NCBI RefSeq assembly: GCF_000473365.1
Contig: NZ_KI421517.1
Coordinates: forward strand, 2,042,745 to 2,106,744
Length of the DNA stretch: 64,000 nt
Direction: 5' to 3'
Origin: Adhaeribacter aquaticus DSM 16391
GTDB lineage: Bacteria; Bacteroidota; Bacteroidia; Cytophagales; Hymenobacteraceae
Part shown: piece by piece, positions 1 to 64,000 of the stretch
Position numbering within the stretch: the first letter of the stretch is position 1
Layout: every line of letters starts with the position of its first letter
The notes under the pieces: generated by a model
The model's input: the letters and a program-made list of their open reading frames with translations, nothing else
Databases searched by the model: none
What the model was told of the DNA's origin: nothing
Position numbers and translations under genes: made by a program

Positions 1-459
1 TTTATCCAGGATAAACTTTTTGGTAGTTTTGTAGCCTTTATCTAAATAAATAGCGCCAACCAAAGCCTCCAGTGCATTACCATTAATAGACTTAAAGCGG
101 GCCGCCTGGTTATTCTGATCAACTTTAACTAAAGTATTTAATCCTATTTTTAAGGCTATATGATTTAAGGATTCCCGGTTTACAATTCGGGAACGGATTT
201 CCGTTAAGAATCCCTCATCTTTGTAGGGGAACTTCTTGAACAAAAATTCAGCTACTACTGCTCCTAAAATAGAATCGCCTAAAAACTCTAAACGCTCGTT
301 TGTTTCCTGTTTACCACTTACATTTTGTTTTACATACGAGGTATGCGTAACGGCAAGCGTATACAGGTAAACATTATCCGGCGTAATGTTAGTTACGTTA
401 GTAATGGCTTTTATAAAAGCCCGGTCTTTTCGGAATAATTTATGAAAGAGTGTAAACAC
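1..459 (-). CDS. rnc: Ribonuclease III, partial (C-terminal part outside window)
   Basis: Endonuclease that cuts double-stranded RNA, including rRNA precursors. The window keeps the first 153 codons. They show the RNase III signature NERLEFLGDS and the downstream block with NALEALVGAIYLD, both in the catalytic domain. The double-stranded-RNA-binding domain lies beyond the window edge. I chose the GTG at 459 because a TAG stop lies directly upstream in frame and the fabF stop is 19 nt away. No clear Shine-Dalgarno is visible. The order acpP-fabF-rnc is common in Bacteroidota and other bacteria, so co-transcription with fabF is likely. Confidence 0.9.
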   Translation of the reverse strand, partial: MFTLFHKLFRKDRAFIKAITNVTNITPDNVYLYTLAVTHTSYVKQNVSGKQETNERLEFLGDSILGAVVAEFLFKKFPYKDEGFLTEIRSRIVNRESLNHIALKIGLNTLVKVDQNNQAARFKSINGNALEALVGAIYLDKGYKTTKKFILDK

Positions 460-478
460 CTAACCCAGAACAGGTACG

Positions 479-1729
479 TTAATCGTTCCACCGACGGAAA
501 ATTACAGAGGTATTATGTCCGCCAAATCCGAACGTATTACTTACTGCAATATTTATCTCGCGTGCCTGTGCTTTATTAAACGTAAAATTTAACCTTGGGT
601 CTAAACTTTCGTCGTCGGTAAAGTGGTTAATAGTTGGTGGCACCAATTTATTCTGAATTGCCAGAATAGCTGCCACTGCTTCAATGCCACCGGCGCCCCC
701 TAAAAGGTGACCCGTCATACTCTTAGTTGAGCTGATATTTACCTTGTAAGCATGCTCGCCAAATACTTTCTGAATAGCGGTTACCTCAGCGCCATCACCC
801 AAGGGGGTACTGGTACCGTGGGTATTTATGTAATCTACGTCTTCCGGACGAATACCAGCATCACGCAAAGCATTCTGCATTACCATTACTACCCCTTCAC
901 CAGACGGATCCGGAGCTGTAATGTGGTAAGCATCTGAAGATAAGCCGCCACCAATTATTTCAGCATAAATTTTAGCACCACGTGCTTTAGCGTGCTCATA
1001 TTCTTCTAAAACCAGTGCTCCGGCTCCTTCTCCCAATACAAAGCCATCACGGTCTTTGTCGTAAGGACGGGAAGCGGTTACCGGATCATCGTTGCGCTCG
1101 CTCATTGCTTTCAAAGCATTGAAACCGCCCACACCAGCATCGGTAATAGCTGCTTCTGATCCACCCGTAACAATAGCTTCTGCCATACCTAAGCGTATGT
1201 AGTTATAAGCCGCCACAATAGAATCTGAAGAGGATGCACAAGCTGAAGTGGTTACAAAGTTTGGCCCTCTGAAACCATTTTTAATAGAAATGTTACCGGA
1301 AGAACTATCGGCAATCATTTTAGGAATGAAGAATGGATTAAACCGCGGTGTACCATCACCGGTACCGTAGCTTATACATTCGTCCTGAAACGTTTTCAGT
1401 CCACCAATTCCGGATCCCCAGATTACCCCAACCCGGTCTTTGTTTACGTTCTCCAATAAACCAGAATCGGCAATGGCTTCATTGCTGGCGATTAAAGCAA
1501 ACTGTGTAAACATATCCATTTTACGCGCTTCTTTCCTGTCGAAATAATTTTCAGGATTATATCCTTTTATTTCGCAGGCAAATTGCGTTTTAAACTTACT
1601 GGCATCAAACCGGGTAATAGGTGCAGCACCACTCACACCATTCGATAAACCATTCCAATACTCGGAAACATTATTACCAATTGGCGTGAGTGCGCCTAGA
1701 CCTGTAACTACAACTCTCTTAAGCTCCAT
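479..1729 (-). CDS. fabF: Beta-ketoacyl-ACP synthase II
   Basis: Condensing enzyme of type II fatty acid synthesis: it elongates acyl-ACP with malonyl-ACP in the cytoplasm. The 416-residue length is normal for FabF. The thiolase-fold triad is visible: Cys164 in TTSACASSS, His304 in NTHGTSTPLGD and His341 in the KSMTGHLLGGAGG block. It follows acpP by 68 nt on the same strand and precedes rnc by 19 nt, so the three probably form one operon that couples acyl carrier, elongation enzyme and RNase III. Nothing unusual is seen. Confidence 0.97.
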   Translation of the reverse strand: MELKRVVVTGLGALTPIGNNVSEYWNGLSNGVSGAAPITRFDASKFKTQFACEIKGYNPENYFDRKEARKMDMFTQFALIASNEAIADSGLLENVNKDRVGVIWGSGIGGLKTFQDECISYGTGDGTPRFNPFFIPKMIADSSSGNISIKNGFRGPNFVTTSACASSSDSIVAAYNYIRLGMAEAIVTGGSEAAITDAGVGGFNALKAMSERNDDPVTASRPYDKDRDGFVLGEGAGALVLEEYEHAKARGAKIYAEIIGGGLSSDAYHITAPDPSGEGVVMVMQNALRDAGIRPEDVDYINTHGTSTPLGDGAEVTAIQKVFGEHAYKVNISSTKSMTGHLLGGAGGIEAVAAILAIQNKLVPPTINHFTDDESLDPRLNFTFNKAQAREINIAVSNTFGFGGHNTSVIFRRWND

Positions 1730-1797
1730 AAGCTATTTCAGAGGGTGGATAAAATTTTGGAAACTGTGAACAGAAAAAAATAAACAGGAAGAAAAAA

Positions 1798-2034
1798 TTA
1801 CTTAGCGTGTTCTTCCAGGTAGCTAATCGCTTGACCAACGGTGCCGATGTTTTCAGCTTGATCATCTGGAATAGAAACATTAAATTCTTTTTCGAATTCC
1901 ATGATAAGTTCCACGGTATCCAAAGAATCGGCACCTAAGTCATTTGTAAAGCTTGCCTCTGGAGTTACTTCTGATTCTTCAACACCCAGTTTATCAATAA
2001 TGATAGCTTTAACTTTTTCTGCGATTTCTGACAT
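1798..2034 (-). CDS. acpP: Acyl carrier protein
   Basis: Small acidic carrier that holds growing acyl chains on a 4'-phosphopantetheine arm. The 78 residues contain the attachment motif [10 protein letters not shown] with the modified serine at Ser37. It is the first gene of the acpP-fabF-rnc cluster. A candidate promoter lies about 30 nt upstream of its start on the minus strand. The adjacent 200 bp are shared with the divergent IPExxxVDY-pyk unit. Confidence 0.98.
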
Positions 2035-2064
2035 TTTATTTTAAGATTTTTTTGAAATACTTCG

Positions 2065-2071
2065 CAAATTA
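2065..2071 (-). promoter_or_regulatory. Candidate -7 box of acpP promoter
   Basis: On the minus strand this reads TAATTTG, close to the Bacteroidota -7 consensus TAnnTTTG. A TTG about 15-16 nt further upstream could serve as the -33 element. It lies about 30 nt before the acpP ATG. Assignment rests on position and consensus only. Confidence 0.4.
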
Positions 2072-2204
2072 AGAGATTTAAATACACAATGTCAAAAAAA
2101 TTATTTTAATAACTCTGTGGAAAAATGTTTTCACCCTCTTTCTCGGTCTTATCAGAATACCTTATTAATTTTAAAACCTTATACCAGAAGGCAATTTTTC
2201 AATT

Positions 2205-2212
2205 TAAATTTG
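2205..2212 (+). promoter_or_regulatory. Candidate -7 box for the IPExxxVDY-pyk unit
   Basis: TAAATTTG is a full match to the Bacteroidota -7 consensus and lies 22 nt before the ATG at 2235. It is followed directly by CACCACCC, the same bases that follow -7-like boxes in the enolase array. This suggests the CACCAC string marks transcription-start regions in this genome more widely. Confidence 0.5.
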
Positions 2213-2234
2213 CACCACCCTTGATTTTAATTTT

Positions 2235-2663
2235 ATGAAAAATTTTAAACTGGAAGTAGATTATGCTTACGATTTTGACCTTTTTGGTTTGGTTTCTTCC
2301 AGTAAAGACCATAAACTTGCATGGGCACTAAATAAGCAGTTTAATATTCGGCTGGTAAAACAGCAAGACTTGAGTTTTGATATTTTTAGTAAAGGCCGTT
2401 TAGTAATATCTAATTACTTGTATACCAGCGAACATAGTACGTGTCGGCTATACCGTAATAAATCTATTGATTTGAGCACTCTGAAAAAACCGTTTTTAGC
2501 TCCCGATATTAAAGAATATGATTTTTTAATTCAGATTAGCGGCGCCCTTAATAATTTTTGTACCCAGGAATTGTTAAACCGATTTAAATTAGTGCCGTTA
2601 ATTCAATACGTAAAGAAATTTGATCCCGATTCTCTTGAGTTTAAAGAGAATCTGATGTTTTAA
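2235..2663 (+). CDS. IPExxxVDY family protein
   Basis: A 142-residue cytoplasmic protein of unknown function. I recognise it from its length, its start with a VDYAYDFDLFGL-type segment, and its position directly upstream of pyk, where this Bacteroidota-restricted family typically sits. No signal peptide, membrane segment or catalytic motif is visible. Its stop is 8 nt before the pyk start, so the two genes are almost certainly co-transcribed. The family name is a mnemonic for a conserved motif; the diagnostic string itself is degenerate here, so the assignment leans on context. Confidence 0.75.
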   Translation: MKNFKLEVDYAYDFDLFGLVSSSKDHKLAWALNKQFNIRLVKQQDLSFDIFSKGRLVISNYLYTSEHSTCRLYRNKSIDLSTLKKPFLAPDIKEYDFLIQISGALNNFCTQELLNRFKLVPLIQYVKKFDPDSLEFKENLMF

Positions 2664-2671
2664 CACTATAT

Positions 2672-4102
2672 ATGGAAGTAACATTTAACAAGACGAAGAT
2701 AATTGCGACGGTTGGTCCGGCCAGCAATAACCATGAAATGCTAACTGCATTGGTTAAAGAAGGAGTAGACGTGTTTCGGCTTAACTTTTCGCACGGCAAG
2801 CACGAAGACCATGCAAAAGTTGTTAGTTATGTTCGGCAAATCAATCAGGAATTAGGCACTACCGTTTGCCTGATGCAAGATTTACAAGGTCCAAAAATAC
2901 GGTTAGGTGATGTTGAAAATGGCCAGGTGGAGATACATGCTGGTGATAAAATTAAATTAGTTTGCGATAACTCTGTTAGCACTGCAACCCGGCTATCGAC
3001 AGTATATACAGAATTAGCTCGGGACGTAAACCCTGGTGATGCCATCTTGATTGATGATGGTAAAATAGAATTACGGGTTATTTCTACTGATAAAGACAAA
3101 GAAGTAGAAGTAGTAGTTATTTATGGTGGTCCGGTTAAACCGCGTAAAGGCATTAACTTACCAGACACAGCCGTATCTGCTCCTTCTTTAACTGAAAAAG
3201 ATAAAGAAGATTTACATTTTGGCTTAGATAATAATGTAGAATGGGTGGCGCTTTCGTTTGTTCGCCGCGCGGAAGACATTGTTGATATTAAACGCATTAT
3301 TGCTGAACGGGGTAAAAACACCATGGTAGTGGCAAAAATTGAAAAGCCAGAAGCCATTAAAAACATTGATGAAATTATTGCCGCCACAGATGCGATTATG
3401 GTAGCCCGTGGAGACCTTGGCGTAGAGATAAAAGCGGAGGATGTACCTATGCTGCAAAAGATGATCATTGGGAAGTGTAACAAGGCAGGTAAGCCTGTTA
3501 TTGTAGCCACTCAAATGATGGAAAGCATGATTACCAATGCACGTCCTACCCGGGCTGAAACCAATGACGTAGCAAATGCCGTGATTGATGGTGCTGACGC
3601 TGTTATGTTAAGTGCTGAAACAGCTGCAGGTGCCTATCCTTTGGAAACCATCCGGAGCATGAGCCGCACCATTGCCTCAGTAGAATCACACGGAGAGGTT
3701 TTCAACAAAATTTCTTTCCCTAACAATAACTCTGGTTCTTTCTTTAGCAAAATGGTTATTGCGCACGCCTGTACGCTAGCCCGCGACACGGATGCCAAAG
3801 CCATTGTTTGTATGACGCGTTCTGGCTATACGGCCTTCAATACAGCTAAACATCGGCCTAAAGCTAGCATCTTCGCCTTTACGGATAGTCCTAAGTTATT
3901 AAACCAGTTAAATATGGTTTGGGGAGTACGGGCCCTTCTGTACGAGCAAGAAGACTCCTCTACCGATAATATGCTGACTGAATTCCGTACCATCCTTACT
4001 AAGCAAGGCTTTTTAGAAACCGGCGATGTTGTAGTAAATATTACCAGCATGCCTGTTACAGACAGAACCAGTGCCAACACTATTAAACTTAGCCGGCAAT
4101 AG
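2672..4102 (+). CDS. pyk: Pyruvate kinase
   Basis: Last step of glycolysis: phosphoenolpyruvate plus ADP gives pyruvate plus ATP. The 476-residue length fits the family. Visible blocks are the N-terminal TKIIATVGPAS, the substrate region VFRLNFSHG, MQDLQGPKIR, the lysine motif VVAKIEKPEA, the metal-binding MVARGDLGVE and the signature MMESMITNARPTRAE. It follows the IPExxxVDY gene by 8 nt and ends before a strong hairpin terminator. Confidence 0.98.
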   Translation: MEVTFNKTKIIATVGPASNNHEMLTALVKEGVDVFRLNFSHGKHEDHAKVVSYVRQINQELGTTVCLMQDLQGPKIRLGDVENGQVEIHAGDKIKLVCDNSVSTATRLSTVYTELARDVNPGDAILIDDGKIELRVISTDKDKEVEVVVIYGGPVKPRKGINLPDTAVSAPSLTEKDKEDLHFGLDNNVEWVALSFVRRAEDIVDIKRIIAERGKNTMVVAKIEKPEAIKNIDEIIAATDAIMVARGDLGVEIKAEDVPMLQKMIIGKCNKAGKPVIVATQMMESMITNARPTRAETNDVANAVIDGADAVMLSAETAAGAYPLETIRSMSRTIASVESHGEVFNKISFPNNNSGSFFSKMVIAHACTLARDTDAKAIVCMTRSGYTAFNTAKHRPKASIFAFTDSPKLLNQLNMVWGVRALLYEQEDSSTDNMLTEFRTILTKQGFLETGDVVVNITSMPVTDRTSANTIKLSRQ

Positions 4103-4131
4103 GATTTAATCTGATCAAATAAAACTTTACT

Positions 4132-4164
4132 AAAAAGCCTGCGAACAATCCGCAGGCTTTTTTT
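4132..4164 (+). terminator. Rho-independent terminator after pyk
   Basis: An AGCCTGCG/CGCAGGCT stem with a 7-nt loop, flanked by A5 on the left and a long T run on the right, 30 nt downstream of the pyk stop. Confidence 0.85.
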
Positions 4165-4287
4165 ATTTTAAATAGCGATTAAAATGACCGAAAAAAAAGA
4201 CCTTGCTCCGAAAGAAACAAGGTCTAAGCAAAATATGAAAACAGGATAGTATTCTTAATAAGGAAAGACTAAAACCTATTTTGGTTT

Positions 4288-4548
4288 TTAAGCAGCTGCT
4301 AAAGCATTAACATGCTTTGCTAACTTAGATTTGTTGTTAGCAGCTTTGTTTTTGTGAATAACGTTCTTCTTAGCTAAACGATCTAGCATGGAAGAAACTT
4401 TTTTCAGCAATTCTTGTGCTTCAGCCTGATCAGTAGTACCTTTTAATCTTTTAACAAAAGTACGAGTAGTTTTAGCTTGGTATCTGTTTAACTCACGTTT
4501 AGCACCGTTAGCTCTGATTCTTTTTAATGCCGACTTATGATTAGCCAT
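4288..4548 (-). CDS. rpsT: 30S ribosomal protein S20
   Basis: An 86-residue, lysine- and arginine-rich primary binder of 16S rRNA in the small ribosomal subunit. It begins with the typical ANHKSALKRIRANGAKRELNR-like segment and ends with the HKNKAANNKSKLAKHVNAL block. Length and composition are normal. It stands alone on the minus strand between pyk and the divergent YheT-like gene. Confidence 0.96.
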   Translation of the reverse strand: MANHKSALKRIRANGAKRELNRYQAKTTRTFVKRLKGTTDQAEAQELLKKVSSMLDRLAKKNVIHKNKAANNKSKLAKHVNALAAA

Positions 4549-4764
4549 AAATAATTTTTATATTATATTTTAGTCTTTTCTGAATGAGTTTGCAAATGTA
4601 GGTCTTTTCTTTTGATTCTGCAAATCATCCGCAGAAATTTTCAAATATATAATGCGCACTTACTTGCACAGACCTAACTGCAGTTATATCCAAACATCTT
4701 GTCCCTTAGATAGTTCCTTAAAACAATAAATAAGAACAGAAAAAATCCTGATATCAGTTAAACC

Positions 4765-4792
4765 TTGATTGTGCTGGAAAAAACTTATTTTG
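4765..4792 (+). promoter_or_regulatory. Candidate promoter of YheT-like gene
   Basis: A TTG at 4765-4767 and TATTTTG at 4786-4792 are spaced 18 nt apart, near the Bacteroidota -33/-7 arrangement, and sit 18 nt before the ATG at 4811. The -7 box has one spacer base fewer than consensus. Confidence 0.4.
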
Positions 4793-4810
4793 CGAAAGAT
4801 TTAAAGCTTT

Positions 4811-5779
4811 ATGCCCTTAATTTCCTCCAGCTACTCCAATAATCCTTTTTATTTATTTAATGGTCATTTACAAACCATTGTTCCAAGCTTGTTTCGGGTG
4901 GTAGACCATGTAAAGTACCGACGCGAACGGATTACGTTACCAGACACAGACTTTTTGGATTTAGATTGGGTTGAAGTACAAAGTAAAGAATTAGCCATAG
5001 TTTCTCATGGCTTAGAAGGCAGCACAGACCGCCCCTACATCAAAGGAATGGTTTCAGCTTTAAATAAAGCCAACATAGATGCTTTAGCCTGGAACTACCG
5101 CACCTGTAGCGGGGAAAGCAATAAATTATTACGGACTTATCATTTAGGTGCCACCGATGATCTTCACCTGGTAATTAATCATGCCCTAAATCAGCAGAAG
5201 TACCACACCATATACCTGATTGGTTTTAGTGCCGGCGGCAATATTACCCTTAAGTATTTAGGTGAAGACCCGGCAGTACTTCCAAAGGAAATAAAAAAAG
5301 CAGCTGTCTTTTCGGTACCATGCCATTTAAGAAGCAGTGCCGATAAATTATCTACCCCATTTAACCAGATTTATTTAAAGCGCTTCTTAAAATCATTGGA
5401 AGAAAAGCTTACTTCCAAGGCTGTACTCTTCCCTGATGAACTAAATCTAACTGATTACCACCAAATTAAATCGTTTTGGGAGTTTGACAACCGCTATACC
5501 GCACCGATGCATGGGTTTAAAGATGCTGACGATTATTATACCCACTGCAGCTCTGTTTTTTACATCAAGAATATTCAGGTTCCTACTCTACTGGTAAATG
5601 CCTTAAATGACCCGTTTTTAGCCCCTCCCTGCTTCCCGGTTGAAGAAGCAAATGAGAATCCAAGCTTCTTTTTAGAAATGCCCAGGCATGGCGGCCATGT
5701 AGGTTTTCCGGAAGGAAATTTAACGGTAAGCTATTACGCAGAAAGACGGGCAGTTGAGTTTTTAAATACTTCTAAATAA
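4811..5779 (+). CDS. YheT-family alpha/beta hydrolase
   Basis: A predicted cytoplasmic esterase-type alpha/beta hydrolase of 322 residues. The nucleophile elbow is GFSAGG with Ser140, the oxyanion-side motif is SHGLEGS near residue 66, an acid candidate is the Asp in NALNDPFL near residue 267, and the His is in RHGGHVGFPEG near residue 298. The NGHLQT motif near the N terminus is typical of the YheT group. The physiological substrate is unknown. It is monocistronic and ends 1 nt before a symmetric terminator shared with the convergent dehydratase gene. Confidence 0.85.
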   Translation: MPLISSSYSNNPFYLFNGHLQTIVPSLFRVVDHVKYRRERITLPDTDFLDLDWVEVQSKELAIVSHGLEGSTDRPYIKGMVSALNKANIDALAWNYRTCSGESNKLLRTYHLGATDDLHLVINHALNQQKYHTIYLIGFSAGGNITLKYLGEDPAVLPKEIKKAAVFSVPCHLRSSADKLSTPFNQIYLKRFLKSLEEKLTSKAVLFPDELNLTDYHQIKSFWEFDNRYTAPMHGFKDADDYYTHCSSVFYIKNIQVPTLLVNALNDPFLAPPCFPVEEANENPSFFLEMPRHGGHVGFPEGNLTVSYYAERRAVEFLNTSK

Positions 5780-5818
5780 ATAAGCTCTTTTTACCAATTA
5801 AGTAAAAAGAGCTTATTT
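5778..5818. terminator. Bidirectional terminator
   Basis: A perfect 17-bp stem (5778-5794 with 5802-5818) with a 7-nt loop lies between two convergent genes. A and T tracts on both sides let it work in either direction. Confidence 0.85.
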
Positions 5819-5834
5819 ATTTAGCTAGTACTAA

Positions 5835-7124
5835 CTAAGCAAAAACAGGCATTCCCTGTGGAGTATATTTTTTTAATGCCTTCTCATTGATATCCACACC
5901 AATCCCAGGTTTATCTGATAGGGTGATGAATCCTTTTTCTACCTGCGGTTTGTCATAGATTACAATTTCTTTGAACATCGGATCAGTATCCATATACGTC
6001 TGCCATTCCATTATCTGAAAGTTAGGCACCGAAGCACACACATGACAGGAAGCCATAGCTCCCAAGAATGTAGCTACCATGTGGGGCGAGAATGGTACAT
6101 AATACAAATTGGCTAAATTAGCTATTCGTTGGGCTTCTCCTAAACCTCCTGCTTTTTGCAAATCCGGCATAATTATATCGGTACCGCCATCGGCTAATAA
6201 CCGGGTAAAACCATAGCCCAAATACAAATTTTCACCATTACAAATAGGTGTACTGGTTTCCTGGGTTATCCGTTTATATACATCCACATTGTCGGCAGGG
6301 ACTGGCTCCTCCAACCACATCAGATTCAGCGGCTCCATTAATTTAGCTACCCGATGACCGGTGGTAGCATCATAACGGCCGTGCATATCCACGCAAACAT
6401 CTATCTTAGGGCCAACCGCCTGACGTACCGCTGCAATGGAGTTATACATCCGGTCTAATTCTGCCGGACCCGCTGTCCAATTATATTTATCGTATTTATT
6501 GGGATCGTTGGCGTGGTCGATATCAAACTTAACGGCAGTATATCCCTTTTTTACCGCATCTTTCGCTGCCCGGGCGTAATCATCCGGAGTAGGATTCCCG
6601 TTGCTTTTGATTACCGTATCACAATAAACCCGGATTTTATCCCGGAATTTCCCTCCCAATAACTGGTAAACCGGTACGCCCAAAGCTTTTCCGGTTAAAT
6701 CCCAAAGAGCTGCCTCTACTGCCGTCATTACCGATACGTAAACCCCAGACTGGGCTCCTCCAAAAAATGCTCCTTTCCGTAAATCTTCCTGAATCCGGTT
6801 AGGGTTTAGCGGGCTTTGCCCTTTTAGCCGGTTACCCATATTTCTTACCATATAATAGGAACCATTAACAGCATCTACTGCATTTCCCCACCCTACTAGG
6901 CCCTGGTTAGTTTCTATTTTTACAAGCAGATCATGACCTTCTTTTACAAAGGCGCAGGTAACATTGGTAATTTTAAGATCCGAAGGAGCTGAAGCGTGGG
7001 AGGTCCTTTCTTTGGCCGCTACTAAGCCATCGGCATAGGAGGCTAAAGAAGATGCTCCTATTAATCCGGCGCCGGCCAGGGCTGCTTTCGAGAAAAAGGA
7101 TCGGCGGTTGTGTTTGTTTGCCAT
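5835..7124 (-). CDS. Tat-exported enolase-superfamily acid-sugar dehydratase-like protein
   Basis: A 429-residue protein of the mandelate racemase/muconate lactonizing branch. A twin-arginine signal (Arg7-Arg8 in NRRSFFSKAALAG) predicts folded export to the periplasm. The barrel carries the lysine in AVKFDID, metal ligands in VDMHGRYD, WLEEP and NGEN, and the PDLQKAGG...SPHMVA Asp-His pair. The Asp-x-His-Gly-Arg string matches galactonate/mannonate dehydratase-type enzymes, so dehydration of an aldonate is the best guess; the substrate is not readable. It is very similar to the protein at 56646-57938. It has its own CACCAC leader element, so it looks separate from the neighbouring keto-sugar operon. 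Confidence 0.88.
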   Translation of the reverse strand: MANKHNRRSFFSKAALAGAGLIGASSLASYADGLVAAKERTSHASAPSDLKITNVTCAFVKEGHDLLVKIETNQGLVGWGNAVDAVNGSYYMVRNMGNRLKGQSPLNPNRIQEDLRKGAFFGGAQSGVYVSVMTAVEAALWDLTGKALGVPVYQLLGGKFRDKIRVYCDTVIKSNGNPTPDDYARAAKDAVKKGYTAVKFDIDHANDPNKYDKYNWTAGPAELDRMYNSIAAVRQAVGPKIDVCVDMHGRYDATTGHRVAKLMEPLNLMWLEEPVPADNVDVYKRITQETSTPICNGENLYLGYGFTRLLADGGTDIIMPDLQKAGGLGEAQRIANLANLYYVPFSPHMVATFLGAMASCHVCASVPNFQIMEWQTYMDTDPMFKEIVIYDKPQVEKGFITLSDKPGIGVDINEKALKKYTPQGMPVFA

Positions 7125-7155
7125 AGATTTTTACTTGTTAGGTTGATAATTAAAA

Positions 7156-7162
7156 GTGGTGG
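7156..7162 (-). promoter_or_regulatory. CACCAC leader element before dehydratase gene
   Basis: The minus strand reads CCACCAC 31 nt before the ATG, preceded by the AT-rich TATAGAATT. It matches the element found before most enolase-array genes at 27-46 kb. Confidence 0.4.
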
Positions 7163-7392
7163 AATTCTATAAGAACAAAGCATGTATGTACTCACTCTAA
7201 GCTGTTCCTATTTCGTTGGCACAAAAAAGAAACAGGCACTCTTAAAAACAATGCCCAAATTCTGGCATATTAAGCAACCGCCATTACTATTAACGCCTCA
7301 AAGGAAACCTACTAAATGACTTTACCGCAATCAAACATTAAGGTGACGTTTTAAATAAAACCTGCATTGGCAGTAATTCTAAATATAAGAAA

Positions 7393-8457
7393 TTATTGCT
7401 TTAAATACTTTTTATATTCATTATCAAAAAAGGCTTTATCCGGTATATCCTGATGAACAAGTACTCTGTAATTTAAAGTTAATGCGCTACCAGTTTTAAG
7501 GTTTAATGGTTTATCAAAAAGTAAAGCTGCATTAAAAAAAGAGAATTTATCTTCTTCGTACACATACCACGGAACAGGCGAGTTAGGATTTGAGGGATGA
7601 TTGAACATAGTTAGCCCTGCCCGTGCTTGTGTTGCCGGGTCAATAACCCCACTTAAATCCATCCATTGAGCTCTTTGCCCATACCCCACAAGTTTTTCAT
7701 TATTTGTCCAACCGGTGGCGCTTAAGTATTGCGGTTGAGTTAGCTTTTGAGAGGCCCGCAACGACAGCCCGGCGTACCCACCATAAACAGGACCACCCTG
7801 GCTTTCGGGTGGTGTTCTATCAAATACAACCGACTGATTTGAGGCTTTAAATTTCAGGTCCCAATCAATGTAATAATTCCCGTTTTCATCGGGAGCCGAA
7901 ATAGTAATTACCCTGTTTTCCTGCAATACGGCTGGTTTGCCTGCCGGCGAATAATTTAACTCTAACAGTATCTTCGCAGAGAAATCTTTATTCAATTGGG
8001 CAGCTACCTTATTAATCCGGGTTCTGCCAGCAGAAAGCCTCGTCTTGGTATCTTCTTCCCAATAATTTACCCCATTAATTAATTTCCAGGTGAACCATAG
8101 CCCCCGGTGCCAGGGATGATCAGAGGGACTTAGCGCGGCTAAATCTGCTTCTTGTCCGGCTACCCGCACCGGATAAAAATAAGGTTTATCGAATTTCTTA
8201 TTATGATTTAATTTCCAAACAATTTTATCAGCATATAGCAAGGCTGTGGAAGTATCGGTCTTTTGCCAGGTATATTTTGATTTAAATAAAACACCACCTT
8301 TTGAAGATACAATTTTGTACTCACCTCTTTTAACTTTACCGCCCCCACTTCCGGGCTTAGGCAAATTAAAACTGTTTACCGGGCGATTTAATACTAATAT
8401 ACCAGCCAGTGCTAAAACAATAGAACAGCAGACACGATATGCTTTAATTTTCTGCAT
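7393..8457 (-). CDS. Secreted PmoA-like (DUF6807) family protein
   Basis: A 354-residue exported protein with an N-terminal signal sequence (hydrophobic stretch at about residues 9-24). The HPWHRGLWF motif and the following NGVNYWEED segment identify the DUF6807 family, historically annotated as PmoA-like although it is not a methane monooxygenase subunit. Biochemical role is unknown. It is the last gene of a four-gene minus-strand operon (29-nt gap from the cytochrome gene). In Bacteroidota the family often accompanies DUF1080 and sugar isomerase/epimerase genes, as here, so a role in glycoside or keto-sugar breakdown is inferred. Confidence 0.8.
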   Translation of the reverse strand: MQKIKAYRVCCSIVLALAGILVLNRPVNSFNLPKPGSGGGKVKRGEYKIVSSKGGVLFKSKYTWQKTDTSTALLYADKIVWKLNHNKKFDKPYFYPVRVAGQEADLAALSPSDHPWHRGLWFTWKLINGVNYWEEDTKTRLSAGRTRINKVAAQLNKDFSAKILLELNYSPAGKPAVLQENRVITISAPDENGNYYIDWDLKFKASNQSVVFDRTPPESQGGPVYGGYAGLSLRASQKLTQPQYLSATGWTNNEKLVGYGQRAQWMDLSGVIDPATQARAGLTMFNHPSNPNSPVPWYVYEEDKFSFFNAALLFDKPLNLKTGSALTLNYRVLVHQDIPDKAFFDNEYKKYLKQ

Positions 8458-8486
8458 TTGAGTTGGGCAATACTACCTATTTCTAA

Positions 8487-10493
8487 CTACTTATTTAATG
8501 AATTAATCCAGGCTGCAATTTTTAAGGCATCTGCTTTGGGTACTTGTGGCATAGGCGGCATGGGCGTGGCATATTCCGGCCAATTCTCCGGTTCCGGATC
8601 ATGAATTAGCTTTACAATTTGTTCGTCGGAATATTTACGTTTGGCTACTTCAGAATAAGCTGGCCCCACCTGACGCTTATCGGGGCTATGGCAAGCCAAG
8701 CAAGTATACTTTGCCAATAAAGGTTTTACTAATTCAAAAGAAGGAGCTTTAGATGTAGCTACTGAGGCTACAGGACTAATCCCTGCGGAGCCTACTTTGG
8801 CGGCACTAGCCTTTTTAACTACAGGTGCTTTTTTATTTGAATCAGCAACCAAGGTTACTTTCTTTGTTGATGGTGGCAAAGTTAATTTTGGTCCATCCGG
8901 AATATTATTCAGAGTATAATAAGCCGTAGGATGCACCAGTGAAAAAGCATTTTCAGTTTCATGCACACCAGCCAGAGTTATATTATGAATATAATTCTTT
9001 CGCAGGTTATCTACCACTATGCGCACTTTCATGCCGTCGTCAGAAACTTTTACCGCTTTAACTGCACACTTTTCATTGTTAACTGGCGGACTACCATATA
9101 CCGGGTGGTACTTATAAATAAAACTTTCTACGGAATAAGAAGCTAAATCTGCTGCTGATTTTTTATCCACTGGTTTGGTAAATTCAACTTCAAAGCCATC
9201 TGGCATAGCCCGCACGGCCAGCATCTCAAAAGGTACTTTATTATTCCAAACCAAGCGCTGCAACCCTTGTGCCGCTTCCCCGGCCGAGCCCCAGCCCCTG
9301 TTGGTTTCACCTACAAACAAAGAGCCATCCGGCGCCCAGGCCATGCGTAATACGCCAGATTGAAAGCCACTTCGAAAATCCCAGGCAGCGCCCTGGTATT
9401 CTCCGTTTACTTTCTCCATAAACACCCGCATTATTTTACTCTGGCCCTGATCCCCAATCAGCATTTGTCCGGCAAAGGGGCCAAAGGTATTCTCCGGAAT
9501 AGAAAGAATTTCGGAGTTAGAAATCCCCAGAATACCATGCGGCAACCAAACTGCTGGCAAAGCAATCTCCGGGATACTTTTCTTTAGTTCAAAAAGCGTA
9601 GTAAAGTTTTCAGTTACTACGTTCATAGGCCGGATGTCCTGCCCATTTTCATTTTTTTGAATGCGGGGACTTACCTTGGCAAAAAGCTGTTCCTGGGTTA
9701 ATTTTAAAGGAGAGTTAGGCTGATTGGTCCAGGCTAATCCGGCTGGGTTACCCGTAAAGCTACCCTTCTTCACATGGATTATGCCGCCGGAGCCAATCCA
9801 ATCGCCTTGGTTATCAGCATAGAACATTTCACCGTCTACCATACCAATCCCGGCCGGGGAGCGCATACCAGTCGCCCAAGGCTCGATTTGCCCGTTTTCC
9901 TGTATCCGCAGCATCCATCCGCGCCATGGAGCCCTGCTGTAAGGCCGCCACCATTCGTCTTCTGGAAATGCTAAATTACAGGTAATGAAAAAAGAACCAT
10001 CCGGCGCAATCTTAGGACCATAATTGTATTCACAGTAATTGCCGGTGACCGGCAAAGCCGCAATGGTTTGAAACACATCGGCTTTACCATCCTGATTGGT
10101 ATCCAACAATTTGGTTAATTCACCCCGCTGCGCACAATATAAAGCACCATCTTTATAAGCAATACCCAAAACTTCGTGTAAGCCCGAAGCAAACTTCCGG
10201 AAATGCGGCCGTAAACTGGTAGGATTCTCAACCATGTAAATATCGCCCCGGCGTGTTGTAACGGCTAAATCACCGTTAGGCATCATGGCCAGACCGCCTA
10301 TTTCCAGCACTGTTCCTTCCGGAGCCGGTACGCGCATTATTTTAAAAAAATCTTCTTCCTTAGCTGACTCTTGGGTGAAAACCTTAGAGGCTGAGGTTTG
10401 TGCCCAACTAGGAGAACCTGCCAGCATTAAGGCAACACCTACATAAAAGGACTTCTTAAGCCAAGAAGAAACTCGGTTATTATATTCTTTCAT
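8487..10493 (-). CDS. Exported beta-propeller protein with C-terminal cytochrome c
   Basis: A 668-residue periplasmic or envelope protein. After a signal peptide (about residues 1-31) comes a large NHL/PQQ-sugar-dehydrogenase-like propeller (about 50-430) with repeated DGSLFVGE-type turns. Then follow a beta-rich linker and a class I cytochrome c domain with the heme motif CLACH at 598-602 and an axial-Met candidate in PMPPMPQ. The likely job is electron transfer from oxidation of a sugar or glycoside into the respiratory chain; this is inferred from domain logic. It is 12 nt downstream of the DUF1080 gene and 29 nt upstream of the PmoA-like gene. Confidence 0.82.
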   Translation of the reverse strand: MKEYNNRVSSWLKKSFYVGVALMLAGSPSWAQTSASKVFTQESAKEEDFFKIMRVPAPEGTVLEIGGLAMMPNGDLAVTTRRGDIYMVENPTSLRPHFRKFASGLHEVLGIAYKDGALYCAQRGELTKLLDTNQDGKADVFQTIAALPVTGNYCEYNYGPKIAPDGSFFITCNLAFPEDEWWRPYSRAPWRGWMLRIQENGQIEPWATGMRSPAGIGMVDGEMFYADNQGDWIGSGGIIHVKKGSFTGNPAGLAWTNQPNSPLKLTQEQLFAKVSPRIQKNENGQDIRPMNVVTENFTTLFELKKSIPEIALPAVWLPHGILGISNSEILSIPENTFGPFAGQMLIGDQGQSKIMRVFMEKVNGEYQGAAWDFRSGFQSGVLRMAWAPDGSLFVGETNRGWGSAGEAAQGLQRLVWNNKVPFEMLAVRAMPDGFEVEFTKPVDKKSAADLASYSVESFIYKYHPVYGSPPVNNEKCAVKAVKVSDDGMKVRIVVDNLRKNYIHNITLAGVHETENAFSLVHPTAYYTLNNIPDGPKLTLPPSTKKVTLVADSNKKAPVVKKASAAKVGSAGISPVASVATSKAPSFELVKPLLAKYTCLACHSPDKRQVGPAYSEVAKRKYSDEQIVKLIHDPEPENWPEYATPMPPMPQVPKADALKIAAWINSLNK

Positions 10494-10505
10494 TACCTAC
10501 TTACC

Positions 10506-12344
10506 CTAAAAAATAATGGAATAGCTTAATTTATTTCGCACCGGAATAATTAATTCCTGTCCATCCTTAACCTCCCGTATCTGGGGTTTACCCCCGCCCG
10601 CATCATCCAATTGCAAATAATAAGCTTTATCATCTACTAAATACATACCCTTGGGCAAGGCCTCAATCTTCTTACCTTCGGCTAACCGGGCATATAAAGT
10701 TTTGGGGCTATTTTCTACCGTTAGTACCCGCTGCAAACCTTGCCCGTTATTTGCAAGGCGAATAGCATCAGCAACCGTTGCTCCATAAATCTGGTATTGG
10801 AAAGTTGGCAGATCGTTCTGATCCAAGGTATATCCTTTGGGCCGGTAATGGCTACCCAAGGTATCGGTAGCCCAGGTTGCCTGTGGAGTTGATAAATTTG
10901 CCAAAGTAAGAGCCGGTTTACTTAATTGCAGGATCATGCCCATTGGCTTAGAAGATCCATCGCCCCGATCCTGCCACATAGGCGTAGCATCCATAAAAGT
11001 TCCGCGCCAGGCTTGTACCAAGGTACCCCGGTCATAATCGTAAGTATAATGCAACTGTTCCGGACTACCCACCGAAATAGCATGGGTTAATCTGGTGTTA
11101 TCGGGTAAATCAATAAAACTCCGAAGCAACATATTGGAGGTGGCGTTTACCAAAACTGGGTCTACCGGAACTTTAATATTGGTAGCATCGCTTATTAAGA
11201 ATTCCCGGAAGCCTGGGCCCGAAATGGTCAGGCCCAGAATAGGTTTAATGTAATTAACGTATTTTGAATACAATATTTCAAAAGGGATTTCCCCTGCCGA
11301 CAAGGTAATGGCTCCGGTTCCAGACTCACCAACCACCTTGGTTACTTCTTTTGTATTTAATTTTAATATGCCTATTCCACCCGGTGAAGTAAGGTTAAAC
11401 TTGTATTCTCCTGGCTCGGCAACTTTTAGTTTACCCGTATATTGAATTAAATATTCATTTGGAATGCGGTTTACGGTAGAAGTTAAAATAGCCGAGGCTC
11501 CTTTAGCTTCGGGTGGTAATTTAGTTAAATCTGGTTCTTTATCGAATTTACCTTTGTAAATGGTGTACTGAAGATTTACCAGTTCCGGACGCGGTTTATC
11601 AAAATTGGTGACTTTAATGTTGCGGAAGGCTACCGCTCCGTGATCGCCCTGAAACCGCAAAGGGCCGGTTGCTTTCTCGTCGCTGCCCAGCGCCCCCCGG
11701 GTAGGTCCGGAAAGTACCACGTTCTCATGAATATTTACTCCATTTAGCTGGACCAATAATATTTTGGCATTCTCCGTCTTTCTGCCACTGGCATCAAAGC
11801 GAGGTGCCTGAAAAGATATTTTCAGGTGCTGCCACAAACCGGGAGCTTTACTGGCATTTTGTCGGGGCGGGTAACCTTCGTAGCCTTTTTGGCCATTAGC
11901 CCGCTTCTCGTCCCAGCGTTCATAAATACCGCCATTATTACCAGCAGTGGGAGTTTTTACTCCCCAGCTATCTTCTAACTGTATCTCGTAGCGACCCTGT
12001 AAATAAATCCCTGAGTTAGACTCTTTGGCCATCATGTAATCCAGCTCCAGGTCCAAATCACCGTGTTCGAAGTTGGTATATAAATCAGCGGCTGTATTTT
12101 TTTTGGCAGGTAAGTTTATTAAGACACCACTACCTTTCACCGAATTTAAGATATTTGCTTTGGCTAAATCTGCGGTAACATCTCCTACAATACTCCAGCT
12201 TTTACCCTCCGTTTTAAAAGGAGCTAAATCGGTTAAGGGAATGGTTGTCTGCCCAAAAGCCGATTTAGATAAACACAAAAAAGCAAAACCCGCAATCAGC
12301 TTCTTAAAAGAAGGTAATCCAACACGTACTAAATTCCTAAACAT
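10506..12344 (-). CDS. Exported DUF1080 (3-keto-disaccharide hydrolase-like) protein
   Basis: A 612-residue protein with a Sec signal (about residues 1-31, ending SAFGQ). Residues about 40-250 form the DUF1080 laminin-G/GH16-like beta-sandwich, recognisable by NSGIYLQGRYEIQLEDSWG, GGIYERW and PLRFQGDHGAVAFRNIKV. A PA14-like beta segment follows (about 260-390), then an unassigned C-terminal region that often accompanies cytochrome-linked members. Related DUF1080 proteins hydrolyse 3-keto-glycosides; that activity is a family-based inference. It lies between the isomerase/epimerase (55-nt gap) and the cytochrome protein (12-nt gap). Confidence 0.82.
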   Translation of the reverse strand: MFRNLVRVGLPSFKKLIAGFAFLCLSKSAFGQTTIPLTDLAPFKTEGKSWSIVGDVTADLAKANILNSVKGSGVLINLPAKKNTAADLYTNFEHGDLDLELDYMMAKESNSGIYLQGRYEIQLEDSWGVKTPTAGNNGGIYERWDEKRANGQKGYEGYPPRQNASKAPGLWQHLKISFQAPRFDASGRKTENAKILLVQLNGVNIHENVVLSGPTRGALGSDEKATGPLRFQGDHGAVAFRNIKVTNFDKPRPELVNLQYTIYKGKFDKEPDLTKLPPEAKGASAILTSTVNRIPNEYLIQYTGKLKVAEPGEYKFNLTSPGGIGILKLNTKEVTKVVGESGTGAITLSAGEIPFEILYSKYVNYIKPILGLTISGPGFREFLISDATNIKVPVDPVLVNATSNMLLRSFIDLPDNTRLTHAISVGSPEQLHYTYDYDRGTLVQAWRGTFMDATPMWQDRGDGSSKPMGMILQLSKPALTLANLSTPQATWATDTLGSHYRPKGYTLDQNDLPTFQYQIYGATVADAIRLANNGQGLQRVLTVENSPKTLYARLAEGKKIEALPKGMYLVDDKAYYLQLDDAGGGKPQIREVKDGQELIIPVRNKLSYSIIF

Positions 12345-12399
12345 AAATAATAAATGGTTCCAATGTAAATGGAGCCTTTTCTATAAATAAAAGTACTGA

Positions 12400-13248
12400 T
12401 TATTCAGCACCTAAAGATTTTAAATACTCGTAGCTTTTTAAAACCGATTCTTCCCCGGCAATTTCCAACGTGGTATACCCATCAAAACCGGCTTTCTCTA
12501 AAGCTCTGAAAGTTCCTTCAATATCCACTACGCCGCTACCCAACGGAATAATAGCCATACCGCAGCCAAATATTTTTCCGCGTTGCGCCACAAATTCTTC
12601 GGGCATATCTTTCCAATGCACATGCTCTATTTTACTACCCAAACGGTTTACAAATTCAACCGGGTCGCCGCCGCCTAACCACAAATTTCCGGTATCTAAA
12701 TTTAGTCCCAAAGCATCTGAATTGCAAGTATCCAGCAGTTTCTCCATGTGATCCGCAGAGTCAGTAATATGGCCATGCGGCTCCAGCAATATTTTAACGC
12801 CAAAGTCCTGCGCTAAGCGTAGCGGTTCATGTAATTTCTCTCTTATGGTAAATAACGCCTCGTCGGTAGTTAAACTTTTACCAAACTCGGTAGTAGGGTC
12901 GCCTTCGGTAGTAATAACATGTTTAATACCCAGGGTGGCAGCCAGTTTTACAGCTTTTATTATTTGGGCAGTACCATAACGCCACGGCGCTGTAGGATCT
13001 AACAAATTAGCATGGGCACAAACACTGGTAATGGTAATACCCTGGCTTTGGAACATCCGCTTCAAATCAAACGGGTTGGCATCTAAACTAGCTACGGCGG
13101 TAAAGCCAAATTCAGCTCCTAAACAAGCTCCGTCGGTATTGTCGGTAATATCCGCATATTTAAAACCCCAGGAATTTATTTGGGCCAACTGTTTATCTAA
13201 CGTCTGAAACGGATTAATCAAGGCAAAACAACCTACTTTTATGCTCAT
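12400..13248 (-). CDS. Sugar phosphate isomerase/epimerase (AP-endonuclease-2 fold)
   Basis: A 282-residue TIM-barrel protein without a signal peptide, so cytoplasmic. Metal- and substrate-site candidates are visible in LEPHGHITD, LNLDTGNLWLGG, HVHWKDMP and TLEIAGEE, typical of the xylose-isomerase-like family. These enzymes isomerise or epimerise keto sugars, consistent with handling products of the exported keto-glycoside enzymes downstream. It is the first gene of the minus-strand operon and diverges from the AraC regulator across 104 bp. Confidence 0.88.
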   Translation of the reverse strand: MSIKVGCFALINPFQTLDKQLAQINSWGFKYADITDNTDGACLGAEFGFTAVASLDANPFDLKRMFQSQGITITSVCAHANLLDPTAPWRYGTAQIIKAVKLAATLGIKHVITTEGDPTTEFGKSLTTDEALFTIREKLHEPLRLAQDFGVKILLEPHGHITDSADHMEKLLDTCNSDALGLNLDTGNLWLGGGDPVEFVNRLGSKIEHVHWKDMPEEFVAQRGKIFGCGMAIIPLGSGVVDIEGTFRALEKAGFDGYTTLEIAGEESVLKSYEYLKSLGAE

Positions 13249-13294
13249 AGTTTTTTAATTTAATTTTCCTTGAGTAATTTTATCTATTAAGAAT

Positions 13295-13333
13295 TTTAAA
13301 ATTATTCATTTTAGTTCAGTGAATAATTTTAAA
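13295..13333. promoter_or_regulatory. Inverted repeat in the divergent promoter region
   Basis: A perfect 14-bp inverted repeat (13295-13308 with 13320-13333, arm TTTAAAATTATTCA) separated by 11 bp lies between the divergent epimerase operon and araC gene. It begins 47 bp from the operon start and ends 19 bp from the regulator start. Its position suits an operator for the AraC protein. The AT-rich arms mean chance palindromy cannot be excluded. Confidence 0.45.
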
Positions 13334-13352
13334 TATTTTCAACAAAGCTGCT

Positions 13353-14360
13353 ATGCTGAGTACCCAACAGGTTTATAAAGATCAGGATAAAATTTACCAC
13401 GCCGATACCTGCCAACCCTTAATTGCGGCAAATCAGGAAGGCAAACTTCAGTTGGAGGCATGGGGACGTTTCACTTACCCGGGCCGGAGAATTGAACCGG
13501 AGGAATTAACCGGCGTAAACAGCATTGGCTACTGGGATGCTCATTTCAGACAGAGTTGGGGATTGGACTGGCACCGGAACGAAGGCATAGAAATTACTTT
13601 TCTGGAAAGTGGGCAGATACCATTCGCCCTGGAAAATAAAGCCTTCACCTTAAACCCTGATGAGATAACGATAACCCGTCCCTGGCAGCCCCACCGGGTA
13701 GGCGACCCGACCATTGGGGCAGGAAAACTTTTTTGGCTTATTTTAGATGTTGGCGTTAGGCACCCGCACCAGGAATGGATCTGGCCAGATTGGATAATGT
13801 TAACAAAAGCTGATTTAACGGAGCTTACCCGCATGTTGCGCCAAAACGAGCAACCGGTATGGAAAGCCAGCGACGAAATAAAGTTATGCTTTCAGCGATT
13901 GGGCAGCTTATTAAAAAACAAGGACCTAGGTAAGGTAGAATCCTGGATTAAAGTTTACATAAATGAAATTTTACTGCATCTGCTGGATTCATTCCGGTGT
14001 GGTCAGATACCTTTAAGTAAAGCACTAACGGAAGGCAGAAGAACGGTTGAACTTTTTATTAAAGACCTGAATAAAACCTTCATGGAACCCTGGACCTTAG
14101 ATTCCATGGCTGCCCAATGTGGGTTGGGCATTACCCGTTTTGTTCATTACTTTAAGCAGATTACCAATGCATCGCCGATGCAATATTTGACAAATCTACG
14201 GTTGGAAGTTGCTGCCCATCAATTAATTCATGCGCCGCACTTACACATTAATAATATTGGCTACGATTGTGGCTTTTCCAGCAGTGAGTATTTTGCGACG
14301 GTTTTCCGGAAACAATATGGCTATTCGCCTAAAAGTTACCGGCTTCAGCATGTAACCTAA
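13353..14360 (+). CDS. AraC-family transcriptional regulator
   Basis: A 335-residue regulator. The N-terminal half holds a cupin-like sensor segment (about 60-130, with ENKAFTLNPDEITITRPWQPH). The C-terminal about 95 residues are the double helix-turn-helix AraC domain, ending with IGYDCGFSSSEYFATVFRKQ and YSPKSYR. Genes of this layout usually respond to a sugar and control the adjacent operon. It diverges from the four-gene keto-sugar operon, which is therefore its likely target. It is the only DNA-binding regulator other than the sigma factor in the window. Confidence 0.9.
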   Translation: MLSTQQVYKDQDKIYHADTCQPLIAANQEGKLQLEAWGRFTYPGRRIEPEELTGVNSIGYWDAHFRQSWGLDWHRNEGIEITFLESGQIPFALENKAFTLNPDEITITRPWQPHRVGDPTIGAGKLFWLILDVGVRHPHQEWIWPDWIMLTKADLTELTRMLRQNEQPVWKASDEIKLCFQRLGSLLKNKDLGKVESWIKVYINEILLHLLDSFRCGQIPLSKALTEGRRTVELFIKDLNKTFMEPWTLDSMAAQCGLGITRFVHYFKQITNASPMQYLTNLRLEVAAHQLIHAPHLHINNIGYDCGFSSSEYFATVFRKQYGYSPKSYRLQHVT

Positions 14361-14402
14361 ATTACTACTGTTTCTAAATCTGTAACTAAAAAAGCCTAAA
14401 AC

Positions 14403-14438
14403 AAAAAAGGATATACCTAATTGATATATCCTTTTTTT
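14403..14438. terminator. Bidirectional terminator between araC gene and BI-1 gene
   Basis: Stem GGATATA/TATATCC extended by A6 on the left and T7 on the right, between two convergent genes. Confidence 0.75.
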
Positions 14439-14458
14439 CAATAAAGTACTTAATAAAA

Positions 14459-15154
14459 TTATCTTCTGTTACCGAAAAAGCGCAACATGTATAAAAACAA
14501 GTTGATAAAATCCAGGTACAGGGATAAAGCGGCTAATAAAGAAGTTTTCTTTTCGGTTTCTGAGCCTTCTTCCTGCATCATGCCAATTGCTTTAATTTTT
14601 TGGGTGTCGTAAGCGGTTAATCCTACAAATATCAATACCCCGGCACAGGACGTAATCCAGTATACCATTTCGGTATAGAAGAACATATTTACCACCGAGG
14701 CAATAATCAGCCCTAGCAAAGCCATCATTAAAATATTACCCCAGGAACTTAGATCCTTTTTAGTTACAAACCCATATATACTCATGGCACCAAATGTACC
14801 TGCGGTAATCAAAAAGGTGGAAGCAACCGAAGCGGCGGTATACGCCATAAAAATAACCGATAGCGTAACGCCATTCAGAAAAGCATAAAAAAGAAAGAAT
14901 AAGGCTGCCGTACCCGAAGCCATATCCATCATTTTTGCTCCTAAATACAATACCAAAAGTACCTGGGCAATAAGTAGTCCATAAAAGGTAATCTTGTTCG
15001 CAAAAATAAGGGAAAGCAGAAAATCGGATGAAGCTACAACGGCTGAAGTAACCGCCGTAATAGCCAAAGCCAACGACATCCAGCCATAAACTTTAGCCAT
15101 AAAGCCCGGCTGTAATACTTTACTTTTATTTAGTAAAAGAGCTGAATCTAACAT
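14459..15154 (-). CDS. Bax inhibitor-1/YccA family membrane protein
   Basis: A 231-residue inner-membrane protein with seven predicted membrane helices. The BI-1 signature is seen in the MAKVYGWMSLALAITAVTSA start, the central FLNGVTLSVIF segment and the AYDTQKIKAIG loop before the last helix. The family includes pH-sensitive calcium leak channels and YccA, a modulator of FtsH; the role here is not readable. It is monocistronic, with a terminator on its 3' side. Confidence 0.92.
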   Translation of the reverse strand: MLDSALLLNKSKVLQPGFMAKVYGWMSLALAITAVTSAVVASSDFLLSLIFANKITFYGLLIAQVLLVLYLGAKMMDMASGTAALFFLFYAFLNGVTLSVIFMAYTAASVASTFLITAGTFGAMSIYGFVTKKDLSSWGNILMMALLGLIIASVVNMFFYTEMVYWITSCAGVLIFVGLTAYDTQKIKAIGMMQEEGSETEKKTSLLAALSLYLDFINLFLYMLRFFGNRR

Positions 15155-15226
15155 AGTACATTTAATTTAGGTGTATGAAATTTACAAAAACTGCTAAATA
15201 TATACAATACCCTATTCAGCTATTTT

Positions 15227-15850
15227 TTATAAATATGTAACCGGTACAAACACTACCTTCTTGGTTTCAAAGAATTCTTCTTTATAATAATTACTTAAAT
15301 TATGAAGATTGGTAACTAACCCCGACTCGGCAATCTCCTCGGTTAAATCACCACCCTTCAAATAATATAATCCTTTATCTGGGCTATCTGGTTTTTTAAA
15401 GCTGTTCTGTATCCAGGTATAGAACTCAGACAAGCGAGCTACAGCCCGGCTTACTATAAAGTCATATTTTTCTGGCACCTGCTCGGCCCGGGTATGAGTA
15501 GCTTTTACATTATGCAAATGCAGCGACTGGGCAATTTCCTGTACCACATGAATCTTTTTACCGATGGAGTCCACCAAATGAAACCGTACTTCCGGAAACA
15601 TAATAGCCAGGGGAATACCGGGCAAACCGCCTCCCGTTCCCACATCCATTACCGATGAACCGGCTGGGAAGTGAATTACTTTTGCAATACCCAAGGAATG
15701 TAAAATATGATGAACCGCAATCTGATCCATATCCTTCCGGGAAATCACATTTATTTTGGCATTCCACTCGCGTAAAAGCTGCTCCAGTTGGGCAAACTGG
15801 TCTGCTTGTTTATCAGTAATGTCGGGAAAATAATTTCGAATAAGTTCCAA
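15227..15850 (-). CDS. rsmG: 16S rRNA (guanine-N7)-methyltransferase
   Basis: A SAM-dependent methyltransferase that modifies a conserved guanine (G527 in E. coli) of 16S rRNA. The 207-residue length is normal. The SAM-binding loop VMDVGTGGGLPGIPLA lies at about residues 67-82, and the N-terminal LEQLLREWNAKINVIS plus the later FIVSRAVARL motif are typical. It follows the BI-1 gene on the same strand with a 72-nt gap and may be its own unit. Confidence 0.95.
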   Translation of the reverse strand: MELIRNYFPDITDKQADQFAQLEQLLREWNAKINVISRKDMDQIAVHHILHSLGIAKVIHFPAGSSVMDVGTGGGLPGIPLAIMFPEVRFHLVDSIGKKIHVVQEIAQSLHLHNVKATHTRAEQVPEKYDFIVSRAVARLSEFYTWIQNSFKKPDSPDKGLYYLKGGDLTEEIAESGLVTNLHNLSNYYKEEFFETKKVVFVPVTYL

Positions 15851-15991
15851 GGCGTTTTGTTAAGACTTTAAACAAAATTATAAAATATAGCTAATTCTCT
15901 TACGCTGAAATAGGCAAAAGAAAAAAATCATTTTTAGGCTAAGCCTTCAACAAGAGAATAAAAAATTATTTAAAGTTCTAACCCAAAACCC

Positions 15992-16987
15992 TTATCTATA
16001 AACTAGCTCACTTAGCCATTTGATATTTCGAAGGGTTTTAAACCGGTTCCGCCACAAGGCCATATCGGTTACCATTTCGTTACGTGGAATTTGCTTCCAA
16101 TTAACGGGGGTTCCGTATTTATTTTCGGTTTGCTGTAAATGCTCCAGCACGGTAAGTGTAAAACCATGGAGTATGCACATGCGATTTATAGTGGCTTTTT
16201 TATACGTTTCCGGCACCTGACAATCTAAAATAAATTGGTGCAGCTTTTTGCATTCAGCTAAATAAAATTCTTTAACAGTTTTTACGGAAGCGGCTCGGTT
16301 AAAATAGGTATTAATGCCATTCTGTGTATCGAAATAAATATCAAAACTATCATTGGTAAGCTGATCGACAATGGCCGTTTGGTAAATAACTCTTTTTTCC
16401 GCTTCGGTCCAGTTTTCTTCCACCAAAGTTGCGAACATCAAATAGGTACGCCCGTTTTTTTCGCGGCTCAGGCATTCAATCTCTTGCAGCGTTATAGATG
16501 GATTTAATTGTTTACTCGATTCGGCCTGCCATTCCAGGGCAATCATTAACTGCTGCAAATAGGTATCTGGTAGCGGCCAGAACGTTTGCAGCTCCTGGTT
16601 TAAGGAAACCAATAATTGGGCCTTTTTACTTAATTTAGGGAAGGGTATTTTATCTTGTAATAAATCGAATATTTGCTCCCGGCTCCAGTTATCTTCGTCA
16701 ATTAAATCGTCGCAGATGGTAGACATAACTCCTACTAAAGTCATCCGCTTAGTTTCGGCTTTATTTAATTTGCGGCCTTTCAAGGTTAAATAAAGTTGCG
16801 TACCCAGCACCGTGTACATGGGGTAAAAAAACAATACTTTTTTCTGCTCTGAATTATTAAGTTCGTACCCTATTTTTTGGCAATGCTTATTTACCAGGGG
16901 CTTTAAAAAACGTTGAATAAAAGCTTGCTGCCGGTACCCTTCTAAGGTTAAACCTAACCCAAAACGCAGTAACTCAAAATTATTCAT
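15992..16987 (-). CDS. Class I isoprenoid-synthase-like protein
   Basis: A 331-residue, largely helical soluble protein. I do not recognise a specific enzyme. It has two motifs in the right order for the class I terpene/prenyl synthase fold: an aspartate-rich DDLID at 93-97 and an N-x3-D-x3-D arrangement at 212-220 (NDSFDIYFD), resembling the second metal-binding motif. Bacteroidota have a poorly studied family of this kind, annotated as class 1 isoprenoid biosynthesis enzyme. No other terpenoid gene except ispE (6 kb away) is nearby. Product and substrate are unknown. It is monocistronic between rsmG and a terminator. Confidence 0.6.
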   Translation of the reverse strand: MNNFELLRFGLGLTLEGYRQQAFIQRFLKPLVNKHCQKIGYELNNSEQKKVLFFYPMYTVLGTQLYLTLKGRKLNKAETKRMTLVGVMSTICDDLIDEDNWSREQIFDLLQDKIPFPKLSKKAQLLVSLNQELQTFWPLPDTYLQQLMIALEWQAESSKQLNPSITLQEIECLSREKNGRTYLMFATLVEENWTEAEKRVIYQTAIVDQLTNDSFDIYFDTQNGINTYFNRAASVKTVKEFYLAECKKLHQFILDCQVPETYKKATINRMCILHGFTLTVLEHLQQTENKYGTPVNWKQIPRNEMVTDMALWRNRFKTLRNIKWLSELVYR

Positions 16988-17047
16988 GCGGGTTTTAACA
17001 GGCGATAAGTGTCTATGCCCGCAAAATAGTGATTCAACCTTATAGAA

Positions 17048-17087
17048 AAAACAAAAGCCTTAGAAGTTAATCTAAGGCTTTTGTTTT
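17048..17087. terminator. Terminator after the sigma-factor gene
   Basis: A perfect 17-bp stem (17048-17064 with 17071-17087) and a 6-nt loop, 15 nt beyond the stop of the minus-strand sigma gene. Confidence 0.85.
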
Positions 17088-17102
17088 ATGTTTTATAAAC
17101 TA

Positions 17103-17714
17103 CTAAATAAGATGCTTTTTATTTTTCACCATGTCATACAGCAACTCACGGGCGCGGTGCAATTGGGCTTTTACCGTACCCAAAGGAGCATTTAATTCGG
17201 TAGCAATTTCTTCGTAAGATAATTCATCGAAATAACGCAGAGTCACCAATCGCTGGTATTTATCCGGCAATTTGCCTACGATAAACTGCATAATCTCAAT
17301 CTTCTGATTTTTTATGGCGCTTTCCTGCGGGTTCAGGTTTAAATCTTTAAAATCTATGGTAATCTCATCGCCATTATCAATTTTAATAGCTGAATCAATA
17401 CTCATGGTTTTAATTTTATTCTTCCGAATAAAGTCGATGCAGTTATTGGTAGCAATTCGAAAAAGCCAGGTACTGAAAGCATACTCAGGATTAAACTTAT
17501 GCAGGTTCCGGAAGGCCTTAGCAAATGCCTCAATAGTTAAATCTTCCGCATCATCAGGGTTGCGGACCATTTTAAGCACTACGTGGTAAACCGGCTTCTT
17601 ATAAATATTCATCAGTTCGGCATAGGCTTTTTCGTCGCCACCTTCTACGGCCGCCTGAATCAGTTTAAAATCATGTTTTGCTTTCGCAGAAAATTGCTTA
17701 TTATTTACTTCCAT
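17103..17714 (-). CDS. RNA polymerase sigma factor, sigma-70/ECF type
   Basis: A 203-residue alternative sigma factor. Region 2 spans about residues 30-98 with the DDAEDLTIEAFAKAFRNL and FSTWLFRIATNNCIDFIRK blocks; region 4 spans about 150-198 with LSYEEIATELNAPLGTVKAQLHRAR. There is no adjacent anti-sigma gene. Its start overlaps the end of the glycosyltransferase gene by 10 bp, so the two are translationally linked. The target regulon cannot be read from this window. Confidence 0.93.
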   Translation of the reverse strand: MEVNNKQFSAKAKHDFKLIQAAVEGGDEKAYAELMNIYKKPVYHVVLKMVRNPDDAEDLTIEAFAKAFRNLHKFNPEYAFSTWLFRIATNNCIDFIRKNKIKTMSIDSAIKIDNGDEITIDFKDLNLNPQESAIKNQKIEIMQFIVGKLPDKYQRLVTLRYFDELSYEEIATELNAPLGTVKAQLHRARELLYDMVKNKKHLI

Positions 17715-18814
17715 CTTACTTTTTTATACATTAAAACAGAAAGCCCTAACACCAGGTAATTTAAAATATAAACTAGGTCCAGAATGGGCAACATTGTAAC
17801 CGACAGATTTTCTTTAAGTTTCTGTGCGATTAACAGGTACACTAAATATAAAACGACACAACGTAAGCCAACTAATATACCCAACGGCATTAAATTATTA
17901 GTTGGTACAAACAAAAACATTATTAAGGTTAAATAAAAGAAAATATTAGATAACATATATATTCCAATCCGCAACTTATCAGGCTTATTATATTCGCGGC
18001 CAACAGCCATGTGCCGCCTCTTTTGAATGATCCATTCCTGATAACTTTCCTTTGGAATACTTTCTGTCTGGCTTTCTTTTGATAAAACTATATTTACTTT
18101 GGTTTCTTTTGCTGCATCTCGTATTAAAAGATCATCATCGCCACCAAGGGTATTTATATGAGAACTGAATCCATTTATCCGGTTAAAACAACTTTTGGTA
18201 TAAGCCAGATTACGGCCAACACCCATATATGAATCACCTTTTATTGCAAATGATAAATATTGTATAGCTGTTACCAAAGTCTCGTAACGAATTAATTTAT
18301 TTAAAAATCTATATTTTACTATATACGGAGAATATCCTAAAATGATACCCACATCTGCACAAAACCCTTTGGCAATTTCCCTTATCCAGAAATTACTTTT
18401 GGGTCGACAATCAGCATCTGTAAAAAGCAGGTGCTCGTACCTTGCCAACTTGATACCCTGAGTTAATGCATATTTTTTAGGGTTGATACCAGGTGGTGTT
18501 TGGTCAATGGCTATTATACGTAAGCCGGGAAAGTTTAGACTTAAATTGTCCAAATATTTTTTTGTATCATCGGTTGAGCGGTCATCTACTACCACCACCT
18601 CAAACCGAGGATACTGCTGTGCCAGTAGCAAAGGAAGTAGTTCTGTTAGGTTTTGGGCTTCATTATGAGCCGATATAATTACAGAAACCGGAAAAGCAGA
18701 ATTAGTTAAAACCTTAGGTTTATAAAAAATAAATGGAATAAAATAATAGCAGCAATAGCCTATCTGGGTAAATACACAAACACCGAGAAGATAATAAAGA
18801 AAGGATAAAATCAC
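17705..18814 (-). CDS. Membrane glycosyltransferase family 2
   Basis: A 369-residue inner-membrane enzyme. An N-terminal membrane helix (about 1-25) is followed by a GT-A domain with VSVIISAHNEAQNL-like start, VVDDRSTDDT, the metal-binding FTDADCRPK and a GGDDDLLIRDAA acceptor-side block. Three C-terminal membrane helices follow. It probably transfers a sugar to a lipid or polysaccharide precursor. The overlap with the downstream sigma-factor gene suggests joint expression. Confidence 0.88.
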   Translation of the reverse strand: MILSFLYYLLGVCVFTQIGYCCYYFIPFIFYKPKVLTNSAFPVSVIISAHNEAQNLTELLPLLLAQQYPRFEVVVVDDRSTDDTKKYLDNLSLNFPGLRIIAIDQTPPGINPKKYALTQGIKLARYEHLLFTDADCRPKSNFWIREIAKGFCADVGIILGYSPYIVKYRFLNKLIRYETLVTAIQYLSFAIKGDSYMGVGRNLAYTKSCFNRINGFSSHINTLGGDDDLLIRDAAKETKVNIVLSKESQTESIPKESYQEWIIQKRRHMAVGREYNKPDKLRIGIYMLSNIFFYLTLIMFLFVPTNNLMPLGILVGLRCVVLYLVYLLIAQKLKENLSVTMLPILDLVYILNYLVLGLSVLMYKKVRWK

Positions 18815-18957
18815 CTGGCAGGCTGCTATATGGCGGTAATATTAACGAAATAATTTCAATCGGCTACAGCAGTTTTCAATATTTTGAACTGTTCTCCGGC
18901 TTTATCAGTTTTTAAACGTATTTTTGCAGCGCCTTTAAAGGGAACCCAGGATAAGTT

Positions 18958-18965
18958 TAATTTTG
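18958..18965 (+). promoter_or_regulatory. Candidate -7 box for tgt
   Basis: TAATTTTG matches the Bacteroidota -7 consensus and lies 31 nt before the tgt ATG. A second match, TATTTTTG, lies at 18919-18926. No convincing -33 box is seen for either. Confidence 0.4.
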
Positions 18966-18996
18966 CACTTTACGGCTTGTTCCCAGCAACATTATC

Positions 18997-20127
18997 ATGA
19001 AATTTGATCTCTTAGCGAACGATAAACAATCCAAAGCCCGTGCCGGTGAAATAACCACCGCTCATGGCAAAATTCAAACACCTATTTTTATGCCGGTTGG
19101 TACAGCAGCCACTGTAAAAGCCGTACACCAGCGCGAGCTATATGATGATATTAACGCCCAGATTATTCTGGGAAATACTTATCATTTATACCTGCGCCCG
19201 GGGTTAGAAGTATTAGAAGGTGCGGGAGGTTTGCATAAATTTAATGGCTGGAACCGCCCAATTTTAACCGATAGTGGTGGCTATCAGGTTTACTCGCTTT
19301 CAGGCACTCGCAAAATTGTAGAAGAAGGTGTAAAGTTTAAATCGCACATAGATGGCTCAACCCACTTCTTCTCTCCGGAAGGTGTAATGGATATCCAGCG
19401 AACCATTGGCGCAGATATCATAATGGCCTTCGATGAATGTACCCCCTACCCTTGCGAATATAACTATGCCAAAAGATCTACGGAAATGACCCACCGGTGG
19501 CTGAAGCGCTGCTGCGACCGTTTTGATAGTACTACAGGTAAATATGGCTACGACCAAACTTTATTCCCGATTGTTCAGGGCAGTACCTACAAAGACTTAC
19601 GCATCCAATCGGCCGAAACCATTGCTTCTTTTAACCGGGAAGGAAATGCTATCGGGGGCTTAAGTGTAGGAGAACCAGCTGAAATGATGTACGAAATGAC
19701 GGAGTTGGTTTGTGATATATTACCGAAAGATAAACCCCGTTATTTAATGGGAGTAGGTACACCTGCCAATATTTTGGAAAATATAGCACTAGGCGTAGAT
19801 ATGTTTGATTGCGTACTACCTACCCGCAATGCCCGTAATGGCATGCTATTTACCACCCAAGGAATCATAAACATCCGGAACGAACGCTGGAAAAAAGATT
19901 TTTCTCCCATAGATGAGACACTTGGCGGATATGCAAGTACGTTCTACTCTAAAGCGTATTTGCGACATTTGGTGCATAGCAACGAAATGTTAGGATCTCA
20001 GATATCCAGCGTACATAACCTCACTTTTTATTTATGGTTGGTAAAACAAGCCCGCGAAAAAATCATAGAAGGTACTTACCTGGAATGGAAAGATAAAATG
20101 GTGAAACAAGTAATGCAGCGCCTTTAA
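18997..20127 (+). CDS. tgt: tRNA-guanine transglycosylase
   Basis: Exchanges the wobble guanine for preQ1 in tRNAs with GUN anticodons. The 376-residue length is normal. Catalytic Asp92 lies in LTDSGGYQVYSL, and Asp271 in the FDCVLPTRNARNG block. At the usual zinc site (Cys-x-Cys-x2-Cys...His) the three cysteine positions read Leu309, Gly311 and Ser314, while the His (His340 in VHNL) is kept. Zinc binding is therefore probably lost; this may be a lineage trait. It lies 108 bp before the LptF/G-type gene on the same strand, an order common in Bacteroidota. Confidence 0.95.
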   Translation: MKFDLLANDKQSKARAGEITTAHGKIQTPIFMPVGTAATVKAVHQRELYDDINAQIILGNTYHLYLRPGLEVLEGAGGLHKFNGWNRPILTDSGGYQVYSLSGTRKIVEEGVKFKSHIDGSTHFFSPEGVMDIQRTIGADIIMAFDECTPYPCEYNYAKRSTEMTHRWLKRCCDRFDSTTGKYGYDQTLFPIVQGSTYKDLRIQSAETIASFNREGNAIGGLSVGEPAEMMYEMTELVCDILPKDKPRYLMGVGTPANILENIALGVDMFDCVLPTRNARNGMLFTTQGIINIRNERWKKDFSPIDETLGGYASTFYSKAYLRHLVHSNEMLGSQISSVHNLTFYLWLVKQAREKIIEGTYLEWKDKMVKQVMQRL

Positions 20128-20235
20128 TTTTATTAATTACAAGAGTTGTGTTTAAAGGATCAAAACCAGTAAATCTAATTTTAACTTCCACTTTAGTACA
20201 GCTATACCTCTGCTGCTTAACAGCAATTTAACTAA

Positions 20236-21315
20236 ATGAAACTTTTAGATTCCTATATACTCAAAAAGTTCTTAACCACTTTCGTCTTCGTTGTACTAAT
20301 TTTAGTGGCGGTAATTTGTGTGATTGATTTTACCGAAAAGAATGACGATTTTATTCGGACCGGCGTAGGTTTTAAGTCTATTGTTTTTGACTATTACCTG
20401 AACCTGATTCCTTTCTATGCCAATATGCTTAGCCCGATTACAGTATTTATTGCTACTGTTTTCGTTACCGCTAAACTGGCCTCTCATACCGAGATTATTG
20501 CTATTTTAAGCAGTGGCGTAAGTTTTAAACGCTTCATGGTTCCTTACCTGATGGGGGCTTCTATTATTGGGGCTATTATTTTTGCCATGATTGGCTGGGT
20601 TATTCCTAACGCCAATAAAACCCGGGTTGCTTTTGAAATTAAGTATATCAAAAATCCTTATACTTTTGATCAGCGCAACATCCACTTTAAATTATCGCCT
20701 ACTTCCTACGCTTATCTGGAAAGCTATAATAATACCGCCAATGTTGGTTATCGTTTTACCCTGGAAACCATTGAAAAAAATGTTCTGAAGCAAAAGCTAA
20801 CCTCCGAAACCCTTACCTGGAATGCCGAAAAAAATAAATGGCACATGGATCGGTACCAACTCCGGACATTTAATGGAGAAAAAGAAACCATTACAATACA
20901 TAACACGCCGGTAGATACCACTCTTAATTTATTACCTAAAGACTTTGGCAGTACCTACCGGTTAGCCGAAACCTTTACCTTGCCGGAGCTGAACCGGTAC
21001 ATCCAGGAAAGGCTGATGCGGGGAGCGGATGATGTAGAAACCTACCTGATCGAAAAATATGAGCGTTTCAGTTATCCGTTTGCCATTATTATTTTAACCA
21101 TAATTGGCGTAATTCTAAGCTCCCGGAAAGCAAGAGGAGGCGTAGGCTTCCAGATTGCTTTAGGCTTTATTTTAGCTTTCATCTTTATCATATTTGTAAT
21201 AATGAGCCGAAGCATGGCACAGGTGGGCAGTGTTCCGCCCATGTTAGCAGCCTGGATTCCCTCCATTGTCTTTTCGTGTATTGGCGTAGTATTATATAAA
21301 ACGGTGCCGCGCTAG
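20236..21315 (+). CDS. LptF/LptG family permease
   Basis: A 359-residue inner-membrane subunit of the lipopolysaccharide export ABC transporter (LptB2FG). It has three N-terminal membrane helices (about 10-125), a periplasmic beta-jellyroll-like middle (about 125-270) and three C-terminal helices. The starting LLDSYILKKFLTTFVFV and the later YEKYERFSYPFA-type helix are typical of the family. F or G cannot be told apart safely. It follows tgt on the same strand. Confidence 0.9.
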   Translation: MKLLDSYILKKFLTTFVFVVLILVAVICVIDFTEKNDDFIRTGVGFKSIVFDYYLNLIPFYANMLSPITVFIATVFVTAKLASHTEIIAILSSGVSFKRFMVPYLMGASIIGAIIFAMIGWVIPNANKTRVAFEIKYIKNPYTFDQRNIHFKLSPTSYAYLESYNNTANVGYRFTLETIEKNVLKQKLTSETLTWNAEKNKWHMDRYQLRTFNGEKETITIHNTPVDTTLNLLPKDFGSTYRLAETFTLPELNRYIQERLMRGADDVETYLIEKYERFSYPFAIIILTIIGVILSSRKARGGVGFQIALGFILAFIFIIFVIMSRSMAQVGSVPPMLAAWIPSIVFSCIGVVLYKTVPR

Positions 21316-21328
21316 CTGGTTTTAAATT

Positions 21329-21373
21329 AAACTAAGAGAGCCGGCAGATGATCTTTACCGGCTCTTTTAGTTT
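21329..21373 (+). terminator. Terminator after the LptF/G gene
   Basis: A 16-bp stem with one mismatch (21329-21344 with 21358-21373) and a 13-nt loop, 14 nt beyond the stop. Confidence 0.75.
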
Positions 21374-21424
21374 AATTATACCTAATTGCCTTTTTTTAAC
21401 CCTTCCATTTTTTTATTTATTTAA

Positions 21425-22369
21425 GTGGCTTCTTTCCGCAATTACCTTGAACTTCATTTTGTTGTTTTCCTTTGGGGTTTTACGGCTGTATTAGGTAAAC
21501 TTATATCTATACCCGCAGTAGAACTTGTTTTTATTCGCACCTTTATTGCCGCTGCTGCCCTGGCTTTAATCCTTTATAAGCAAAAAATTTCTTTACAAAT
21601 CGGGCGCGGAATCATCATTAAAATATTAGCCGTTGGTTTTTTAATTTCCGGCCATTGGATCTTATTCTTTGCTTCTGCCCGGGTTGCATCGGTAGCTATT
21701 TCGCTTGCAGGACTTTCTACTGTTAGCCTTTGGACAGCTCTTCTGGAGCCAGTTTTTACAAAGAAAAAAATCAGGTTACTTGAAATAATCATGGCCTTTA
21801 TGATTATGATTGGGCTATACCTGATTTTCCGGTTTGAATTTGGGCACCTGGTTGGTATTTTAATGGCGGTAGCTTCTGCCCTGCTCAGTTCTCTTTTTAC
21901 TATTATTAATGCTGGCTTGGTAAAAACCTACCGGGCGCCGGTAATTACCTGTTACGAAATGGCAGGGGCCTGTTTAGCTACTGCCTTGTTCTTTCCTTTT
22001 TATACCTGGTGGTTTTCAGAAACGGGTACGCTAAACTTTAACGTGACTTACCTGGATTGGCTGTGGCTTTTGCTGCTAGCTTTGGTTTGTACCGTCTATC
22101 CATTTACGGCTTCTGTAAAACTAATGAAGCAGATTTCTGCCTTTACCGTAAATCTAAGTGTAAATCTGGAACCTATCTACGGAATACTTTTTGCCTTCTT
22201 TATCTTCAAAGATTCTGAACGGATGTCGGGAGGCTTTTATGTGGGCGCTGCAATTATATTATTGAGTGTTTTTGTACACGCTATACTAGAGGGGTATGCT
22301 AAACGGAAAAAGAAAGCTAAAGCAACCCTTTCCACACCCGATACGCTGCCGGAAACGCCAATTCTGTAG
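21425..22369 (+). CDS. EamA-family (DMT) transporter
   Basis: A 314-residue drug/metabolite-transporter-superfamily permease with ten predicted membrane helices in two EamA repeats; the second repeat ends with the NLEPIYGILFAFFIF motif. Substrate is unknown. The start is a GTG with an in-frame TAA immediately upstream. The C-terminal tail is basic (KRKKKAKA) and cytoplasmic. Its last 53 bp overlap the 3' end of the convergent ispE gene, which is unusual for long coding overlap and leaves no room for a terminator. Confidence 0.87.
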   Translation: MASFRNYLELHFVVFLWGFTAVLGKLISIPAVELVFIRTFIAAAALALILYKQKISLQIGRGIIIKILAVGFLISGHWILFFASARVASVAISLAGLSTVSLWTALLEPVFTKKKIRLLEIIMAFMIMIGLYLIFRFEFGHLVGILMAVASALLSSLFTIINAGLVKTYRAPVITCYEMAGACLATALFFPFYTWWFSETGTLNFNVTYLDWLWLLLLALVCTVYPFTASVKLMKQISAFTVNLSVNLEPIYGILFAFFIFKDSERMSGGFYVGAAIILLSVFVHAILEGYAKRKKKAKATLSTPDTLPETPIL

Positions 22370-23126
22370 AAAAATCTTTTTCGAATATACCAAAAACAGC
22401 CGAACCAGAACCAGTCATGGAGGCAAAAAGGGCACCTTGCTCGTACAAGCTACTTTTTATTTGGCCCAATTCAGGATATTTTGGAAATAAGGCTTGTTCA
22501 AAATCGTTTTTAATAAAAGCTTTCCAATTGTTAATAGGAGTTTGTAAAACTTCATATAAAGAGTAGCCGGGCGCCTGAGCTTTAACCAAACCATAAGCCT
22601 CGGCAGTTGTTATATGTATTTCCGGATATACCACCACACAATGGAAACCAGTCAAATCAAGCGACAGAGGCGAAAAGACATCGCCCCGTTCGGTTGCATA
22701 AACTGGCTTATTCTGAATAAAAAAAGCACAGTCGCTCCCTAATTTGCGGGCATACTCCTCCAGAATGTCAGCAGTAAGATTCAGCTTAAATAGATCGTTT
22801 AGTAACTTTAAGGCAAAAGCAGCATCCGCGGAGCCACCGCCCATTCCGGCCCCAATGGGAATGTGCTTATGCAAATGCATATGCACGGGTGGCAGGTTAT
22901 AATCAGCTTGCAATAAATGGTAAGCCTTCAAACAAAGGTTCGTATCTGACTGACCCGGCACCGGAATACCCGATAAAGAGAAACTAGTTTGGTCGGCCGG
23001 TACTATTTCCAAAGCGTCACACCATTGTACCGGATAAAAACAAGACTCTAAATTTCGAAATCCATCCGGACGGAGGGAAACCACGTTTAATCCAATATTT
23101 AATTTGGCATTAGGGAATGCTATCAT
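22317..23126 (-). CDS. ispE: 4-diphosphocytidyl-2-C-methyl-D-erythritol kinase
   Basis: GHMP kinase of the methylerythritol phosphate pathway to isoprenoids; it phosphorylates CDP-methylerythritol. The 269-residue length fits. The N-terminal PNAKLNIGL carries the conserved lysine, and the ATP loop PIGAGMGGGSADAA is at about residues 90-103. A C-terminal MTGSGSAVFGIF motif is also typical. It overlaps the 3' end of the EamA gene and diverges from the pglC-like gene across 108 bp. Confidence 0.95.
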   Translation of the reverse strand: MIAFPNAKLNIGLNVVSLRPDGFRNLESCFYPVQWCDALEIVPADQTSFSLSGIPVPGQSDTNLCLKAYHLLQADYNLPPVHMHLHKHIPIGAGMGGGSADAAFALKLLNDLFKLNLTADILEEYARKLGSDCAFFIQNKPVYATERGDVFSPLSLDLTGFHCVVVYPEIHITTAEAYGLVKAQAPGYSLYEVLQTPINNWKAFIKNDFEQALFPKYPELGQIKSSLYEQGALFASMTGSGSAVFGIFEKDFSTELAFPAAYRVWKGLL

Positions 23127-23234
23127 AGTTGCGAAGTTAGGCAGCCCCAGGATCAGATAAAAGTAAAAGTGTCTCTATTGCTATTTGTTCCAGTAAGGTA
23201 ATATATCTTAGTTTTCTTTAAATTCGCCGGCAGA

Positions 23235-23864
23235 ATGGTAAACAGGATGTACAAAAAGTTTTTTAAGCGTTTTTTGGATGTTGGAATAAGCCTGATTGGC
23301 TTGTTGGCTGCTTTACCCCTGTTGGTAATAATTGCAGTTTTATTGTTTTTTTTGCAAAAAGGGGCAGTGCTTTTTCGCCAACAAAGGCCTGGCTTGCACG
23401 GCCGTTTATTCACCATCTATAAATTTAAAACCATGTCGGATGCCTGTGCCCCCGATGGCGCCTTACTGCCAGATGGGCAGCGACTAACCAAAATTGGTTT
23501 ATTTATCCGCAAATACTCCCTGGATGAATTGCCTCAGCTCTGGAATGTCCTGCGGGGTGATTTAAGCCTGGTTGGCCCGCGACCGCTGCTGATAGAATAT
23601 TTAGTATTGTACACGCCTGAACAGGCCCGTCGTCATTCAGTTAAGCCAGGTATTACAGGGTGGGCGCAGGTAAATGGGCGCAATGCTATTTCCTGGGAGC
23701 AAAAGTTTAACTATGATACCTGGTATGCTGATCATGTAAGCTTTCTGCTTGATCTCAGGATTTTGCTCCTTACCTTTACCAAAATATTTAAAAATAGCGA
23801 TACTACCGCACCGGGCAGCGCCACAGCCGAACGATTTACCGGAACTATAAAACATGCTTCCTAA
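23235..23864 (+). CDS. PglC-like sugar phosphotransferase
   Basis: A 209-residue monotopic phosphoglycosyl transferase that moves a sugar phosphate from UDP-sugar to undecaprenyl phosphate on the inner membrane. A hydrophobic re-entrant helix (about 17-40) precedes the catalytic Asp97-Glu98 in SLDELPQLWNVL and the LVGPRP motif. The start could instead be the ATG at 23247 (four codons later); the helix is intact either way. It overlaps the next gene by 11 bp. The order is transferase, acetyltransferase, aminotransferase, as in pgl-type glycosylation or capsule clusters. Confidence 0.88.
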   Translation: MVNRMYKKFFKRFLDVGISLIGLLAALPLLVIIAVLLFFLQKGAVLFRQQRPGLHGRLFTIYKFKTMSDACAPDGALLPDGQRLTKIGLFIRKYSLDELPQLWNVLRGDLSLVGPRPLLIEYLVLYTPEQARRHSVKPGITGWAQVNGRNAISWEQKFNYDTWYADHVSFLLDLRILLLTFTKIFKNSDTTAPGSATAERFTGTIKHAS

Positions 23865-24528
23865 CTCAACCTACCAAATTAAAGATATTGCTATATTTGG
23901 AGCCGGTGGTTTTGGCAGAGAGGTACTAATGTTGCTGCACCAAATAAACCAGGCACAGTTACAATGGAATATTCTGGGCTTTTATGACGACTCCCCTGAA
24001 ACACCCCGAACAATAAATAATTACCCCTACCTGGGCACCTTAGAAAGCCTAAATACAGTTAAGACATCTACTGCAGTTGTAATAGCCATTGGCAACCCAA
24101 AGGTAAAACAGCGTATTGCCGCCAGATTAGTGAACCCCAATATTTTCTTTCCTGTGCTAATACACCCAAGTGTTTGCAATGAGTCGTTTCAATTCAACAC
24201 CATTGGTGCAGGCTCCATCATCTGTCAGGGAAATATTCTTACTACCAATATCCGACTTGGCAGGCATGTAATCTTAAACTTAGGTTGTACCGTTGGTCAT
24301 GATGCCGTAATTGGGAATTTTTCAGCGTTAATGCCCCATGTTAATATTGCTGGTGGTGCCCAGCTTGGCCAGTGTGTGTATATGGGAACTAATGCTACCG
24401 TACTCCCTACTATCATAGTAGGCTCTAATTCCATAATTGGAGCCGGAGCAGTCGTAAATAAAAACCTGCCGGAACAATGCACTGCCGTAGGCGTACCCGC
24501 TAAAATAATCAAACAGCATGACGCCTAA
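23854..24528 (+). CDS. PglD/NeuD-like sugar O- or N-acetyltransferase
   Basis: A 224-residue enzyme with an N-terminal Rossmann-like sugar-nucleotide domain (IFGAGGFGREV at about 14-24) and a C-terminal left-handed beta-helix of hexapeptide repeats (about 95-215). The His in NLGCTVGHDAVIG is the catalytic base candidate. It likely acetylates the amino sugar made by the next gene, an inference from the pgl-type context. It overlaps both neighbours by 11 bp, so translation is probably coupled. Confidence 0.88.
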   Translation: MLPNSTYQIKDIAIFGAGGFGREVLMLLHQINQAQLQWNILGFYDDSPETPRTINNYPYLGTLESLNTVKTSTAVVIAIGNPKVKQRIAARLVNPNIFFPVLIHPSVCNESFQFNTIGAGSIICQGNILTTNIRLGRHVILNLGCTVGHDAVIGNFSALMPHVNIAGGAQLGQCVYMGTNATVLPTIIVGSNSIIGAGAVVNKNLPEQCTAVGVPAKIIKQHDA

Positions 24529-25651
24529 GCCAACTCGTTTATTTTTATCTCCGCCCCACATGGGTGGGCAGGAAATAAGTTTTATCCAGGCTGCTTTTGA
24601 AGAGAATTATATAACTACTGCCGGGAGTAATATCTTAAAATTTGAAGCCGCGCTAAGCCAGGCTACAGGTTGTAAACATGCAGTGGCTTTAAATTCCGGC
24701 ACAGCAGCTTTGCATCTGGCTTTGCGGTTATTAGAAATTAAACCCGGAGATGAAGTGCTGTGCCCGACCTTCACTTTTGTAGCAACAGCCAATCCTATAT
24801 TATACCAAGGCGCAACTCCCGTTTTTATTGATAGTGAACCTGAAACCTGGAATATTTGCCCGGACGCTTTGGAGCTAGCTATCAAAGACCGACTAAAGAA
24901 AGGAAAAAAGCCCAAAGCTTTGATACTTGTTCACCTGTATGGTATGCCTGCCAAAGTTGAGCAGATTTTACAAATTGCTAACCAATATGGTATTCCGGTT
25001 ATAGAAGACGCGGCCGAAGCACTGGGTTCCACCTATGCCGGTAAATGGGTAGGCACATTCGGCCAGGTTGGAATATATTCTTTTAATGGCAATAAAATAA
25101 TTACTACATCCGGAGGAGGTGCCTTACTTTCGGATAATAAAGAATATGCCGACAAAGCCCTTTTTTTAGCTACCCAAGCAAAAGATGTTGCTCCTCATTA
25201 TCAGCATTCGGAAATTGGCTATAACTACCGCATGAGTAATATTTCGGCTGGCATTGGGTTAGGGCAGTTAGCAGTACTTCAACAACGTATTCAAAAAAGG
25301 CGAGCTAATTTTGAATATTACCGGCAGCATTTGGGTAAGGTTACCGGAGTTCAATTCTTAAACGAAAGACCAGATAGCTTTTGTAATCGGTGGCTTTCAT
25401 GTATTTTATTACCGCGTCAGCAGCAAGGAACCACCGCCCAATTACGTTTAGCTTTAGAAGCAGCCAACATTGAATCCCGGTTGCTTTGGAAGCCTTTACA
25501 CCTGCAACCGCTCTATGCTAATTGTCCTTATTATGGAAAAGGAGTAGCCGAAGATTTATTTAATCAGGGTTTATGTCTTCCATCCGGAACTGCTTTAACC
25601 GAAGAAGATCTGGCACGGGTGGTAGCTGTTATAAAACAACAAATAGCATAA
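24518..25651 (+). CDS. PglE-like DegT/DnrJ/EryC1 aminotransferase
   Basis: A 377-residue PLP-dependent sugar aminotransferase that converts a UDP-4-keto sugar to a 4-amino sugar. Lys193 in SFNGNKIITTSGGG is the Schiff-base lysine, Asp164 in VIEDAAEALG contacts the PLP nitrogen, and NSGTAALHLAL binds phosphate. The 4,6-dehydratase that would supply the keto sugar is not in this operon. The stop codon overlaps the start of the nitroreductase gene by one base (TAATG). Confidence 0.92.
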   Translation: MTPKPTRLFLSPPHMGGQEISFIQAAFEENYITTAGSNILKFEAALSQATGCKHAVALNSGTAALHLALRLLEIKPGDEVLCPTFTFVATANPILYQGATPVFIDSEPETWNICPDALELAIKDRLKKGKKPKALILVHLYGMPAKVEQILQIANQYGIPVIEDAAEALGSTYAGKWVGTFGQVGIYSFNGNKIITTSGGGALLSDNKEYADKALFLATQAKDVAPHYQHSEIGYNYRMSNISAGIGLGQLAVLQQRIQKRRANFEYYRQHLGKVTGVQFLNERPDSFCNRWLSCILLPRQQQGTTAQLRLALEAANIESRLLWKPLHLQPLYANCPYYGKGVAEDLFNQGLCLPSGTALTEEDLARVVAVIKQQIA

Positions 25652-26232
25652 TGACCGATTACACGACTATTAAACATATAATTCAAACCCGCCGCACTAC
25701 CAAACCACACCTGATGAACGGGAAGCAGATTCCGGATGAACAGGTAATGGATTTATTAAGTCTTGCTAATTGGGCGCCCACGCATGGTTTAACCCAACCC
25801 TGGCGTTTTAAGGTTTATGCCGGAGAAAAGGTAAAAGCGTTTTGTTTTCAGCACGTTGAATTATTCAGACAAAATATTCCTGCCGAGAAATTTACACAAG
25901 AGAAATATGACAAAATAAGGCATATGGGAGACTTCGCGTCTCATCTAGTTATTGCTGTAATGGAACGTGGCACCTTACCTAATATTCCGGTTTTGGAAGA
26001 AATTGCGGCGGCGTCCTGTGCTATTCAGAATTTATTATTAGGGGCCACCGCCCAGGGCATTGCTTCGTATTGGGGATCAGGCGGCATGGCGTATCATTCA
26101 GCCATGAAAGTATTATTACAACTAAAAGAAGAAGACTTGGTTTTAGGCATTTTATATTTAGGTTATTCTGATTACAAAATGAATAGCCGGCGACCATTAC
26201 CTATTGAAGCAAAAGTTGAATGGGTTAATTAA
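25651..26232 (+). CDS. Nitroreductase family protein
   Basis: A 193-residue FMN-dependent oxidoreductase. The N-terminal TRRTTKPH motif, the ANWAPTHGLTQPWRF segment and the C-terminal GILYLGYSD block match the YdjA-like small nitroreductases. A longer reading from 25573 would lie inside the pglE-like gene; the ATG at 25651, overlapping the upstream stop, gives the normal family length. Co-transcription with the glycan genes looks positional; no functional link is evident. Confidence 0.9.
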   Translation: MTDYTTIKHIIQTRRTTKPHLMNGKQIPDEQVMDLLSLANWAPTHGLTQPWRFKVYAGEKVKAFCFQHVELFRQNIPAEKFTQEKYDKIRHMGDFASHLVIAVMERGTLPNIPVLEEIAAASCAIQNLLLGATAQGIASYWGSGGMAYHSAMKVLLQLKEEDLVLGILYLGYSDYKMNSRRPLPIEAKVEWVN

Positions 26233-26240
26233 AACTAATT

Positions 26241-26280
26241 ATTAGAACAAAGGCCGGTAAAAACCGGCCTTTGTTCTAAT
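26241..26280. terminator. Bidirectional terminator between the glycan operon and the enolase array
   Basis: A perfect 18-bp stem (26241-26258 with 26263-26280) with an AAAA loop, placed between convergent genes. It marks the left boundary of the enolase array. Confidence 0.88.
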
Positions 26281-26281
26281 A

Positions 26282-27769
26282 TTAACTCCACAACCTGTCA
26301 TGCGAACGCTTATCGTTCCATTCTGGTGTTGGCCGGAAATAACTTTTATCGGTTTGAATTAAATGCTTTTTCACTTCTTCCTCATTTAACTCTATTCCTA
26401 AACCTGGGGCGGTAAGGGGCACATTGGCAAAACCTTTTGTTATCAAGGGTCTTCCATCAGTTGTACGAACTAAATTCTCCCAATGGGCCACATCGGCAGA
26501 GTGATGTTCCAGTGCCAGAAAACCTTGCGTGGCAGCAGCACAATGTACATTGGCCATTAAATTAACCGGGCTGCCTGCCTGGTGCATGGCCATAGCAATA
26601 CCGTGTTCTTCAGCATAATCACCAATCTTTTTGGTTTCCAGAATCCCCCCGGCGGCTCCTAAATCCGGATGAACAATATCGATGGCCTGCGCATCAATCA
26701 GCGGCTTAAAGTTTTCTTTCGAATAAATATCTTCACCAGTCAAGGTAGGTGTTTCCAGGGCATTAGTTATGGTTTTCCACTGATCGGTATACATCCAGGC
26801 CACCAGATCTTCAAGCCACGCGAGCCGGTATTTCTCTACTGCCTTGCCTAACCGAATAGCATTATTTAAATCAAAATGACCAAAATGGTCCGCACATAAC
26901 GGTACTTCATACCCAACTACACTCCGGATAGTATCTACGTATTTAGCTAATTCATTTAAGCCTTTATCTGTAATCTGAATTTGGGTGAAAGGATGTTTGG
27001 CATTGCCATAGCCCATGTATTCGCGCATGTCGTATTGGCCCTGGGCATCGTTCCAGAATTTAGTATTTACCGTGGTGCCCGCATTTTTAGCCACCATCTG
27101 TATTCCTAAATCCATTTTTAGCCAGGTAAAACCCTGATCCTGCATGCGTGTTCTAATTTTTTCTCTGAATACAGAAATATCTCTATCGCCCGGCGTATCA
27201 GCATACAATCGTACTTTATCGCGGTAGCGGCCACCTAGTAACTGCCAAACCGGCACCCCGTAAGCTTTACCGCACAAATCCCAAAGCGCCATTTCTACCC
27301 CACTTACGCCGCCACCTTGCCGACCATTAGCACCAAACTGTTTCATGGTTTTAAAAAGCATTTCCACATTACATGGATTTTGCCCCAGAAGCCGGCTTTT
27401 CAGCATCAGTGCATAGCGTTCATCCGCAAAATCCAGCACTTCACCTAAGCCATATATCCCTTGGTTTGTATCAATCCGAATGATGGGATTCCGATCTAAT
27501 CCCTGAATAACAGCATACCGCATGTCGGTAATTTTTAATTCTGAAGGGTTAGAGGCACGGCTTACTTTAGAAGTAGTTTGGGCAACTGTATCCTCAATTG
27601 ACATGCTCATAAATCCGGCTAAAGAAATACCACCCAAGGCGGTTTTCTTAAAAAAATTCCGTCGGTTGTCCTGGGTATGCGGATTATTTAACTCTGCTTG
27701 TCGGGCGGCAGCTTCCGTTGCTTCTTCTTTTTTAGAGGCCGCAATAATCTGTTTTAAAATACTTTTCAT
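26282..27769 (-). CDS. Array enolase 1 (group A), Tat-exported
   Basis: A 495-residue enolase-superfamily protein (mandelate racemase-like branch). Its charged 35-residue leader precedes the twin-arginine signal (Arg36-Arg37, then KKTALGGISLAG), so it should be exported folded to the periplasm. The barrel has Lys218 in WLKMD, metal ligands Asp294 (ADHFGHFD), Glu320 (WLED) and Glu346 (GED), an Asp369-His396 pair (HPDL, MHQAGSP) and Glu421. Compared with the dehydratase at 56646, the general-acid His of Asp-x-His is a Phe. Reaction and substrate are unknown. Group A members share LTAPGLG near the end and Gln after the active-site His. It is the last gene of the array. Confidence 0.88.
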   Translation of the reverse strand: MKSILKQIIAASKKEEATEAAARQAELNNPHTQDNRRNFFKKTALGGISLAGFMSMSIEDTVAQTTSKVSRASNPSELKITDMRYAVIQGLDRNPIIRIDTNQGIYGLGEVLDFADERYALMLKSRLLGQNPCNVEMLFKTMKQFGANGRQGGGVSGVEMALWDLCGKAYGVPVWQLLGGRYRDKVRLYADTPGDRDISVFREKIRTRMQDQGFTWLKMDLGIQMVAKNAGTTVNTKFWNDAQGQYDMREYMGYGNAKHPFTQIQITDKGLNELAKYVDTIRSVVGYEVPLCADHFGHFDLNNAIRLGKAVEKYRLAWLEDLVAWMYTDQWKTITNALETPTLTGEDIYSKENFKPLIDAQAIDIVHPDLGAAGGILETKKIGDYAEEHGIAMAMHQAGSPVNLMANVHCAAATQGFLALEHHSADVAHWENLVRTTDGRPLITKGFANVPLTAPGLGIELNEEEVKKHLIQTDKSYFRPTPEWNDKRSHDRLWS

Positions 27770-27794
27770 TGAATAGGTGGTAGAATTAAATTAA

Positions 27795-27801
27795 GTGGTG
27801 G
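27795..27801 (-). promoter_or_regulatory. CACCAC leader element, array gene 1
   Basis: Minus-strand CCACCAC, 25 nt before the ATG and directly after TAAATTAT, a 6-of-8 match to the -7 consensus. A second ACCACC lies at 27776-27781. Confidence 0.45.
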
Positions 27802-27870
27802 ATAATTTACATTTAATAAAAGGCTGTCTGAAGCTACTTTATAATTCTGAACATATTCTGAACTTACGAC

Positions 27871-27913
27871 TTAAACTATAAAAGCCGGAAAATCTCCGGC
27901 TTTTATAGTTTAA
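27871..27913. terminator. Terminator after array gene 2
   Basis: A perfect 19-bp stem (27871-27889 with 27895-27913) with a 5-nt loop, 14 nt downstream of the minus-strand stop. Confidence 0.85.
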
Positions 27914-27926
27914 GGAAGTACTGTAA

Positions 27927-29417
27927 TTAACTCCAAAGTCTGTCGTGCGAGCGTTTTTCGTTCCATTCCGGAGTAGGCCGGAAATAACTTGGATCAGCCG
28001 GATCCAGGTGTTTTTTCACTTCCTCATCGTTCAGTTCAATTCCCAGGCCAGGAGCCAGGTTTGGTACCGTTGCAAAACCTTTATCAATCATTTTTCTGCC
28101 ATCCGTAGTCTTTACCAGGTTTTCCCACCACGGTAAATCCACAGAATGATGTTCCAAGGCCAAGAAGTTTTGGGTAGCCGCCGCACAATGCACGTTGGCC
28201 ATAAAAGAAACCGGTGTACCAGCAAAGTGCATGGCCATGGCAACACCTCCTTCTTCGGCATAATCACCAATGCGTTTAGTTTCTAACAACCCACCCGAAG
28301 AAGCTAAATCCGGATGAACAATATCTACGGCGTGCTTATCGACCAGTGGCTTAAATTCATTGATCAGGAAAATATCTTCGCCGGTAATAGTGGGCGTTTC
28401 CAAAGAATCAGTAATTTTTTTCCAGTTGTCTACCTGATCCCAGGGAAGCATATCTTCCAGCCAGGCTAACCGGTACTTTTCTACCGCTTTTCCTAATCGA
28501 ATAGAATTATTTAAATCAAAATGACCAAAATGGTCAGATGAAATAGGAATTTCGTAACCTACCACGCTCCGGATACTATCTACCACCTTTGCTAATTCGT
28601 CTAACCCTTTATCTGTTATCTGGATTGAAGTAAAAGGATGCTTCACATTGCCATAGGCCATATAATTATTTGGATCGGCACGCCGGCTTATATTACCTCC
28701 CCAGTATTTGGTATTTACAGTAGTGCCGGGCTTCCCATTCAGTAACTCCAGGGCAAGGTCCATTTTTAACCAGGTAAATCCCTGTACTTCGGTCCGGTGT
28801 TTAATTTTAGCTTTAAAGGCACTTAAGTCTTTTTCTTCCGGCGTATCAGCATATAACCGCACTTTATCCCGGTAGCGTCCTCCCAGTAATTGCCAGGCCG
28901 GTACACCATAGGCTTTACCGGCTAAATCCCACAAGGCCATTTCTACACCGCAAACGCCTCCTGCCTGCCGACCATGCATCCCAAACTGCTTTATGGTTTT
29001 AAAAAGCATTTCGACATTACAGGGATTTTGCCCCAGTAGCCGGCTTTTCAAGAATAAGGCATAGCGCTCATCCGCGCCATCGCGCACTTCTCCTAAGCCA
29101 TAAATCCCCTGGTTCGTATCAATCCGTAGAATGGCACAGCGGCCCGGCTTCATTACTACGGCATACCGCATATCTGTAATTTTTAAATCAGCCGGATTGG
29201 AGGCCCGATTTACCCGGGAGGTAGATTGGGCTACGGTATCCTCAATGGACATACCCATAAAACTGGCCAGCCCAATGCCGCCAAGAGCTGTTTTCTTCAG
29301 GAAATTACGTCGATCAGCTTTGGTTGCCGGGTTGTTTATTTCGGCTTGCATAACGGCGGACTGCTCTTTTTCCTCCGACTTATGCTTGGTAATAATTTGT
29401 TGTAAAATACTTTTCAT
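27927..29417 (-). CDS. Array enolase 2 (group B), Tat-exported
   Basis: A 496-residue paralogue of the array. Arg36-Arg37 in DRRNFLKKTALGG gives the Tat signal; cleavage is likely near VAQS. Active-site motifs are WLKMDLAL, SSDHFGHFD, WLEDM, GEDIF, HPDLASSGG and MHFAGTP. Group B is marked by NLAPGLG near the C terminus and Phe after the active-site His. The variable loop at about residues 225-262 differs from its neighbours (GGNISRRADPNNYM) and is the best candidate for substrate choice. It has its own terminator and leader element, so it is probably transcribed separately. Confidence 0.88.
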   Translation of the reverse strand: MKSILQQIITKHKSEEKEQSAVMQAEINNPATKADRRNFLKKTALGGIGLASFMGMSIEDTVAQSTSRVNRASNPADLKITDMRYAVVMKPGRCAILRIDTNQGIYGLGEVRDGADERYALFLKSRLLGQNPCNVEMLFKTIKQFGMHGRQAGGVCGVEMALWDLAGKAYGVPAWQLLGGRYRDKVRLYADTPEEKDLSAFKAKIKHRTEVQGFTWLKMDLALELLNGKPGTTVNTKYWGGNISRRADPNNYMAYGNVKHPFTSIQITDKGLDELAKVVDSIRSVVGYEIPISSDHFGHFDLNNSIRLGKAVEKYRLAWLEDMLPWDQVDNWKKITDSLETPTITGEDIFLINEFKPLVDKHAVDIVHPDLASSGGLLETKRIGDYAEEGGVAMAMHFAGTPVSFMANVHCAAATQNFLALEHHSVDLPWWENLVKTTDGRKMIDKGFATVPNLAPGLGIELNDEEVKKHLDPADPSYFRPTPEWNEKRSHDRLWS

Positions 29418-29436
29418 TCGTTGCTAGATAATTTAA

Positions 29437-29446
29437 GTGGTGGTGG
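29437..29446 (-). promoter_or_regulatory. CACCAC leader element, array gene 2
   Basis: Minus-strand CCACCACCAC, 19 nt before the ATG, preceded by TATTGTAGCTT. This is the longest CAC run of the set. Confidence 0.45.
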
Positions 29447-29580
29447 AAGCTACAATAGGTACTAATAATAAAGATAAATAGGTAAAGATGCAACCATGCC
29501 AAACAACAGATTCTGAAGCTAATTCTCCCTAAAAACCTTCGATCATAGGAAGTTAAATTTCAATGAGGATTGTCTGAAAA

Positions 29581-29612
29581 AGAAAAAAGCCGGGAATACC
29601 CGGCTTTTTTCT
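29581..29612. terminator. Terminator after array gene 3
   Basis: A perfect 14-bp stem (29581-29594 with 29599-29612) with an AATA loop and flanking A/T tracts. Confidence 0.85.
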
Positions 29613-29618
29613 TTTTGA

Positions 29619-31142
29619 TTAACTCCACAATCTGTCGTGCGAGCGTTTTTCATTCCATTCCGGGGTTGGCCGGAAATAACTGTTGTCTTCTGGATGCAGG
29701 TGTTGTTTCATGACCTCATCGTTTAGCTCCACTCCCAGCCCAGGAGCATCTAATGGTACACTGGCAAAACCTTTGGTATATAAAGGTTGGTTATTGGCTG
29801 TTTTTACTAACTGCGGCCACCAGGTATTATCTACAATTTGGTTGGGCACCTCCAGGGCCAGAACATTTTGAGTAGCAGCAGCACTGTGTACGTTGGCCAT
29901 AAAGCATACTGGTGTACCAGCAAAATGCAAGCCCATCGCTACTCCTTTTTCTTCGGCATAGTCACCAATTTTTTTGGTTTCTAAAATACCACCTGACGTA
30001 CCCATATCTGGCTGAACGATATCCACGGCATGCCTATCGCATATCTTCATAAACTCTTCTTTCAGGTAAATGTCTTCACCGGTCATGGTAGGAGTATTCA
30101 GTGCATCCGTAATGGTTTTTAACTGCTCCGTCATTTCCCATGGCACAAAATCTTCCAAGGAAGCCAACCTATAAGGCTCCATGGCTCTACCCACCCGAAT
30201 ACAGTTATTTACATCAAAATGGCCCATGTGGTCGGCTGACAAAGGAACTTCGTAACCAACAATTTCCCGAATGGTATTAACATATCTGGCCAGCTCGTTC
30301 AAGCCTTTATCGGTAACCTGAATAGCGGTAAACGGGTGTTTGGTATTTTGATAGGAACCCATACTTAAATCAGAAGTACCAAATCCGGGCGAATATTTGG
30401 TATTAACCGTGGCGCCTTTTAAATCGCTGTACACCTGAATACCCGGATGCATTTTTAACCAGGTGAATCCCTGCTCATTCATGCGGTGTTTAACATCCGC
30501 TTTAAATTTACCAATATCCATTTTGGCCAATGAGCCTTCTCCGGAGTTAGGCACATAAGCATATAACCGCACTTTATCCCGATAACGTCCACCTAGTAAT
30601 TGCCACACCGGCACGCCATACGCTTTGCCTACTAAATCCCAAAGGGCCATTTCTACCGCTACAACGCCACCGCCAGCACGCCCGTGGCCTCCGAATTGCT
30701 TTATAGATTTAAATATTTGCTCTACATTACAAGGGTTTTGACCCAGAATCCGGCTTTTCAGAAATAATGCATACCGGGCATCACCGCCATCTCTTACCTC
30801 ACCTAAACCATAAATACCTTGGTTGGTATCTATCCGAATAATTACATTCCGGGCATTGGTGAAAGCCGTACCATTAGAAACAGTAGTATAGCGCATATCC
30901 GTAATTCTTAATTCCGACGGATTAGATGCTCGATTTACCTTGGAAGTAGTTTGCGCCAGAGTATCTTCTATAGACATGCCCATGAAGCCGCCCAGCGTAA
31001 TTCCGCCTAAAGCCGTTTTCCTTAAAAAATCACGCCGGGTATTGCTGGTCGCCGGGTTATTGATTTCTGCCTGAATTGCTGCTGCTTCCTCTTTTTCCGC
31101 TTTCCGATTAGCGGCAAGAAGATCATTTAAAATACTCTTCAT
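29619..31142 (-). CDS. Array enolase 3 (group D), Tat-exported
   Basis: A 507-residue member of the divergent group D. The Tat signal (Arg36-Arg37, TRRDFLRKTALGG) is kept. The barrel lysine motif reads WLKMHPGI instead of WLKMDLG, followed by SADHMGHFD, SLEDF, GEDIY, QPDMGTSGG and LHFAGTP. The late EHHS motif of other groups is replaced by EVPNQ. A group-specific insertion with GEGSLAKMD lies after the RYRDKVRLYA core. These changes surround the active site, so a different substrate or reaction is likely. C terminus ends in the array-wide SHDRLWS. Confidence 0.86.
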   Translation of the reverse strand: MKSILNDLLAANRKAEKEEAAAIQAEINNPATSNTRRDFLRKTALGGITLGGFMGMSIEDTLAQTTSKVNRASNPSELRITDMRYTTVSNGTAFTNARNVIIRIDTNQGIYGLGEVRDGGDARYALFLKSRILGQNPCNVEQIFKSIKQFGGHGRAGGGVVAVEMALWDLVGKAYGVPVWQLLGGRYRDKVRLYAYVPNSGEGSLAKMDIGKFKADVKHRMNEQGFTWLKMHPGIQVYSDLKGATVNTKYSPGFGTSDLSMGSYQNTKHPFTAIQVTDKGLNELARYVNTIREIVGYEVPLSADHMGHFDVNNCIRVGRAMEPYRLASLEDFVPWEMTEQLKTITDALNTPTMTGEDIYLKEEFMKICDRHAVDIVQPDMGTSGGILETKKIGDYAEEKGVAMGLHFAGTPVCFMANVHSAAATQNVLALEVPNQIVDNTWWPQLVKTANNQPLYTKGFASVPLDAPGLGVELNDEVMKQHLHPEDNSYFRPTPEWNEKRSHDRLWS

Positions 31143-31148
31143 TTATTA

Positions 31149-31153
31149 GGTGG
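31149..31153 (-). promoter_or_regulatory. CACC leader element, array gene 3
   Basis: Minus-strand CCACC only 6 nt before the ATG, preceded by TATTTATAAT. If the element marks transcription start, this message has a very short leader. Confidence 0.35.
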
Positions 31154-31320
31154 ATTATAAATAGCCTGTTATTTAAAGTTTAATAATAGCCAATAAATAT
31201 TCAAAATACAATCTACTAGCTTAACAGCATTCTTCTAAAGGCGTTTTATGTTTAAATTTATTACCTTGTTAGAAGTCTTTAATAAAGAATAAAAAACTAG
31301 CTTTTGTCAGCCTATAAACA

Positions 31321-32844
31321 TTAACTCCAAAGTCTATCGTGCGAGCGTTTTTCGTTCCACTCAGGGGTCGGCCTAAAGAAACTAGTGTCTTCCGGGTTCA
31401 GGTGTTGTTTCATAACTTCTTCGTTCAGTTCTATACCTAACCCAGGTGCGTCATCGGGTACCGGAGCAAAGCCCTTCACGTGCAGTGGATTTTTACCAGT
31501 AGGTTTAGCCAAGTCTTTCCACCAGGCATTATCAACACACTGGTTTGGCATTTCCAAAGCCAGAAAGTTTTGTGTAGCGGCAGCACTGTGCACATTGGCC
31601 ATGTACAATACCGGTGACCCTGCATGATGAAGTGCCATGGCGCATCCTTTTTCTTCGGCATAATCCCCAATTTTCTTGGTTTCCAGCAAACCGCCGGAAG
31701 TACCTAAGTCCGGGTGCATAATATCCACGGCCTGCATGTCGCAGAGTTTCATAAACTCTTCTTTCAGGTAAATATCTTCGCCGGTAATGGTGGGAGTTTC
31801 AATGGCATCGGTTACTCGTTTGTGTTGATCAGCAAATTCCCAGGAGACAACATCTTCCAACCAGGCTAAGCGGTATGGTTCCAACTTCTTGCCTATCCGG
31901 ATGCTATTATTAATATCAAACTGGCCGATGTGGTCCGTTGCCATGGGCATTTCATACCCAATTACTTCCCGTACAGCTGCTACATATTTAGCCAGTTCAT
32001 CCAACCCTTTCTCCGTGACCTGGATACCTGTAAACGGATGGCGCATATTTCGGTAATCCATAAAACCATCATTAGCGCTACCATATCCCGGCACGTATCT
32101 GGTATTTACTGTAGTGCCCGGTATCTGATTATACATTTGCATGCCCGGGTGAATCTTAATCCAGGTAAAGCCTTGCTCTTCTTTACGCTTTTTAATATCG
32201 GCCTTAAACTGGCTCATATCCATTTTTGCCAATGGCACTTCTCCGGAATCTGGCATATGCGAATACAATCGTACCTTATCCCGGTATCTGCCACCCAATA
32301 ATTGCCAGGCGGGTACATTATAAGCCTTGCCGGCTAAATCCCAAAGAGCCGTTTCAACGGCACAAACCCCGCCGCCTTGCCGGCCATGCATGCCAAATTG
32401 CTTAATGCTTTTAAACAGCATTTCTACATTACAAGGATTTTGTCCTAATAAGCGGTTTTTTAACATCAGGGCATAACGCACATCCGCTCCATCCCGCACT
32501 TCGCCTAAACCATAAATTCCCTGATTGGTATCAATCCGGATAATGGCATTTCTGGAGTTAGAAAAAGATTTTCCCAACTTCAGTACTGCATAGCGCATAT
32601 CGGTAATCTTAAGTTCAGACGGATTAGAAGCTCGATTTACCCGGGAAGCAGAATGAGCCACGGTATCCTCCATAGACATACCCATAAATCCGGCTAAGCT
32701 TATACCTCCTAAAGCCGTTTTCTTGAGAAAATTCCGGCGGTCGGCTTTTGTAGTCGGATTATTTATCTCTGCCTGTATGGCTTCAGCAGCTTTTTGCTCT
32801 TCCGTTTTATTGGCGGCAATAATTTGGCTTAAAATGCTTTTCAT
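31321..32844 (-). CDS. Array enolase 4 (group D), Tat-exported
   Basis: A 507-residue group D paralogue, clearly closest to the gene just downstream. Tat signal at Arg36-Arg37. The lysine motif is WIKIHPGM, the first metal motif is TDHIGQFD (His of GHFD replaced by Gln, unique in the array), then WLEDV, GEDIY, HPDLGTSGG and LHHAGSP. EMPNQ replaces EHHS, and the insertion with GEVPLAKMD matches gene 3. No clear terminator is seen in the 178 bp after its stop, so read-through into gene 3 is possible. Confidence 0.86.
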   Translation of the reverse strand: MKSILSQIIAANKTEEQKAAEAIQAEINNPTTKADRRNFLKKTALGGISLAGFMGMSMEDTVAHSASRVNRASNPSELKITDMRYAVLKLGKSFSNSRNAIIRIDTNQGIYGLGEVRDGADVRYALMLKNRLLGQNPCNVEMLFKSIKQFGMHGRQGGGVCAVETALWDLAGKAYNVPAWQLLGGRYRDKVRLYSHMPDSGEVPLAKMDMSQFKADIKKRKEEQGFTWIKIHPGMQMYNQIPGTTVNTRYVPGYGSANDGFMDYRNMRHPFTGIQVTEKGLDELAKYVAAVREVIGYEMPMATDHIGQFDINNSIRIGKKLEPYRLAWLEDVVSWEFADQHKRVTDAIETPTITGEDIYLKEEFMKLCDMQAVDIMHPDLGTSGGLLETKKIGDYAEEKGCAMALHHAGSPVLYMANVHSAAATQNFLALEMPNQCVDNAWWKDLAKPTGKNPLHVKGFAPVPDDAPGLGIELNEEVMKQHLNPEDTSFFRPTPEWNEKRSHDRLWS

Positions 32845-32855
32845 TTTCCTTATTG

Positions 32856-32860
32856 GGTGG
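32856..32860 (-). promoter_or_regulatory. CACC leader element, array gene 4
   Basis: Minus-strand CCACC 11 nt before the ATG, with a second imperfect copy (CCATCACC) a few bases upstream. Confidence 0.35.
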
Positions 32861-33184
32861 ATTAGGTGATGGATTACTTAACAGATTAATATAGCAATGT
32901 ATGGATTAATATTAAATTATAGTAAAATCTATTTCTGACAGAAAGAGCAGCCAAGCTACTCCAGGCGCTAAAAAATTATACTTGCTAAAGTACAGCTTAA
33001 GCTACCTCGTAATTTAATAAGGGTAATACATTCAAAATGGATTTAGTACCACTTGCAGCTTTCATTATTTAAATTGCTTTTTTGCTTGATGGAACATGTG
33101 GTAATAAATATTACAAGCTACTCCATATAAAACAAGAATGGCTGAGGTAAACCCTCAGCCATTCCAGCAGTATTGACAGATGAA
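32861..33184. other. Gene-free stretch at the enolase/RraA junction
   Basis: AT-rich spacer (340 bp in total from 32845) with no open reading frame that I can support. It holds the upstream region of array gene 4 and a terminator hairpin at 33136-33164 for the RraA gene. Confidence 0.6.
33136..33164 (-). terminator. Terminator after RraA gene 1
   Basis: A 12-bp stem (33136-33147 with 33153-33164) with a 5-nt loop. On the minus strand it is followed by TTGTTTTATAT. Confidence 0.75.
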
Positions 33185-34117
33185 TTAGTGGCTCTTAGCC
33201 AGGTAAGCTTCTATGTCCTGTTTGGTAGCCGCAATCTTCTTGGGGTATTTAGCTACCCAGCTTCTAAAGTCATTCTTGATGGCATCGTTCCAGTCCCCAT
33301 GAATCTGGCCCGCTGGATACTTGTTCTGATTTAGCAGCACCCGCTCAAACTCATCCCGCAAAGCTGTCATTTCTGATGCCGACACCAAACCTTCTACTAA
33401 GTAAGCCGGAATAAAGCACACGCCATACTCATTGGCAAATACCACATCACCGGGAAATACAGTTACTTCTCCAATCCGGATAGGCATGTTAATAGAAGCT
33501 GGCGTCATATCTTTTATGGCAGAGGGATGATGACCTTTAACCCAGGCATTAAAACCATTGGTTTCCTTCAGCTCCTGCATGTCCCGGATAGAGCCATCAA
33601 AGATGACGCCATTACCCGTTTTAGCATAAACAGAGTTTCCTAAACTAGATCCTATTAAGGTACCATCTTTTACTTTGCCAAAACCATCCGCTACATATAC
33701 ATCTCCTTTAGTCAAAACATCTATCGGCCAGATGTTGATACCGCCTTTCTGGGAGCGGCCTTCTGTTTTACCGGTTGCTCTTACCAGGCTGTCCAGGTCC
33801 GGACGCGTAGGCATGAACTGCGCGGTGACTACTCTGCCGGTCATGGTCTGACCTGGCTTTAAGATGATCCAGTCCCGCTCTACCTGGTTGCGGTAGCCTT
33901 TCCCGCCCAGATAACCCCAAACCTGTTCCAAAGTACAGTTCTTTAACCGTTCCAGTACCAGGTCCGGCACTTTCGGGCGGCCATCTGCATAGCGTTCCCC
34001 TTGCCAGCGACTGGTTAAGGCTTTTACTGTTTCCGGTGTGGAGCCAACGTGCATTTGGGCACTGGCATAGAATCCGGTGAATACAAAGGCGGCTAATAAG
34101 AGTATGCTTTTTCTCAT
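33185..34117 (-). CDS. Exported RraA-family lyase-like protein 1
   Basis: A 310-residue protein of the RraA/HMG-aldolase family, which includes class II pyruvate aldolases and decarboxylases. I start it at the Met of MRKSILLLAAFVF because this gives a clean Sec signal ending near ASAQ; the reading from 34177 adds 20 residues without function and begins upstream of the CACCAC element. Core motifs are DVYVADGFG, GSSLGNSVYAKTG and the catalytic-type Arg-Asp in DGSIRDMQEL, then FPGDVVFANEYGV. An N-terminal WQGERYADGRPKVPD block is shared by all RraA proteins here. Family knowledge suggests cleavage of 4-hydroxy-2-oxo acids; a periplasmic location is unusual. Confidence 0.85.
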   Translation of the reverse strand: MRKSILLLAAFVFTGFYASAQMHVGSTPETVKALTSRWQGERYADGRPKVPDLVLERLKNCTLEQVWGYLGGKGYRNQVERDWIILKPGQTMTGRVVTAQFMPTRPDLDSLVRATGKTEGRSQKGGINIWPIDVLTKGDVYVADGFGKVKDGTLIGSSLGNSVYAKTGNGVIFDGSIRDMQELKETNGFNAWVKGHHPSAIKDMTPASINMPIRIGEVTVFPGDVVFANEYGVCFIPAYLVEGLVSASEMTALRDEFERVLLNQNKYPAGQIHGDWNDAIKNDFRSWVAKYPKKIAATKQDIEAYLAKSH

Positions 34118-34145
34118 CTCGTGTTTGGTTAGGTGTTTACTTTTT

Positions 34146-34151
34146 GTGGTG
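34146..34151 (-). promoter_or_regulatory. CACCAC leader element, RraA gene 1
   Basis: Minus-strand CACCAC 28 nt before the chosen ATG at 34117, inside the rejected longer reading frame. It supports the shorter start. Confidence 0.4.
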
Positions 34152-34334
34152 AGTGCTACTAAGTATAGTAAAAACACCTTAAAAATGCAACATATACTCC
34201 TGACTTATAAACATATACCTTCTAAACCCAACTAACAAAAGTTTACTAAATTGAATGTTACAAATAAAATTTAGTAATAATAATCGCATAGTATTGCAAA
34301 GAATAAAACCGGACGGATATTTCATTTAAAATAA

Positions 34335-34362
34335 AAAAAGCCGGAATAAATCCCGGCTTTTT
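34335..34362. terminator. Terminator after RraA gene 2
   Basis: A 10-bp stem, AAAAAGCCGG with CCGGCTTTTT, and an 8-nt loop, just downstream of the minus-strand stop. Confidence 0.8.
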
Positions 34363-34385
34363 GACAATTTGATAATTATTTAAAC

Positions 34386-35318
34386 TTACCAAGTTCTTTT
34401 TTCCATTACTTTATCTACTTCGGCCTTTGTCATGGTACCTAATTCCGGATGTTTTTTTAACCAGGCTAAGAAATCGTTCTTAAGTTTATCATCCCATTGG
34501 CTGTCTATCTGACCTGGCGTATATTTACCAGTCCTAACCATTTCAAAACCAAATCTATCTTTCCGGGTAACAAACTCGCAGGTACTAATTACATGTTCTG
34601 CTAAATGAGCCGGCACAAATAATACGCCTTCTTTTTTAGCAATTACTAAATCACCAGGCAATACCATTACACTGCCCATCCGAATAGGCACATTTAAACC
34701 CATTAACACACTTTCTTGCAAAAACGAAGGGTGCCAATCGCGCACAAAAGCATTGAATCCTTTGATAGTTTGAATTTCCTCTAAGTCACGGGCCGATGCA
34801 TTAAATACAACACCGTTACCTGATTTAGTGAAAATAGAGTTAGCTAAAGTAGCACCAATAAGTGTTCCACCATTAATTTTACCATAACCATCTGCTACAT
34901 ATACATCACCTTTGGTTAGTACATCAATCGGCCAGGCATTAGTTGCGCCTTTACGGCCTTGAGACTTCTGACCACGCTCAGTAACATTTTTCTCAACATC
35001 CGGACGGCTTGGCATAAATAAAGCAGTAACAGCTCTTCCGGTTACCGGTACTTCATCATGTACATTTTTCCAGCCACCTTCATATTGGTTTGTATAGCCT
35101 TCATTTTTTAAAACAGTCCAGGCATCAGCAATACCTACTTTTTTAGCTCTTTCCAATAAGCTTTCAGCAATTTTCGGACGACCATCAGGAAAACGATCTC
35201 CTTTCCACTCAGAAGTTAAGAAGGTTAATTCATCTTTTGAAATAGTTTGAGCCTGTAAGGAACCTTTAAAATACATACTAGCTGCCAGAGCTAGTGCAAA
35301 TGCAAATCTGGATTTCAT
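34386..35318 (-). CDS. Exported RraA-family lyase-like protein 2
   Basis: A 310-residue paralogue with a Sec signal (about residues 1-23, ending LQAQ). The N-terminal WKGDRFPDGRPKI block and core motifs DVYVADGYG, GATLANSIFTKSG and ASARDLEEI (Arg-Asp pair kept) are visible. It is more diverged from proteins 1 and 3 than they are from each other: for example it has RDWHPSFL where they have KGHHPS. It alone of the three lacks an obvious CACCAC leader element. Substrate is unknown. Confidence 0.85.
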   Translation of the reverse strand: MKSRFAFALALAASMYFKGSLQAQTISKDELTFLTSEWKGDRFPDGRPKIAESLLERAKKVGIADAWTVLKNEGYTNQYEGGWKNVHDEVPVTGRAVTALFMPSRPDVEKNVTERGQKSQGRKGATNAWPIDVLTKGDVYVADGYGKINGGTLIGATLANSIFTKSGNGVVFNASARDLEEIQTIKGFNAFVRDWHPSFLQESVLMGLNVPIRMGSVMVLPGDLVIAKKEGVLFVPAHLAEHVISTCEFVTRKDRFGFEMVRTGKYTPGQIDSQWDDKLKNDFLAWLKKHPELGTMTKAEVDKVMEKRTW

Positions 35319-35370
35319 TTTAATTTGGTTTAAAAATAAAAATTCAACGTTTAAAAATACTACAAAAAAA

Positions 35371-35413
35371 AATCAAAAAACAATAGTTTTAAAAGAGCTA
35401 TTGCTTTTTGATT
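35371..35413. terminator. Terminator after RraA gene 2/3 spacer (downstream of RraA gene 3)
   Basis: A 16-bp stem with one mismatch (35371-35386 with 35398-35413) and an 11-nt loop, in the 170-bp spacer downstream of RraA gene 3. Confidence 0.7.
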
Positions 35414-35488
35414 TTTAAATTATTCCAAAAAAGGCAGGTAACTTGTAAATAAATAATTTTATTTACACTTACTTTTTATAAGCTTTAA

Positions 35489-36427
35489 TTAGCGCTCCCC
35501 TCTTTTTAGGCTGGCTTCTAATTGTTCTTTAGTTACCGTTGTTCTGTTTTTAGGTAGTTTAGAGAACCAGGTTCTGTATTCATTTTTTATGGCATCAGTC
35601 CAATCGCCATGAATCTGACCAGCCGGATATTTGTTTTGTTTTAATAGTACCCGCTCAAACTCATCACGCAAACCTACTAATTCTGAAGACGTAACCAACG
35701 GCTCTACTAAATGGGCTGGAATAAAACATACCCCGTACTCATTGGCAAATACCACATCGCCAGGGAAAACTGTAACTTCACCAATGCGAATAGGCATGTT
35801 AATAGAAGCAGGCGTCATATCTTTGATATAAGATGGGTGGTGACCTTTAATCCAGGCATTGAAACCAGGGGTTTCTTTTAATTCCTGCATATCCCGAATA
35901 GAGCCTTCAAAAATAACACCATTACCAGTTTTAGCATGAATGGAGTTGCCTAAGCTGGATCCTATCAAAGTACCGTCTTTTACTTTACCATAACCATCGG
36001 CTACGTAAACATCGCCCTTGGTTAAAATATCAATCGGCCAGATGTTAATACCTCCAGACTGAGAACGTCCTTCAGCTTTACCTGCCACTCTAACCAAACT
36101 ATCCAAGTCCGGACGAGTTGGCATAAACTGAGCAGTTACTACGCGGCCAGTCATGGTTTCGCCTGGCTTCAAAATAATCCAGTCTTTTGCTACCTGGTTA
36201 TTATAACCTTTGCGGCCCAGATACCCCCATACTTGCTCTAAAGTACAGTGTTTTAATCTTTCAACTACTAAATCTGGCACCTTAGGACGACCATCAGCAG
36301 TACGCTCACCTTTCCAGCGAGGAGTCATAGCCTTTATTGTTTCCGGAGTAGCGCCTACATGGTATTGCGCATTGGCATAAAAGCTACCCAAAACAAAGGC
36401 AGTAAGCAGTAAAAATTTGTTTTTCAT
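35489..36427 (-). CDS. Exported RraA-family lyase-like protein 3
   Basis: A 312-residue protein, near-identical over long stretches to RraA protein 1 (same GVIFxGSIRDMQELKET core and FPGDVVFANEYGVCFIPA). Sec signal at about residues 1-20 (ending ANAQ). Codons differ from gene 1 at many synonymous sites, so the duplication is not very recent. It is the first RraA gene downstream of the right-hand enolase block and has a full-consensus -7 box. Function as for protein 1: predicted aldolase or decarboxylase-type enzyme in the periplasm. Confidence 0.86.
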   Translation of the reverse strand: MKNKFLLLTAFVLGSFYANAQYHVGATPETIKAMTPRWKGERTADGRPKVPDLVVERLKHCTLEQVWGYLGRKGYNNQVAKDWIILKPGETMTGRVVTAQFMPTRPDLDSLVRVAGKAEGRSQSGGINIWPIDILTKGDVYVADGYGKVKDGTLIGSSLGNSIHAKTGNGVIFEGSIRDMQELKETPGFNAWIKGHHPSYIKDMTPASINMPIRIGEVTVFPGDVVFANEYGVCFIPAHLVEPLVTSSELVGLRDEFERVLLKQNKYPAGQIHGDWTDAIKNEYRTWFSKLPKNRTTVTKEQLEASLKRGER

Positions 36428-36456
36428 TGTTTGTTGTTAAATGGTAATAATGTAAA

Positions 36457-36472
36457 GTGGTGAACAAATGTA
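36457..36472 (-). promoter_or_regulatory. Promoter -7 box plus CACCAC element, RraA gene 3
   Basis: The minus strand reads TACATTTG (36472-36465), an exact TAnnTTTG match, then TT and CACCAC (36462-36457), 29 nt before the ATG. This is the clearest example of the -7/CACCAC pairing and places CACCAC at the expected transcription start. Confidence 0.55.
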
Positions 36473-36627
36473 AAATCTAATACTTAAAACTTTCTAAAAG
36501 TGCGCCTTATTCGGTTAAGCATTAAGTACTGTATGAACAAATGTAATTAAAATAATAAAGAAAATAAATCTTCTTTTAGCTAAAATTTGATGTTATACTG
36601 ATATAATTACATTAAGTCAAGATCCTA

Positions 36628-38109
36628 TTAACTCCAAAGTCTGTCATGAGACCGCTTCTCGTTCCATTCCGGCGTTGCCCGGAAATAACTCTGATCTCTT
36701 GGATCTAAATGCTGTTTTACAACTTCTTCGTTTAATTCAATCCCCAGACCAGGAGCAGTTAACGGCACATTGGCAAAACCTTTTGTAATCAATGGTCGAC
36801 CATCAGTTGTTTTTACTAAACCTTCCCACCAAGGCGTATCTACAGAATGGTGCTCCAGCGCCAGGAAGTTTTGAGTAGCCGCCGCACAATGCACGTTGGC
36901 CATAAAATTCACCGGCGACCCTGCCTGGTGCATCATCATAGCTACTCCTCCTTCTTCGGCGTAATCACCTATTTTTTTGGTTTCTAACAACCCGCCCGAA
37001 GAAGCTAAATCCGGATGAACAATATCCACGGCCCGCATATCTACTAATTTCTTAAACTCTTCTTTTAAGTAAATATCTTCCCCGGTTATAGTAGGTGTTT
37101 CAAGCGCATCGGTAATTTTTTTCCATTGCGCCATAGATTGCCACGGAATCATGTCTTCCAAAGAAGCTAACCGGTATTTTTCGACAGCTCTTCCTAACCT
37201 GATCGAATTATTTAAATCGAAATGGCCAAAATGGTCGGCAGAAAGAGGCACTTCATAGCCTACCACACTCCGGATACCATCTACATATTTTGCCATTTCA
37301 TTTAAACCTTTATCGGTTATCTGAATTTGGGTAAACTGGTGGGCAGTATTTCCATACCCCATATAGCTAGCCATATCGTACTGGCCTTGTGCATTACCCC
37401 AAAACTTGGTATTTACAGTAGTACCTGATGTATTCGATACCATTTGCAAGCCCAAATCCATTTTCAACCAGGTATAGCCCTGATCTACCATCCGGCGTCT
37501 TACTTTTTCTTTAAAAACAGAAATATCTTTATCCTCCGGCGTATCGGCATATAAGCGAACCTTGTCGCGGTACCGGCCGCCTAGTAATTGCCAGCACGGA
37601 ACACCGTAAGCTTTACCGGTTAAATCCCATAAAGCATCCTCTACTCCGCAAACGCCACCGGCCTGACGGCCATGCATCCCAAATTGTTTTATAGATTTAA
37701 AAAGCTGTTCTACGTTACAAGGATTTTGCCCCATAATCCGGCTTTTTAAAAACAGGGCATATTTTTCATCGGCCCCATCCCGTACTTCTCCTAACCCATA
37801 AATGCCCTGGTTGGTATCAATCCGAATAACAGGCCATCCCCGGTTTATGCGCACGTAGCGCATATCAGTAATTTTTAGATCAGCTGGGTTAGAAGCCCGG
37901 TTAATTTTGGAGGTGGTATGAGCCAGAGTATCTTCAATAGACATGCTCATGAAGCCGCCCAGTGCAATACCGCCCAAAGCAGTTTTCTTTAAGAAACTAC
38001 GTCGGCTATCAGATGTTGCCGGATTGTTAAGTTCTGTCTGGATGGCTGCCGCCTCTCCTACCTCCCTTTGCTTGTTTGCATTAATAATTTGTTGTAAAAT
38101 ACCTTTCAT
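36628..38109 (-). CDS. Array enolase 5 (group A), Tat-exported
   Basis: A 493-residue group A paralogue. Tat signal at Arg36-Arg37 (SRRSFLKKTALGG). Motifs: WLKMDLGL, SADHFGHFD, SLEDM, GEDIY, HPDLASSGG and MHQAGSP, with LTAPGLG near the end. It shares with gene 7 the segment RINRxWPVIRID after the signal and PCWQLLGG in the core, so those two are sisters. No terminator hairpin is obvious in the 200-bp spacer after its stop. Confidence 0.88.
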   Translation of the reverse strand: MKGILQQIINANKQREVGEAAAIQTELNNPATSDSRRSFLKKTALGGIALGGFMSMSIEDTLAHTTSKINRASNPADLKITDMRYVRINRGWPVIRIDTNQGIYGLGEVRDGADEKYALFLKSRIMGQNPCNVEQLFKSIKQFGMHGRQAGGVCGVEDALWDLTGKAYGVPCWQLLGGRYRDKVRLYADTPEDKDISVFKEKVRRRMVDQGYTWLKMDLGLQMVSNTSGTTVNTKFWGNAQGQYDMASYMGYGNTAHQFTQIQITDKGLNEMAKYVDGIRSVVGYEVPLSADHFGHFDLNNSIRLGRAVEKYRLASLEDMIPWQSMAQWKKITDALETPTITGEDIYLKEEFKKLVDMRAVDIVHPDLASSGGLLETKKIGDYAEEGGVAMMMHQAGSPVNFMANVHCAAATQNFLALEHHSVDTPWWEGLVKTTDGRPLITKGFANVPLTAPGLGIELNEEVVKQHLDPRDQSYFRATPEWNEKRSHDRLWS

Positions 38110-38129
38110 TGGTTTAGGTGATTTAATTT

Positions 38130-38147
38130 GGTGGTGTAAGTGTGGTG
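38130..38147 (-). promoter_or_regulatory. Doubled CACCAC leader element, array gene 5
   Basis: Minus-strand CACCACC at 38136-38130 and CACCAC at 38147-38142, 20 and 32 nt before the ATG; the distal copy follows TATTTATAATT. Confidence 0.45.
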
Positions 38148-38276
38148 AATTATAAATAGAATTAAGTATTCAAATCTGAATTCAAATTAATAATTTAATA
38201 CAAATAACTAATAAACCATTACCTGCAATAAATTAATGGTAAACCGGTTATTTCTTTCCATAACTTTTAGAGAAAT

Positions 38277-38306
38277 AAAAAGAGCCGCGTTCTTCCGGCT
38301 CTTTTT
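38277..38306. terminator. Terminator after array gene 6
   Basis: An 11-bp stem, A4-AGAGCCG with CGGCTCT-T4, and an 8-nt loop, just downstream of the minus-strand stop. Confidence 0.8.
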
Positions 38307-38317
38307 ATTTTAATTAT

Positions 38318-39838
38318 CTAGCTCCACAGTCTATCGTGAGAACGTTTCTCGTTCCATTCTGGGGTTGGGCGGAAATAGCTGTTATCGGTCTTATGTAAAT
38401 GCTGTTTTATAACTTCTTCATTCAGATCCACACCTAAGCCTGGAGCTAAATTTGGCACATTCGCAAAACCTTTTTCAATCAGTTTCCGGCCATCAGTTGT
38501 TTTAACCATGGATGGCCACCATGGCACATCCGGAGAATGATGCTCCAGGGCTAAGAAATTTTGAGTAGCTGCCGCACAATGTACGTTTGCCATAAACGAA
38601 ATTGGAGTACCGGCAAAGTGCATGGCCATGGCAACGCCACCTTCCTCGGCGTAATCACCAATACGTTTCGTTTCTAATAACCCACCGGAGGTAGCTAAAT
38701 CCGGATGAACAATATCTACGGCATGATTATCAACTAACGTCTTAAAACCATCTTTTAAGTAAATATCTTCGCCCGTAATGGTTGGCGTATTTAAGGAATC
38801 CGTTATTTTCTTCCATTGCTCAGTCATAAACCAAGGCACCATATCCTCTAACCAGGCTAAACGGTATTTTTCAACAGCCTTACCTAATCGGATTGAATTA
38901 TTTATATCAAAATGACCAAAGTGATCGGATGAAATGGGTGTTTCATAACCAACTACACTGCGCACACCTTCTACTACACTGGCCATATGATCCAGCCCTT
39001 TATCCGTTATCTGAATAGCGGTAAATGGGTGTTGAGTGTTAGCATAAGAGGTTAAAGAAGGATCATTGAACTGGGAGGCATTAGCTGTATTCCAGAATTT
39101 GCTGTTAACTGTAGTTCCTGGTTTACCATCTAAAGAACGGATAGATAAGTCCATTTTAAGCCAGGTAAAGCCTTGGTTTACTAACCGATCCTTTACTTTA
39201 GCTTTCATTTCACTTATATCTGTAGATTCCGGCGTATCGGCATATAACCGAACTTTGTCGCGGTACCGGCCACCTAACAATTGCCAGGCTGGCACACCAT
39301 AGGCTTTACCCACTAAATCCCAAAGGGCCATCTCTACGGCAACTACTCCCCCAGCGGCGCGACCATGACCTCCAAATTGCTTGATAGACTTAAATATTTG
39401 TTCTACATTACAAGGGTTCTGGCCTAAAATCCGGCTTTTCAGAAAAAGCGCATACTGCACATCTGCTCCATCCCGTACTTCACCTAAACCATAAATACCC
39501 TGGTTTGTATCAATTCGGATAATAGCACATTTTCCTGAAGTACTGCCATCTGCTACCGGAGCATTTTTTATAAAAGTAATAGCATACCGCATATCTGTTA
39601 TTTTCAGATCAGCCGGGTTAGATGCGCGGTTTACGCCTGAAGTAGTTTGCGCCAATGTATCTTCTATACTCATTCCCATGAAACTGGCAATCCCCATTCC
39701 TCCCAGAGCGGTTTTCTTCAAAAAGCTCCGGCGGTCTGGCTTAGTTGCCGGATTGTTAATTTCTGCTTGTATGGCAGCTGCTTGGGTTCTTTCATCTGCT
39801 TTATTGGCAGAAATAATTTGTTGTAAAATACTCTTCAT
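38318..39838 (-). CDS. Array enolase 6 (group B), Tat-exported
   Basis: A 506-residue group B paralogue, longer than most because of an insertion after the signal (IKNAPVADGSTSGK) and a longer variable loop (about residues 235-265 with NTANASQFNDPS). Tat signal at Arg36-Arg37. Motifs: WLKMDLSI, SSDHFGHFD, WLEDM, GEDIY, HPDLATSGG, MHFAGTP, NLAPGLG. Its closest relative is gene 9, two places upstream. All expected metal and base residues are present, so it should be active. Confidence 0.88.
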   Translation of the reverse strand: MKSILQQIISANKADERTQAAAIQAEINNPATKPDRRSFLKKTALGGMGIASFMGMSIEDTLAQTTSGVNRASNPADLKITDMRYAITFIKNAPVADGSTSGKCAIIRIDTNQGIYGLGEVRDGADVQYALFLKSRILGQNPCNVEQIFKSIKQFGGHGRAAGGVVAVEMALWDLVGKAYGVPAWQLLGGRYRDKVRLYADTPESTDISEMKAKVKDRLVNQGFTWLKMDLSIRSLDGKPGTTVNSKFWNTANASQFNDPSLTSYANTQHPFTAIQITDKGLDHMASVVEGVRSVVGYETPISSDHFGHFDINNSIRLGKAVEKYRLAWLEDMVPWFMTEQWKKITDSLNTPTITGEDIYLKDGFKTLVDNHAVDIVHPDLATSGGLLETKRIGDYAEEGGVAMAMHFAGTPISFMANVHCAAATQNFLALEHHSPDVPWWPSMVKTTDGRKLIEKGFANVPNLAPGLGVDLNEEVIKQHLHKTDNSYFRPTPEWNEKRSHDRLWS

Positions 39839-39865
39839 TTGTTCTTTATTTATTCAGGCGATAAT

Positions 39866-39873
39866 GGTGGTGG
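39866..39873 (-). promoter_or_regulatory. CACCAC leader element, array gene 6
   Basis: Minus-strand CCACCACC, 27 nt before the ATG, preceded by TTAAATGT. Confidence 0.45.
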
Positions 39874-40010
39874 ACATTTAATCCGGTAAAAAAATTACAG
39901 CTATAATAATATTGAATTCTGATTTAATTCTGAAGAAAAATTTTAATAATCTCTAAAAACACAAGCTTTTAGCCTTTTATTTTTAAGTTTTTATAAAATA
40001 TTCAGACGCA

Positions 40011-41495
40011 TTAACTCCAGAGTCTATCGTGTGAGCGTTTTTCGTTCCATTCCGGAGTAGGGCGAAAATAGCTTTTATCTCTTGGGTCTAAATGCTGCTT
40101 TACCACTTCCTCGTTTAATTCTACACCCAGCCCAGGAGCGGTAAGGGGCACATTGGCATATCCTTTTTCAGTTAATTTACGGCCATCGGTGGTAGTTACC
40201 AGGCTTTCCCACCAGGTAGAATCTACAGAGTGGTGCTCGAGCGCCAAAAAGTTTTGGGTAGCGGCCGCACAATGTACGTTGGCCATAAAATTTATAGGGC
40301 TGCCGGCCTGGTGCATGGCCATAGCTACGCCATTTTCTTCGGCATAGTCTCCTATTTTTTTGGTTTCTAATAAACCACCCGAAGAAGCCAGATCTGGGTG
40401 AATGATATCAACAGCATGCATATCCACCAATTTTTTAAATCCTTCTTTCAGGTAAATATCCTCGCCGGTCATGGTTGGAGTCTCAATGGCATCGGTAATT
40501 TTTCGCCAATGCTCCGCCGACTGCCAGGGCACCATATCTTCCACCGCAGCTAACCGGTATTTCTCCACTTTCCGGGCTAAACGAATGCAGTTATTGATAT
40601 CAAAATGTCCGAAGTGGTCAGAAAATAAAGGAATCTCATACCCAACCGCACTCCGTATAGTATCCACGTATTTTGCCATTTCGTCTAGTCCTTTATCGGT
40701 TATTTGTACCTGCGTAAAATGGTGCATGGTATTGCCATAACCGGTAAACCCAGGTTGATCTATATCTATCCCATTAGCATCACTCCAAAACTTAGTATTT
40801 ACAGCCGTGCCAGGTTTATCTGAAACCAGGTGCAGCCCTAAGTCCATTTTAAGCCAGGTAAAACCATCGACCTGAACCCGCTTTCGCATTTTTTCCTTAA
40901 AAATATTTACATCTTTATCCTGCGGCGTATCTGCATAAAGCCTTACCTTATCCCGGTAGCGGCCTCCTAATAATTGCCAGCAAGGCACGCCGTAGGCTTT
41001 ACCAGTTAAATCCCAAAGGGCCGTTTCAACGGCACATACTCCGCCTGCCTGCCGTGCTGGTCCTCCAAATTGTTTAATAGACTTAAATATTTGCTCTACA
41101 TTACAAGGATTCTGACCTAAAATTCTACTTTTTAAAAACAAGGCATACTTTTCGTCGGCTGCATCCCGAACATCGCCGTAGCCATATATCCCTTGGTTGG
41201 TATCAATCCGGATTACTGGCCAACTTCGGTTAATTCTCACATACCGCATATCGGTAATTTTCAGATCAGCCGGATTGGAGGCCCTATTTACTTTAGAAGT
41301 TGTCTGGGCAAGGGTGTCTTCGAGACTCATGCCCATGAAACTGGCTATTCCAATGCCGCCTAAGGCAGTTTTTTTCAGGAAATCCCGACGGGTATCCGGA
41401 GTGGCAGGGTTGTTAATTTCTGCTTGTCTGGCGGCTGTTTCGGCTGTTTCTCTTTTTTTATTTGCATCTATAATTTGATGGAGAATGCTTTTCAT
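40011..41495 (-). CDS. Array enolase 7 (group A), Tat-exported
   Basis: A 494-residue group A paralogue, sister of gene 5. Tat signal at Arg36-Arg37 (TRRDFLKKTALGG). Motifs: WLKMDLGL, FSDHFGHFD, VEDMVPW, GEDIY, HPDLASSGG, MHQAGSP. The variable loop reads SDANGIDIDQPGF, different from gene 5, which suggests diverged substrate preference. The 172-bp spacer after its stop has only a weak hairpin-like A/T region, so read-through to gene 6 is possible. Confidence 0.88.
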   Translation of the reverse strand: MKSILHQIIDANKKRETAETAARQAEINNPATPDTRRDFLKKTALGGIGIASFMGMSLEDTLAQTTSKVNRASNPADLKITDMRYVRINRSWPVIRIDTNQGIYGYGDVRDAADEKYALFLKSRILGQNPCNVEQIFKSIKQFGGPARQAGGVCAVETALWDLTGKAYGVPCWQLLGGRYRDKVRLYADTPQDKDVNIFKEKMRKRVQVDGFTWLKMDLGLHLVSDKPGTAVNTKFWSDANGIDIDQPGFTGYGNTMHHFTQVQITDKGLDEMAKYVDTIRSAVGYEIPLFSDHFGHFDINNCIRLARKVEKYRLAAVEDMVPWQSAEHWRKITDAIETPTMTGEDIYLKEGFKKLVDMHAVDIIHPDLASSGGLLETKKIGDYAEENGVAMAMHQAGSPINFMANVHCAAATQNFLALEHHSVDSTWWESLVTTTDGRKLTEKGYANVPLTAPGLGVELNEEVVKQHLDPRDKSYFRPTPEWNEKRSHDRLWS

Positions 41496-41514
41496 ATTTT
41501 ACAAATGATTTAAT

Positions 41515-41532
41515 GGTGGTGGATGGTGGTGG
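41515..41532 (-). promoter_or_regulatory. Doubled CCACCACC leader element, array gene 7
   Basis: Two copies of CCACCACC on the minus strand (41522-41515 and 41532-41525) separated by AT, 19 and 29 nt before the ATG. The tandem copy argues against simple chance. Confidence 0.5.
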
Positions 41533-41678
41533 TAATTTTAGAAGTTAAGATGATAACTTACCTTAAGGAAAAGAATACGTTATCAGCAGCAACTGATTAT
41601 AATAAACAAGAAGTCTTATGAGGTGTATAAGAAATATAATTATTTCTTTAAGTAAAAGAGTGAAGCAGGTTGAAAAGA

Positions 41679-41710
41679 CAGAAAGCCAGGAAATAATTCC
41701 TGGCTTTCTG
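41679..41710. terminator. Terminator after array gene 8
   Basis: A perfect 14-bp stem (41679-41692 with 41697-41710) and an ATAA loop, 8 nt beyond the minus-strand stop. Confidence 0.82.
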
Positions 41711-41718
41711 TAATCATA

Positions 41719-43206
41719 CTAGCTCCAAAGTCTGTCGTGAGAACGTTTCTCGTTCCACTCTGGAGTTGGCTCAAAATAACCAGGAGCATCTTTTACCAGA
41801 TGCTTTCTAACCTCGTCTTCATTTAACTCAATACCTAAACCAGGAGCATCTAATGGTACATTAGCAAAACCTTTTTCTACCATCTTTTTAGAACCAGTCA
41901 TTCTAACTAAATTCTCCCACCATGGCGTATCTACCGAATGGTGCTCAAGTGCTAAGAAGTTTTGAGTAGCCGCGGCGCAATGTACGTTAGCCATAAAAGT
42001 TACCGGAGAACCAGCAAAGTGCATGGCCATGGCAACACCACCTTCTTCGGCATAGTCGCCAATTTTCTTTGTTTCTAATAAACCACCAGATGTACCCATA
42101 TCCGGGTGTATAATATCTACGGCGTGTTTATCAACTAGTGGTTTAAAGCCTTCTTTTAAATAAATATCCTCACCAGTACAAGTTGGGGTTTCAACAGCAT
42201 CCGTTACGGTTTTCCAATGATCCGTCATAAACCAAGGCACCATATCCTCTACCCAAGCCAGGCGGTATTTTTCCATTGCTCTGGCAAAACGGATAGAGTT
42301 GTTCACATCAAAGTGGCCAAAATGGTCGGATGACAACGGAATTTCGTATCCTACTACATCCCGTACACTAGCTACATATTCTTCTAAGCCTTTCAAACCT
42401 TTATCAGTAATTTGCAACTGAGTGAAAGGGTGAGTAGTATTGGAATAAGCCATGATATCCGGGCTGCTGAAAACTTGCTTATCTATCTTCCAGAATCCGG
42501 CATTTACTAAAGCATCCTTCTGTTCCCGTACCACGTGAATACCTAAGTCCATTTTCAACCAGGTAAAGCCTTGCTCCTGCGTACGCTTTTTCATGGTCTG
42601 AGCAAACTCTTTCGGGTTTCTGGCACCAGGAGTATCCGCATATAAACGAACTTTATCTCTGTAACGACCACCTAATAACTGCCAGGCCGGCACACCGTAA
42701 GCCTTACCACATAAATCCCAAAGGGCTATTTCTACCGCTGCGTAACCACCACCCTGGCGGCCATGGTAACCAAACTGACGGATAGATTTTAAAATTTGCT
42801 CTACATTACAAGGATTTTGGCCCAAGATGCGGCTTTTTAACATTAAAGCATAACGCTCATCACCACCATCACGCACATCACCGTAACCATAAATTCCCTG
42901 GTTGGTATCAATACGGATAATTGGCGTACGGCCCACGTTTTGTAAAACGGCCACCCGCATATCCGTAATTTTTAACTCTGAAGGATTAGAAGCTCTATTT
43001 ACTCGAGATGTTGCCTGAGCTATAGTATCTTCTATACCTAAACCCATTAAACCAGCTAATGAAACACCTCCCAAGGCTGTTTTCTTTAAAAAATTCCGGC
43101 GGCTGGGAGTGGTCGCCGGATTATTCATTTCCGCCTTTAGGGAGGCGGCCTCTGCTGCTTCTTCTTTTTTGTTTGCAGCGATAATCTGATCTAAAATACT
43201 TTTCAT
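41719..43206 (-). CDS. Array enolase 8 (group C), Tat-exported
   Basis: A 495-residue group C paralogue, near-identical to gene 10 over long protein and DNA stretches. Tat signal at Arg36-Arg37 (SRRNFLKKTALGG). Motifs: WLKMDLGI, SSDHFGHFD, WVEDM, GEDIY, HPDMGTSGG, MHFAGSP. Group C has LDAPGLG and YFEPTPEWNEK where others have YFRPTPEWNEK. It favours CGT and AGA arginine codons where groups A, B and D mostly use CGG, a sign that group C may be the most strongly expressed. The variable loop (KIDKQVFSSPD) differs from gene 10. Confidence 0.88.
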   Translation of the reverse strand: MKSILDQIIAANKKEEAAEAASLKAEMNNPATTPSRRNFLKKTALGGVSLAGLMGLGIEDTIAQATSRVNRASNPSELKITDMRVAVLQNVGRTPIIRIDTNQGIYGYGDVRDGGDERYALMLKSRILGQNPCNVEQILKSIRQFGYHGRQGGGYAAVEIALWDLCGKAYGVPAWQLLGGRYRDKVRLYADTPGARNPKEFAQTMKKRTQEQGFTWLKMDLGIHVVREQKDALVNAGFWKIDKQVFSSPDIMAYSNTTHPFTQLQITDKGLKGLEEYVASVRDVVGYEIPLSSDHFGHFDVNNSIRFARAMEKYRLAWVEDMVPWFMTDHWKTVTDAVETPTCTGEDIYLKEGFKPLVDKHAVDIIHPDMGTSGGLLETKKIGDYAEEGGVAMAMHFAGSPVTFMANVHCAAATQNFLALEHHSVDTPWWENLVRMTGSKKMVEKGFANVPLDAPGLGIELNEDEVRKHLVKDAPGYFEPTPEWNEKRSHDRLWS

Positions 43207-43232
43207 GTTAGGGGTTGATAAATTTAATTTTT

Positions 43233-43238
43233 GTGGTG
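43233..43238 (-). promoter_or_regulatory. CACCAC leader element, array gene 8
   Basis: Minus-strand CACCAC 26 nt before the ATG, preceded by CCTTAGTT, a partial -7 match. Confidence 0.45.
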
Positions 43239-43313
43239 AACTAAGGTTAAATAAACAGGTAAGATATTTTATAATTCTGTTGAAAATCTGATTTTTAACT
43301 TACAAAAACAAAA

Positions 43314-43341
43314 AAAGTCGAACCTTTTTTTGTTCGACTTT
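43314..43341 (-). terminator. Terminator-like hairpin after array gene 9
   Basis: A 10-bp stem, AAAGTCGAAC with GTTCGACTTT, and an 8-nt loop in the 262-bp spacer, 127 nt after the gene 9 stop. Being so far from the stop, it could instead act on the upstream leader of gene 8. Confidence 0.55.
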
Positions 43342-43468
43342 AACTGTGTTTTGTACAATAAGCACACTGTTTTTTAGTATCCGGCAAGGAATTAACTTAC
43401 TTATGTAAATAAGATTTTACCGTTATACATAAAATAAACTAAACCTTTACGCAGCTTTTTATACTATA

Positions 43469-44980
43469 CTAGCTCCACAGTCTGTCATGAGATCGCTTTT
43501 CATTCCATTCTGGGGTTGGACGGAAGAAGCTGTTATCCTTTGGATCTAAATGTTGCTTCATCACTTCCTCGTTTAATTCAATACCCAGGCCTGGTGCTAA
43601 GTTTGATACATTTGCATATCCTTTTTCAATCAGTTTACGACCATCAGTTGTTTTTACCATATTCGGCCACCAGGCTACATCTGGCGAATGGTGCTCCAAT
43701 GCCAGGAAATTTTGGGTAGCTGCTGCACAATTTACGTTGGCCATAAACGAAACAGGGGTACCGGCAAAGTGCATAGCCATTGCCACGCCTCCTTCTTCGG
43801 CATAGTCCCCAATTTTCTTGGTTTCTAATAATCCCCCGGAAGAAGCCAGGTCCGGGTGAATAATATCTACTGCATGGTTATCTACTAAGGTTTTAAACCC
43901 TTCCTTCAGGTAAATATCTTCACCGGTAATAGTTGGGGTATTCAAGGCATTGGTCACAGTCTTCCATTGGTCAGTCATAAACCACGGCACCATATCCTCT
44001 AACCAGGCTAAACGGTATTTCTCAACAGCCTTCCCTAATCTAATAGAATTATTTACATCGAAATGCCCATAATGGTCCGAAGATATGGGCGTTTCATATC
44101 CTACCACACTTCTTACAGTTTCAACAATACTGGCTAAATGATCTAAACCTTTATCCGTTATCTGAATAGCTGTAAACGGGTGCTGGGTATTGCCATAGGA
44201 GGTAATAGAGTTGGTTATGTATTGATTGGCTGCACTCGACTGATAAGACGCCCCATTCCAAAAAGCCGTATTTACAGTAGTACCCGGTTTATCTCGCAAG
44301 GAGTTGATAGATAAGTCCATTTTTAGCCAGGTAAATCCTTCATCTACCAATCTCCGCTTCACCTTAGCCTTCATTTCGTTAATATCTTTAGATTCTGGCG
44401 TATCGGCATATAAACGAACTTTATCCCGGTAGCGCCCACCCAGTAATTGCCAGGCTGGTACACCATAAGCTTTTCCAGCTAAATCCCACAGGGCCATTTC
44501 TACCGCGCAAACACCACCTGCCTGGCGGCCATGCATCCCAAACTGCTTTATAGTTTTAAAAAGCATTTCCACATTACAAGGGTTCTGTCCCAGAATGCGG
44601 CTTTTTAAAATTAAAGCATAGCGTTCATCTGCACCATCACGTACTTCACCTAAACCATAAATACCTTGGTTGGTATCTATCCGGATAATCGGGCAACGGC
44701 CCGCTGTACCTGTTTGCACAATAGCATAGCGCATATCCGTAATTTTAAGATCAGCCGGATTAGAAGCCCGATTCACATTAGATGTGGTTTGCGCCAGGGT
44801 ATCCTCAATACTCATGCCCATAAAGCTTGCCAGGCCAATACCGCCTAAAGCTGTTTTCTTTAAAAAGCTCCGGCGGTCAGGCTTAGTTGCCGGATTATTG
44901 ATTTCCGCCTGGATGGCAGCAGTCCGTACCTTTTCGTCTGCTTTATTCGCTGCAATAATTTTTTGTAAAATACTCTTCAT
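43469..44980 (-). CDS. Array enolase 9 (group B), Tat-exported
   Basis: A 503-residue group B paralogue. I start at the Met of MKSILQKIIAANK: it aligns exactly with the other nine starts and puts the twin arginines at 36-37, while a reading from 45064 would add 28 residues and begin upstream of the leader element. Motifs: WLKMDLSI, SSDHYGHFD, WLEDM, GEDIY, HPDLASSGG, MHFAGTP. Its variable loop is the longest (about residues 232-262, with SYQSSAANQYIT). Closest relative is gene 6. Position between the two group C genes shows that the array was not built by simple neighbour-by-neighbour duplication. Confidence 0.88.
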   Translation of the reverse strand: MKSILQKIIAANKADEKVRTAAIQAEINNPATKPDRRSFLKKTALGGIGLASFMGMSIEDTLAQTTSNVNRASNPADLKITDMRYAIVQTGTAGRCPIIRIDTNQGIYGLGEVRDGADERYALILKSRILGQNPCNVEMLFKTIKQFGMHGRQAGGVCAVEMALWDLAGKAYGVPAWQLLGGRYRDKVRLYADTPESKDINEMKAKVKRRLVDEGFTWLKMDLSINSLRDKPGTTVNTAFWNGASYQSSAANQYITNSITSYGNTQHPFTAIQITDKGLDHLASIVETVRSVVGYETPISSDHYGHFDVNNSIRLGKAVEKYRLAWLEDMVPWFMTDQWKTVTNALNTPTITGEDIYLKEGFKTLVDNHAVDIIHPDLASSGGLLETKKIGDYAEEGGVAMAMHFAGTPVSFMANVNCAAATQNFLALEHHSPDVAWWPNMVKTTDGRKLIEKGYANVSNLAPGLGIELNEEVMKQHLDPKDNSFFRPTPEWNEKRSHDRLWS

Positions 44981-44999
44981 AGATTGTTTAGGGATTTTT

Positions 45000-45004
45000 G
45001 GTGG
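45000..45004 (-). promoter_or_regulatory. CACC leader element, array gene 9
   Basis: Minus-strand CCACC (then AAAA) 19 nt before the chosen ATG at 44980, preceded by TCTAATTAT. It supports the shorter start. Confidence 0.4.
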
Positions 45005-45118
45005 ATAATTAGAATGTTTAGGACGTTGTTTTAAGGCAAATAGAAATATATACCTTAACCACACCTAATATAATAAATTATTTACACCTGACAATTCTCG
45101 GACTCCCAGTAAAACAAA

Positions 45119-45142
45119 AAAGCCGGACAATTGTCCGGCTTT
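45119..45142. terminator. Terminator after array gene 10
   Basis: A perfect 24-bp palindrome (AAAGCCGGACAA and its complement) with A/T tracts on both sides, 37 nt beyond the stop. Confidence 0.75.
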
Positions 45143-45179
45143 ATAAATTGATAATTTACAGGTTATTACCTTAGGTAAA

Positions 45180-46667
45180 TTAGCTCCAAAGTCTGTCGTG
45201 AGAACGTTTCTCGTTCCACTCTGGAGTTGGCTCGAAGTAACCTTTTGCATCTGGCATTAAGTGCTTTCTAACTTCCTCTTCGTTTAACTCAATACCTAAA
45301 CCAGGAGCATCCAATGGTACGTTAGCAAAACCTTTTTCTACCATCTTTTTAGAACCAGTCATTCTAACTAAATTCTCCCACCATGGCGTATCTACCGAAT
45401 GGTGCTCTAGTGCTAAGAAGTTTTGAGTAGCCGCAGCGCAATGTACGTTAGCCATAAAACAAACCGGCGAACCAGCAAAGTGCATTGCCATTGCAACACC
45501 ACCTTCTTCAGCCATATCACCAATTTTCTTCGTTTCTAATAAACCACCGGATGTACCCATATCCGGGTGAATAATATCAACCGCACGCTTGTCGATTAAT
45601 GGTTTGAAACCTTCTTTCAGGTAAATATCTTCACCAGTACAAGTTGGGGTTTCAATAGCATCCGTTACAGTTCTCCACTGATCTGTCATGAACCAAGGCA
45701 CCATATCTTCAACCCAAGCTAAACGGTATTTTTCCATTTTCTTAGCAAAACGGATAGAGTTGTTCACATCAAAGTGACCAAAGTGGTCAGAAGATAATGG
45801 AATTTCGTATCCTACTACATCCCGTACACTTTGTACATATTCTGCCAAGCCATCTAAACCTTTTTCAGTAATCTGAATTTGCGTGAATGGGTGTAAAGCA
45901 TTACCATAACCCATGTATTCACGAGTATCATATTGTCCTTTGGCACCATCCCAGAATTTATTGTTTACCAAAGATCCTGGTTTATCAGCAACTACGTGAA
46001 TACCTAAGTCCATTTTCAACCAGGTAAAACCTTGTTGTTCCGTACGAACTTTCATAGTTTGAGCAAACTCTTTCGGGTTTCTGGCACCAGGAGTATCTGC
46101 ATACAAACGAACTTTATCTCTGTAACGACCACCTAATAACTGCCAGGCCGGTACACCGTAAGCCTTACCACATAAATCCCAAAGGGCCATTTCCACCGCA
46201 GCAAAACCACCACCCTGACGGCCATGGTAACCAAACTGACGAATAGATTTTAAAATTTGCTCTACATTACAAGGGTTTTGGCCCAAGATGCGGCTTTTTA
46301 ACATTAAAGCATAACGCTCATCACCACCATCACGCACATCACCGTAACCATAGATACCTTGGTTGGTATCAATACGGATGATTGGCGTACGACCTACGTT
46401 ACGGATAACCGCTACACGCATGTCAGTAATTTTTAATTCAGACGGATTAGAAGCTCTATTTACTTTAGAAGTAGTTTGAGCAATGGTATCCTCAATGGTC
46501 ATACCGGCTAAGCCAGCCAATGAAATACCACCTAATGCTGTTTTTCTCAGGAAGTTCCGACGGCTATCAGAAGTCTTTGGATTATTAATTTCCGCCTGAA
46601 GCGCAGCGGCTTCTGCTGCTTCTTCCTTTTTATTAGCAGCAATAATTTGATCTAAGATACTTTTCAT
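45180..46667 (-). CDS. Array enolase 10 (group C), Tat-exported
   Basis: A 495-residue group C paralogue and the first array gene after the SusCD operon. Tat signal at Arg36-Arg37 (SRRNFLRKTALGG). Motifs: WLKMDLGI, SSDHFGHFD, WVEDM, GEDIY, HPDMGTSGG, MHFAGSP and the group C tail YFEPTPEWNEKRSHDRLWS. Its last 53 coding bases are identical to gene 8. Arginine codons are mostly CGT/AGA, like those of susC and susD. It lacks a clear CACCAC element near its start, unlike the others; its 193-bp leader instead contains the susD terminator. Confidence 0.88.
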   Translation of the reverse strand: MKSILDQIIAANKKEEAAEAAALQAEINNPKTSDSRRNFLRKTALGGISLAGLAGMTIEDTIAQTTSKVNRASNPSELKITDMRVAVIRNVGRTPIIRIDTNQGIYGYGDVRDGGDERYALMLKSRILGQNPCNVEQILKSIRQFGYHGRQGGGFAAVEMALWDLCGKAYGVPAWQLLGGRYRDKVRLYADTPGARNPKEFAQTMKVRTEQQGFTWLKMDLGIHVVADKPGSLVNNKFWDGAKGQYDTREYMGYGNALHPFTQIQITEKGLDGLAEYVQSVRDVVGYEIPLSSDHFGHFDVNNSIRFAKKMEKYRLAWVEDMVPWFMTDQWRTVTDAIETPTCTGEDIYLKEGFKPLIDKRAVDIIHPDMGTSGGLLETKKIGDMAEEGGVAMAMHFAGSPVCFMANVHCAAATQNFLALEHHSVDTPWWENLVRMTGSKKMVEKGFANVPLDAPGLGIELNEEEVRKHLMPDAKGYFEPTPEWNEKRSHDRLWS

Positions 46668-46775
46668 TTGTATTATTTAATCGGTGTTTGTTTGTAAAAC
46701 TTTTCAAGGGCTAGGGCATTACTAAACTTGTGGTTTAAATAATTTGGGGTGAACCTTAGCAACATTTCAAAAAAA

Positions 46776-46816
46776 TAGCTTTATCCATCCAAAGCTTAAT
46801 TAGACGGATAAAGCTA
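46776..46816 (-). terminator. Terminator after susD-like gene
   Basis: Stem TAGCTTTATCC with GGATAAAGCTA (11 bp) and a 19-nt loop, 45 nt beyond the susD-like stop. Confidence 0.65.
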
Positions 46817-46860
46817 CTAAATATTAAGTTATGTTTATATAAAACTTCAACTTAAAATAA

Positions 46861-48453
46861 TTATTTATCCCAAAAAATACGGGTTCCTAAAGTATTTGCT
46901 CCCATACGGGCTACTGCAGCCTGTACATTAGCAGCATTTACAGAAACTTCTCTGTTTGGATAAGGTAACCGGCGAATAAAACCAGTAGCACCAACTGAAG
47001 GATCTTGCCCTGGATAGTTGATTGGTTGTAAACGTGGGAACTCCGTTCTGCGGAAGTTAGACCATGCTTCTGACCAGTTACGGAAAGAGGCAACCCAGTA
47101 CTGGGTGTTGATTTGCTCTAACGCTTTTGCAGGATCAGTACTAAAAAGCACACCTACCCGCTGAATAGGATCAGAACTGGTAGGATTACCTGGCTGTGCC
47201 AGATAAGCTACTATTTCCGCTTCAGGTATCTGAGGAATAACAGTAGTGTTATATAATCTCAACTGATTGATGTGTGCTCTGATACCAGTTTCATAATGCG
47301 TTTTAGCCTGGGCAAGGCCACCTGCAATTATACCTCTAGCAGCTGCATCTGCTAATAATAACTGCGTTTGCGCATAAGTTACTAAAAACTCTGGAGTGCT
47401 CTGTTCTAATACCGTATTACGTCTAAAATAAGAGTATTCGTTAAGAGAACCACGGAACCCTGGAGCAGTACGAATAGTAACATCAGAATAACCATAAGGA
47501 AGACCAAACTGATCAGCCAAATTCGTATTAATAGTACCACCGTTTGGATCACCCGGAGCAGAGTATCTTACAAAAATATACGGAGCACGCGGATCGTTAT
47601 GCGCTTTCATGAAGTTAACGAAAGGCTCACCAGCAAAGAAGTTAGCCCGTTCGGTGGCTAAAAGCTGCTGGGTAGTGGCATGTACATAAGCCGGAGCATT
47701 GTACCGTACCATCGCATTATCATCGTTAGAAGTCATTAATCCTCCAGGACCTGCCATAGCCTTAGCCACAGCCGCTTTTGCCGTTGCTGAATTATTCCCT
47801 TCAACATCAGTATACCGCATACCGGCGCGCAATAATAGGGAGTTACCCAGTTTTTGCCATCTAGGGATATTGCCATTATAGAAAATATCGCCACCAGTTA
47901 CCGTTGGTTTAGAAGCATCCAAAGCTTTTGTAGCTTCTTCTAATTCCTTTAAGATATCGGCATAAATTTCAGCTTGTGGATCGTATTTCGGCAGGTAATT
48001 ATTTTCTAAGAATGCTTTACCGGCATCAAAGTATGGCACATCACCATAAGTATCAACCAATACCATGAAGTTATAAGCCTTTAGAATCCGGGCCATATTG
48101 TAAATATTACTTTGAGCAGGATTGCTCGCTGTATTATTTAAAATAATAGTTAGGTTCCGGATAGGTCCCTGATAAACCTGCTCAAAAGTAGTTCTGGTGT
48201 TAACATCGTTCAGGATGTTGTGATTACCACCTTCCAGAATACCTGTATATGGCGTATTTACCTGCTGAATAATTTCACCTTCGTAGTGGTGAGTTGTTCT
48301 GGCTGAACCAAACTGGGCACTGTTTAAAAGATACGCTGGGTCCAGGCTCGTCGCCTGGTTTGGATTAGTATTTATTTGCTCAAAATCCTTATCGCAGCTG
48401 CTCGCGCCTATTAAAAGCGCGACCAGTGCCATGGATAAATATTTCTTCTTCAT
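46861..48453 (-). CDS. SusD/RagB-like outer-membrane lipoprotein
   Basis: A 530-residue surface lipoprotein that caps a SusC-type TonB-dependent pore and captures substrate. The signal ends in a lipobox with Cys20 (LIGASSCDKDF). The INTNPNQATSLDPAYLLNSAQFG segment and the helical TPR-like body with a LRAGMRYTDVEG stretch match the SusD-like_2 subgroup. It follows susC by 23 nt, so the two form an operon. No polysaccharide-degrading enzyme is encoded nearby, so the ligand may be a small or acidic compound and not a classic polysaccharide. Confidence 0.93.
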   Translation of the reverse strand: MKKKYLSMALVALLIGASSCDKDFEQINTNPNQATSLDPAYLLNSAQFGSARTTHHYEGEIIQQVNTPYTGILEGGNHNILNDVNTRTTFEQVYQGPIRNLTIILNNTASNPAQSNIYNMARILKAYNFMVLVDTYGDVPYFDAGKAFLENNYLPKYDPQAEIYADILKELEEATKALDASKPTVTGGDIFYNGNIPRWQKLGNSLLLRAGMRYTDVEGNNSATAKAAVAKAMAGPGGLMTSNDDNAMVRYNAPAYVHATTQQLLATERANFFAGEPFVNFMKAHNDPRAPYIFVRYSAPGDPNGGTINTNLADQFGLPYGYSDVTIRTAPGFRGSLNEYSYFRRNTVLEQSTPEFLVTYAQTQLLLADAAARGIIAGGLAQAKTHYETGIRAHINQLRLYNTTVIPQIPEAEIVAYLAQPGNPTSSDPIQRVGVLFSTDPAKALEQINTQYWVASFRNWSEAWSNFRRTEFPRLQPINYPGQDPSVGATGFIRRLPYPNREVSVNAANVQAAVARMGANTLGTRIFWDK

Positions 48454-48476
48454 ATAAAATCTAAAAATAAATAAAA

Positions 48477-51400
48477 TTAAAGTTTAATGTTAACATTTAA
48501 TCCGTAGCTACGAGTAGTAGGAAGCGCATGAGCCTCTAAACCAGCAAATCTGTCAGAAGTAGAGTATTGCGTTTCTGGATCTAAGTTGTCAACATATTTC
48601 TTTATCATTAAAACGTTGTTTACAAACGCATTCACATTTAAACCTTTGATGAATGATTTGTTAACAAAACGAGAAAAATCGTATCCAAGAGACAATGTTC
48701 TCCAACGAACAAAGCTAGCGTTGTATACAAATGGCGTTGCCACACTGGTACTACGGTAGTTGTTGTAGAAATCCTGAGCTGGTACAGCAGTTGTGTTCGG
48801 AGAACCATCAGCGTTTACACCATCAAATACTACACCACCTTCACGACCAACTAATGACATTTTGTGTAATCCGTGACGAGTAAAGTTGAAGTTAGAGTTA
48901 GAGATCAGTTTATGACCTGCTTTAAAATCAACCTGAGCAAATAAACGGATTCCTTTGTAAGTTACAGTGTTTAACCAACCACCTGTATGAACAGGAACAG
49001 CACTACCATAAGTTACCATGTTACCTTGTAAGAACCGACCAGAAGCAGTTAATATTCTGCCTTGCGCATCACGTCTGAAGTCGAAACCACGCAGCGAGTT
49101 TAAAGGCTGACCAACTTCCTGAGAAACTACGCCAATGAATTCACCGCTTTCCATATCAAAACGTTGCTGACCAGCAGCTAGTTCCAATACTTTACTTCTG
49201 TTGATAGTATAGTTGAAAGCACTATTCCAGGTCAGGTTTTCAGTACGAACCGGCTCTAAACTTAATAAGGCTTCAATACCTTGGTTTCTTAATCTACCAA
49301 CGTTAACTTTTGTCTGGCCATAACCTGAGGCATGAGAAATATCTACGTTCAGAATTTCGTCAACTGTGTTTTTACGATAAACAGTGAAGTCTAAGTTAAC
49401 ACGGTTATCTAATGTTCTTAACTCTAAACCTGCTTCTAATTCTTTAACGCTAAGTGGTCTTAAATTAGGGTTCGGGCTTACACCACTAGATACGTTACCA
49501 ATAGCATAGTTAAAACCACCAACAGATAGTGGGTTAGGGTTAATGTTGTAGAATAATGCGTTCTGATAAGGATCGGTAGCACCACCCACTTCAGCGTAAG
49601 CAACCCGTACTTTACCATAATTTACCCAAGCAGGCAAGGTAGAGAAGGCTTGGCTAAACACAAAGCTGGTACTGATTGATGGATACAGGTAGCTGTTAGA
49701 CTTAGGATTCAAGGTAGAGAACCAGTCATTACGGCCTGTTAAGTTCAAGAACAAATAGTTGTTGAACGAGAAGTCAACTGTTCCAAACAGGGAGTTAACC
49801 CGGTTTTGAGAATAGAAGTAGTTCGGGTTTTTAACCTGACCATTGTTTATGTGGTATAGATCACGAACGTAGAAGTTAGTTACGCTGGTACCTAATCTGG
49901 AGTTTTTGATATCCATTGAGTTACCACCCAAGGTAAAGTCAATACCAAATTTCCCAAATTCACGATTACCACCAACTAAAAAGTCTAAGTTACGCTCCCG
50001 GAAGGTAGATACACTTTCGTAGTAGTCACCGTTAAAGCCAGTTGGCGCCACGGATAAGAAAGCAGTACCAGTAGGACGGTTAAAGTTGTAAGGGTTGGTA
50101 AAATAATCTTGCCCTACACGACCTTGTACATATAACCAAGGTAATACCTGGTAACGAATAGAAGCATTACCAAATATCCGGTCACGACGAGAATTTTCAA
50201 AACGCTTGTTAATTGTCCAGTATGGATTCGAACGGTTTGTAAAACGAGAAGGGAAAATCTCGTTGCCGTTTTCATCCTGATAAGCAGCCTCTAACCAAGA
50301 AACATCCGTGTGGTTAGATAAGTTATACAGGGTTTGGTTAATGTTAAAATCCTGCTGAGAAACAATTGGAGGATTATGGTTTAGCTCATTAGAATAGTTT
50401 GCATTTAACTGGGCAGAAAGTTTTTCTGTTAGGTTATAAGTTAAACCAAAGTTCAAAATTTTCTTATGAAAATCAGAATTTGGAATTATGTTGTTAGCAT
50501 CGGTATTAGCAAAAGATAAACGGAAATTACCTTTTTCACTACCACCAGATAAGGCAACAGAGTTAGTCCAGGTTGTACCAGTTCTGTAGAAATCCTTAAC
50601 TCTGTCTCTGTTTGGACTGTATGGGTGCATTTGTCCGTCGTGGCCAATTACTGGCTGACCATCAAATTTCTCACCAAAGCTCCACTGACCAGTACCAGTA
50701 GAAGCACCACGAGCAGCGTTAGGTCCACCTTGCAAAACTTGCGGACGTCTGCCGTTTTCACCACCACCATACTCATATTGGAAATCAGTGTAATCTAAAG
50801 CCTGATCAGCAATGAAGTTTGAAGTTACTTCAACACCAATACCGGTCTGGCCTTTACCTGATTTTGTAGTAATGATGATTGCACCGTTAGCAGCCCGGAA
50901 ACCATAAAGCGCAGCCGCAGCAGCACCTTTCAGCACGGTCATCGACTCAATATCATCCGGGTTAATGCTTTGCAAACCATCACCAGTATCAGTTCTGGCT
51001 TCACCGGCAGCACCTGTACCGGCACCATTAGCAGAACCACCAGCGCTGTTATTAATAGGCACACCGTTTACAATAATTAACGGGGAGTTATTACCACCGA
51101 AAGAAGCCTGACCACGGATACGGATTTTTGAAGATCCACCAGCACCAGTTGGAGCAGCTTGTACTTGTACACCAGCTACTTTACCTACTAAGCTATTACC
51201 AACGTTGTTTGTACGGGTTTGCGTTAAGTTTTCAGTACTTACAGTAGCCGTAGAATAACCCAGTTTACGGGCTTCTCTTTTAATACCAAAAGCGGTAACT
51301 ACTACTTCTTCTAATGCTTTCGCGTCATCAGCCAATGTAATATTTACCGTACCAGCACCAGAAAAAGCTCTTTCCATGGTGGTAAAACCAATGTAAGAGA

Positions 51401-51707
51401 ATACTAAAGTACCAGCTCTTTCAGGAACATTTAAAGTATAGTTACCATCTGCATCGGTAGCCGTACCTGTAGTTGTTCCCTTTACTAAAACAGTAACACC
51501 CGGCAATCCCTCGCCTTTGCTAGAGACAACTCTACCGGTGATACGCCAGTCTAAGAAGCGGTTTGAACTTACGAATTTTGCAGAGCTGTTATTAGACACA
51601 TAGTTCGCTCCTGCATTACCAGCAACTGAATCAGTAGCAATGGTAATACCAGAGAGCAACGACATACCCAAAACAGCTTTTTGCAGTCTTGAAGTAATTT
51701 TTTGCAT
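48477..51707 (-). CDS. SusC/RagA-family TonB-linked outer-membrane transporter
   Basis: A 1076-residue TonB-dependent pore. Order: signal peptide (about 1-29), carboxypeptidase-regulatory-like domain (about 57-135, with GRVVSSKGEGLPGVTVLVKG and DADGNYTLNVP), plug domain (about 150-285, with IRGQASFGGNNSPLIIVNG and DIESMTVLKGAAAAALYG) and a 22-strand barrel ending in an aromatic-poor LNVNIKL tail. It imports ligands captured by the SusD partner using proton-motive force. There is no adjacent sigma/anti-sigma pair. Codon choice (CGT, GGT) suggests strong expression. Confidence 0.95.
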   Translation of the reverse strand: MQKITSRLQKAVLGMSLLSGITIATDSVAGNAGANYVSNNSSAKFVSSNRFLDWRITGRVVSSKGEGLPGVTVLVKGTTTGTATDADGNYTLNVPERAGTLVFSYIGFTTMERAFSGAGTVNITLADDAKALEEVVVTAFGIKREARKLGYSTATVSTENLTQTRTNNVGNSLVGKVAGVQVQAAPTGAGGSSKIRIRGQASFGGNNSPLIIVNGVPINNSAGGSANGAGTGAAGEARTDTGDGLQSINPDDIESMTVLKGAAAAALYGFRAANGAIIITTKSGKGQTGIGVEVTSNFIADQALDYTDFQYEYGGGENGRRPQVLQGGPNAARGASTGTGQWSFGEKFDGQPVIGHDGQMHPYSPNRDRVKDFYRTGTTWTNSVALSGGSEKGNFRLSFANTDANNIIPNSDFHKKILNFGLTYNLTEKLSAQLNANYSNELNHNPPIVSQQDFNINQTLYNLSNHTDVSWLEAAYQDENGNEIFPSRFTNRSNPYWTINKRFENSRRDRIFGNASIRYQVLPWLYVQGRVGQDYFTNPYNFNRPTGTAFLSVAPTGFNGDYYESVSTFRERNLDFLVGGNREFGKFGIDFTLGGNSMDIKNSRLGTSVTNFYVRDLYHINNGQVKNPNYFYSQNRVNSLFGTVDFSFNNYLFLNLTGRNDWFSTLNPKSNSYLYPSISTSFVFSQAFSTLPAWVNYGKVRVAYAEVGGATDPYQNALFYNINPNPLSVGGFNYAIGNVSSGVSPNPNLRPLSVKELEAGLELRTLDNRVNLDFTVYRKNTVDEILNVDISHASGYGQTKVNVGRLRNQGIEALLSLEPVRTENLTWNSAFNYTINRSKVLELAAGQQRFDMESGEFIGVVSQEVGQPLNSLRGFDFRRDAQGRILTASGRFLQGNMVTYGSAVPVHTGGWLNTVTYKGIRLFAQVDFKAGHKLISNSNFNFTRHGLHKMSLVGREGGVVFDGVNADGSPNTTAVPAQDFYNNYRSTSVATPFVYNASFVRWRTLSLGYDFSRFVNKSFIKGLNVNAFVNNVLMIKKYVDNLDPETQYSTSDRFAGLEAHALPTTRSYGLNVNIKL

Positions 51708-51750
51708 TGGGGCTAATTTGTTAAGGTTAATTAATTGTGTTTGGTAATAA

Positions 51751-51769
51751 ATGAAGCTTTGCGCTTCAT
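51751..51769. promoter_or_regulatory. Palindrome in the susC leader
   Basis: ATGAAGC and GCTTCAT (7 bp each) separated by TTTGC lie 44 nt before the susC ATG and directly downstream of the -7-like TATATTTA. It could be an operator or a leader hairpin. Confidence 0.35.
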
Positions 51770-52213
51770 AAATATAGTTTGCCCCTAAAAAAAAACCTAA
51801 ACTTACTTTTTATTTATTGTAAATTTTTTAATAAATATAACATTTACACCTTTTGATTAAATGAAAAACAAGTAAAAAGGTATATGCTTTCAAATTTATC
51901 AATTATTATCTTTTTGTTAAATTTTTTACACTTACACAACAATTTTTTCAATTTTACTCATTCTTATTAGTATAGTTTTAACTAATCAGGGTGATTTAGC
52001 AATTTTTTTTCAATAAAAATCTTTTCTTAAATCTCACAAAATCAAGAAACTATAATTGCAGATTAATATTCCACTGGTATTAAAACAGGAGTTCTCAACA
52101 TAAATATATTTATAAATATTGTTGAATATTTACTAATAATCAAACGATTTGTACAGTATTTTTAAATGATCATCAATTTTAAAAGGTGTATGTAAATTTT
52201 TATATTTAGCCTC

Positions 52214-52266
52214 AAACTAAAAAAGCTGTAAATCAAGTATTAACTTAATTTACAGCTTTCCTAGTT
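52214..52266 (-). terminator. Terminator after ALDH gene 1
   Basis: Core stem AAAGCTGTAAAT with ATTTACAGCTTT (12 bp), extended by AAACTA/TAGTTT outside, 55 nt beyond the stop. Confidence 0.7.
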
Positions 52267-52320
52267 TGAATACTACCTGCTCTTGTTCCAGCCAATCAGG
52301 CAAAAACGGCAACTTAAAAA

Positions 52321-53892
52321 TTAGATACTTTCTTTGGTAAACTGCCCATCTACCATGCGCCAGATATTTAACGGATTGTCGTTTTGTAAAGCTGCTGGCA
52401 GCGCTTTAGCCGGAAAATCCTGGTAACATACCGGACGAGCAAATCTATATATAGCCAACGTACCTACAGACGTAGAACGGGAATCTGAAGTAGCCGGGAA
52501 TGGTCCACCGTGTACCATGGCATGACTAACTTCAACCCCGGTAGGGTAACCGTTAAATAAAATACGGCCTACTTTCCGCTCCAGTATCTGTACCAATTCG
52601 GCATACTCTTCTAAATCCTCGGCGGTAGCATGAATCGTTGCCGTTAAATGGCCATGTAAATTACGGGCAAATTCCAGAACCTGGTCTTTATCGGATGCTG
52701 TAACTGCTAAGCTGGATGGCCCAAATACTTCTTCCGCTAATTCCGGATTACCCAAAATAGTTTCGGCGGAAGCTTGTAACAAATGTGCCACACCGCCACA
52801 AGTACCTGCGGCTGCAGCTCCTTGAGCTAACACTTTTACGCCTTCTACTTTTTGCAAACGTTGCAAACCCGAGTCATAAGCTTGTTTTATACCTGGTGTC
52901 AGCATTGTACCCGCCGTGGAAGCCTCGAAATGCTTACTCGCTTTTTGCAGGAAGCTGCTTGAAATATCTGAATCTAGTGTAACTACTAAACCTGGATTAG
53001 TACAGAACTGACCTACACCTAAAGTAACGGAAGCAGCCAACCCTTGGGCAATAGCATCTTCTCTTTCTTTTAAAGCACGAGGCAAAATAAATACTGGGTT
53101 AGTACTACCCATTTCCGCATAAACCGGAATAGGTTCCGGACGAGCAGCAGCAGCAGCAAAAATAGCTGTTCCCCCTCTCGTAGAACCCGTAAAACCAATA
53201 GCTTTTATTAATGGATGTGTAACAATAGCCATTCCTACCTCTACAGAAGTACCATGCACAAAAGACAATGTTCCGTCTGGCATACCAGCGGCTTTAGCTG
53301 CTTTTATGATGGCATTGCCTACCATTTCAGATGTTCCTGGATGGGCCGGATGCGCTTTTACCACTACTGTACAACCAGCCGCTAAAGCCGAAGCGGTATC
53401 GCCGCCTGCTACTGAAAAAGCAAAAGGGAAATTACTGGCACCAAACACACCTACCGGCCCTAATGGAATTTGCATTTGCCGTAAATCAGGCTTTGGCAAT
53501 GGCTGACGATCAGGTTGTGCTTTATCAATACGGGCATTTACCCACGATCCTTCTCTCACAATCTCAGCAAATAAACGCAATTGATTTACGGTCCTACCCC
53601 GCTCACCCTGTAAGCGCGGTAAAGGCAAACCTGTTTCCTGGGAACATATATTTAGCAAATCATCACCCAAAGCCATGATCTCCTCACCTATTCTTTCTAA
53701 AAAGGCTGCGCGTTCTTCGCTGGTTTTTAATCGGTAAGTAGTAAAAGCTTCTTCGGCTTTTCTTACTGCTGCATCTACTTCTTCTGGTGTAGATTCGGTA
53801 AATACTGTTTCCAACGCTTCTCCCGTAGCCGGGTTAACCCCAGTAAATGTGCGTCGTGCAGCACTTGAACTATTATTTTCTTTAACTTCCAT
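52321..53892 (-). CDS. Alpha-ketoglutarate-semialdehyde-type aldehyde dehydrogenase 1
   Basis: A 523-residue cytoplasmic NAD(P)-dependent aldehyde dehydrogenase. Catalytic Cys297 lies in GVGQFCTNPG and Glu260 in YAEMGSTNP; the cofactor loop is GFTGSTRGG. The QFCTNPG form is typical of 2,5-dioxopentanoate (alpha-ketoglutarate semialdehyde) dehydrogenases. Next to an FAH-family dehydratase and sugar-acid dehydratases this fits the last step of a Weimberg-type pathway. Its last 207 bp are identical to ALDH gene 2, while the middle has diverged, suggesting gene conversion. A terminator after ALDH gene 2 separates their transcripts. Confidence 0.88.
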   Translation of the reverse strand: MEVKENNSSSAARRTFTGVNPATGEALETVFTESTPEEVDAAVRKAEEAFTTYRLKTSEERAAFLERIGEEIMALGDDLLNICSQETGLPLPRLQGERGRTVNQLRLFAEIVREGSWVNARIDKAQPDRQPLPKPDLRQMQIPLGPVGVFGASNFPFAFSVAGGDTASALAAGCTVVVKAHPAHPGTSEMVGNAIIKAAKAAGMPDGTLSFVHGTSVEVGMAIVTHPLIKAIGFTGSTRGGTAIFAAAAARPEPIPVYAEMGSTNPVFILPRALKEREDAIAQGLAASVTLGVGQFCTNPGLVVTLDSDISSSFLQKASKHFEASTAGTMLTPGIKQAYDSGLQRLQKVEGVKVLAQGAAAAGTCGGVAHLLQASAETILGNPELAEEVFGPSSLAVTASDKDQVLEFARNLHGHLTATIHATAEDLEEYAELVQILERKVGRILFNGYPTGVEVSHAMVHGGPFPATSDSRSTSVGTLAIYRFARPVCYQDFPAKALPAALQNDNPLNIWRMVDGQFTKESI

Positions 53893-53973
53893 AAATTAAA
53901 TTTTAGGTACTAATTTATATTTATTAAATTAATCAAGTCCTTTTGATTCAGGGCCTTCAAAGTTACAATAAAA

Positions 53974-54003
53974 AATAATGGCCTTTTAGTAAAGGCCATT
54001 ATT
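53974..54003. terminator. Terminator after ALDH gene 2
   Basis: A perfect 13-bp stem (53974-53986 with 53991-54003), TAGT loop and a following T-rich tract on the minus strand, 8 nt beyond the stop. Confidence 0.82.
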
Positions 54004-54011
54004 CTTAATAT

Positions 54012-55577
54012 TTAGATACTTTCTTTGGTAAACTGCCCATCTACCATGCGCCAGATATTTAACGGATTGTCGTTTTGTAAAGCTGCTGGCAGCGCTTTAG
54101 CCGGAAAATCCTGGTAACATACCGGACGAGCAAATCTATATATAGCCAACGTACCTACAGACGTAGAACGGGAATCTGAAGTAGCCGGGAATGGTCCACC
54201 GTGTACCATGGCATGACTCACTTCTACCCCGGTAGGGTAACCATTAAATAAAATACGGCCTACTTTCCGCTCCAGTATCTGTACCAATTCGGCATATTCT
54301 TCTAAATCCTCGGCGGTAGCATGGATCGTCGCCGTTAAATGGCCGTGTAAACTTTCGGCAAGCTCTAAAATCTGCGCTTTACTTTCTGCCGTAACCGCTA
54401 AACTAGTTGGGCCGAAAACTTCTTCTGTTAACTCCGGATTAGCTAATACGTTGCTGGCAGTAGTATGTAATAAATGGGCCAAACCACCACAAACACTTTC
54501 GGATGCCGCTCCTTGAGCTAATACTTTTACGCCTGCTGTACTAATAAGTCGCTCTAACCCTGAATCGTAAGCTTGTTTAATACCAGGCGTAAGCATAGTA
54601 CCTGCCACGTTAGCCTCCAAATGAGAGCCGGTTTGTTTAAAGAAACCTTCCACTTCAGGAGCATCTACGGCTATTACCATACCCGGGTTAGTACAGAACT
54701 GACCTACGCCCATGGTTACTGAACCAGCTAATCCCTGAGCAATAGCTGTGCCTCTTTCTTTTAAAGCGCCAGGCAAAATGAACACGGGGTTAGTACTACC
54801 CATTTCGGCATAAACCGGGATAGGCTCCGGACGAGCCGCCGCCGCCGCAAATAAAGCCATACCACCGTGGTAAGAACCAGTAAAGCCAATTGCTTTTATT
54901 AAAGGATGTTTCACCAACTCCATACCTACGCCACCATGTACATAAGATACTACACCATCGGGCATACCAGTAGCTTTAGCTGCCTGAATCATAGCCTTAC
55001 CAACCATGTCAGAAGTACCCGGATGAGCACGATGCGCTTTTACCACTACCGTACAACCAGCTGCTAAAGCCGAAGCGGTATCGCCACCAGCTACTGAAAA
55101 TGCTAATGGAAAATTACTGGCTCCAAACACACCTACTGGTCCTAATGGAATTTGCATCTGCCGTAAATCAGGCTTTGGCAAAGGCTGGCGATCTGGTTGC
55201 GCTTTATCTATCCGAGCGTTAACCCAAGACCCATCTCTTACCAATTCTGCAAATAACTTTAACTGATTTACTGTTCTACCACGCTCACCTTGTAAACGTG
55301 CCAATGGTAAACCTGTTTCTAAAGAACAAACATTCAAAAGCTCATCGCCCATTGCCATGATCTCCTCGCCTATTCTCTCTAAAAAAGCTGCTTTTTCTTC
55401 GTTTGACTTTAACCGGTAAATTTTAAAAGCTTCCTCAGCATTTCTTACCGCAGTATCAACTTCCGCAACTGTAGATTCAGTAAATACTGTTTCCAACGGT
55501 TCTCCCGTGGCCGGATTTATTCCACTAAAAGTCCGGGCTTTTACCTCCGGCATATCTAACGTAGCATTATTACTCAT
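54012..55577 (-). CDS. Alpha-ketoglutarate-semialdehyde-type aldehyde dehydrogenase 2
   Basis: A 521-residue paralogue of ALDH 1 with the same GVGQFCTNPG cysteine and YAEMGSTNP glutamate motifs. The cofactor loop reads GFTGSYHGG, and KAHRAHPG replaces KAHPAHPG near the nucleotide site, so cofactor or substrate preference may differ. The last about 100 residues are identical to ALDH 1. It follows the FAH-family gene by 50 nt without a terminator, so these two form an operon: dehydratase then dehydrogenase, which is the order of reactions in the pathway. Confidence 0.88.
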   Translation of the reverse strand: MSNNATLDMPEVKARTFSGINPATGEPLETVFTESTVAEVDTAVRNAEEAFKIYRLKSNEEKAAFLERIGEEIMAMGDELLNVCSLETGLPLARLQGERGRTVNQLKLFAELVRDGSWVNARIDKAQPDRQPLPKPDLRQMQIPLGPVGVFGASNFPLAFSVAGGDTASALAAGCTVVVKAHRAHPGTSDMVGKAMIQAAKATGMPDGVVSYVHGGVGMELVKHPLIKAIGFTGSYHGGMALFAAAAARPEPIPVYAEMGSTNPVFILPGALKERGTAIAQGLAGSVTMGVGQFCTNPGMVIAVDAPEVEGFFKQTGSHLEANVAGTMLTPGIKQAYDSGLERLISTAGVKVLAQGAASESVCGGLAHLLHTTASNVLANPELTEEVFGPTSLAVTAESKAQILELAESLHGHLTATIHATAEDLEEYAELVQILERKVGRILFNGYPTGVEVSHAMVHGGPFPATSDSRSTSVGTLAIYRFARPVCYQDFPAKALPAALQNDNPLNIWRMVDGQFTKESI

Positions 55578-55627
55578 AAAAATATTTATTTGCTAAATTT
55601 TGAATTTAGCATTGAAGTAAAATTAAA

Positions 55628-56470
55628 TTAAGAAACAAAGTTTACCAGTGTTCCGATAGAACCAATTGTAATCCGGATTTCGTCACCGCTTTTCAGAGTA
55701 AACTCATTAGGTGGCACAATACCAGTACCGGTCATTAAATAGGCGCCGTGCTCAAAAGATGTTTCCCGGAATAAAAAACCTACCAGTTCATCGTGCTTCC
55801 GTTTCATCTGGCTGATAGCAATAGACTCATTAAACTGCGTCTCGCCATTACGTTTGATTTCCAGATTAATTTCAGTTTCTTGTGGCAGTGGAGAACCCGG
55901 CACATATAAGCATGGACCTATACCAGCACATTTATCATACGTTTTAGCTTGTGGTAAATACAATGGGTTTTCGCCTTCAATACTGCGCGAACTCATATCA
56001 TTACCAACAGTATATCCTTGAATTTTACCGCGCGAATTTACAAATAAAGTAAGCTCTGGTTCCGGCACATCCCAAGTAGAATCCTGACGGATATTTACTT
56101 TTCCACCAGAACCTACCGTGCGGGCTGGAGTAGCTTTGAAAAACAATTCCGGACGTTCTGCATCATATACTCTATCGTAAAAGTCCCCGCCACCAGCATC
56201 TTTAGATTCTTCCATCCGGGCAACGCGGCTGCGGAAATAAGTAACTCCTGAAGCCCATACTTCCTGCTGGCTGATTGGAGCCAATAGTTCAGAAGAAAGT
56301 AATTTTTCGCCTTCTTCTTTAGAAACAGAAGAAGCGTTTTTTACTTCGTCCTGTAAATACTGATGTAAGTTCTCCTGGTTTACTACTGCATCCCAGTCAG
56401 AAGAATTTAACTTAAAAAATTCGCCGTTTTGTTCCAGCAGAATACCACTTGTAAGTTTATATAATTTCAT
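55628..56470 (-). CDS. FAH-family 2-keto-3-deoxy-sugar-acid dehydratase-like protein
   Basis: A 280-residue cytoplasmic protein of the fumarylacetoacetate hydrolase fold. The metal-site segments [10 protein letters not shown] and [29 protein letters not shown] resemble 2-keto-3-deoxy-D-arabinonate dehydratase (Sulfolobus-type KdaD), which makes alpha-ketoglutarate semialdehyde. A hydrolase acting on diketo-deoxy acids is the alternative. The neighbouring semialdehyde dehydrogenase favours the dehydratase. It lies 50 nt upstream of ALDH gene 2; a large hairpin separates it from the preceding dehydratase gene. Confidence 0.85.
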
Positions 56471-56509
56471 AATTAATAATTAATTCTAAAGCCTAAAAAA
56501 AAAGCTTGC

Positions 56510-56567
56510 CTGAATTAAGGCAGATTATCCACTTGATTATCAAGTATTATAATCTGCCTTAATTCAG
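56510..56567. terminator. Large hairpin between enolase and FAH genes
   Basis: A perfect 19-bp stem (56510-56528 with 56549-56567) topped by a second small stem, ACTTGA with TCAAGT. On the minus strand it is followed by an A/T-rich tract with T runs. It can act as a terminator for the enolase gene or as an attenuator before the FAH gene. Confidence 0.75.
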
Positions 56568-56645
56568 AACAAGCAGTACTTATTTTTTATTATCGCTGAT
56601 TTTTCAAACCAATCGGGTTTTCAATAGTCAACTTTTGAATATTAA

Positions 56646-57938
56646 TTAAACAAAGAAAGGAATATCTTTTGGATGGTATTTTTTCATACCTTCTTCGTTG
56701 ATATCTACGCCAATACCTGGCTTATCAGATACTGTAATGAAACTCTTCTCAACAAAAGGCTTATCATAAACTACAACGTCTTTATAAATTTCTTCTGTAT
56801 CCATATAAGTTTGCCACTCCATAATCTGGAAGTTTGGCACTGAAGCACAAACGTGGGCAGAGGCCATAGCTCCTAAGAAAGAAGCCACCATGTGCGGCGA
56901 GAAAGGTACATAGTACAGGTTAGCTAAATTAGCAATACGCTGTGCCTCGCCTAAACCACCGGCTTTCTGCAAGTCAGGCATGATAATATCCGCGCCGCCT
57001 TCTTCCAATAAGCGGGTAAAGCCATAGGCTAAATAAATGTTTTCACCAGTACAGATAGGAGTAGAAGTTTCGGCTGTAATACGTTTATAAACATCAATAT
57101 TATCAGCAGGTACTGGCTCCTCCAACCACATCAGGTTTAACGGTTCCATTAACTTGGCCACTCTATGACCTGTTGTCGCATCATAACGACCGTGCATATC
57201 CACGCAAATATCAACTTTAGGACCAACTGCTTTACGAACAGCAGCAATGGCATTATACATCCTGTCTAATTCAGCCGGGCTGGCAGTCCAGTTATAGCGG
57301 TCATATTTATTTGGGTCGTTTCCTTCATCAATATCAAACTTAACTGCATTATATCCTTTCTTTACTGCTCCGCTTGCAGATTTAGCATAATCATCAGGAG
57401 TTGGATTACGGGCAGTATAAAGGGCAGTATCGCAATAAACACGAATTTTATCCCGGAATTTACCTCCTAATAACTGGTATACAGGTAAGCCTAATGCTTT
57501 ACCAGTTACATCCCAAAGTGCTGATTCAATAGCAGTCATTACGGCAACATAAACACCCGATTGAGCACCACCAAAGAAAGCTCCTTTACGTAACTCTTCT
57601 TGCAGGCGGTTCGGATTTAATGGATTCTGACCTTTCAACCGGTTACCCATTTGTTTAACCATAAAATAAGTACCAGTAACGGCATCAACTGCTTGTCCCC
57701 AACCTACAATACCCTGATTAGTAGAGATTTTCACGATAAGATCGTGACCATTTTTGATATATCCACAAGTTACATCTGTAATTTTTAAATCAGCAGGGGC
57801 AGAAGCTTGCGAAGTTCTCTCTTTAGCTCCAACTAACCCATGACCTGCAGTAGCAAGACCCGGAGCTCCTAAAAGACTGGCTGCACCAGCTAACGAAAGT
57901 TTGCCTAAAAAAGAACGGCGATTTTGTTTATTCAACAT
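56646..57938 (-). CDS. Tat-exported acid-sugar dehydratase-like enolase protein
   Basis: A 430-residue enolase-superfamily protein, close homologue of the one at 5835-7124 and clearly separate from the ten-gene array. Twin arginines at 7-8 (NRRSFLGKLSLAG) predict Tat export. Lys200, metal ligands Asp247, Glu273 and Glu299, the Asp322-His349 pair and Glu374 are in place. Asp247-x-His249-Gly-Arg is the signature of galactonate/mannonate dehydratase-type enzymes with His249 as acid. It probably dehydrates an aldonate to a 2-keto-3-deoxy acid in the periplasm. It sits 42 nt after the RraA gene. Confidence 0.88.
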   Translation of the reverse strand: MLNKQNRRSFLGKLSLAGAASLLGAPGLATAGHGLVGAKERTSQASAPADLKITDVTCGYIKNGHDLIVKISTNQGIVGWGQAVDAVTGTYFMVKQMGNRLKGQNPLNPNRLQEELRKGAFFGGAQSGVYVAVMTAIESALWDVTGKALGLPVYQLLGGKFRDKIRVYCDTALYTARNPTPDDYAKSASGAVKKGYNAVKFDIDEGNDPNKYDRYNWTASPAELDRMYNAIAAVRKAVGPKVDICVDMHGRYDATTGHRVAKLMEPLNLMWLEEPVPADNIDVYKRITAETSTPICTGENIYLAYGFTRLLEEGGADIIMPDLQKAGGLGEAQRIANLANLYYVPFSPHMVASFLGAMASAHVCASVPNFQIMEWQTYMDTEEIYKDVVVYDKPFVEKSFITVSDKPGIGVDINEEGMKKYHPKDIPFFV

Positions 57939-57969
57939 AATAGTTTGATTTATTAGTTTGCTAGGTGTT

Positions 57970-57975
57970 GTGGTG
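57970..57975 (-). promoter_or_regulatory. CACCAC leader element, dehydratase gene
   Basis: Minus-strand CACCAC 31 nt before the ATG and directly after TAAATTTT, a 7-of-8 match to the -7 consensus. It lies in the 42-nt gap behind the RraA gene, so an internal promoter is possible. Confidence 0.45.
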
Positions 57976-57980
57976 AAAAT

Positions 57981-58946
57981 TTAAAAGACATTATTAACAC
58001 TACTGGATTTTATTATTTCCTCAACCTGAGCTTTAGCAACAGGTAATTTCATTTTTTTATTATTTACGCTGGCTTTCAACCATTCAAGGTAATCTTTCTG
58101 AATTTCAGGTGTCCACCTGGCATCCATTTGTCCGGAAGAATATTTACCTTCTGCGGTACGAATTTTGGCAAACATATCTTCAAGGCGTGTTTTTTCGGAT
58201 GCTTTAATTACCGTTTCTGCCAAATGCGCTGGAATGAACATAACCACACCTTCTTTGCCCAATACCACATCACCCGGCATAACCGTTACCTGACGTATGC
58301 GTGTAGGTTGGTTAATACCTATAATCATAGTATTTTGATCATAAGGCGGGTTATGGTGAGATGGGGTATAGCTTGTTATGTACGAGGTAAATCTGCCCAT
58401 TTCTTTCAACCCTTCAATATCTCTTACGGCACCATCGTATACAATACCGTTACCGGTTCTTTTATAAATATCGGCTGCTACGCGGTCGCCAATGGTTGGG
58501 CCGTTTTTGTGCAGACCAAACTGATCACCCACATATACGTCGCCCTTTTGAAGTTGCTCAACACCCCAAACATTTTGGTTACGGCGGCCTTCTTTTTTAC
58601 CGCGGTCGTCTATTGCTTTCCACACATCAGGGCGATAAGGCATAAAAGAAGTTGTAAAAGCGCGGCCAACTAATACACTGTCAGGGTTTATTCTAATAGG
58701 CCAATTTTCAGCTATCTGGTAATTAAATTTCGAGCCTCCTAAAGTAGCCCAGGCTTCTTCAATACTTACCTCTTTCATTCGTCTAAGAACATCATCCGGA
58801 ACTTTTGGCCGTCCATCCGGGAAGCGTTCGCCTTTCCACTCAGGCGTAAGGAAAATAAGTTCGTCTTTTGAAATCTGCTGTGCTTTTACTAACGTAGATA
58901 AAAGCATTAAGCAAATAACTAGTAAAAAAGAATACTGTTTTTGCAT
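57981..58946 (-). CDS. Exported RraA-family lyase-like protein 4
   Basis: A 321-residue protein with a Sec signal (about residues 1-22, ending VKAQ). It shares the N-terminal WKGERFPDGRPKVPD block with the other RraA proteins here. Core motifs: DVYVGDQFG, GDRVAADIYKRTG, and the Arg-Asp pair in DGAVRDIEGL, then MPGDVVLGKEGV. It is the most divergent of the four and has a longer C-terminal tail. It probably shares a transcript with the acid-sugar dehydratase 42 nt downstream, which supports a lyase step after dehydration; the exact substrate is not readable. Confidence 0.85.
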   Translation of the reverse strand: MQKQYSFLLVICLMLLSTLVKAQQISKDELIFLTPEWKGERFPDGRPKVPDDVLRRMKEVSIEEAWATLGGSKFNYQIAENWPIRINPDSVLVGRAFTTSFMPYRPDVWKAIDDRGKKEGRRNQNVWGVEQLQKGDVYVGDQFGLHKNGPTIGDRVAADIYKRTGNGIVYDGAVRDIEGLKEMGRFTSYITSYTPSHHNPPYDQNTMIIGINQPTRIRQVTVMPGDVVLGKEGVVMFIPAHLAETVIKASEKTRLEDMFAKIRTAEGKYSSGQMDARWTPEIQKDYLEWLKASVNNKKMKLPVAKAQVEEIIKSSSVNNVF

Positions 58947-59341
58947 GGTAATTAAAATTATTGAAGGTGGTTGTGTTTGTTTTGATTAGACTTAAATAAA
59001 TATTTTCAATCCATTCAGCCCTCAAATTCTGGACTTATTGTCAAAAATACAAATTTCAGAACTGTATAATTGCCTGATTAGAGAAGATATTCATTTCTTA
59101 TAATGTTCTGGTTTATTTATTAAATAAATAGAAAGGAATGTCATTTTTCTTTATACAATTTCAAATTGTCATTTTATAAAGTTCAGAACTTCATTAAGTT
59201 ATAAAACAACTTTGAAAATTCTAAATAAACAATTACTTTTTTTGTCAGAGGATTATATGGCAAATAAAAATTTAGTCAAATAAATTTATTATTTAGAATA
59301 CTTCACTTGGTAGAATGACAACTATAAAGCAACAGGTACTT
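58947..59341. other. Gene-free AT-rich stretch
   Basis: A 395-bp spacer upstream of RraA gene 4. It carries a CACC leader element at 58966-58970 (minus-strand CCACC, 19 nt before the ATG). I see no gene, and no clear hairpin after the YhcH gene. Confidence 0.6.
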
Positions 59342-59800
59342 TTAAGTTAACCGCACCTTAACCACTACTTTCTTTACTTTTGAAGTAGTATCCTGTGCAA
59401 GCTTTACGCCTGGCATGTGCACATCATCAGGGAAGAAAATGGCAAACATCCCGGCATCCAGCTTATTAAAAGATAAATCAGCTTTAAACAATATTAAATC
59501 TTTTTCATCGTCATAATCTTGAGTAACCGATTGGGCTTTCAACGGCGCATATCCAAACACTTCTGAACCGGAATAAACAAATTGTACGTCCAGGTGCTTC
59601 CGGTGTGCTTCAGTTATACCCTCAGTAATTTCCTTTGTATCGTACTCACTAACAAAAGCAAATACTTTATCGCCATCAATTTCGTGCTTACCTGGTTCGG
59701 CAGTTGCGAAATCAGTAGTTGTTATAAATTTAAATGCCTGAGCAATTCCTTCTCCAAGAGAAGTATACAAGTGTGCGTTTTCTATTTTATCTAAGACCAT
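59342..59800 (-). CDS. YhcH/YjgK/YiaL family protein
   Basis: A 152-residue single-domain beta-sandwich (cupin-like) protein. The motifs KHEIDGDKVFAFVSEYDTK, AHRKHLDVQFVYSG and MFAIFFPDDVHMPGVK identify the family; the His and Glu residues in them form the likely metal site. E. coli relatives sit in sugar-acid and sialic-acid operons and may act as anomerases or isomerases. A sugar-acid role fits this neighbourhood. A terminator hairpin separates it from the upstream NTF2-like gene, so it may have its own promoter in a short gap. Confidence 0.88.
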   Translation of the reverse strand: MVLDKIENAHLYTSLGEGIAQAFKFITTTDFATAEPGKHEIDGDKVFAFVSEYDTKEITEGITEAHRKHLDVQFVYSGSEVFGYAPLKAQSVTQDYDDEKDLILFKADLSFNKLDAGMFAIFFPDDVHMPGVKLAQDTTSKVKKVVVKVRLT

Positions 59801-59818
59801 TATTAATTGATTTAAACA

Positions 59819-59850
59819 AATAAGAACAGCCCGTAGAGACTGTTCTTATT
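59819..59850. terminator. Terminator between NTF2-like and YhcH-family genes
   Basis: A perfect 11-bp stem (59819-59829 with 59840-59850) and a 10-nt loop, 27 nt beyond the NTF2-like stop. Confidence 0.75.
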
Positions 59851-59877
59851 AAATTTTATTATGATGATAAATTAATT

Positions 59878-60342
59878 TTAGTTAGTTGGAGCAGGAGTTG
59901 GCAATCTGAAAGCCTGACGGGCTAATAACTTCCATTCCCCTTTTTGCTTTTGCCAAACTAATAAATTCTGAATGTTGATGTCACTTGGCTTACCGTTATT
60001 AGTTGCCTTAGACTTAAAAGTATGTCTTACCAAAGCGGTATTACCTGCCACCCGAATCATTTGATTAGAAACCTCAGCCGTAAGAAAATCAATCGGATCA
60101 TTAATTACGCCATTTACAAAAGCGGCTTTATCCTGAACCAAACCACTTGAATGGCCATAGCTAATTTCCGGAGCAGCAATTTTTTCTAATAGGTTTTTAT
60201 CGGCATCTACCATGGCTTTGCAGTAAACATCTACTGCTGCCGCCACATCTTTTTCATCTTTCGACTGGGCAGAAGCTGATTGTGCCTGTGAAGCCACAGC
60301 AAAAATCAGCGATAACATCAGAATACAGATAATTCTTTTCAT
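59878..60342 (-). CDS. Secreted NTF2-like (SnoaL/DUF4440) protein
   Basis: A 154-residue protein with a Sec signal (about residues 1-20, ending ASQAQ) and an NTF2-like cone fold, recognisable by the AAVDVYCKAMVDADKNLLEKIAAPEISYGHSSG-type start and the final NLLVWQKQKGEWKLLARQAF strand pair. Such proteins bind or isomerise small molecules; no specific substrate is visible. It lies 85 nt downstream of the BASS transporter gene and may share its transcript. It is another envelope-located protein of this locus. Confidence 0.85.
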   Translation of the reverse strand: MKRIICILMLSLIFAVASQAQSASAQSKDEKDVAAAVDVYCKAMVDADKNLLEKIAAPEISYGHSSGLVQDKAAFVNGVINDPIDFLTAEVSNQMIRVAGNTALVRHTFKSKATNNGKPSDINIQNLLVWQKQKGEWKLLARQAFRLPTPAPTN

Positions 60343-60427
60343 AATATTTTTATAATTAAGATTTTAGTAATCTTTATTTCCTATACAACTAGCCTGCCAT
60401 ATTTATAGCCAGTTTAGTTTAAATCGA

Positions 60428-61564
60428 TTAATGGCCATGACCGTGACCACCCGCTAACATAACCTCCCGATCAGAAGCAATCTCTGCCTCAGTAAGTACC
60501 GGAGGATTTTTGTGCCAGTAAGAAGCCAGGATGGAACCGGTGATATTCATAATCGGACCAAATACAGCCGGAGCTAAACCTATGGTAGCGGCTTTACCCA
60601 TTTCTTTAGCTAAACCGGAAGCTAAACCACCATTCTGCATACCTACTTCAATAGCAATGGTACGGGCATTACGCTCACTTAAACCTAATAAACGGCCAAT
60701 ACCATAACCAAACGCATAACCACCAGTATTATGAATAAAGGCACACAAAATAAGCGCAGGGCCAATCACCATTAAGTTGTCGCGACCAGCAGCAGTTATA
60801 ATTGTAATAATAAAAGCAATACCAAACATGGAAACCAAAGGCATCGCTTTATCTAACCAGGCTGCTTTTCCTTTGAAGAATTTGTTAAATATTAAGCCTC
60901 CGCCAATTGGCAATACAACCATTTTAGTTATATCCCACATCATATCCAGCACATCTACCTCAACAAACTGGCCACCTAATAATTTCATCCACATTGGAGT
61001 CATGAAAGGAGCTATCAAAGTAGCAATGGCGGTTAAGGTGATAGATAAAGCTAAATTGGCACCAGCCAGGTAAGACATTACATTAGAAGCTAAACCGCAC
61101 GGCATACTACCAATAAGTACAACACCTGCCGCCACTTCCGGAGGGAAACCAAACATTTTAGCCAGTGAGAAACCTAACAAAGGCATTACAGTAAAGTGAC
61201 CAATTAAACCAATTAACACTCCTTTTGGCTCTTTTAATACCCCTGCAAAATCTTTTAGTCCCATTTCAGTACCCATACCAAACATAATAATCTGAATAAG
61301 CGGTGTAATTAAAGTAGCAAACCTAAAATCACCAACCTGAACAAAATACTGCGGATAATTTAAAGCGGTAGTAACGGCCGCAAAAATCATCATGGTGTAG
61401 GCAAACCCTTTGGTAACAGCATAACCTCTAAACCCGATACCTAAAGCGGCAAAGAAAAGAATTAAAAGTGGGCCTGCCGTTGCTGCATTCCCGGCAAGGT
61501 AAAGAGCAATTGCAGCGAGTAAACTTAAGGCCGCGACGCCTAATGCTAATTTGTAAGTGTTCAT
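60428..61564 (-). CDS. BASS-family (bile acid:sodium symporter-like) transporter
   Basis: A 378-residue inner-membrane protein with nine or ten predicted helices. The crossover motifs GSMPCGLASNVMSYLAGANLALS and the later EVGMQNGGLASGLA match the sodium-coupled BASS family, whose bacterial members carry bile acids, 2-keto acids or pantoate-like organic acids. In this locus, uptake of a periplasmic product acid is the natural inference. The C terminus ends in a histidine-rich GGHGHGH tail. It has a CACC leader element like the array genes. Confidence 0.9.
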   Translation of the reverse strand: MNTYKLALGVAALSLLAAIALYLAGNAATAGPLLILFFAALGIGFRGYAVTKGFAYTMMIFAAVTTALNYPQYFVQVGDFRFATLITPLIQIIMFGMGTEMGLKDFAGVLKEPKGVLIGLIGHFTVMPLLGFSLAKMFGFPPEVAAGVVLIGSMPCGLASNVMSYLAGANLALSITLTAIATLIAPFMTPMWMKLLGGQFVEVDVLDMMWDITKMVVLPIGGGLIFNKFFKGKAAWLDKAMPLVSMFGIAFIITIITAAGRDNLMVIGPALILCAFIHNTGGYAFGYGIGRLLGLSERNARTIAIEVGMQNGGLASGLAKEMGKAATIGLAPAVFGPIMNITGSILASYWHKNPPVLTEAEIASDREVMLAGGHGHGH

Positions 61565-61583
61565 TTATGTTAAAGAATTGTTA

Positions 61584-61588
61584 GGTGG
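61584..61588 (-). promoter_or_regulatory. CACC leader element, BASS transporter gene
   Basis: Minus-strand CCACC 19 nt before the ATG, preceded by TTACATATT, a partial -7 match. Confidence 0.38.
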
Positions 61589-62591
61589 AATATGTAATTT
61601 AATATTATTATCCTTTTTAAAAAATATAGCACATATCTTTATTCTCCCCCTGCTTCGGAGATCTAAACCAAATCATAGGAATTTAATTTATTATAATCCG
61701 TGGAGAACTTAACACTTTCTGAAAGGCTCTGTAATTTACCACACCAGGTTAAACAACTATTATTAAGATCTAAGGAAAACCACCTGCTCTCACTTCACCG
61801 TCTTAAATAAATTCATTTAATCCTTATTTGCGCACCTACTTCCATCAACTTTTCGGGATTCAAGATAGAATGTAAAAAAATTAATTCAAAATTTATGAAT
61901 TACCATTAAATAAAGTCTGGATATAATAAATTCAACCTTACTTTATTATTACAATACACTTGTTAAATTTTTCGTTTATATGTTAAAAAATAATCAACAC
62001 ATAATGCTGTATGTTATAAATGTATAAATTATATAATATCCTTTAAAATAACAACCTTCATCAGCGAATACACCTTTCCAAAAAATTTATAGTTTATATA
62101 TTAACTGAATATCAGCCATATTGTATAAAATACAGGGTAAAGAATACCATCTTTAGTTCTGTATCCTGCAAAATTACCTGAAATGAAGAAGATGCTCTGC
62201 CGCAGTTCCTCCATCCCTCTCCTATAATGGTTAGTTTATTTGATTATACTTATGACAGCAAGAGACCCAATTGTGATAAGATCAATCTACTACAACCTAT
62301 TATAGGCAACATAAAAGTATTATTTTCTAATTCTTAGAATTGTAGTTGCTAAAAACCAGCTTAAAAAGTAAAAGCCTGGCTTTTTGTTTCTCCCCACTTA
62401 TTAAACATATTCCTGCAATAGGTATGTCATTTTATAAAAGTAAGGCTCTAATTTTGAATTAAATTATTAGAATTTCCCTAAATCTTTCTAACCAAAAATC
62501 AGTATAATTAAAAGAATCCACCGGCCGGAAATACGGACACAAAAAACTAAATTACTACTAATTTTAAAATTAAAACATACCTGCGGCTGCC
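61589..62591. other. Gene-free 1-kb region
   Basis: Very AT-rich spacer between the divergent BASS gene and the 112-residue hypothetical gene. No open reading frame I can support lies in it. A weak hairpin with a T run (62351-62385, plus strand) resembles a terminator with no gene before it. The region marks the right boundary of the catabolic locus. Confidence 0.6.
62351..62385 (+). terminator. Orphan terminator-like hairpin
   Basis: AAAAACCAG pairs imperfectly with CTGGCTTTTT (one bulged base), followed by T-rich sequence. No gene precedes it on the plus strand, so it may end a short RNA. Confidence 0.35.
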
Positions 62592-62930
62592 ATGAGTACC
62601 TTTACATTTTATTTACCAGAATTAGATAATATTTACGAGCAGGAGGCTTATTATGCCTATATAAAAGATCTTGTAGAGGAATTTACCCAGGAGGAAGTTC
62701 TAGATAAAAGAATCTTCCGGTTAATTTTTAAATTTGAAGGAATATTGGTAGTAGCTCAGGTTGGCGAAACATGCCCGGTTTACAAAAAACCAATATATGC
62801 CATTTTTGAAACCCCACATACCTTTGTAGTGGTTTCCAAAGATAAAATTTATTGCCCTTTAGGCGTCCGCAAAGATGAGGTGCTGGAAATTATGGAATTT
62901 GCTACACCTGAAACGTCCTCCACTTATTAA
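62592..62930 (+). CDS. Hypothetical protein, 112 residues
   Basis: I do not recognise this protein. It is acidic and probably cytoplasmic, with no signal or membrane helix. It looks like a compact alpha/beta domain: a helical start (EQEAYYAYIKDLVEEF) and alternating strands around VGETCPVYKKPIYAIFETPHTFVVVS. Two cysteines (about residues 60 and 88) are not arranged as a metal site. It precedes the zinc-ribbon gene by 81 nt on the same strand and may be co-transcribed. Confidence 0.65.
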   Translation: MSTFTFYLPELDNIYEQEAYYAYIKDLVEEFTQEEVLDKRIFRLIFKFEGILVVAQVGETCPVYKKPIYAIFETPHTFVVVSKDKIYCPLGVRKDEVLEIMEFATPETSSTY

Positions 62931-63011
62931 AAATACACACCAGTTAAAACTATTAAATACGCTACAAAATAAATACCTATTTTTGGCATCTACGTTTGCC
63001 GATATTTATTC

Positions 63012-63653
63012 ATGAACCAATATTTAAAGCCTAACGAACGCGAATTAATAAAACTTATTAAATTTTTCCAGAAGCGTGCCGACCATTTAATTAAGGAAGG
63101 AGCACTTAGTGAGGAACATCAGCAACTAGGAATTGCTTGCGAAAAATTAACTACGCAAATATTTAACCATGCCCAAGCGCGGGAGCACATAACGCAAAAG
63201 CGGGAAAAGCTTGGTTCCATTATCGTAGATAATGCCGCGTGCCCTAAATGCCACAAAAGCTCTCATATAAAATTAACGGGCACTGCTAAACACCAAAAAG
63301 GATGGAAAGCAAATAAATATAAATGCCGTCGCTGTAACATCGAGTTTATCTGGAATAAACCAAACAACCCTTGGGATATGGTTCTTTTTTTAGAACAATA
63401 TATAGGCGAAATGGAAGCTAATGTGCAGAATGAGACATTACCAGAAGAAGTTAGAAATCAATCCGGCCAGGTAATAGAACAGTTACAGGTAAGTTTAACC
63501 CAGCTAAAACCAGTACTAGAAGGCTCTGACAGTGAAATGGCTGACCTACAAGCGACCGAACTGGAAATGAGCAAAATGGTCCATCAGTTTAAAAACTACC
63601 TGCTCATTGAAAAAATCAAATTAGATACCTGGCAGGATCCAACCGAAAAATAA
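63012..63653 (+). CDS. Hypothetical protein with a single zinc ribbon
   Basis: A 213-residue cytoplasmic protein. A central zinc ribbon is made by CPKCHKSSH and KCRRCNIEF (about residues 78-114), similar to ribbons that bind nucleic acid or RNA polymerase partners. It is flanked by charged helical segments, the C-terminal one (about 135-210) with heptad-like spacing suggesting a coiled coil. I do not recognise a named family. A strong terminator follows. Confidence 0.7.
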   Translation: MNQYLKPNERELIKLIKFFQKRADHLIKEGALSEEHQQLGIACEKLTTQIFNHAQAREHITQKREKLGSIIVDNAACPKCHKSSHIKLTGTAKHQKGWKANKYKCRRCNIEFIWNKPNNPWDMVLFLEQYIGEMEANVQNETLPEEVRNQSGQVIEQLQVSLTQLKPVLEGSDSEMADLQATELEMSKMVHQFKNYLLIEKIKLDTWQDPTEK

Positions 63654-63962
63654 ACCTATTGAATTTGCAGAGCAGCTGTTTTAACAAGAACAGCTGCTTT
63701 TTTTTGATTTACTCCTTTCCTAACTGCATCCCCCCTACTCTCCATAAACAAAATTGTTTAACTAGCTTGAATACAACGGCTTTTTTTAAATTAATCTATA
63801 GCAGTAAAATCTAGCTTCTTATAGTATTCAGGAAGCTATACACCCATAAATTTTCCTGAAGTATGGCTAGTAATTAATAAAATAAACCAGCATATCCAAA
63901 CTGCAAACAACTTCTCCCGTTAAAAATAAAGATGTATTTTTTATATACTTAAATCTTAAGTT
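63654..63962. other. Right-edge spacer
   Basis: AT-rich 309-bp stretch. Apart from the terminator at 63671-63705 I see nothing that can be supported. Confidence 0.5.
63671..63705 (+). terminator. Terminator after the zinc-ribbon gene
   Basis: A 10-bp stem, AGCAGCTGTT with AACAGCTGCT, an 8-nt loop and a long T run, 17 nt beyond the stop. Confidence 0.85.
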
Positions 63963-64000
63963 ATGAATAGAAGAGAAGATCAGAACGATTACCAAGACCG
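63963..64000 (+). CDS. Possible start of a gene cut by the window edge
   Basis: An ATG followed by 12 open codons (MNRREDQNDYQD) to the window end. The charged start looks protein-like, but the length is too short for a firm call and no clear Shine-Dalgarno is present. Confidence 0.3.
   Translation, partial: MNRREDQNDYQD

Follow-up and report, generated by a model that had tools for sequence, protein, structure and literature searches.

A ten-member array of Tat-signal enolase-superfamily paralogues with RraA-like partners at a candidate sugar-acid locus of Adhaeribacter aquaticus

The window analysed here, a stretch of 64,000 nucleotides from Adhaeribacter aquaticus DSM 16391, contains ten full-length genes of the mandelate racemase/muconate lactonizing enzyme (MR/MLE) type of the enolase superfamily at positions 26282-46667, each of 493-507 codons and every one on the minus strand. 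The array is unusual, although the family to which it belongs is widespread; judged from sequence comparison, it has grown out of an RraA-enolase module that many genomes possess. On balance, we lean towards a locus for the uptake and breakdown of sugar acids, in which enolase-superfamily enzymes, multiplied in this lineage and exported through Tat, would carry out dehydration in the periplasm and feed shared RraA lyases.

The array and its surroundings

Taken in order, the ten genes encode proteins of 495, 496, 507, 507, 493, 506, 494, 495, 504 and 495 residues: E1 (26282..27769), E2 (27927..29417), E3 (29619..31142), E4 (31321..32844), E5 (36628..38109), E6 (38318..39838, with the longest 20s loop of the ten), E7 (40011..41495), E8 (41719..43206), E9 (43469..44983) and E10 (45180..46667). 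E9 was listed with 531 residues from an upstream GTG; the ATG at 44983 gives 504, and the protein entered the ten-member alignment from its second codon. In that alignment R36 and R37 are ungapped and invariant in all ten, as are D294, E320, E346, D369, H396, E421 and the tail SHDRLWS, which confirms the earlier note's description of ten minus-strand paralogues sharing twin arginines at residues 36-37, metal ligands and tail. Its assignment to the enolase superfamily also holds, Pfam and the residues placing the proteins in MR/MLE near the acid-sugar dehydratases. The Pfam MR_MLE C domain scores 157.5 bits in E1 and 151.4 in E10 (cut-off 29.4) and the N domain 46.7 and 44.4 (cut-off 22), these being the two of ten scanned, and a PF13378 search of the genome gave 22 matches, with all ten array places included and above cut-off.

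Three secreted RraA-like genes at 33185-36427, also on the minus strand, lie between the fourth and fifth enolase copies: R1 (33185..34117; 310 residues from the ATG at 34117, start checked), R2 (34386..35318; 310 residues, 42% identical to R1) and R3 (35489..36427; 312 residues, 80% identical to R1). The array proposed as tandem in the earlier note therefore stands as ten neighbouring genes but not as an uninterrupted run, being split 4+6. R1, the one RraA-like protein scanned among R1-R4, exceeds the Pfam cut-off (PF03737, 74.2 bits against 24.5), and an Arg-Asp pair, which we take to be catalytic, is invariant in seven of seven aligned RraA-like proteins, including R1-R4.

The genes upstream of the array are all on the minus strand. 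They comprise a SusD-like outer-membrane lipoprotein (46861..48453; Pfam SusD-like_2, 269.6 bits), a SusC-like TonB-dependent transporter (48477..51707; TIGR04056, 630 bits, above cut-off), the aldehyde dehydrogenases ALDH1 (52321..53892) and ALDH2 (54012..55577; Pfam, NCBIfam), which are 82% identical over 510 residues, a FAH-fold protein (55628..56470; PF01557, 64.2 bits), a second MR/MLE enzyme, MRc2, with a Tat signal and the usual DxHGR motif (56646..57938; Pfam, alignment), the fourth secreted RraA-like protein R4 (57981..58946; alignment), a YhcH/YjgK/YiaL (DUF386) protein (59342..59800; PF04074, 150.2 bits), a secreted DUF4440/SnoaL-like protein (59878..60342; Pfam) and an SBF (bile acid:Na+ symporter family) transporter (60428..61564), whose scores against the TIGR00841 and PanS models stay under the respective cut-offs. 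The NCBIfam matches of ALDH2 include 2-oxoglutarate-semialdehyde dehydrogenase models, all shown below cut-off. Polysaccharide-utilisation loci combine a SusC/SusD pair with carbohydrate-active enzymes. The pair is present here, and a Pfam scan of 11 locus genes detected no polysaccharide-degrading enzyme, whether glycoside hydrolase or polysaccharide lyase. Neither 80 family loci nor the stretches of the congeners showed close homologues of the ALDH and FAH genes, which suggests that the proposed cytosolic end of the pathway is local to this genome.

Gene context supports a connection with sugar acids. The next SusCD locus of the same genome encodes a GntP permease, an HpcH/HpaI aldolase, a hydroxyisobutyrate-type dehydrogenase, an Amidohydro_2 protein and an MR enzyme. 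At 40 of the 80 family loci, neighbours within 6 kb were scanned, which covered 109 of the 128 unassigned ORFs with at least 200 codons; NCBIfam counts were taken at E 1e-40 and not at curated cut-offs. On the sugar-acid side this returned PfkB kinases (10), a KHG/KDPG aldolase-kinase fusion model (3), UxuA (3), a gluconokinase model (3) and a membrane PQQ dehydrogenase model (2); not pointing to sugar acids were sulfatases (5) and models for cellobiose epimerase (5), rRNA methyltransferase (2) and thiamine-phosphate kinase (2).

The twin arginines recur in 131 of 132 family rows, the remaining row having a gap, and precede a hydrophobic stretch; TatC is present in the genome (224.5 bits). From this motif and TatC, we infer that the E enzymes are exported to the periplasm.

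Active site and proposed route

The closest solved relative of the E10 structure model (pLDDT 84, pTM 0.81) is 2qq6 (Foldseek E 3.3e-32, TM 0.86 by target, 30% identity), a Rubrobacter chain titled only mandelate racemase/muconate lactonizing enzyme-like. Alignment to solved chains, together with the known roles of such residues in the superfamily, assigns D294, E320 and E346 as metal ligands and D369-H396 as a dyad; these residues and E421 are kept in all 132 family rows. Galactonate- and mannonate-type dehydratases usually carry a catalytic His two residues past the first metal Asp. At that position the family has Tyr (69 rows), Phe (55), Met (5), Trp (2) or Ile (1) and His in none of the 132, whereas His is present in MRc2 and in MRc1, which lies in the window outside the locus. 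The two members scanned of the ten reach none of the NCBIfam dehydratase equivalog cut-offs shown, with best scores of 193.9 against 311 for galactonate, 159.3 against 550 for ManD and 160.7 against 750 for gluconate/galactonate. On these residues catalysis in the E family looks non-standard and, as the His is missing from all 132 rows, the reaction may be other than acid-sugar dehydration.

Mandelate racemase bears a KxK motif on its second barrel strand. This motif of mandelate-racemase-like two-base enzymes does not occur in the 132 rows, 126 of which read K-x-D and six K-x-H. Since just one recognisable base is apparent, epimerisation looks less likely for eight of the ten members, which narrows the earlier suggestion of dehydration or epimerisation.

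Within the array alignment, members differ in the 20s loop, in the 196-255 segment and at positions 220, 296, 397, 400, 403, 422 and 423; variability in 15-residue bins is descriptive only. Signature sites, picked after the alignment was viewed, are the same or nearly so in E1, E5 and E7 and in E2 and E6, the class of the latter two also taking in E9. The substitutions D220H and HH422-423NQ go together and are confined to E3, E4 and four congeners. The ten members fall into about five such active-site classes, and redundancy is likely within three of these. The 'periplasmic combinatorial battery' of the earlier note accordingly survives in part: Tat-type signals, TatC, diverged copies and sugar-acid context speak for it, whilst 'combinatorial' is unproven and a count of about five classes speaks against it.

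From the genes, signals, metal and base residues, linkage of R to E genes, expansion, divergence and context, all of which are observed, we infer the substrate, reaction, actual export, product transport and division of labour as follows. Passage over the outer membrane would be the task of SusC/SusD, with sugar acids or short acidic oligosaccharides as cargo. The E enzymes would each bind Mg2+ through D294, E320 and E346, and H396, paired with D369, would take the alpha-proton, the beta-hydroxyl then being lost to leave a 2-keto-3-deoxy acid. The secreted R proteins would cleave, or dehydrate and decarboxylate, the products that the E enzymes have in common. Small keto acids would then be moved inward by the SBF transporter and oxidised by FAH/ALDH, probably to 2-oxoglutarate. 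The E classes may differ in the stereoisomers or chain lengths accepted, and, if so, the array would widen the range of acids entering one shared downstream route.

Two other chemistries have to be weighed, each of which we consider rather unlikely. In one, most E enzymes would be one-base dehydratases and E3 and E4 epimerases or racemases, because their H220, at what is presumably the place of mandelate racemase's second catalytic lysine, could oppose H396. The K-x-H type is confined to E3, E4 and four congeneric relatives, and it accompanies an ordinary E copy in four of these four congeners, both of which speak for this model; however, the role of position 220 derives from the KxK motif of mandelate racemase and a sequence alignment, not from a liganded structure, and E3 and E4 could merely bind another acid. 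The other holds that the DH[YFMWI]GHF subgroup might catalyse, in the periplasm, an acid-sugar reaction new to the enolase superfamily, with a single His-Asp base and a mostly aromatic replacement of the second base. Its lineage-multiplied set would read different stereoisomers, E3 and E4 would be two-base epimerases converting acids that the others cannot take, and the secreted RraA step would be shared.

Family spread, age of the copies and transcription

The E family is a widespread Bacteroidota subgroup, mostly adjoining RraA, and is not unique to the array genome. In 71 of 80 loci an RraA gene lies no more than 1.5 kb from the family gene; the earlier note's view of an architecture without described relatives is thus not upheld. 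Dyadobacter, for example, has a single R-E pair accompanied by SusCD. The array genome carries 11 copies and its congeners at most two (8 genomes of the genus, array genome included); the 11th, near a GMC oxidoreductase gene, is at G000:C1:3300552-3302036, ~1.2 Mb from the array. A search of genomes for multi-copy loci, as proposed earlier, agrees with the array being unusual, the other genomes searched having at most three copies each among the best 3-7 candidates scored. The tail SHDRLWS occurs in 71 of the 132 rows, and xxDRxxS is matched by each of the 12 most frequent tails, which account for 121 of the 132 rows; since the tail is common to the wider family, it does not indicate that the array members have been homogenised.

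Pairwise identities in the array range from 64 to 88%, and all copies differ from one another. For most pairs, changes at synonymous sites have reached saturation, so the omega values of 0.04-0.16, computable in 26 of 45 pairs and not in the other 19, are only a rough guide. The youngest pair is E8 and E10 (88% identity, dS 0.65). A quick tree, with SH-aLRT support only, 40 of 140 inner branches open and the placement of E1 and of E5/E7 unsure, joins E3 to the second copy of the four congeners, with E4 as sister to that group, and E8/E10 to 29 rows of other genera. Recent tandem amplification was rejected because most pairs show this saturation and because the ten are split among several wider clades.

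These data bear on gene dosage, a possible but improbable explanation in which largely redundant copies are kept to raise the level of one slow periplasmic enzyme and their differences are drift. The matching signature sites within classes, the three classes of two or three members each and the large invariant core across all ten would suit it. Against this, identities and saturation indicate that the copies are old, the tree distributes E3/E4 and E8/E10 among relatives in other genomes, and the paired change at positions 220 and 422-423 is restricted to E3, E4 and the four congeners.

One long operon across the array is doubtful. Hairpins beating all 100 mononucleotide shuffles directly follow E1 (a strong one right after the stop), E2, E3, E6, E8, E10, R1 and R2 (8 of 13 array genes), those of E4, E5, E7, E9 and R3 falling below that level; among the ten other locus genes they follow two, ALDH2 and the DUF4440 gene. 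Counting both strands, there are 45 terminator-like sites where 20.4 (sd 4.7) would be expected. A CACCAC/CCACC leader within 70 nt of the start precedes 11 of 13 array genes and 3 of 10 other locus genes. Elsewhere in the window 2 of 22 genes have it, MRc1 among them, and 8.5% of random 70-nt stretches contain it. In five further stretches of the genome it precedes 12 of 58 genes, SusC or MR genes making up several of these, and in other genomes 7 of 120 relatives (16 of 130 with ten array-genome rows counted in). The motif of width 16 had an information content of 13.9, whereas six shuffled sets, given fewer restarts, reached 11.4 at most; for both the count and the motif search the R1 start was placed 6 nt upstream of its ATG. 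Leader and hairpins hint at separate promoters for the array genes, although sharing of the leader is no proof of these because the copies share ancestry. A sigma-70 scan gave 28 sites, fewer than in shuffles (47.4); Bacteroidota use a promoter type other than the sigma-70 consensus. A repeat, TTCAGAAT, exact upstream of E1, E2 and E6, was dropped as too irregular.

Distinctly less probable than the dosage and mixed-chemistry explanations is a lyase acting on acidic oligosaccharides or glycosides, in which a glycosyl group and not water is lost. It would explain SusC/SusD without glycoside hydrolases among the locus genes scanned, and the variable segment past the second barrel strand and neighbours elsewhere (the sulfatases, AXE1 esterase (4) and a beta-glucuronidase model (2)) agree with it; yet the sugar ABC transporter that shares a locus with rhizobial relatives suggests small substrates, and we know of no such reaction in the superfamily. 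Inactive or decaying copies, a concern of the earlier note that would make the genes pseudogenes, or an assembly artefact can be set aside almost completely, as the ten distinct full-length frames contain no internal stops, retain the catalytic residues in 10/10 and lie on a single 4.8-Mb contig.

If periplasmic dehydration feeding shared RraA lyases is correct, a reaction known from the cytoplasm would have been relocated to the periplasm in many Bacteroidota, together with a secreted RraA partner. One strain would then offer ten natural variants on one scaffold, besides single-copy relatives, a set that would help in working out how active-site loops determine stereospecificity in the superfamily, and many genes known only as mandelate-racemase-like and RraA-like would gain a testable function.

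Relation to known systems

A search of open-licence PMC papers recognised no described array with a known substrate, as the earlier note had supposed, and no described RraA-enolase loci; PMC4511580, in the part available, concerns menaquinone synthesis. The array enzymes share with the galactonate/gluconate/mannonate dehydratase neighbourhood the fold, Mg2+ ligands, His-Asp dyad, K-x-D (126 of 132 family rows) and ~30% identity, but differ in having no His at metal-Asp+2, a Tat-type signal with a 35-residue n-region, a variable segment past the second strand and the xxDRxxS tail.

In the available text of PMC8563752, a Flavobacterium RraA-family enzyme is reported to be a 2-keto-3-deoxyglucarate dehydratase/decarboxylase yielding 2-oxoglutarate semialdehyde. 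This FlDet pathway resembles the proposed route in that an RraA-family enzyme acts on a 2-keto-3-deoxy sugar acid before oxidation of the semialdehyde to 2-oxoglutarate; by contrast, that text describes no enolase array, and a text search found no occurrence of the word 'periplasm'.

Four rhizobial-type plasmid records (NZ_CP104036, NZ_CP016619, CP140860 and CP140871) hold an E homologue (~49-51% identity, DH[I/V]GH core) whose locus also encodes RraA and a further three MR enzymes. They differ in having a single E-type copy, no Tat signal in the two homologues translated, a sugar ABC transporter in place of SusCD/SBF and RraA some 7-8 kb away.

The earlier statement that such enzymes normally occur as one or two cytoplasmic copies proves too narrow. 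According to the text available of PMC10444878, 80 highly divergent enolase paralogues occur in cultured SAR202 genomes, and a MAG locus (L062) has eight adjoining divergent MR-type genes, six with visible RR motifs. As here, the proposal for SAR202 is that many MR-family paralogues supply parallel routes for sugar acids (PMC10444878) or handle chiral complexity (PMC6946804), so far as the accessible portions of these papers go. Those portions describe neither tandem enolase arrays nor a periplasmic location, and the word 'periplasm' was absent from PMC6946804 in a text search; the present array, in contrast, is formed by one subgroup of neighbouring genes with Tat-type signals and RraA partners.

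Catalytic core of the array enzymes

The ten array genes (E1-E10, window 26282-46667, minus strand) encode members of the MR/MLE enolase superfamily. All ten are intact and, as the earlier note had described, have 493-507 codons and carry twin arginines at residues 36-37 and the tail SHDRLWS; its account of ten genes stands, with the addition of three secreted RraA-like genes inside the array (R1-R3, 33185-36427) and of the remaining locus, both absent from it. The structure of E10 predicted from a 45-row alignment (pLDDT 84, pTM 0.81; low confidence at residues 29-72, which form the Tat region, at 246-253 and at the four C-terminal residues) is best matched by 2qq6 (E 3.3e-32, target TM 0.86, 30% identity).

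A search of genome contigs with the array profile returned at least 579 relatives. Removing nine own-genome duplicates and two outgroups, MRc1 and MRc2 (two other Tat-type MR/MLE enzymes of the window), from the 143 tree rows leaves 132 family rows. All 132 keep D294/E320/E346 as metal ligands, D369/H396 as the dyad, and E421; the twin arginines stand in 131, the other row having a gap. An Asp-His-X-Gly motif is likewise universal, X being Tyr (69), Phe (55), Met (5), Trp (2) or Ile (1). In MRc1 and MRc2, and also in the solved structure 2qq6 when aligned, the third place is His, a residue with a catalytic role in dehydratases of the galactonate and mannonate types. With this His missing and K-x-D replacing KxK in 126 of the 132 rows, the His-Asp dyad is, as judged from sequence, the only recognised base left in those 126. 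The other six (E3, E4 and four congeners) have K-x-H, together with Asn-Gln in place of His-His at 422-423. Epimerisation, which the earlier note had listed beside dehydration, is opposed by this one-base geometry in eight of the ten enzymes; E3 and E4 may differ.

Age of the lineages and copy number

Pairwise identity among the ten is 64-88%. Synonymous divergence (dS) is not computable in 19 of the 45 pairs and is at least 1.58 in 25 of the other 26, E8/E10 being the only clearly younger pair (dS 0.65); omega in these 26 pairs is 0.04-0.16. In a tree of the quick kind, with SH-aLRT branch support only, E3 groups with four congeners (99) and E4 joins that group from outside (100), E8/E10 join 29 rows of other genera, Pontibacter included (100), and E6/E9 join the 11th family copy of this genome and a Pontibacter ummariensis copy (98), with E2 outside (93); E1 and E5/E7 are weakly placed. 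Together, divergence and tree placement indicate that the array holds old lineages and is not a single recent burst. At seven sites beside the catalytic residues, picked after the alignment had been seen, seven signatures can be told apart among the ten, and these fall into about five classes (E1/E5/E7, E2/E6/E9, E8/E10, E3 and E4). Variation is clearest in the 20s loop, which determines specificity in the enolase superfamily, and in residues 196-255.

The window, 64 kb in length, lies in a 4.8-Mb contig of a single genome. The genus search, the sole one in which every candidate was scored, covered eight genomes including this one and gave matches in seven, with 11 copies in this genome against one or two in each of six others; no copy was found in G394 (78% complete). 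Four congeners (G177, G294, G391 and G392) have a compact form, SusC-SusD-R4-MRc2-E-SBF-DUF4440-R1-R2 followed by an E3-type gene, which in G177 lies some kilobases from the rest, and G390 and G393 have a single E each. The maximum elsewhere was three copies in the order (G004; 390 genomes, of which 88 matched and the top four were scored) and two in the family (204, 11 and top seven), the class (395, 9 and top three) and the phylum (395, 15 and top three), the last two genome sets overlapping. Larger arrays could exist among lower-ranked matching genomes or outside the genomes searched. The 11th copy here (L138 9532-11037) is a solitary gene, with another SusCD pair and a GMC oxidoreductase close by.

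The locus and its proposed function

In the direction of transcription, the minus-strand locus runs SBF (a bile acid:Na+ symporter family transporter), DUF4440, DUF386, R4 (a fourth RraA-like gene, 57981..58946), MRc2 (56646..57938), an FAH-fold protein, the aldehyde dehydrogenases ALDH2 and ALDH1, SusC, SusD, E10-E5, R3, R2, R1 and E4-E1. Strong hairpins directly 3' of eight of the 13 array genes and a CACCAC/CCACC leader 5' of 11 (intergenic, window 26232-46860) suggest separate transcription units. ALDH1 and ALDH2 (window 52321-55577) share 55-89% identity per 100-nt block across most of their length, rising to 97-100% in about the last 280 nt, as if their 3' ends had been converted.

Loci were compared for the best 80 of the at least 579 relatives, some of these loci being cut by contig ends: in 71 the family gene has an R gene no more than 1.5 kb away, SusC occurs in 45 and SBF in 31. 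The N-termini of R1-R4 are of secretion type, judged by eye, R1 scores above the Pfam Aldolase/RraA cut-off, and all seven RraA-like proteins that were aligned share an Arg-Asp pair. FlDet, an RraA-family enzyme of Flavobacterium, is described as converting 2-keto-3-deoxyglucarate to 2-oxoglutarate semialdehyde (PMC8563752). A scan of 109 of the 128 unassigned neighbours taken from 40 of these loci gave PfkB kinases (10), KHG/KDPG aldolase-kinase fusions (3), UxuA (3), gluconokinases (3) and PQQ membrane dehydrogenases (2), and also sulfatases (5), matches to cellobiose-epimerase (5) and housekeeping genes. The numbers are of proteins, more than one of which may come from a single locus, and NCBIfam names were taken at E 1e-40 rather than at curated cut-offs.

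As a whole, the evidence best fits a periplasmic sugar-acid pathway, each step of which past the gene anatomy we infer: in the periplasm, the E enzymes would turn sugar acids into 2-keto-3-deoxy acids by dehydration, the R proteins would break these down further and SBF would import the resulting products. The ten copies may instead reflect gene dosage or mixed chemistry.

Three other clusters deserve mention. Immediately right of the window, another SusCD locus (L137 5172-19301) holds a GntP permease, an HpcH/HpaI aldolase, a hydroxyisobutyrate-type dehydrogenase, Amidohydro_2 and an MR enzyme, a set as for sugar-acid use. Window 5835-13248 has the look of a cluster for 3-keto-sugar breakdown: it contains MRc1 and a 3-keto-disaccharide hydrolase domain protein (PF06439, checked), together with what we take to be a DUF6807-like protein, a TIM-barrel isomerase and a PVC-type protein that binds haem. 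From L139 9248 to L140 6607, a stretch of about 17 kb, lie a further four MR/MLE genes, belonging to other subgroups and separated by SusC genes and a FecR protein.

Comparison with known systems

The earlier note knew of no described system with this architecture. SAR202 bacteria have 80 MR-family paralogues, for which parallel sugar-acid metabolism (PMC10444878) and a chiral-complexity idea (PMC6946804) have been proposed. A Bacteroidota MAG contig (L062, CAIJYD010000040.1, 1-11485) carries eight adjacent enolase-superfamily frames of several differing subgroups, six with visible RR motifs, the run ending in one E-family member. Enolase expansion and exported enolase arrays thus both have parallels. 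A locus with a sugar ABC transporter, RraA and four enolases is also conserved on rhizobial and Microvirga plasmids: four records (NZ_CP104036, NZ_CP016619, CP140860 and CP140871; three Rhizobium, one Microvirga), from the ten best of 1176 matching records, hold an E homologue with RraA 7-8 kb away, three other MR enzymes, the transporter and a GntR regulator, and no Tat signal was found in the two E homologues translated. As far as these searches go, what is new is the RraA-enolase module in which Tat-type enolases are a trait of the family, its altered catalytic core and, in one species, its ten-copy array of a single subgroup.
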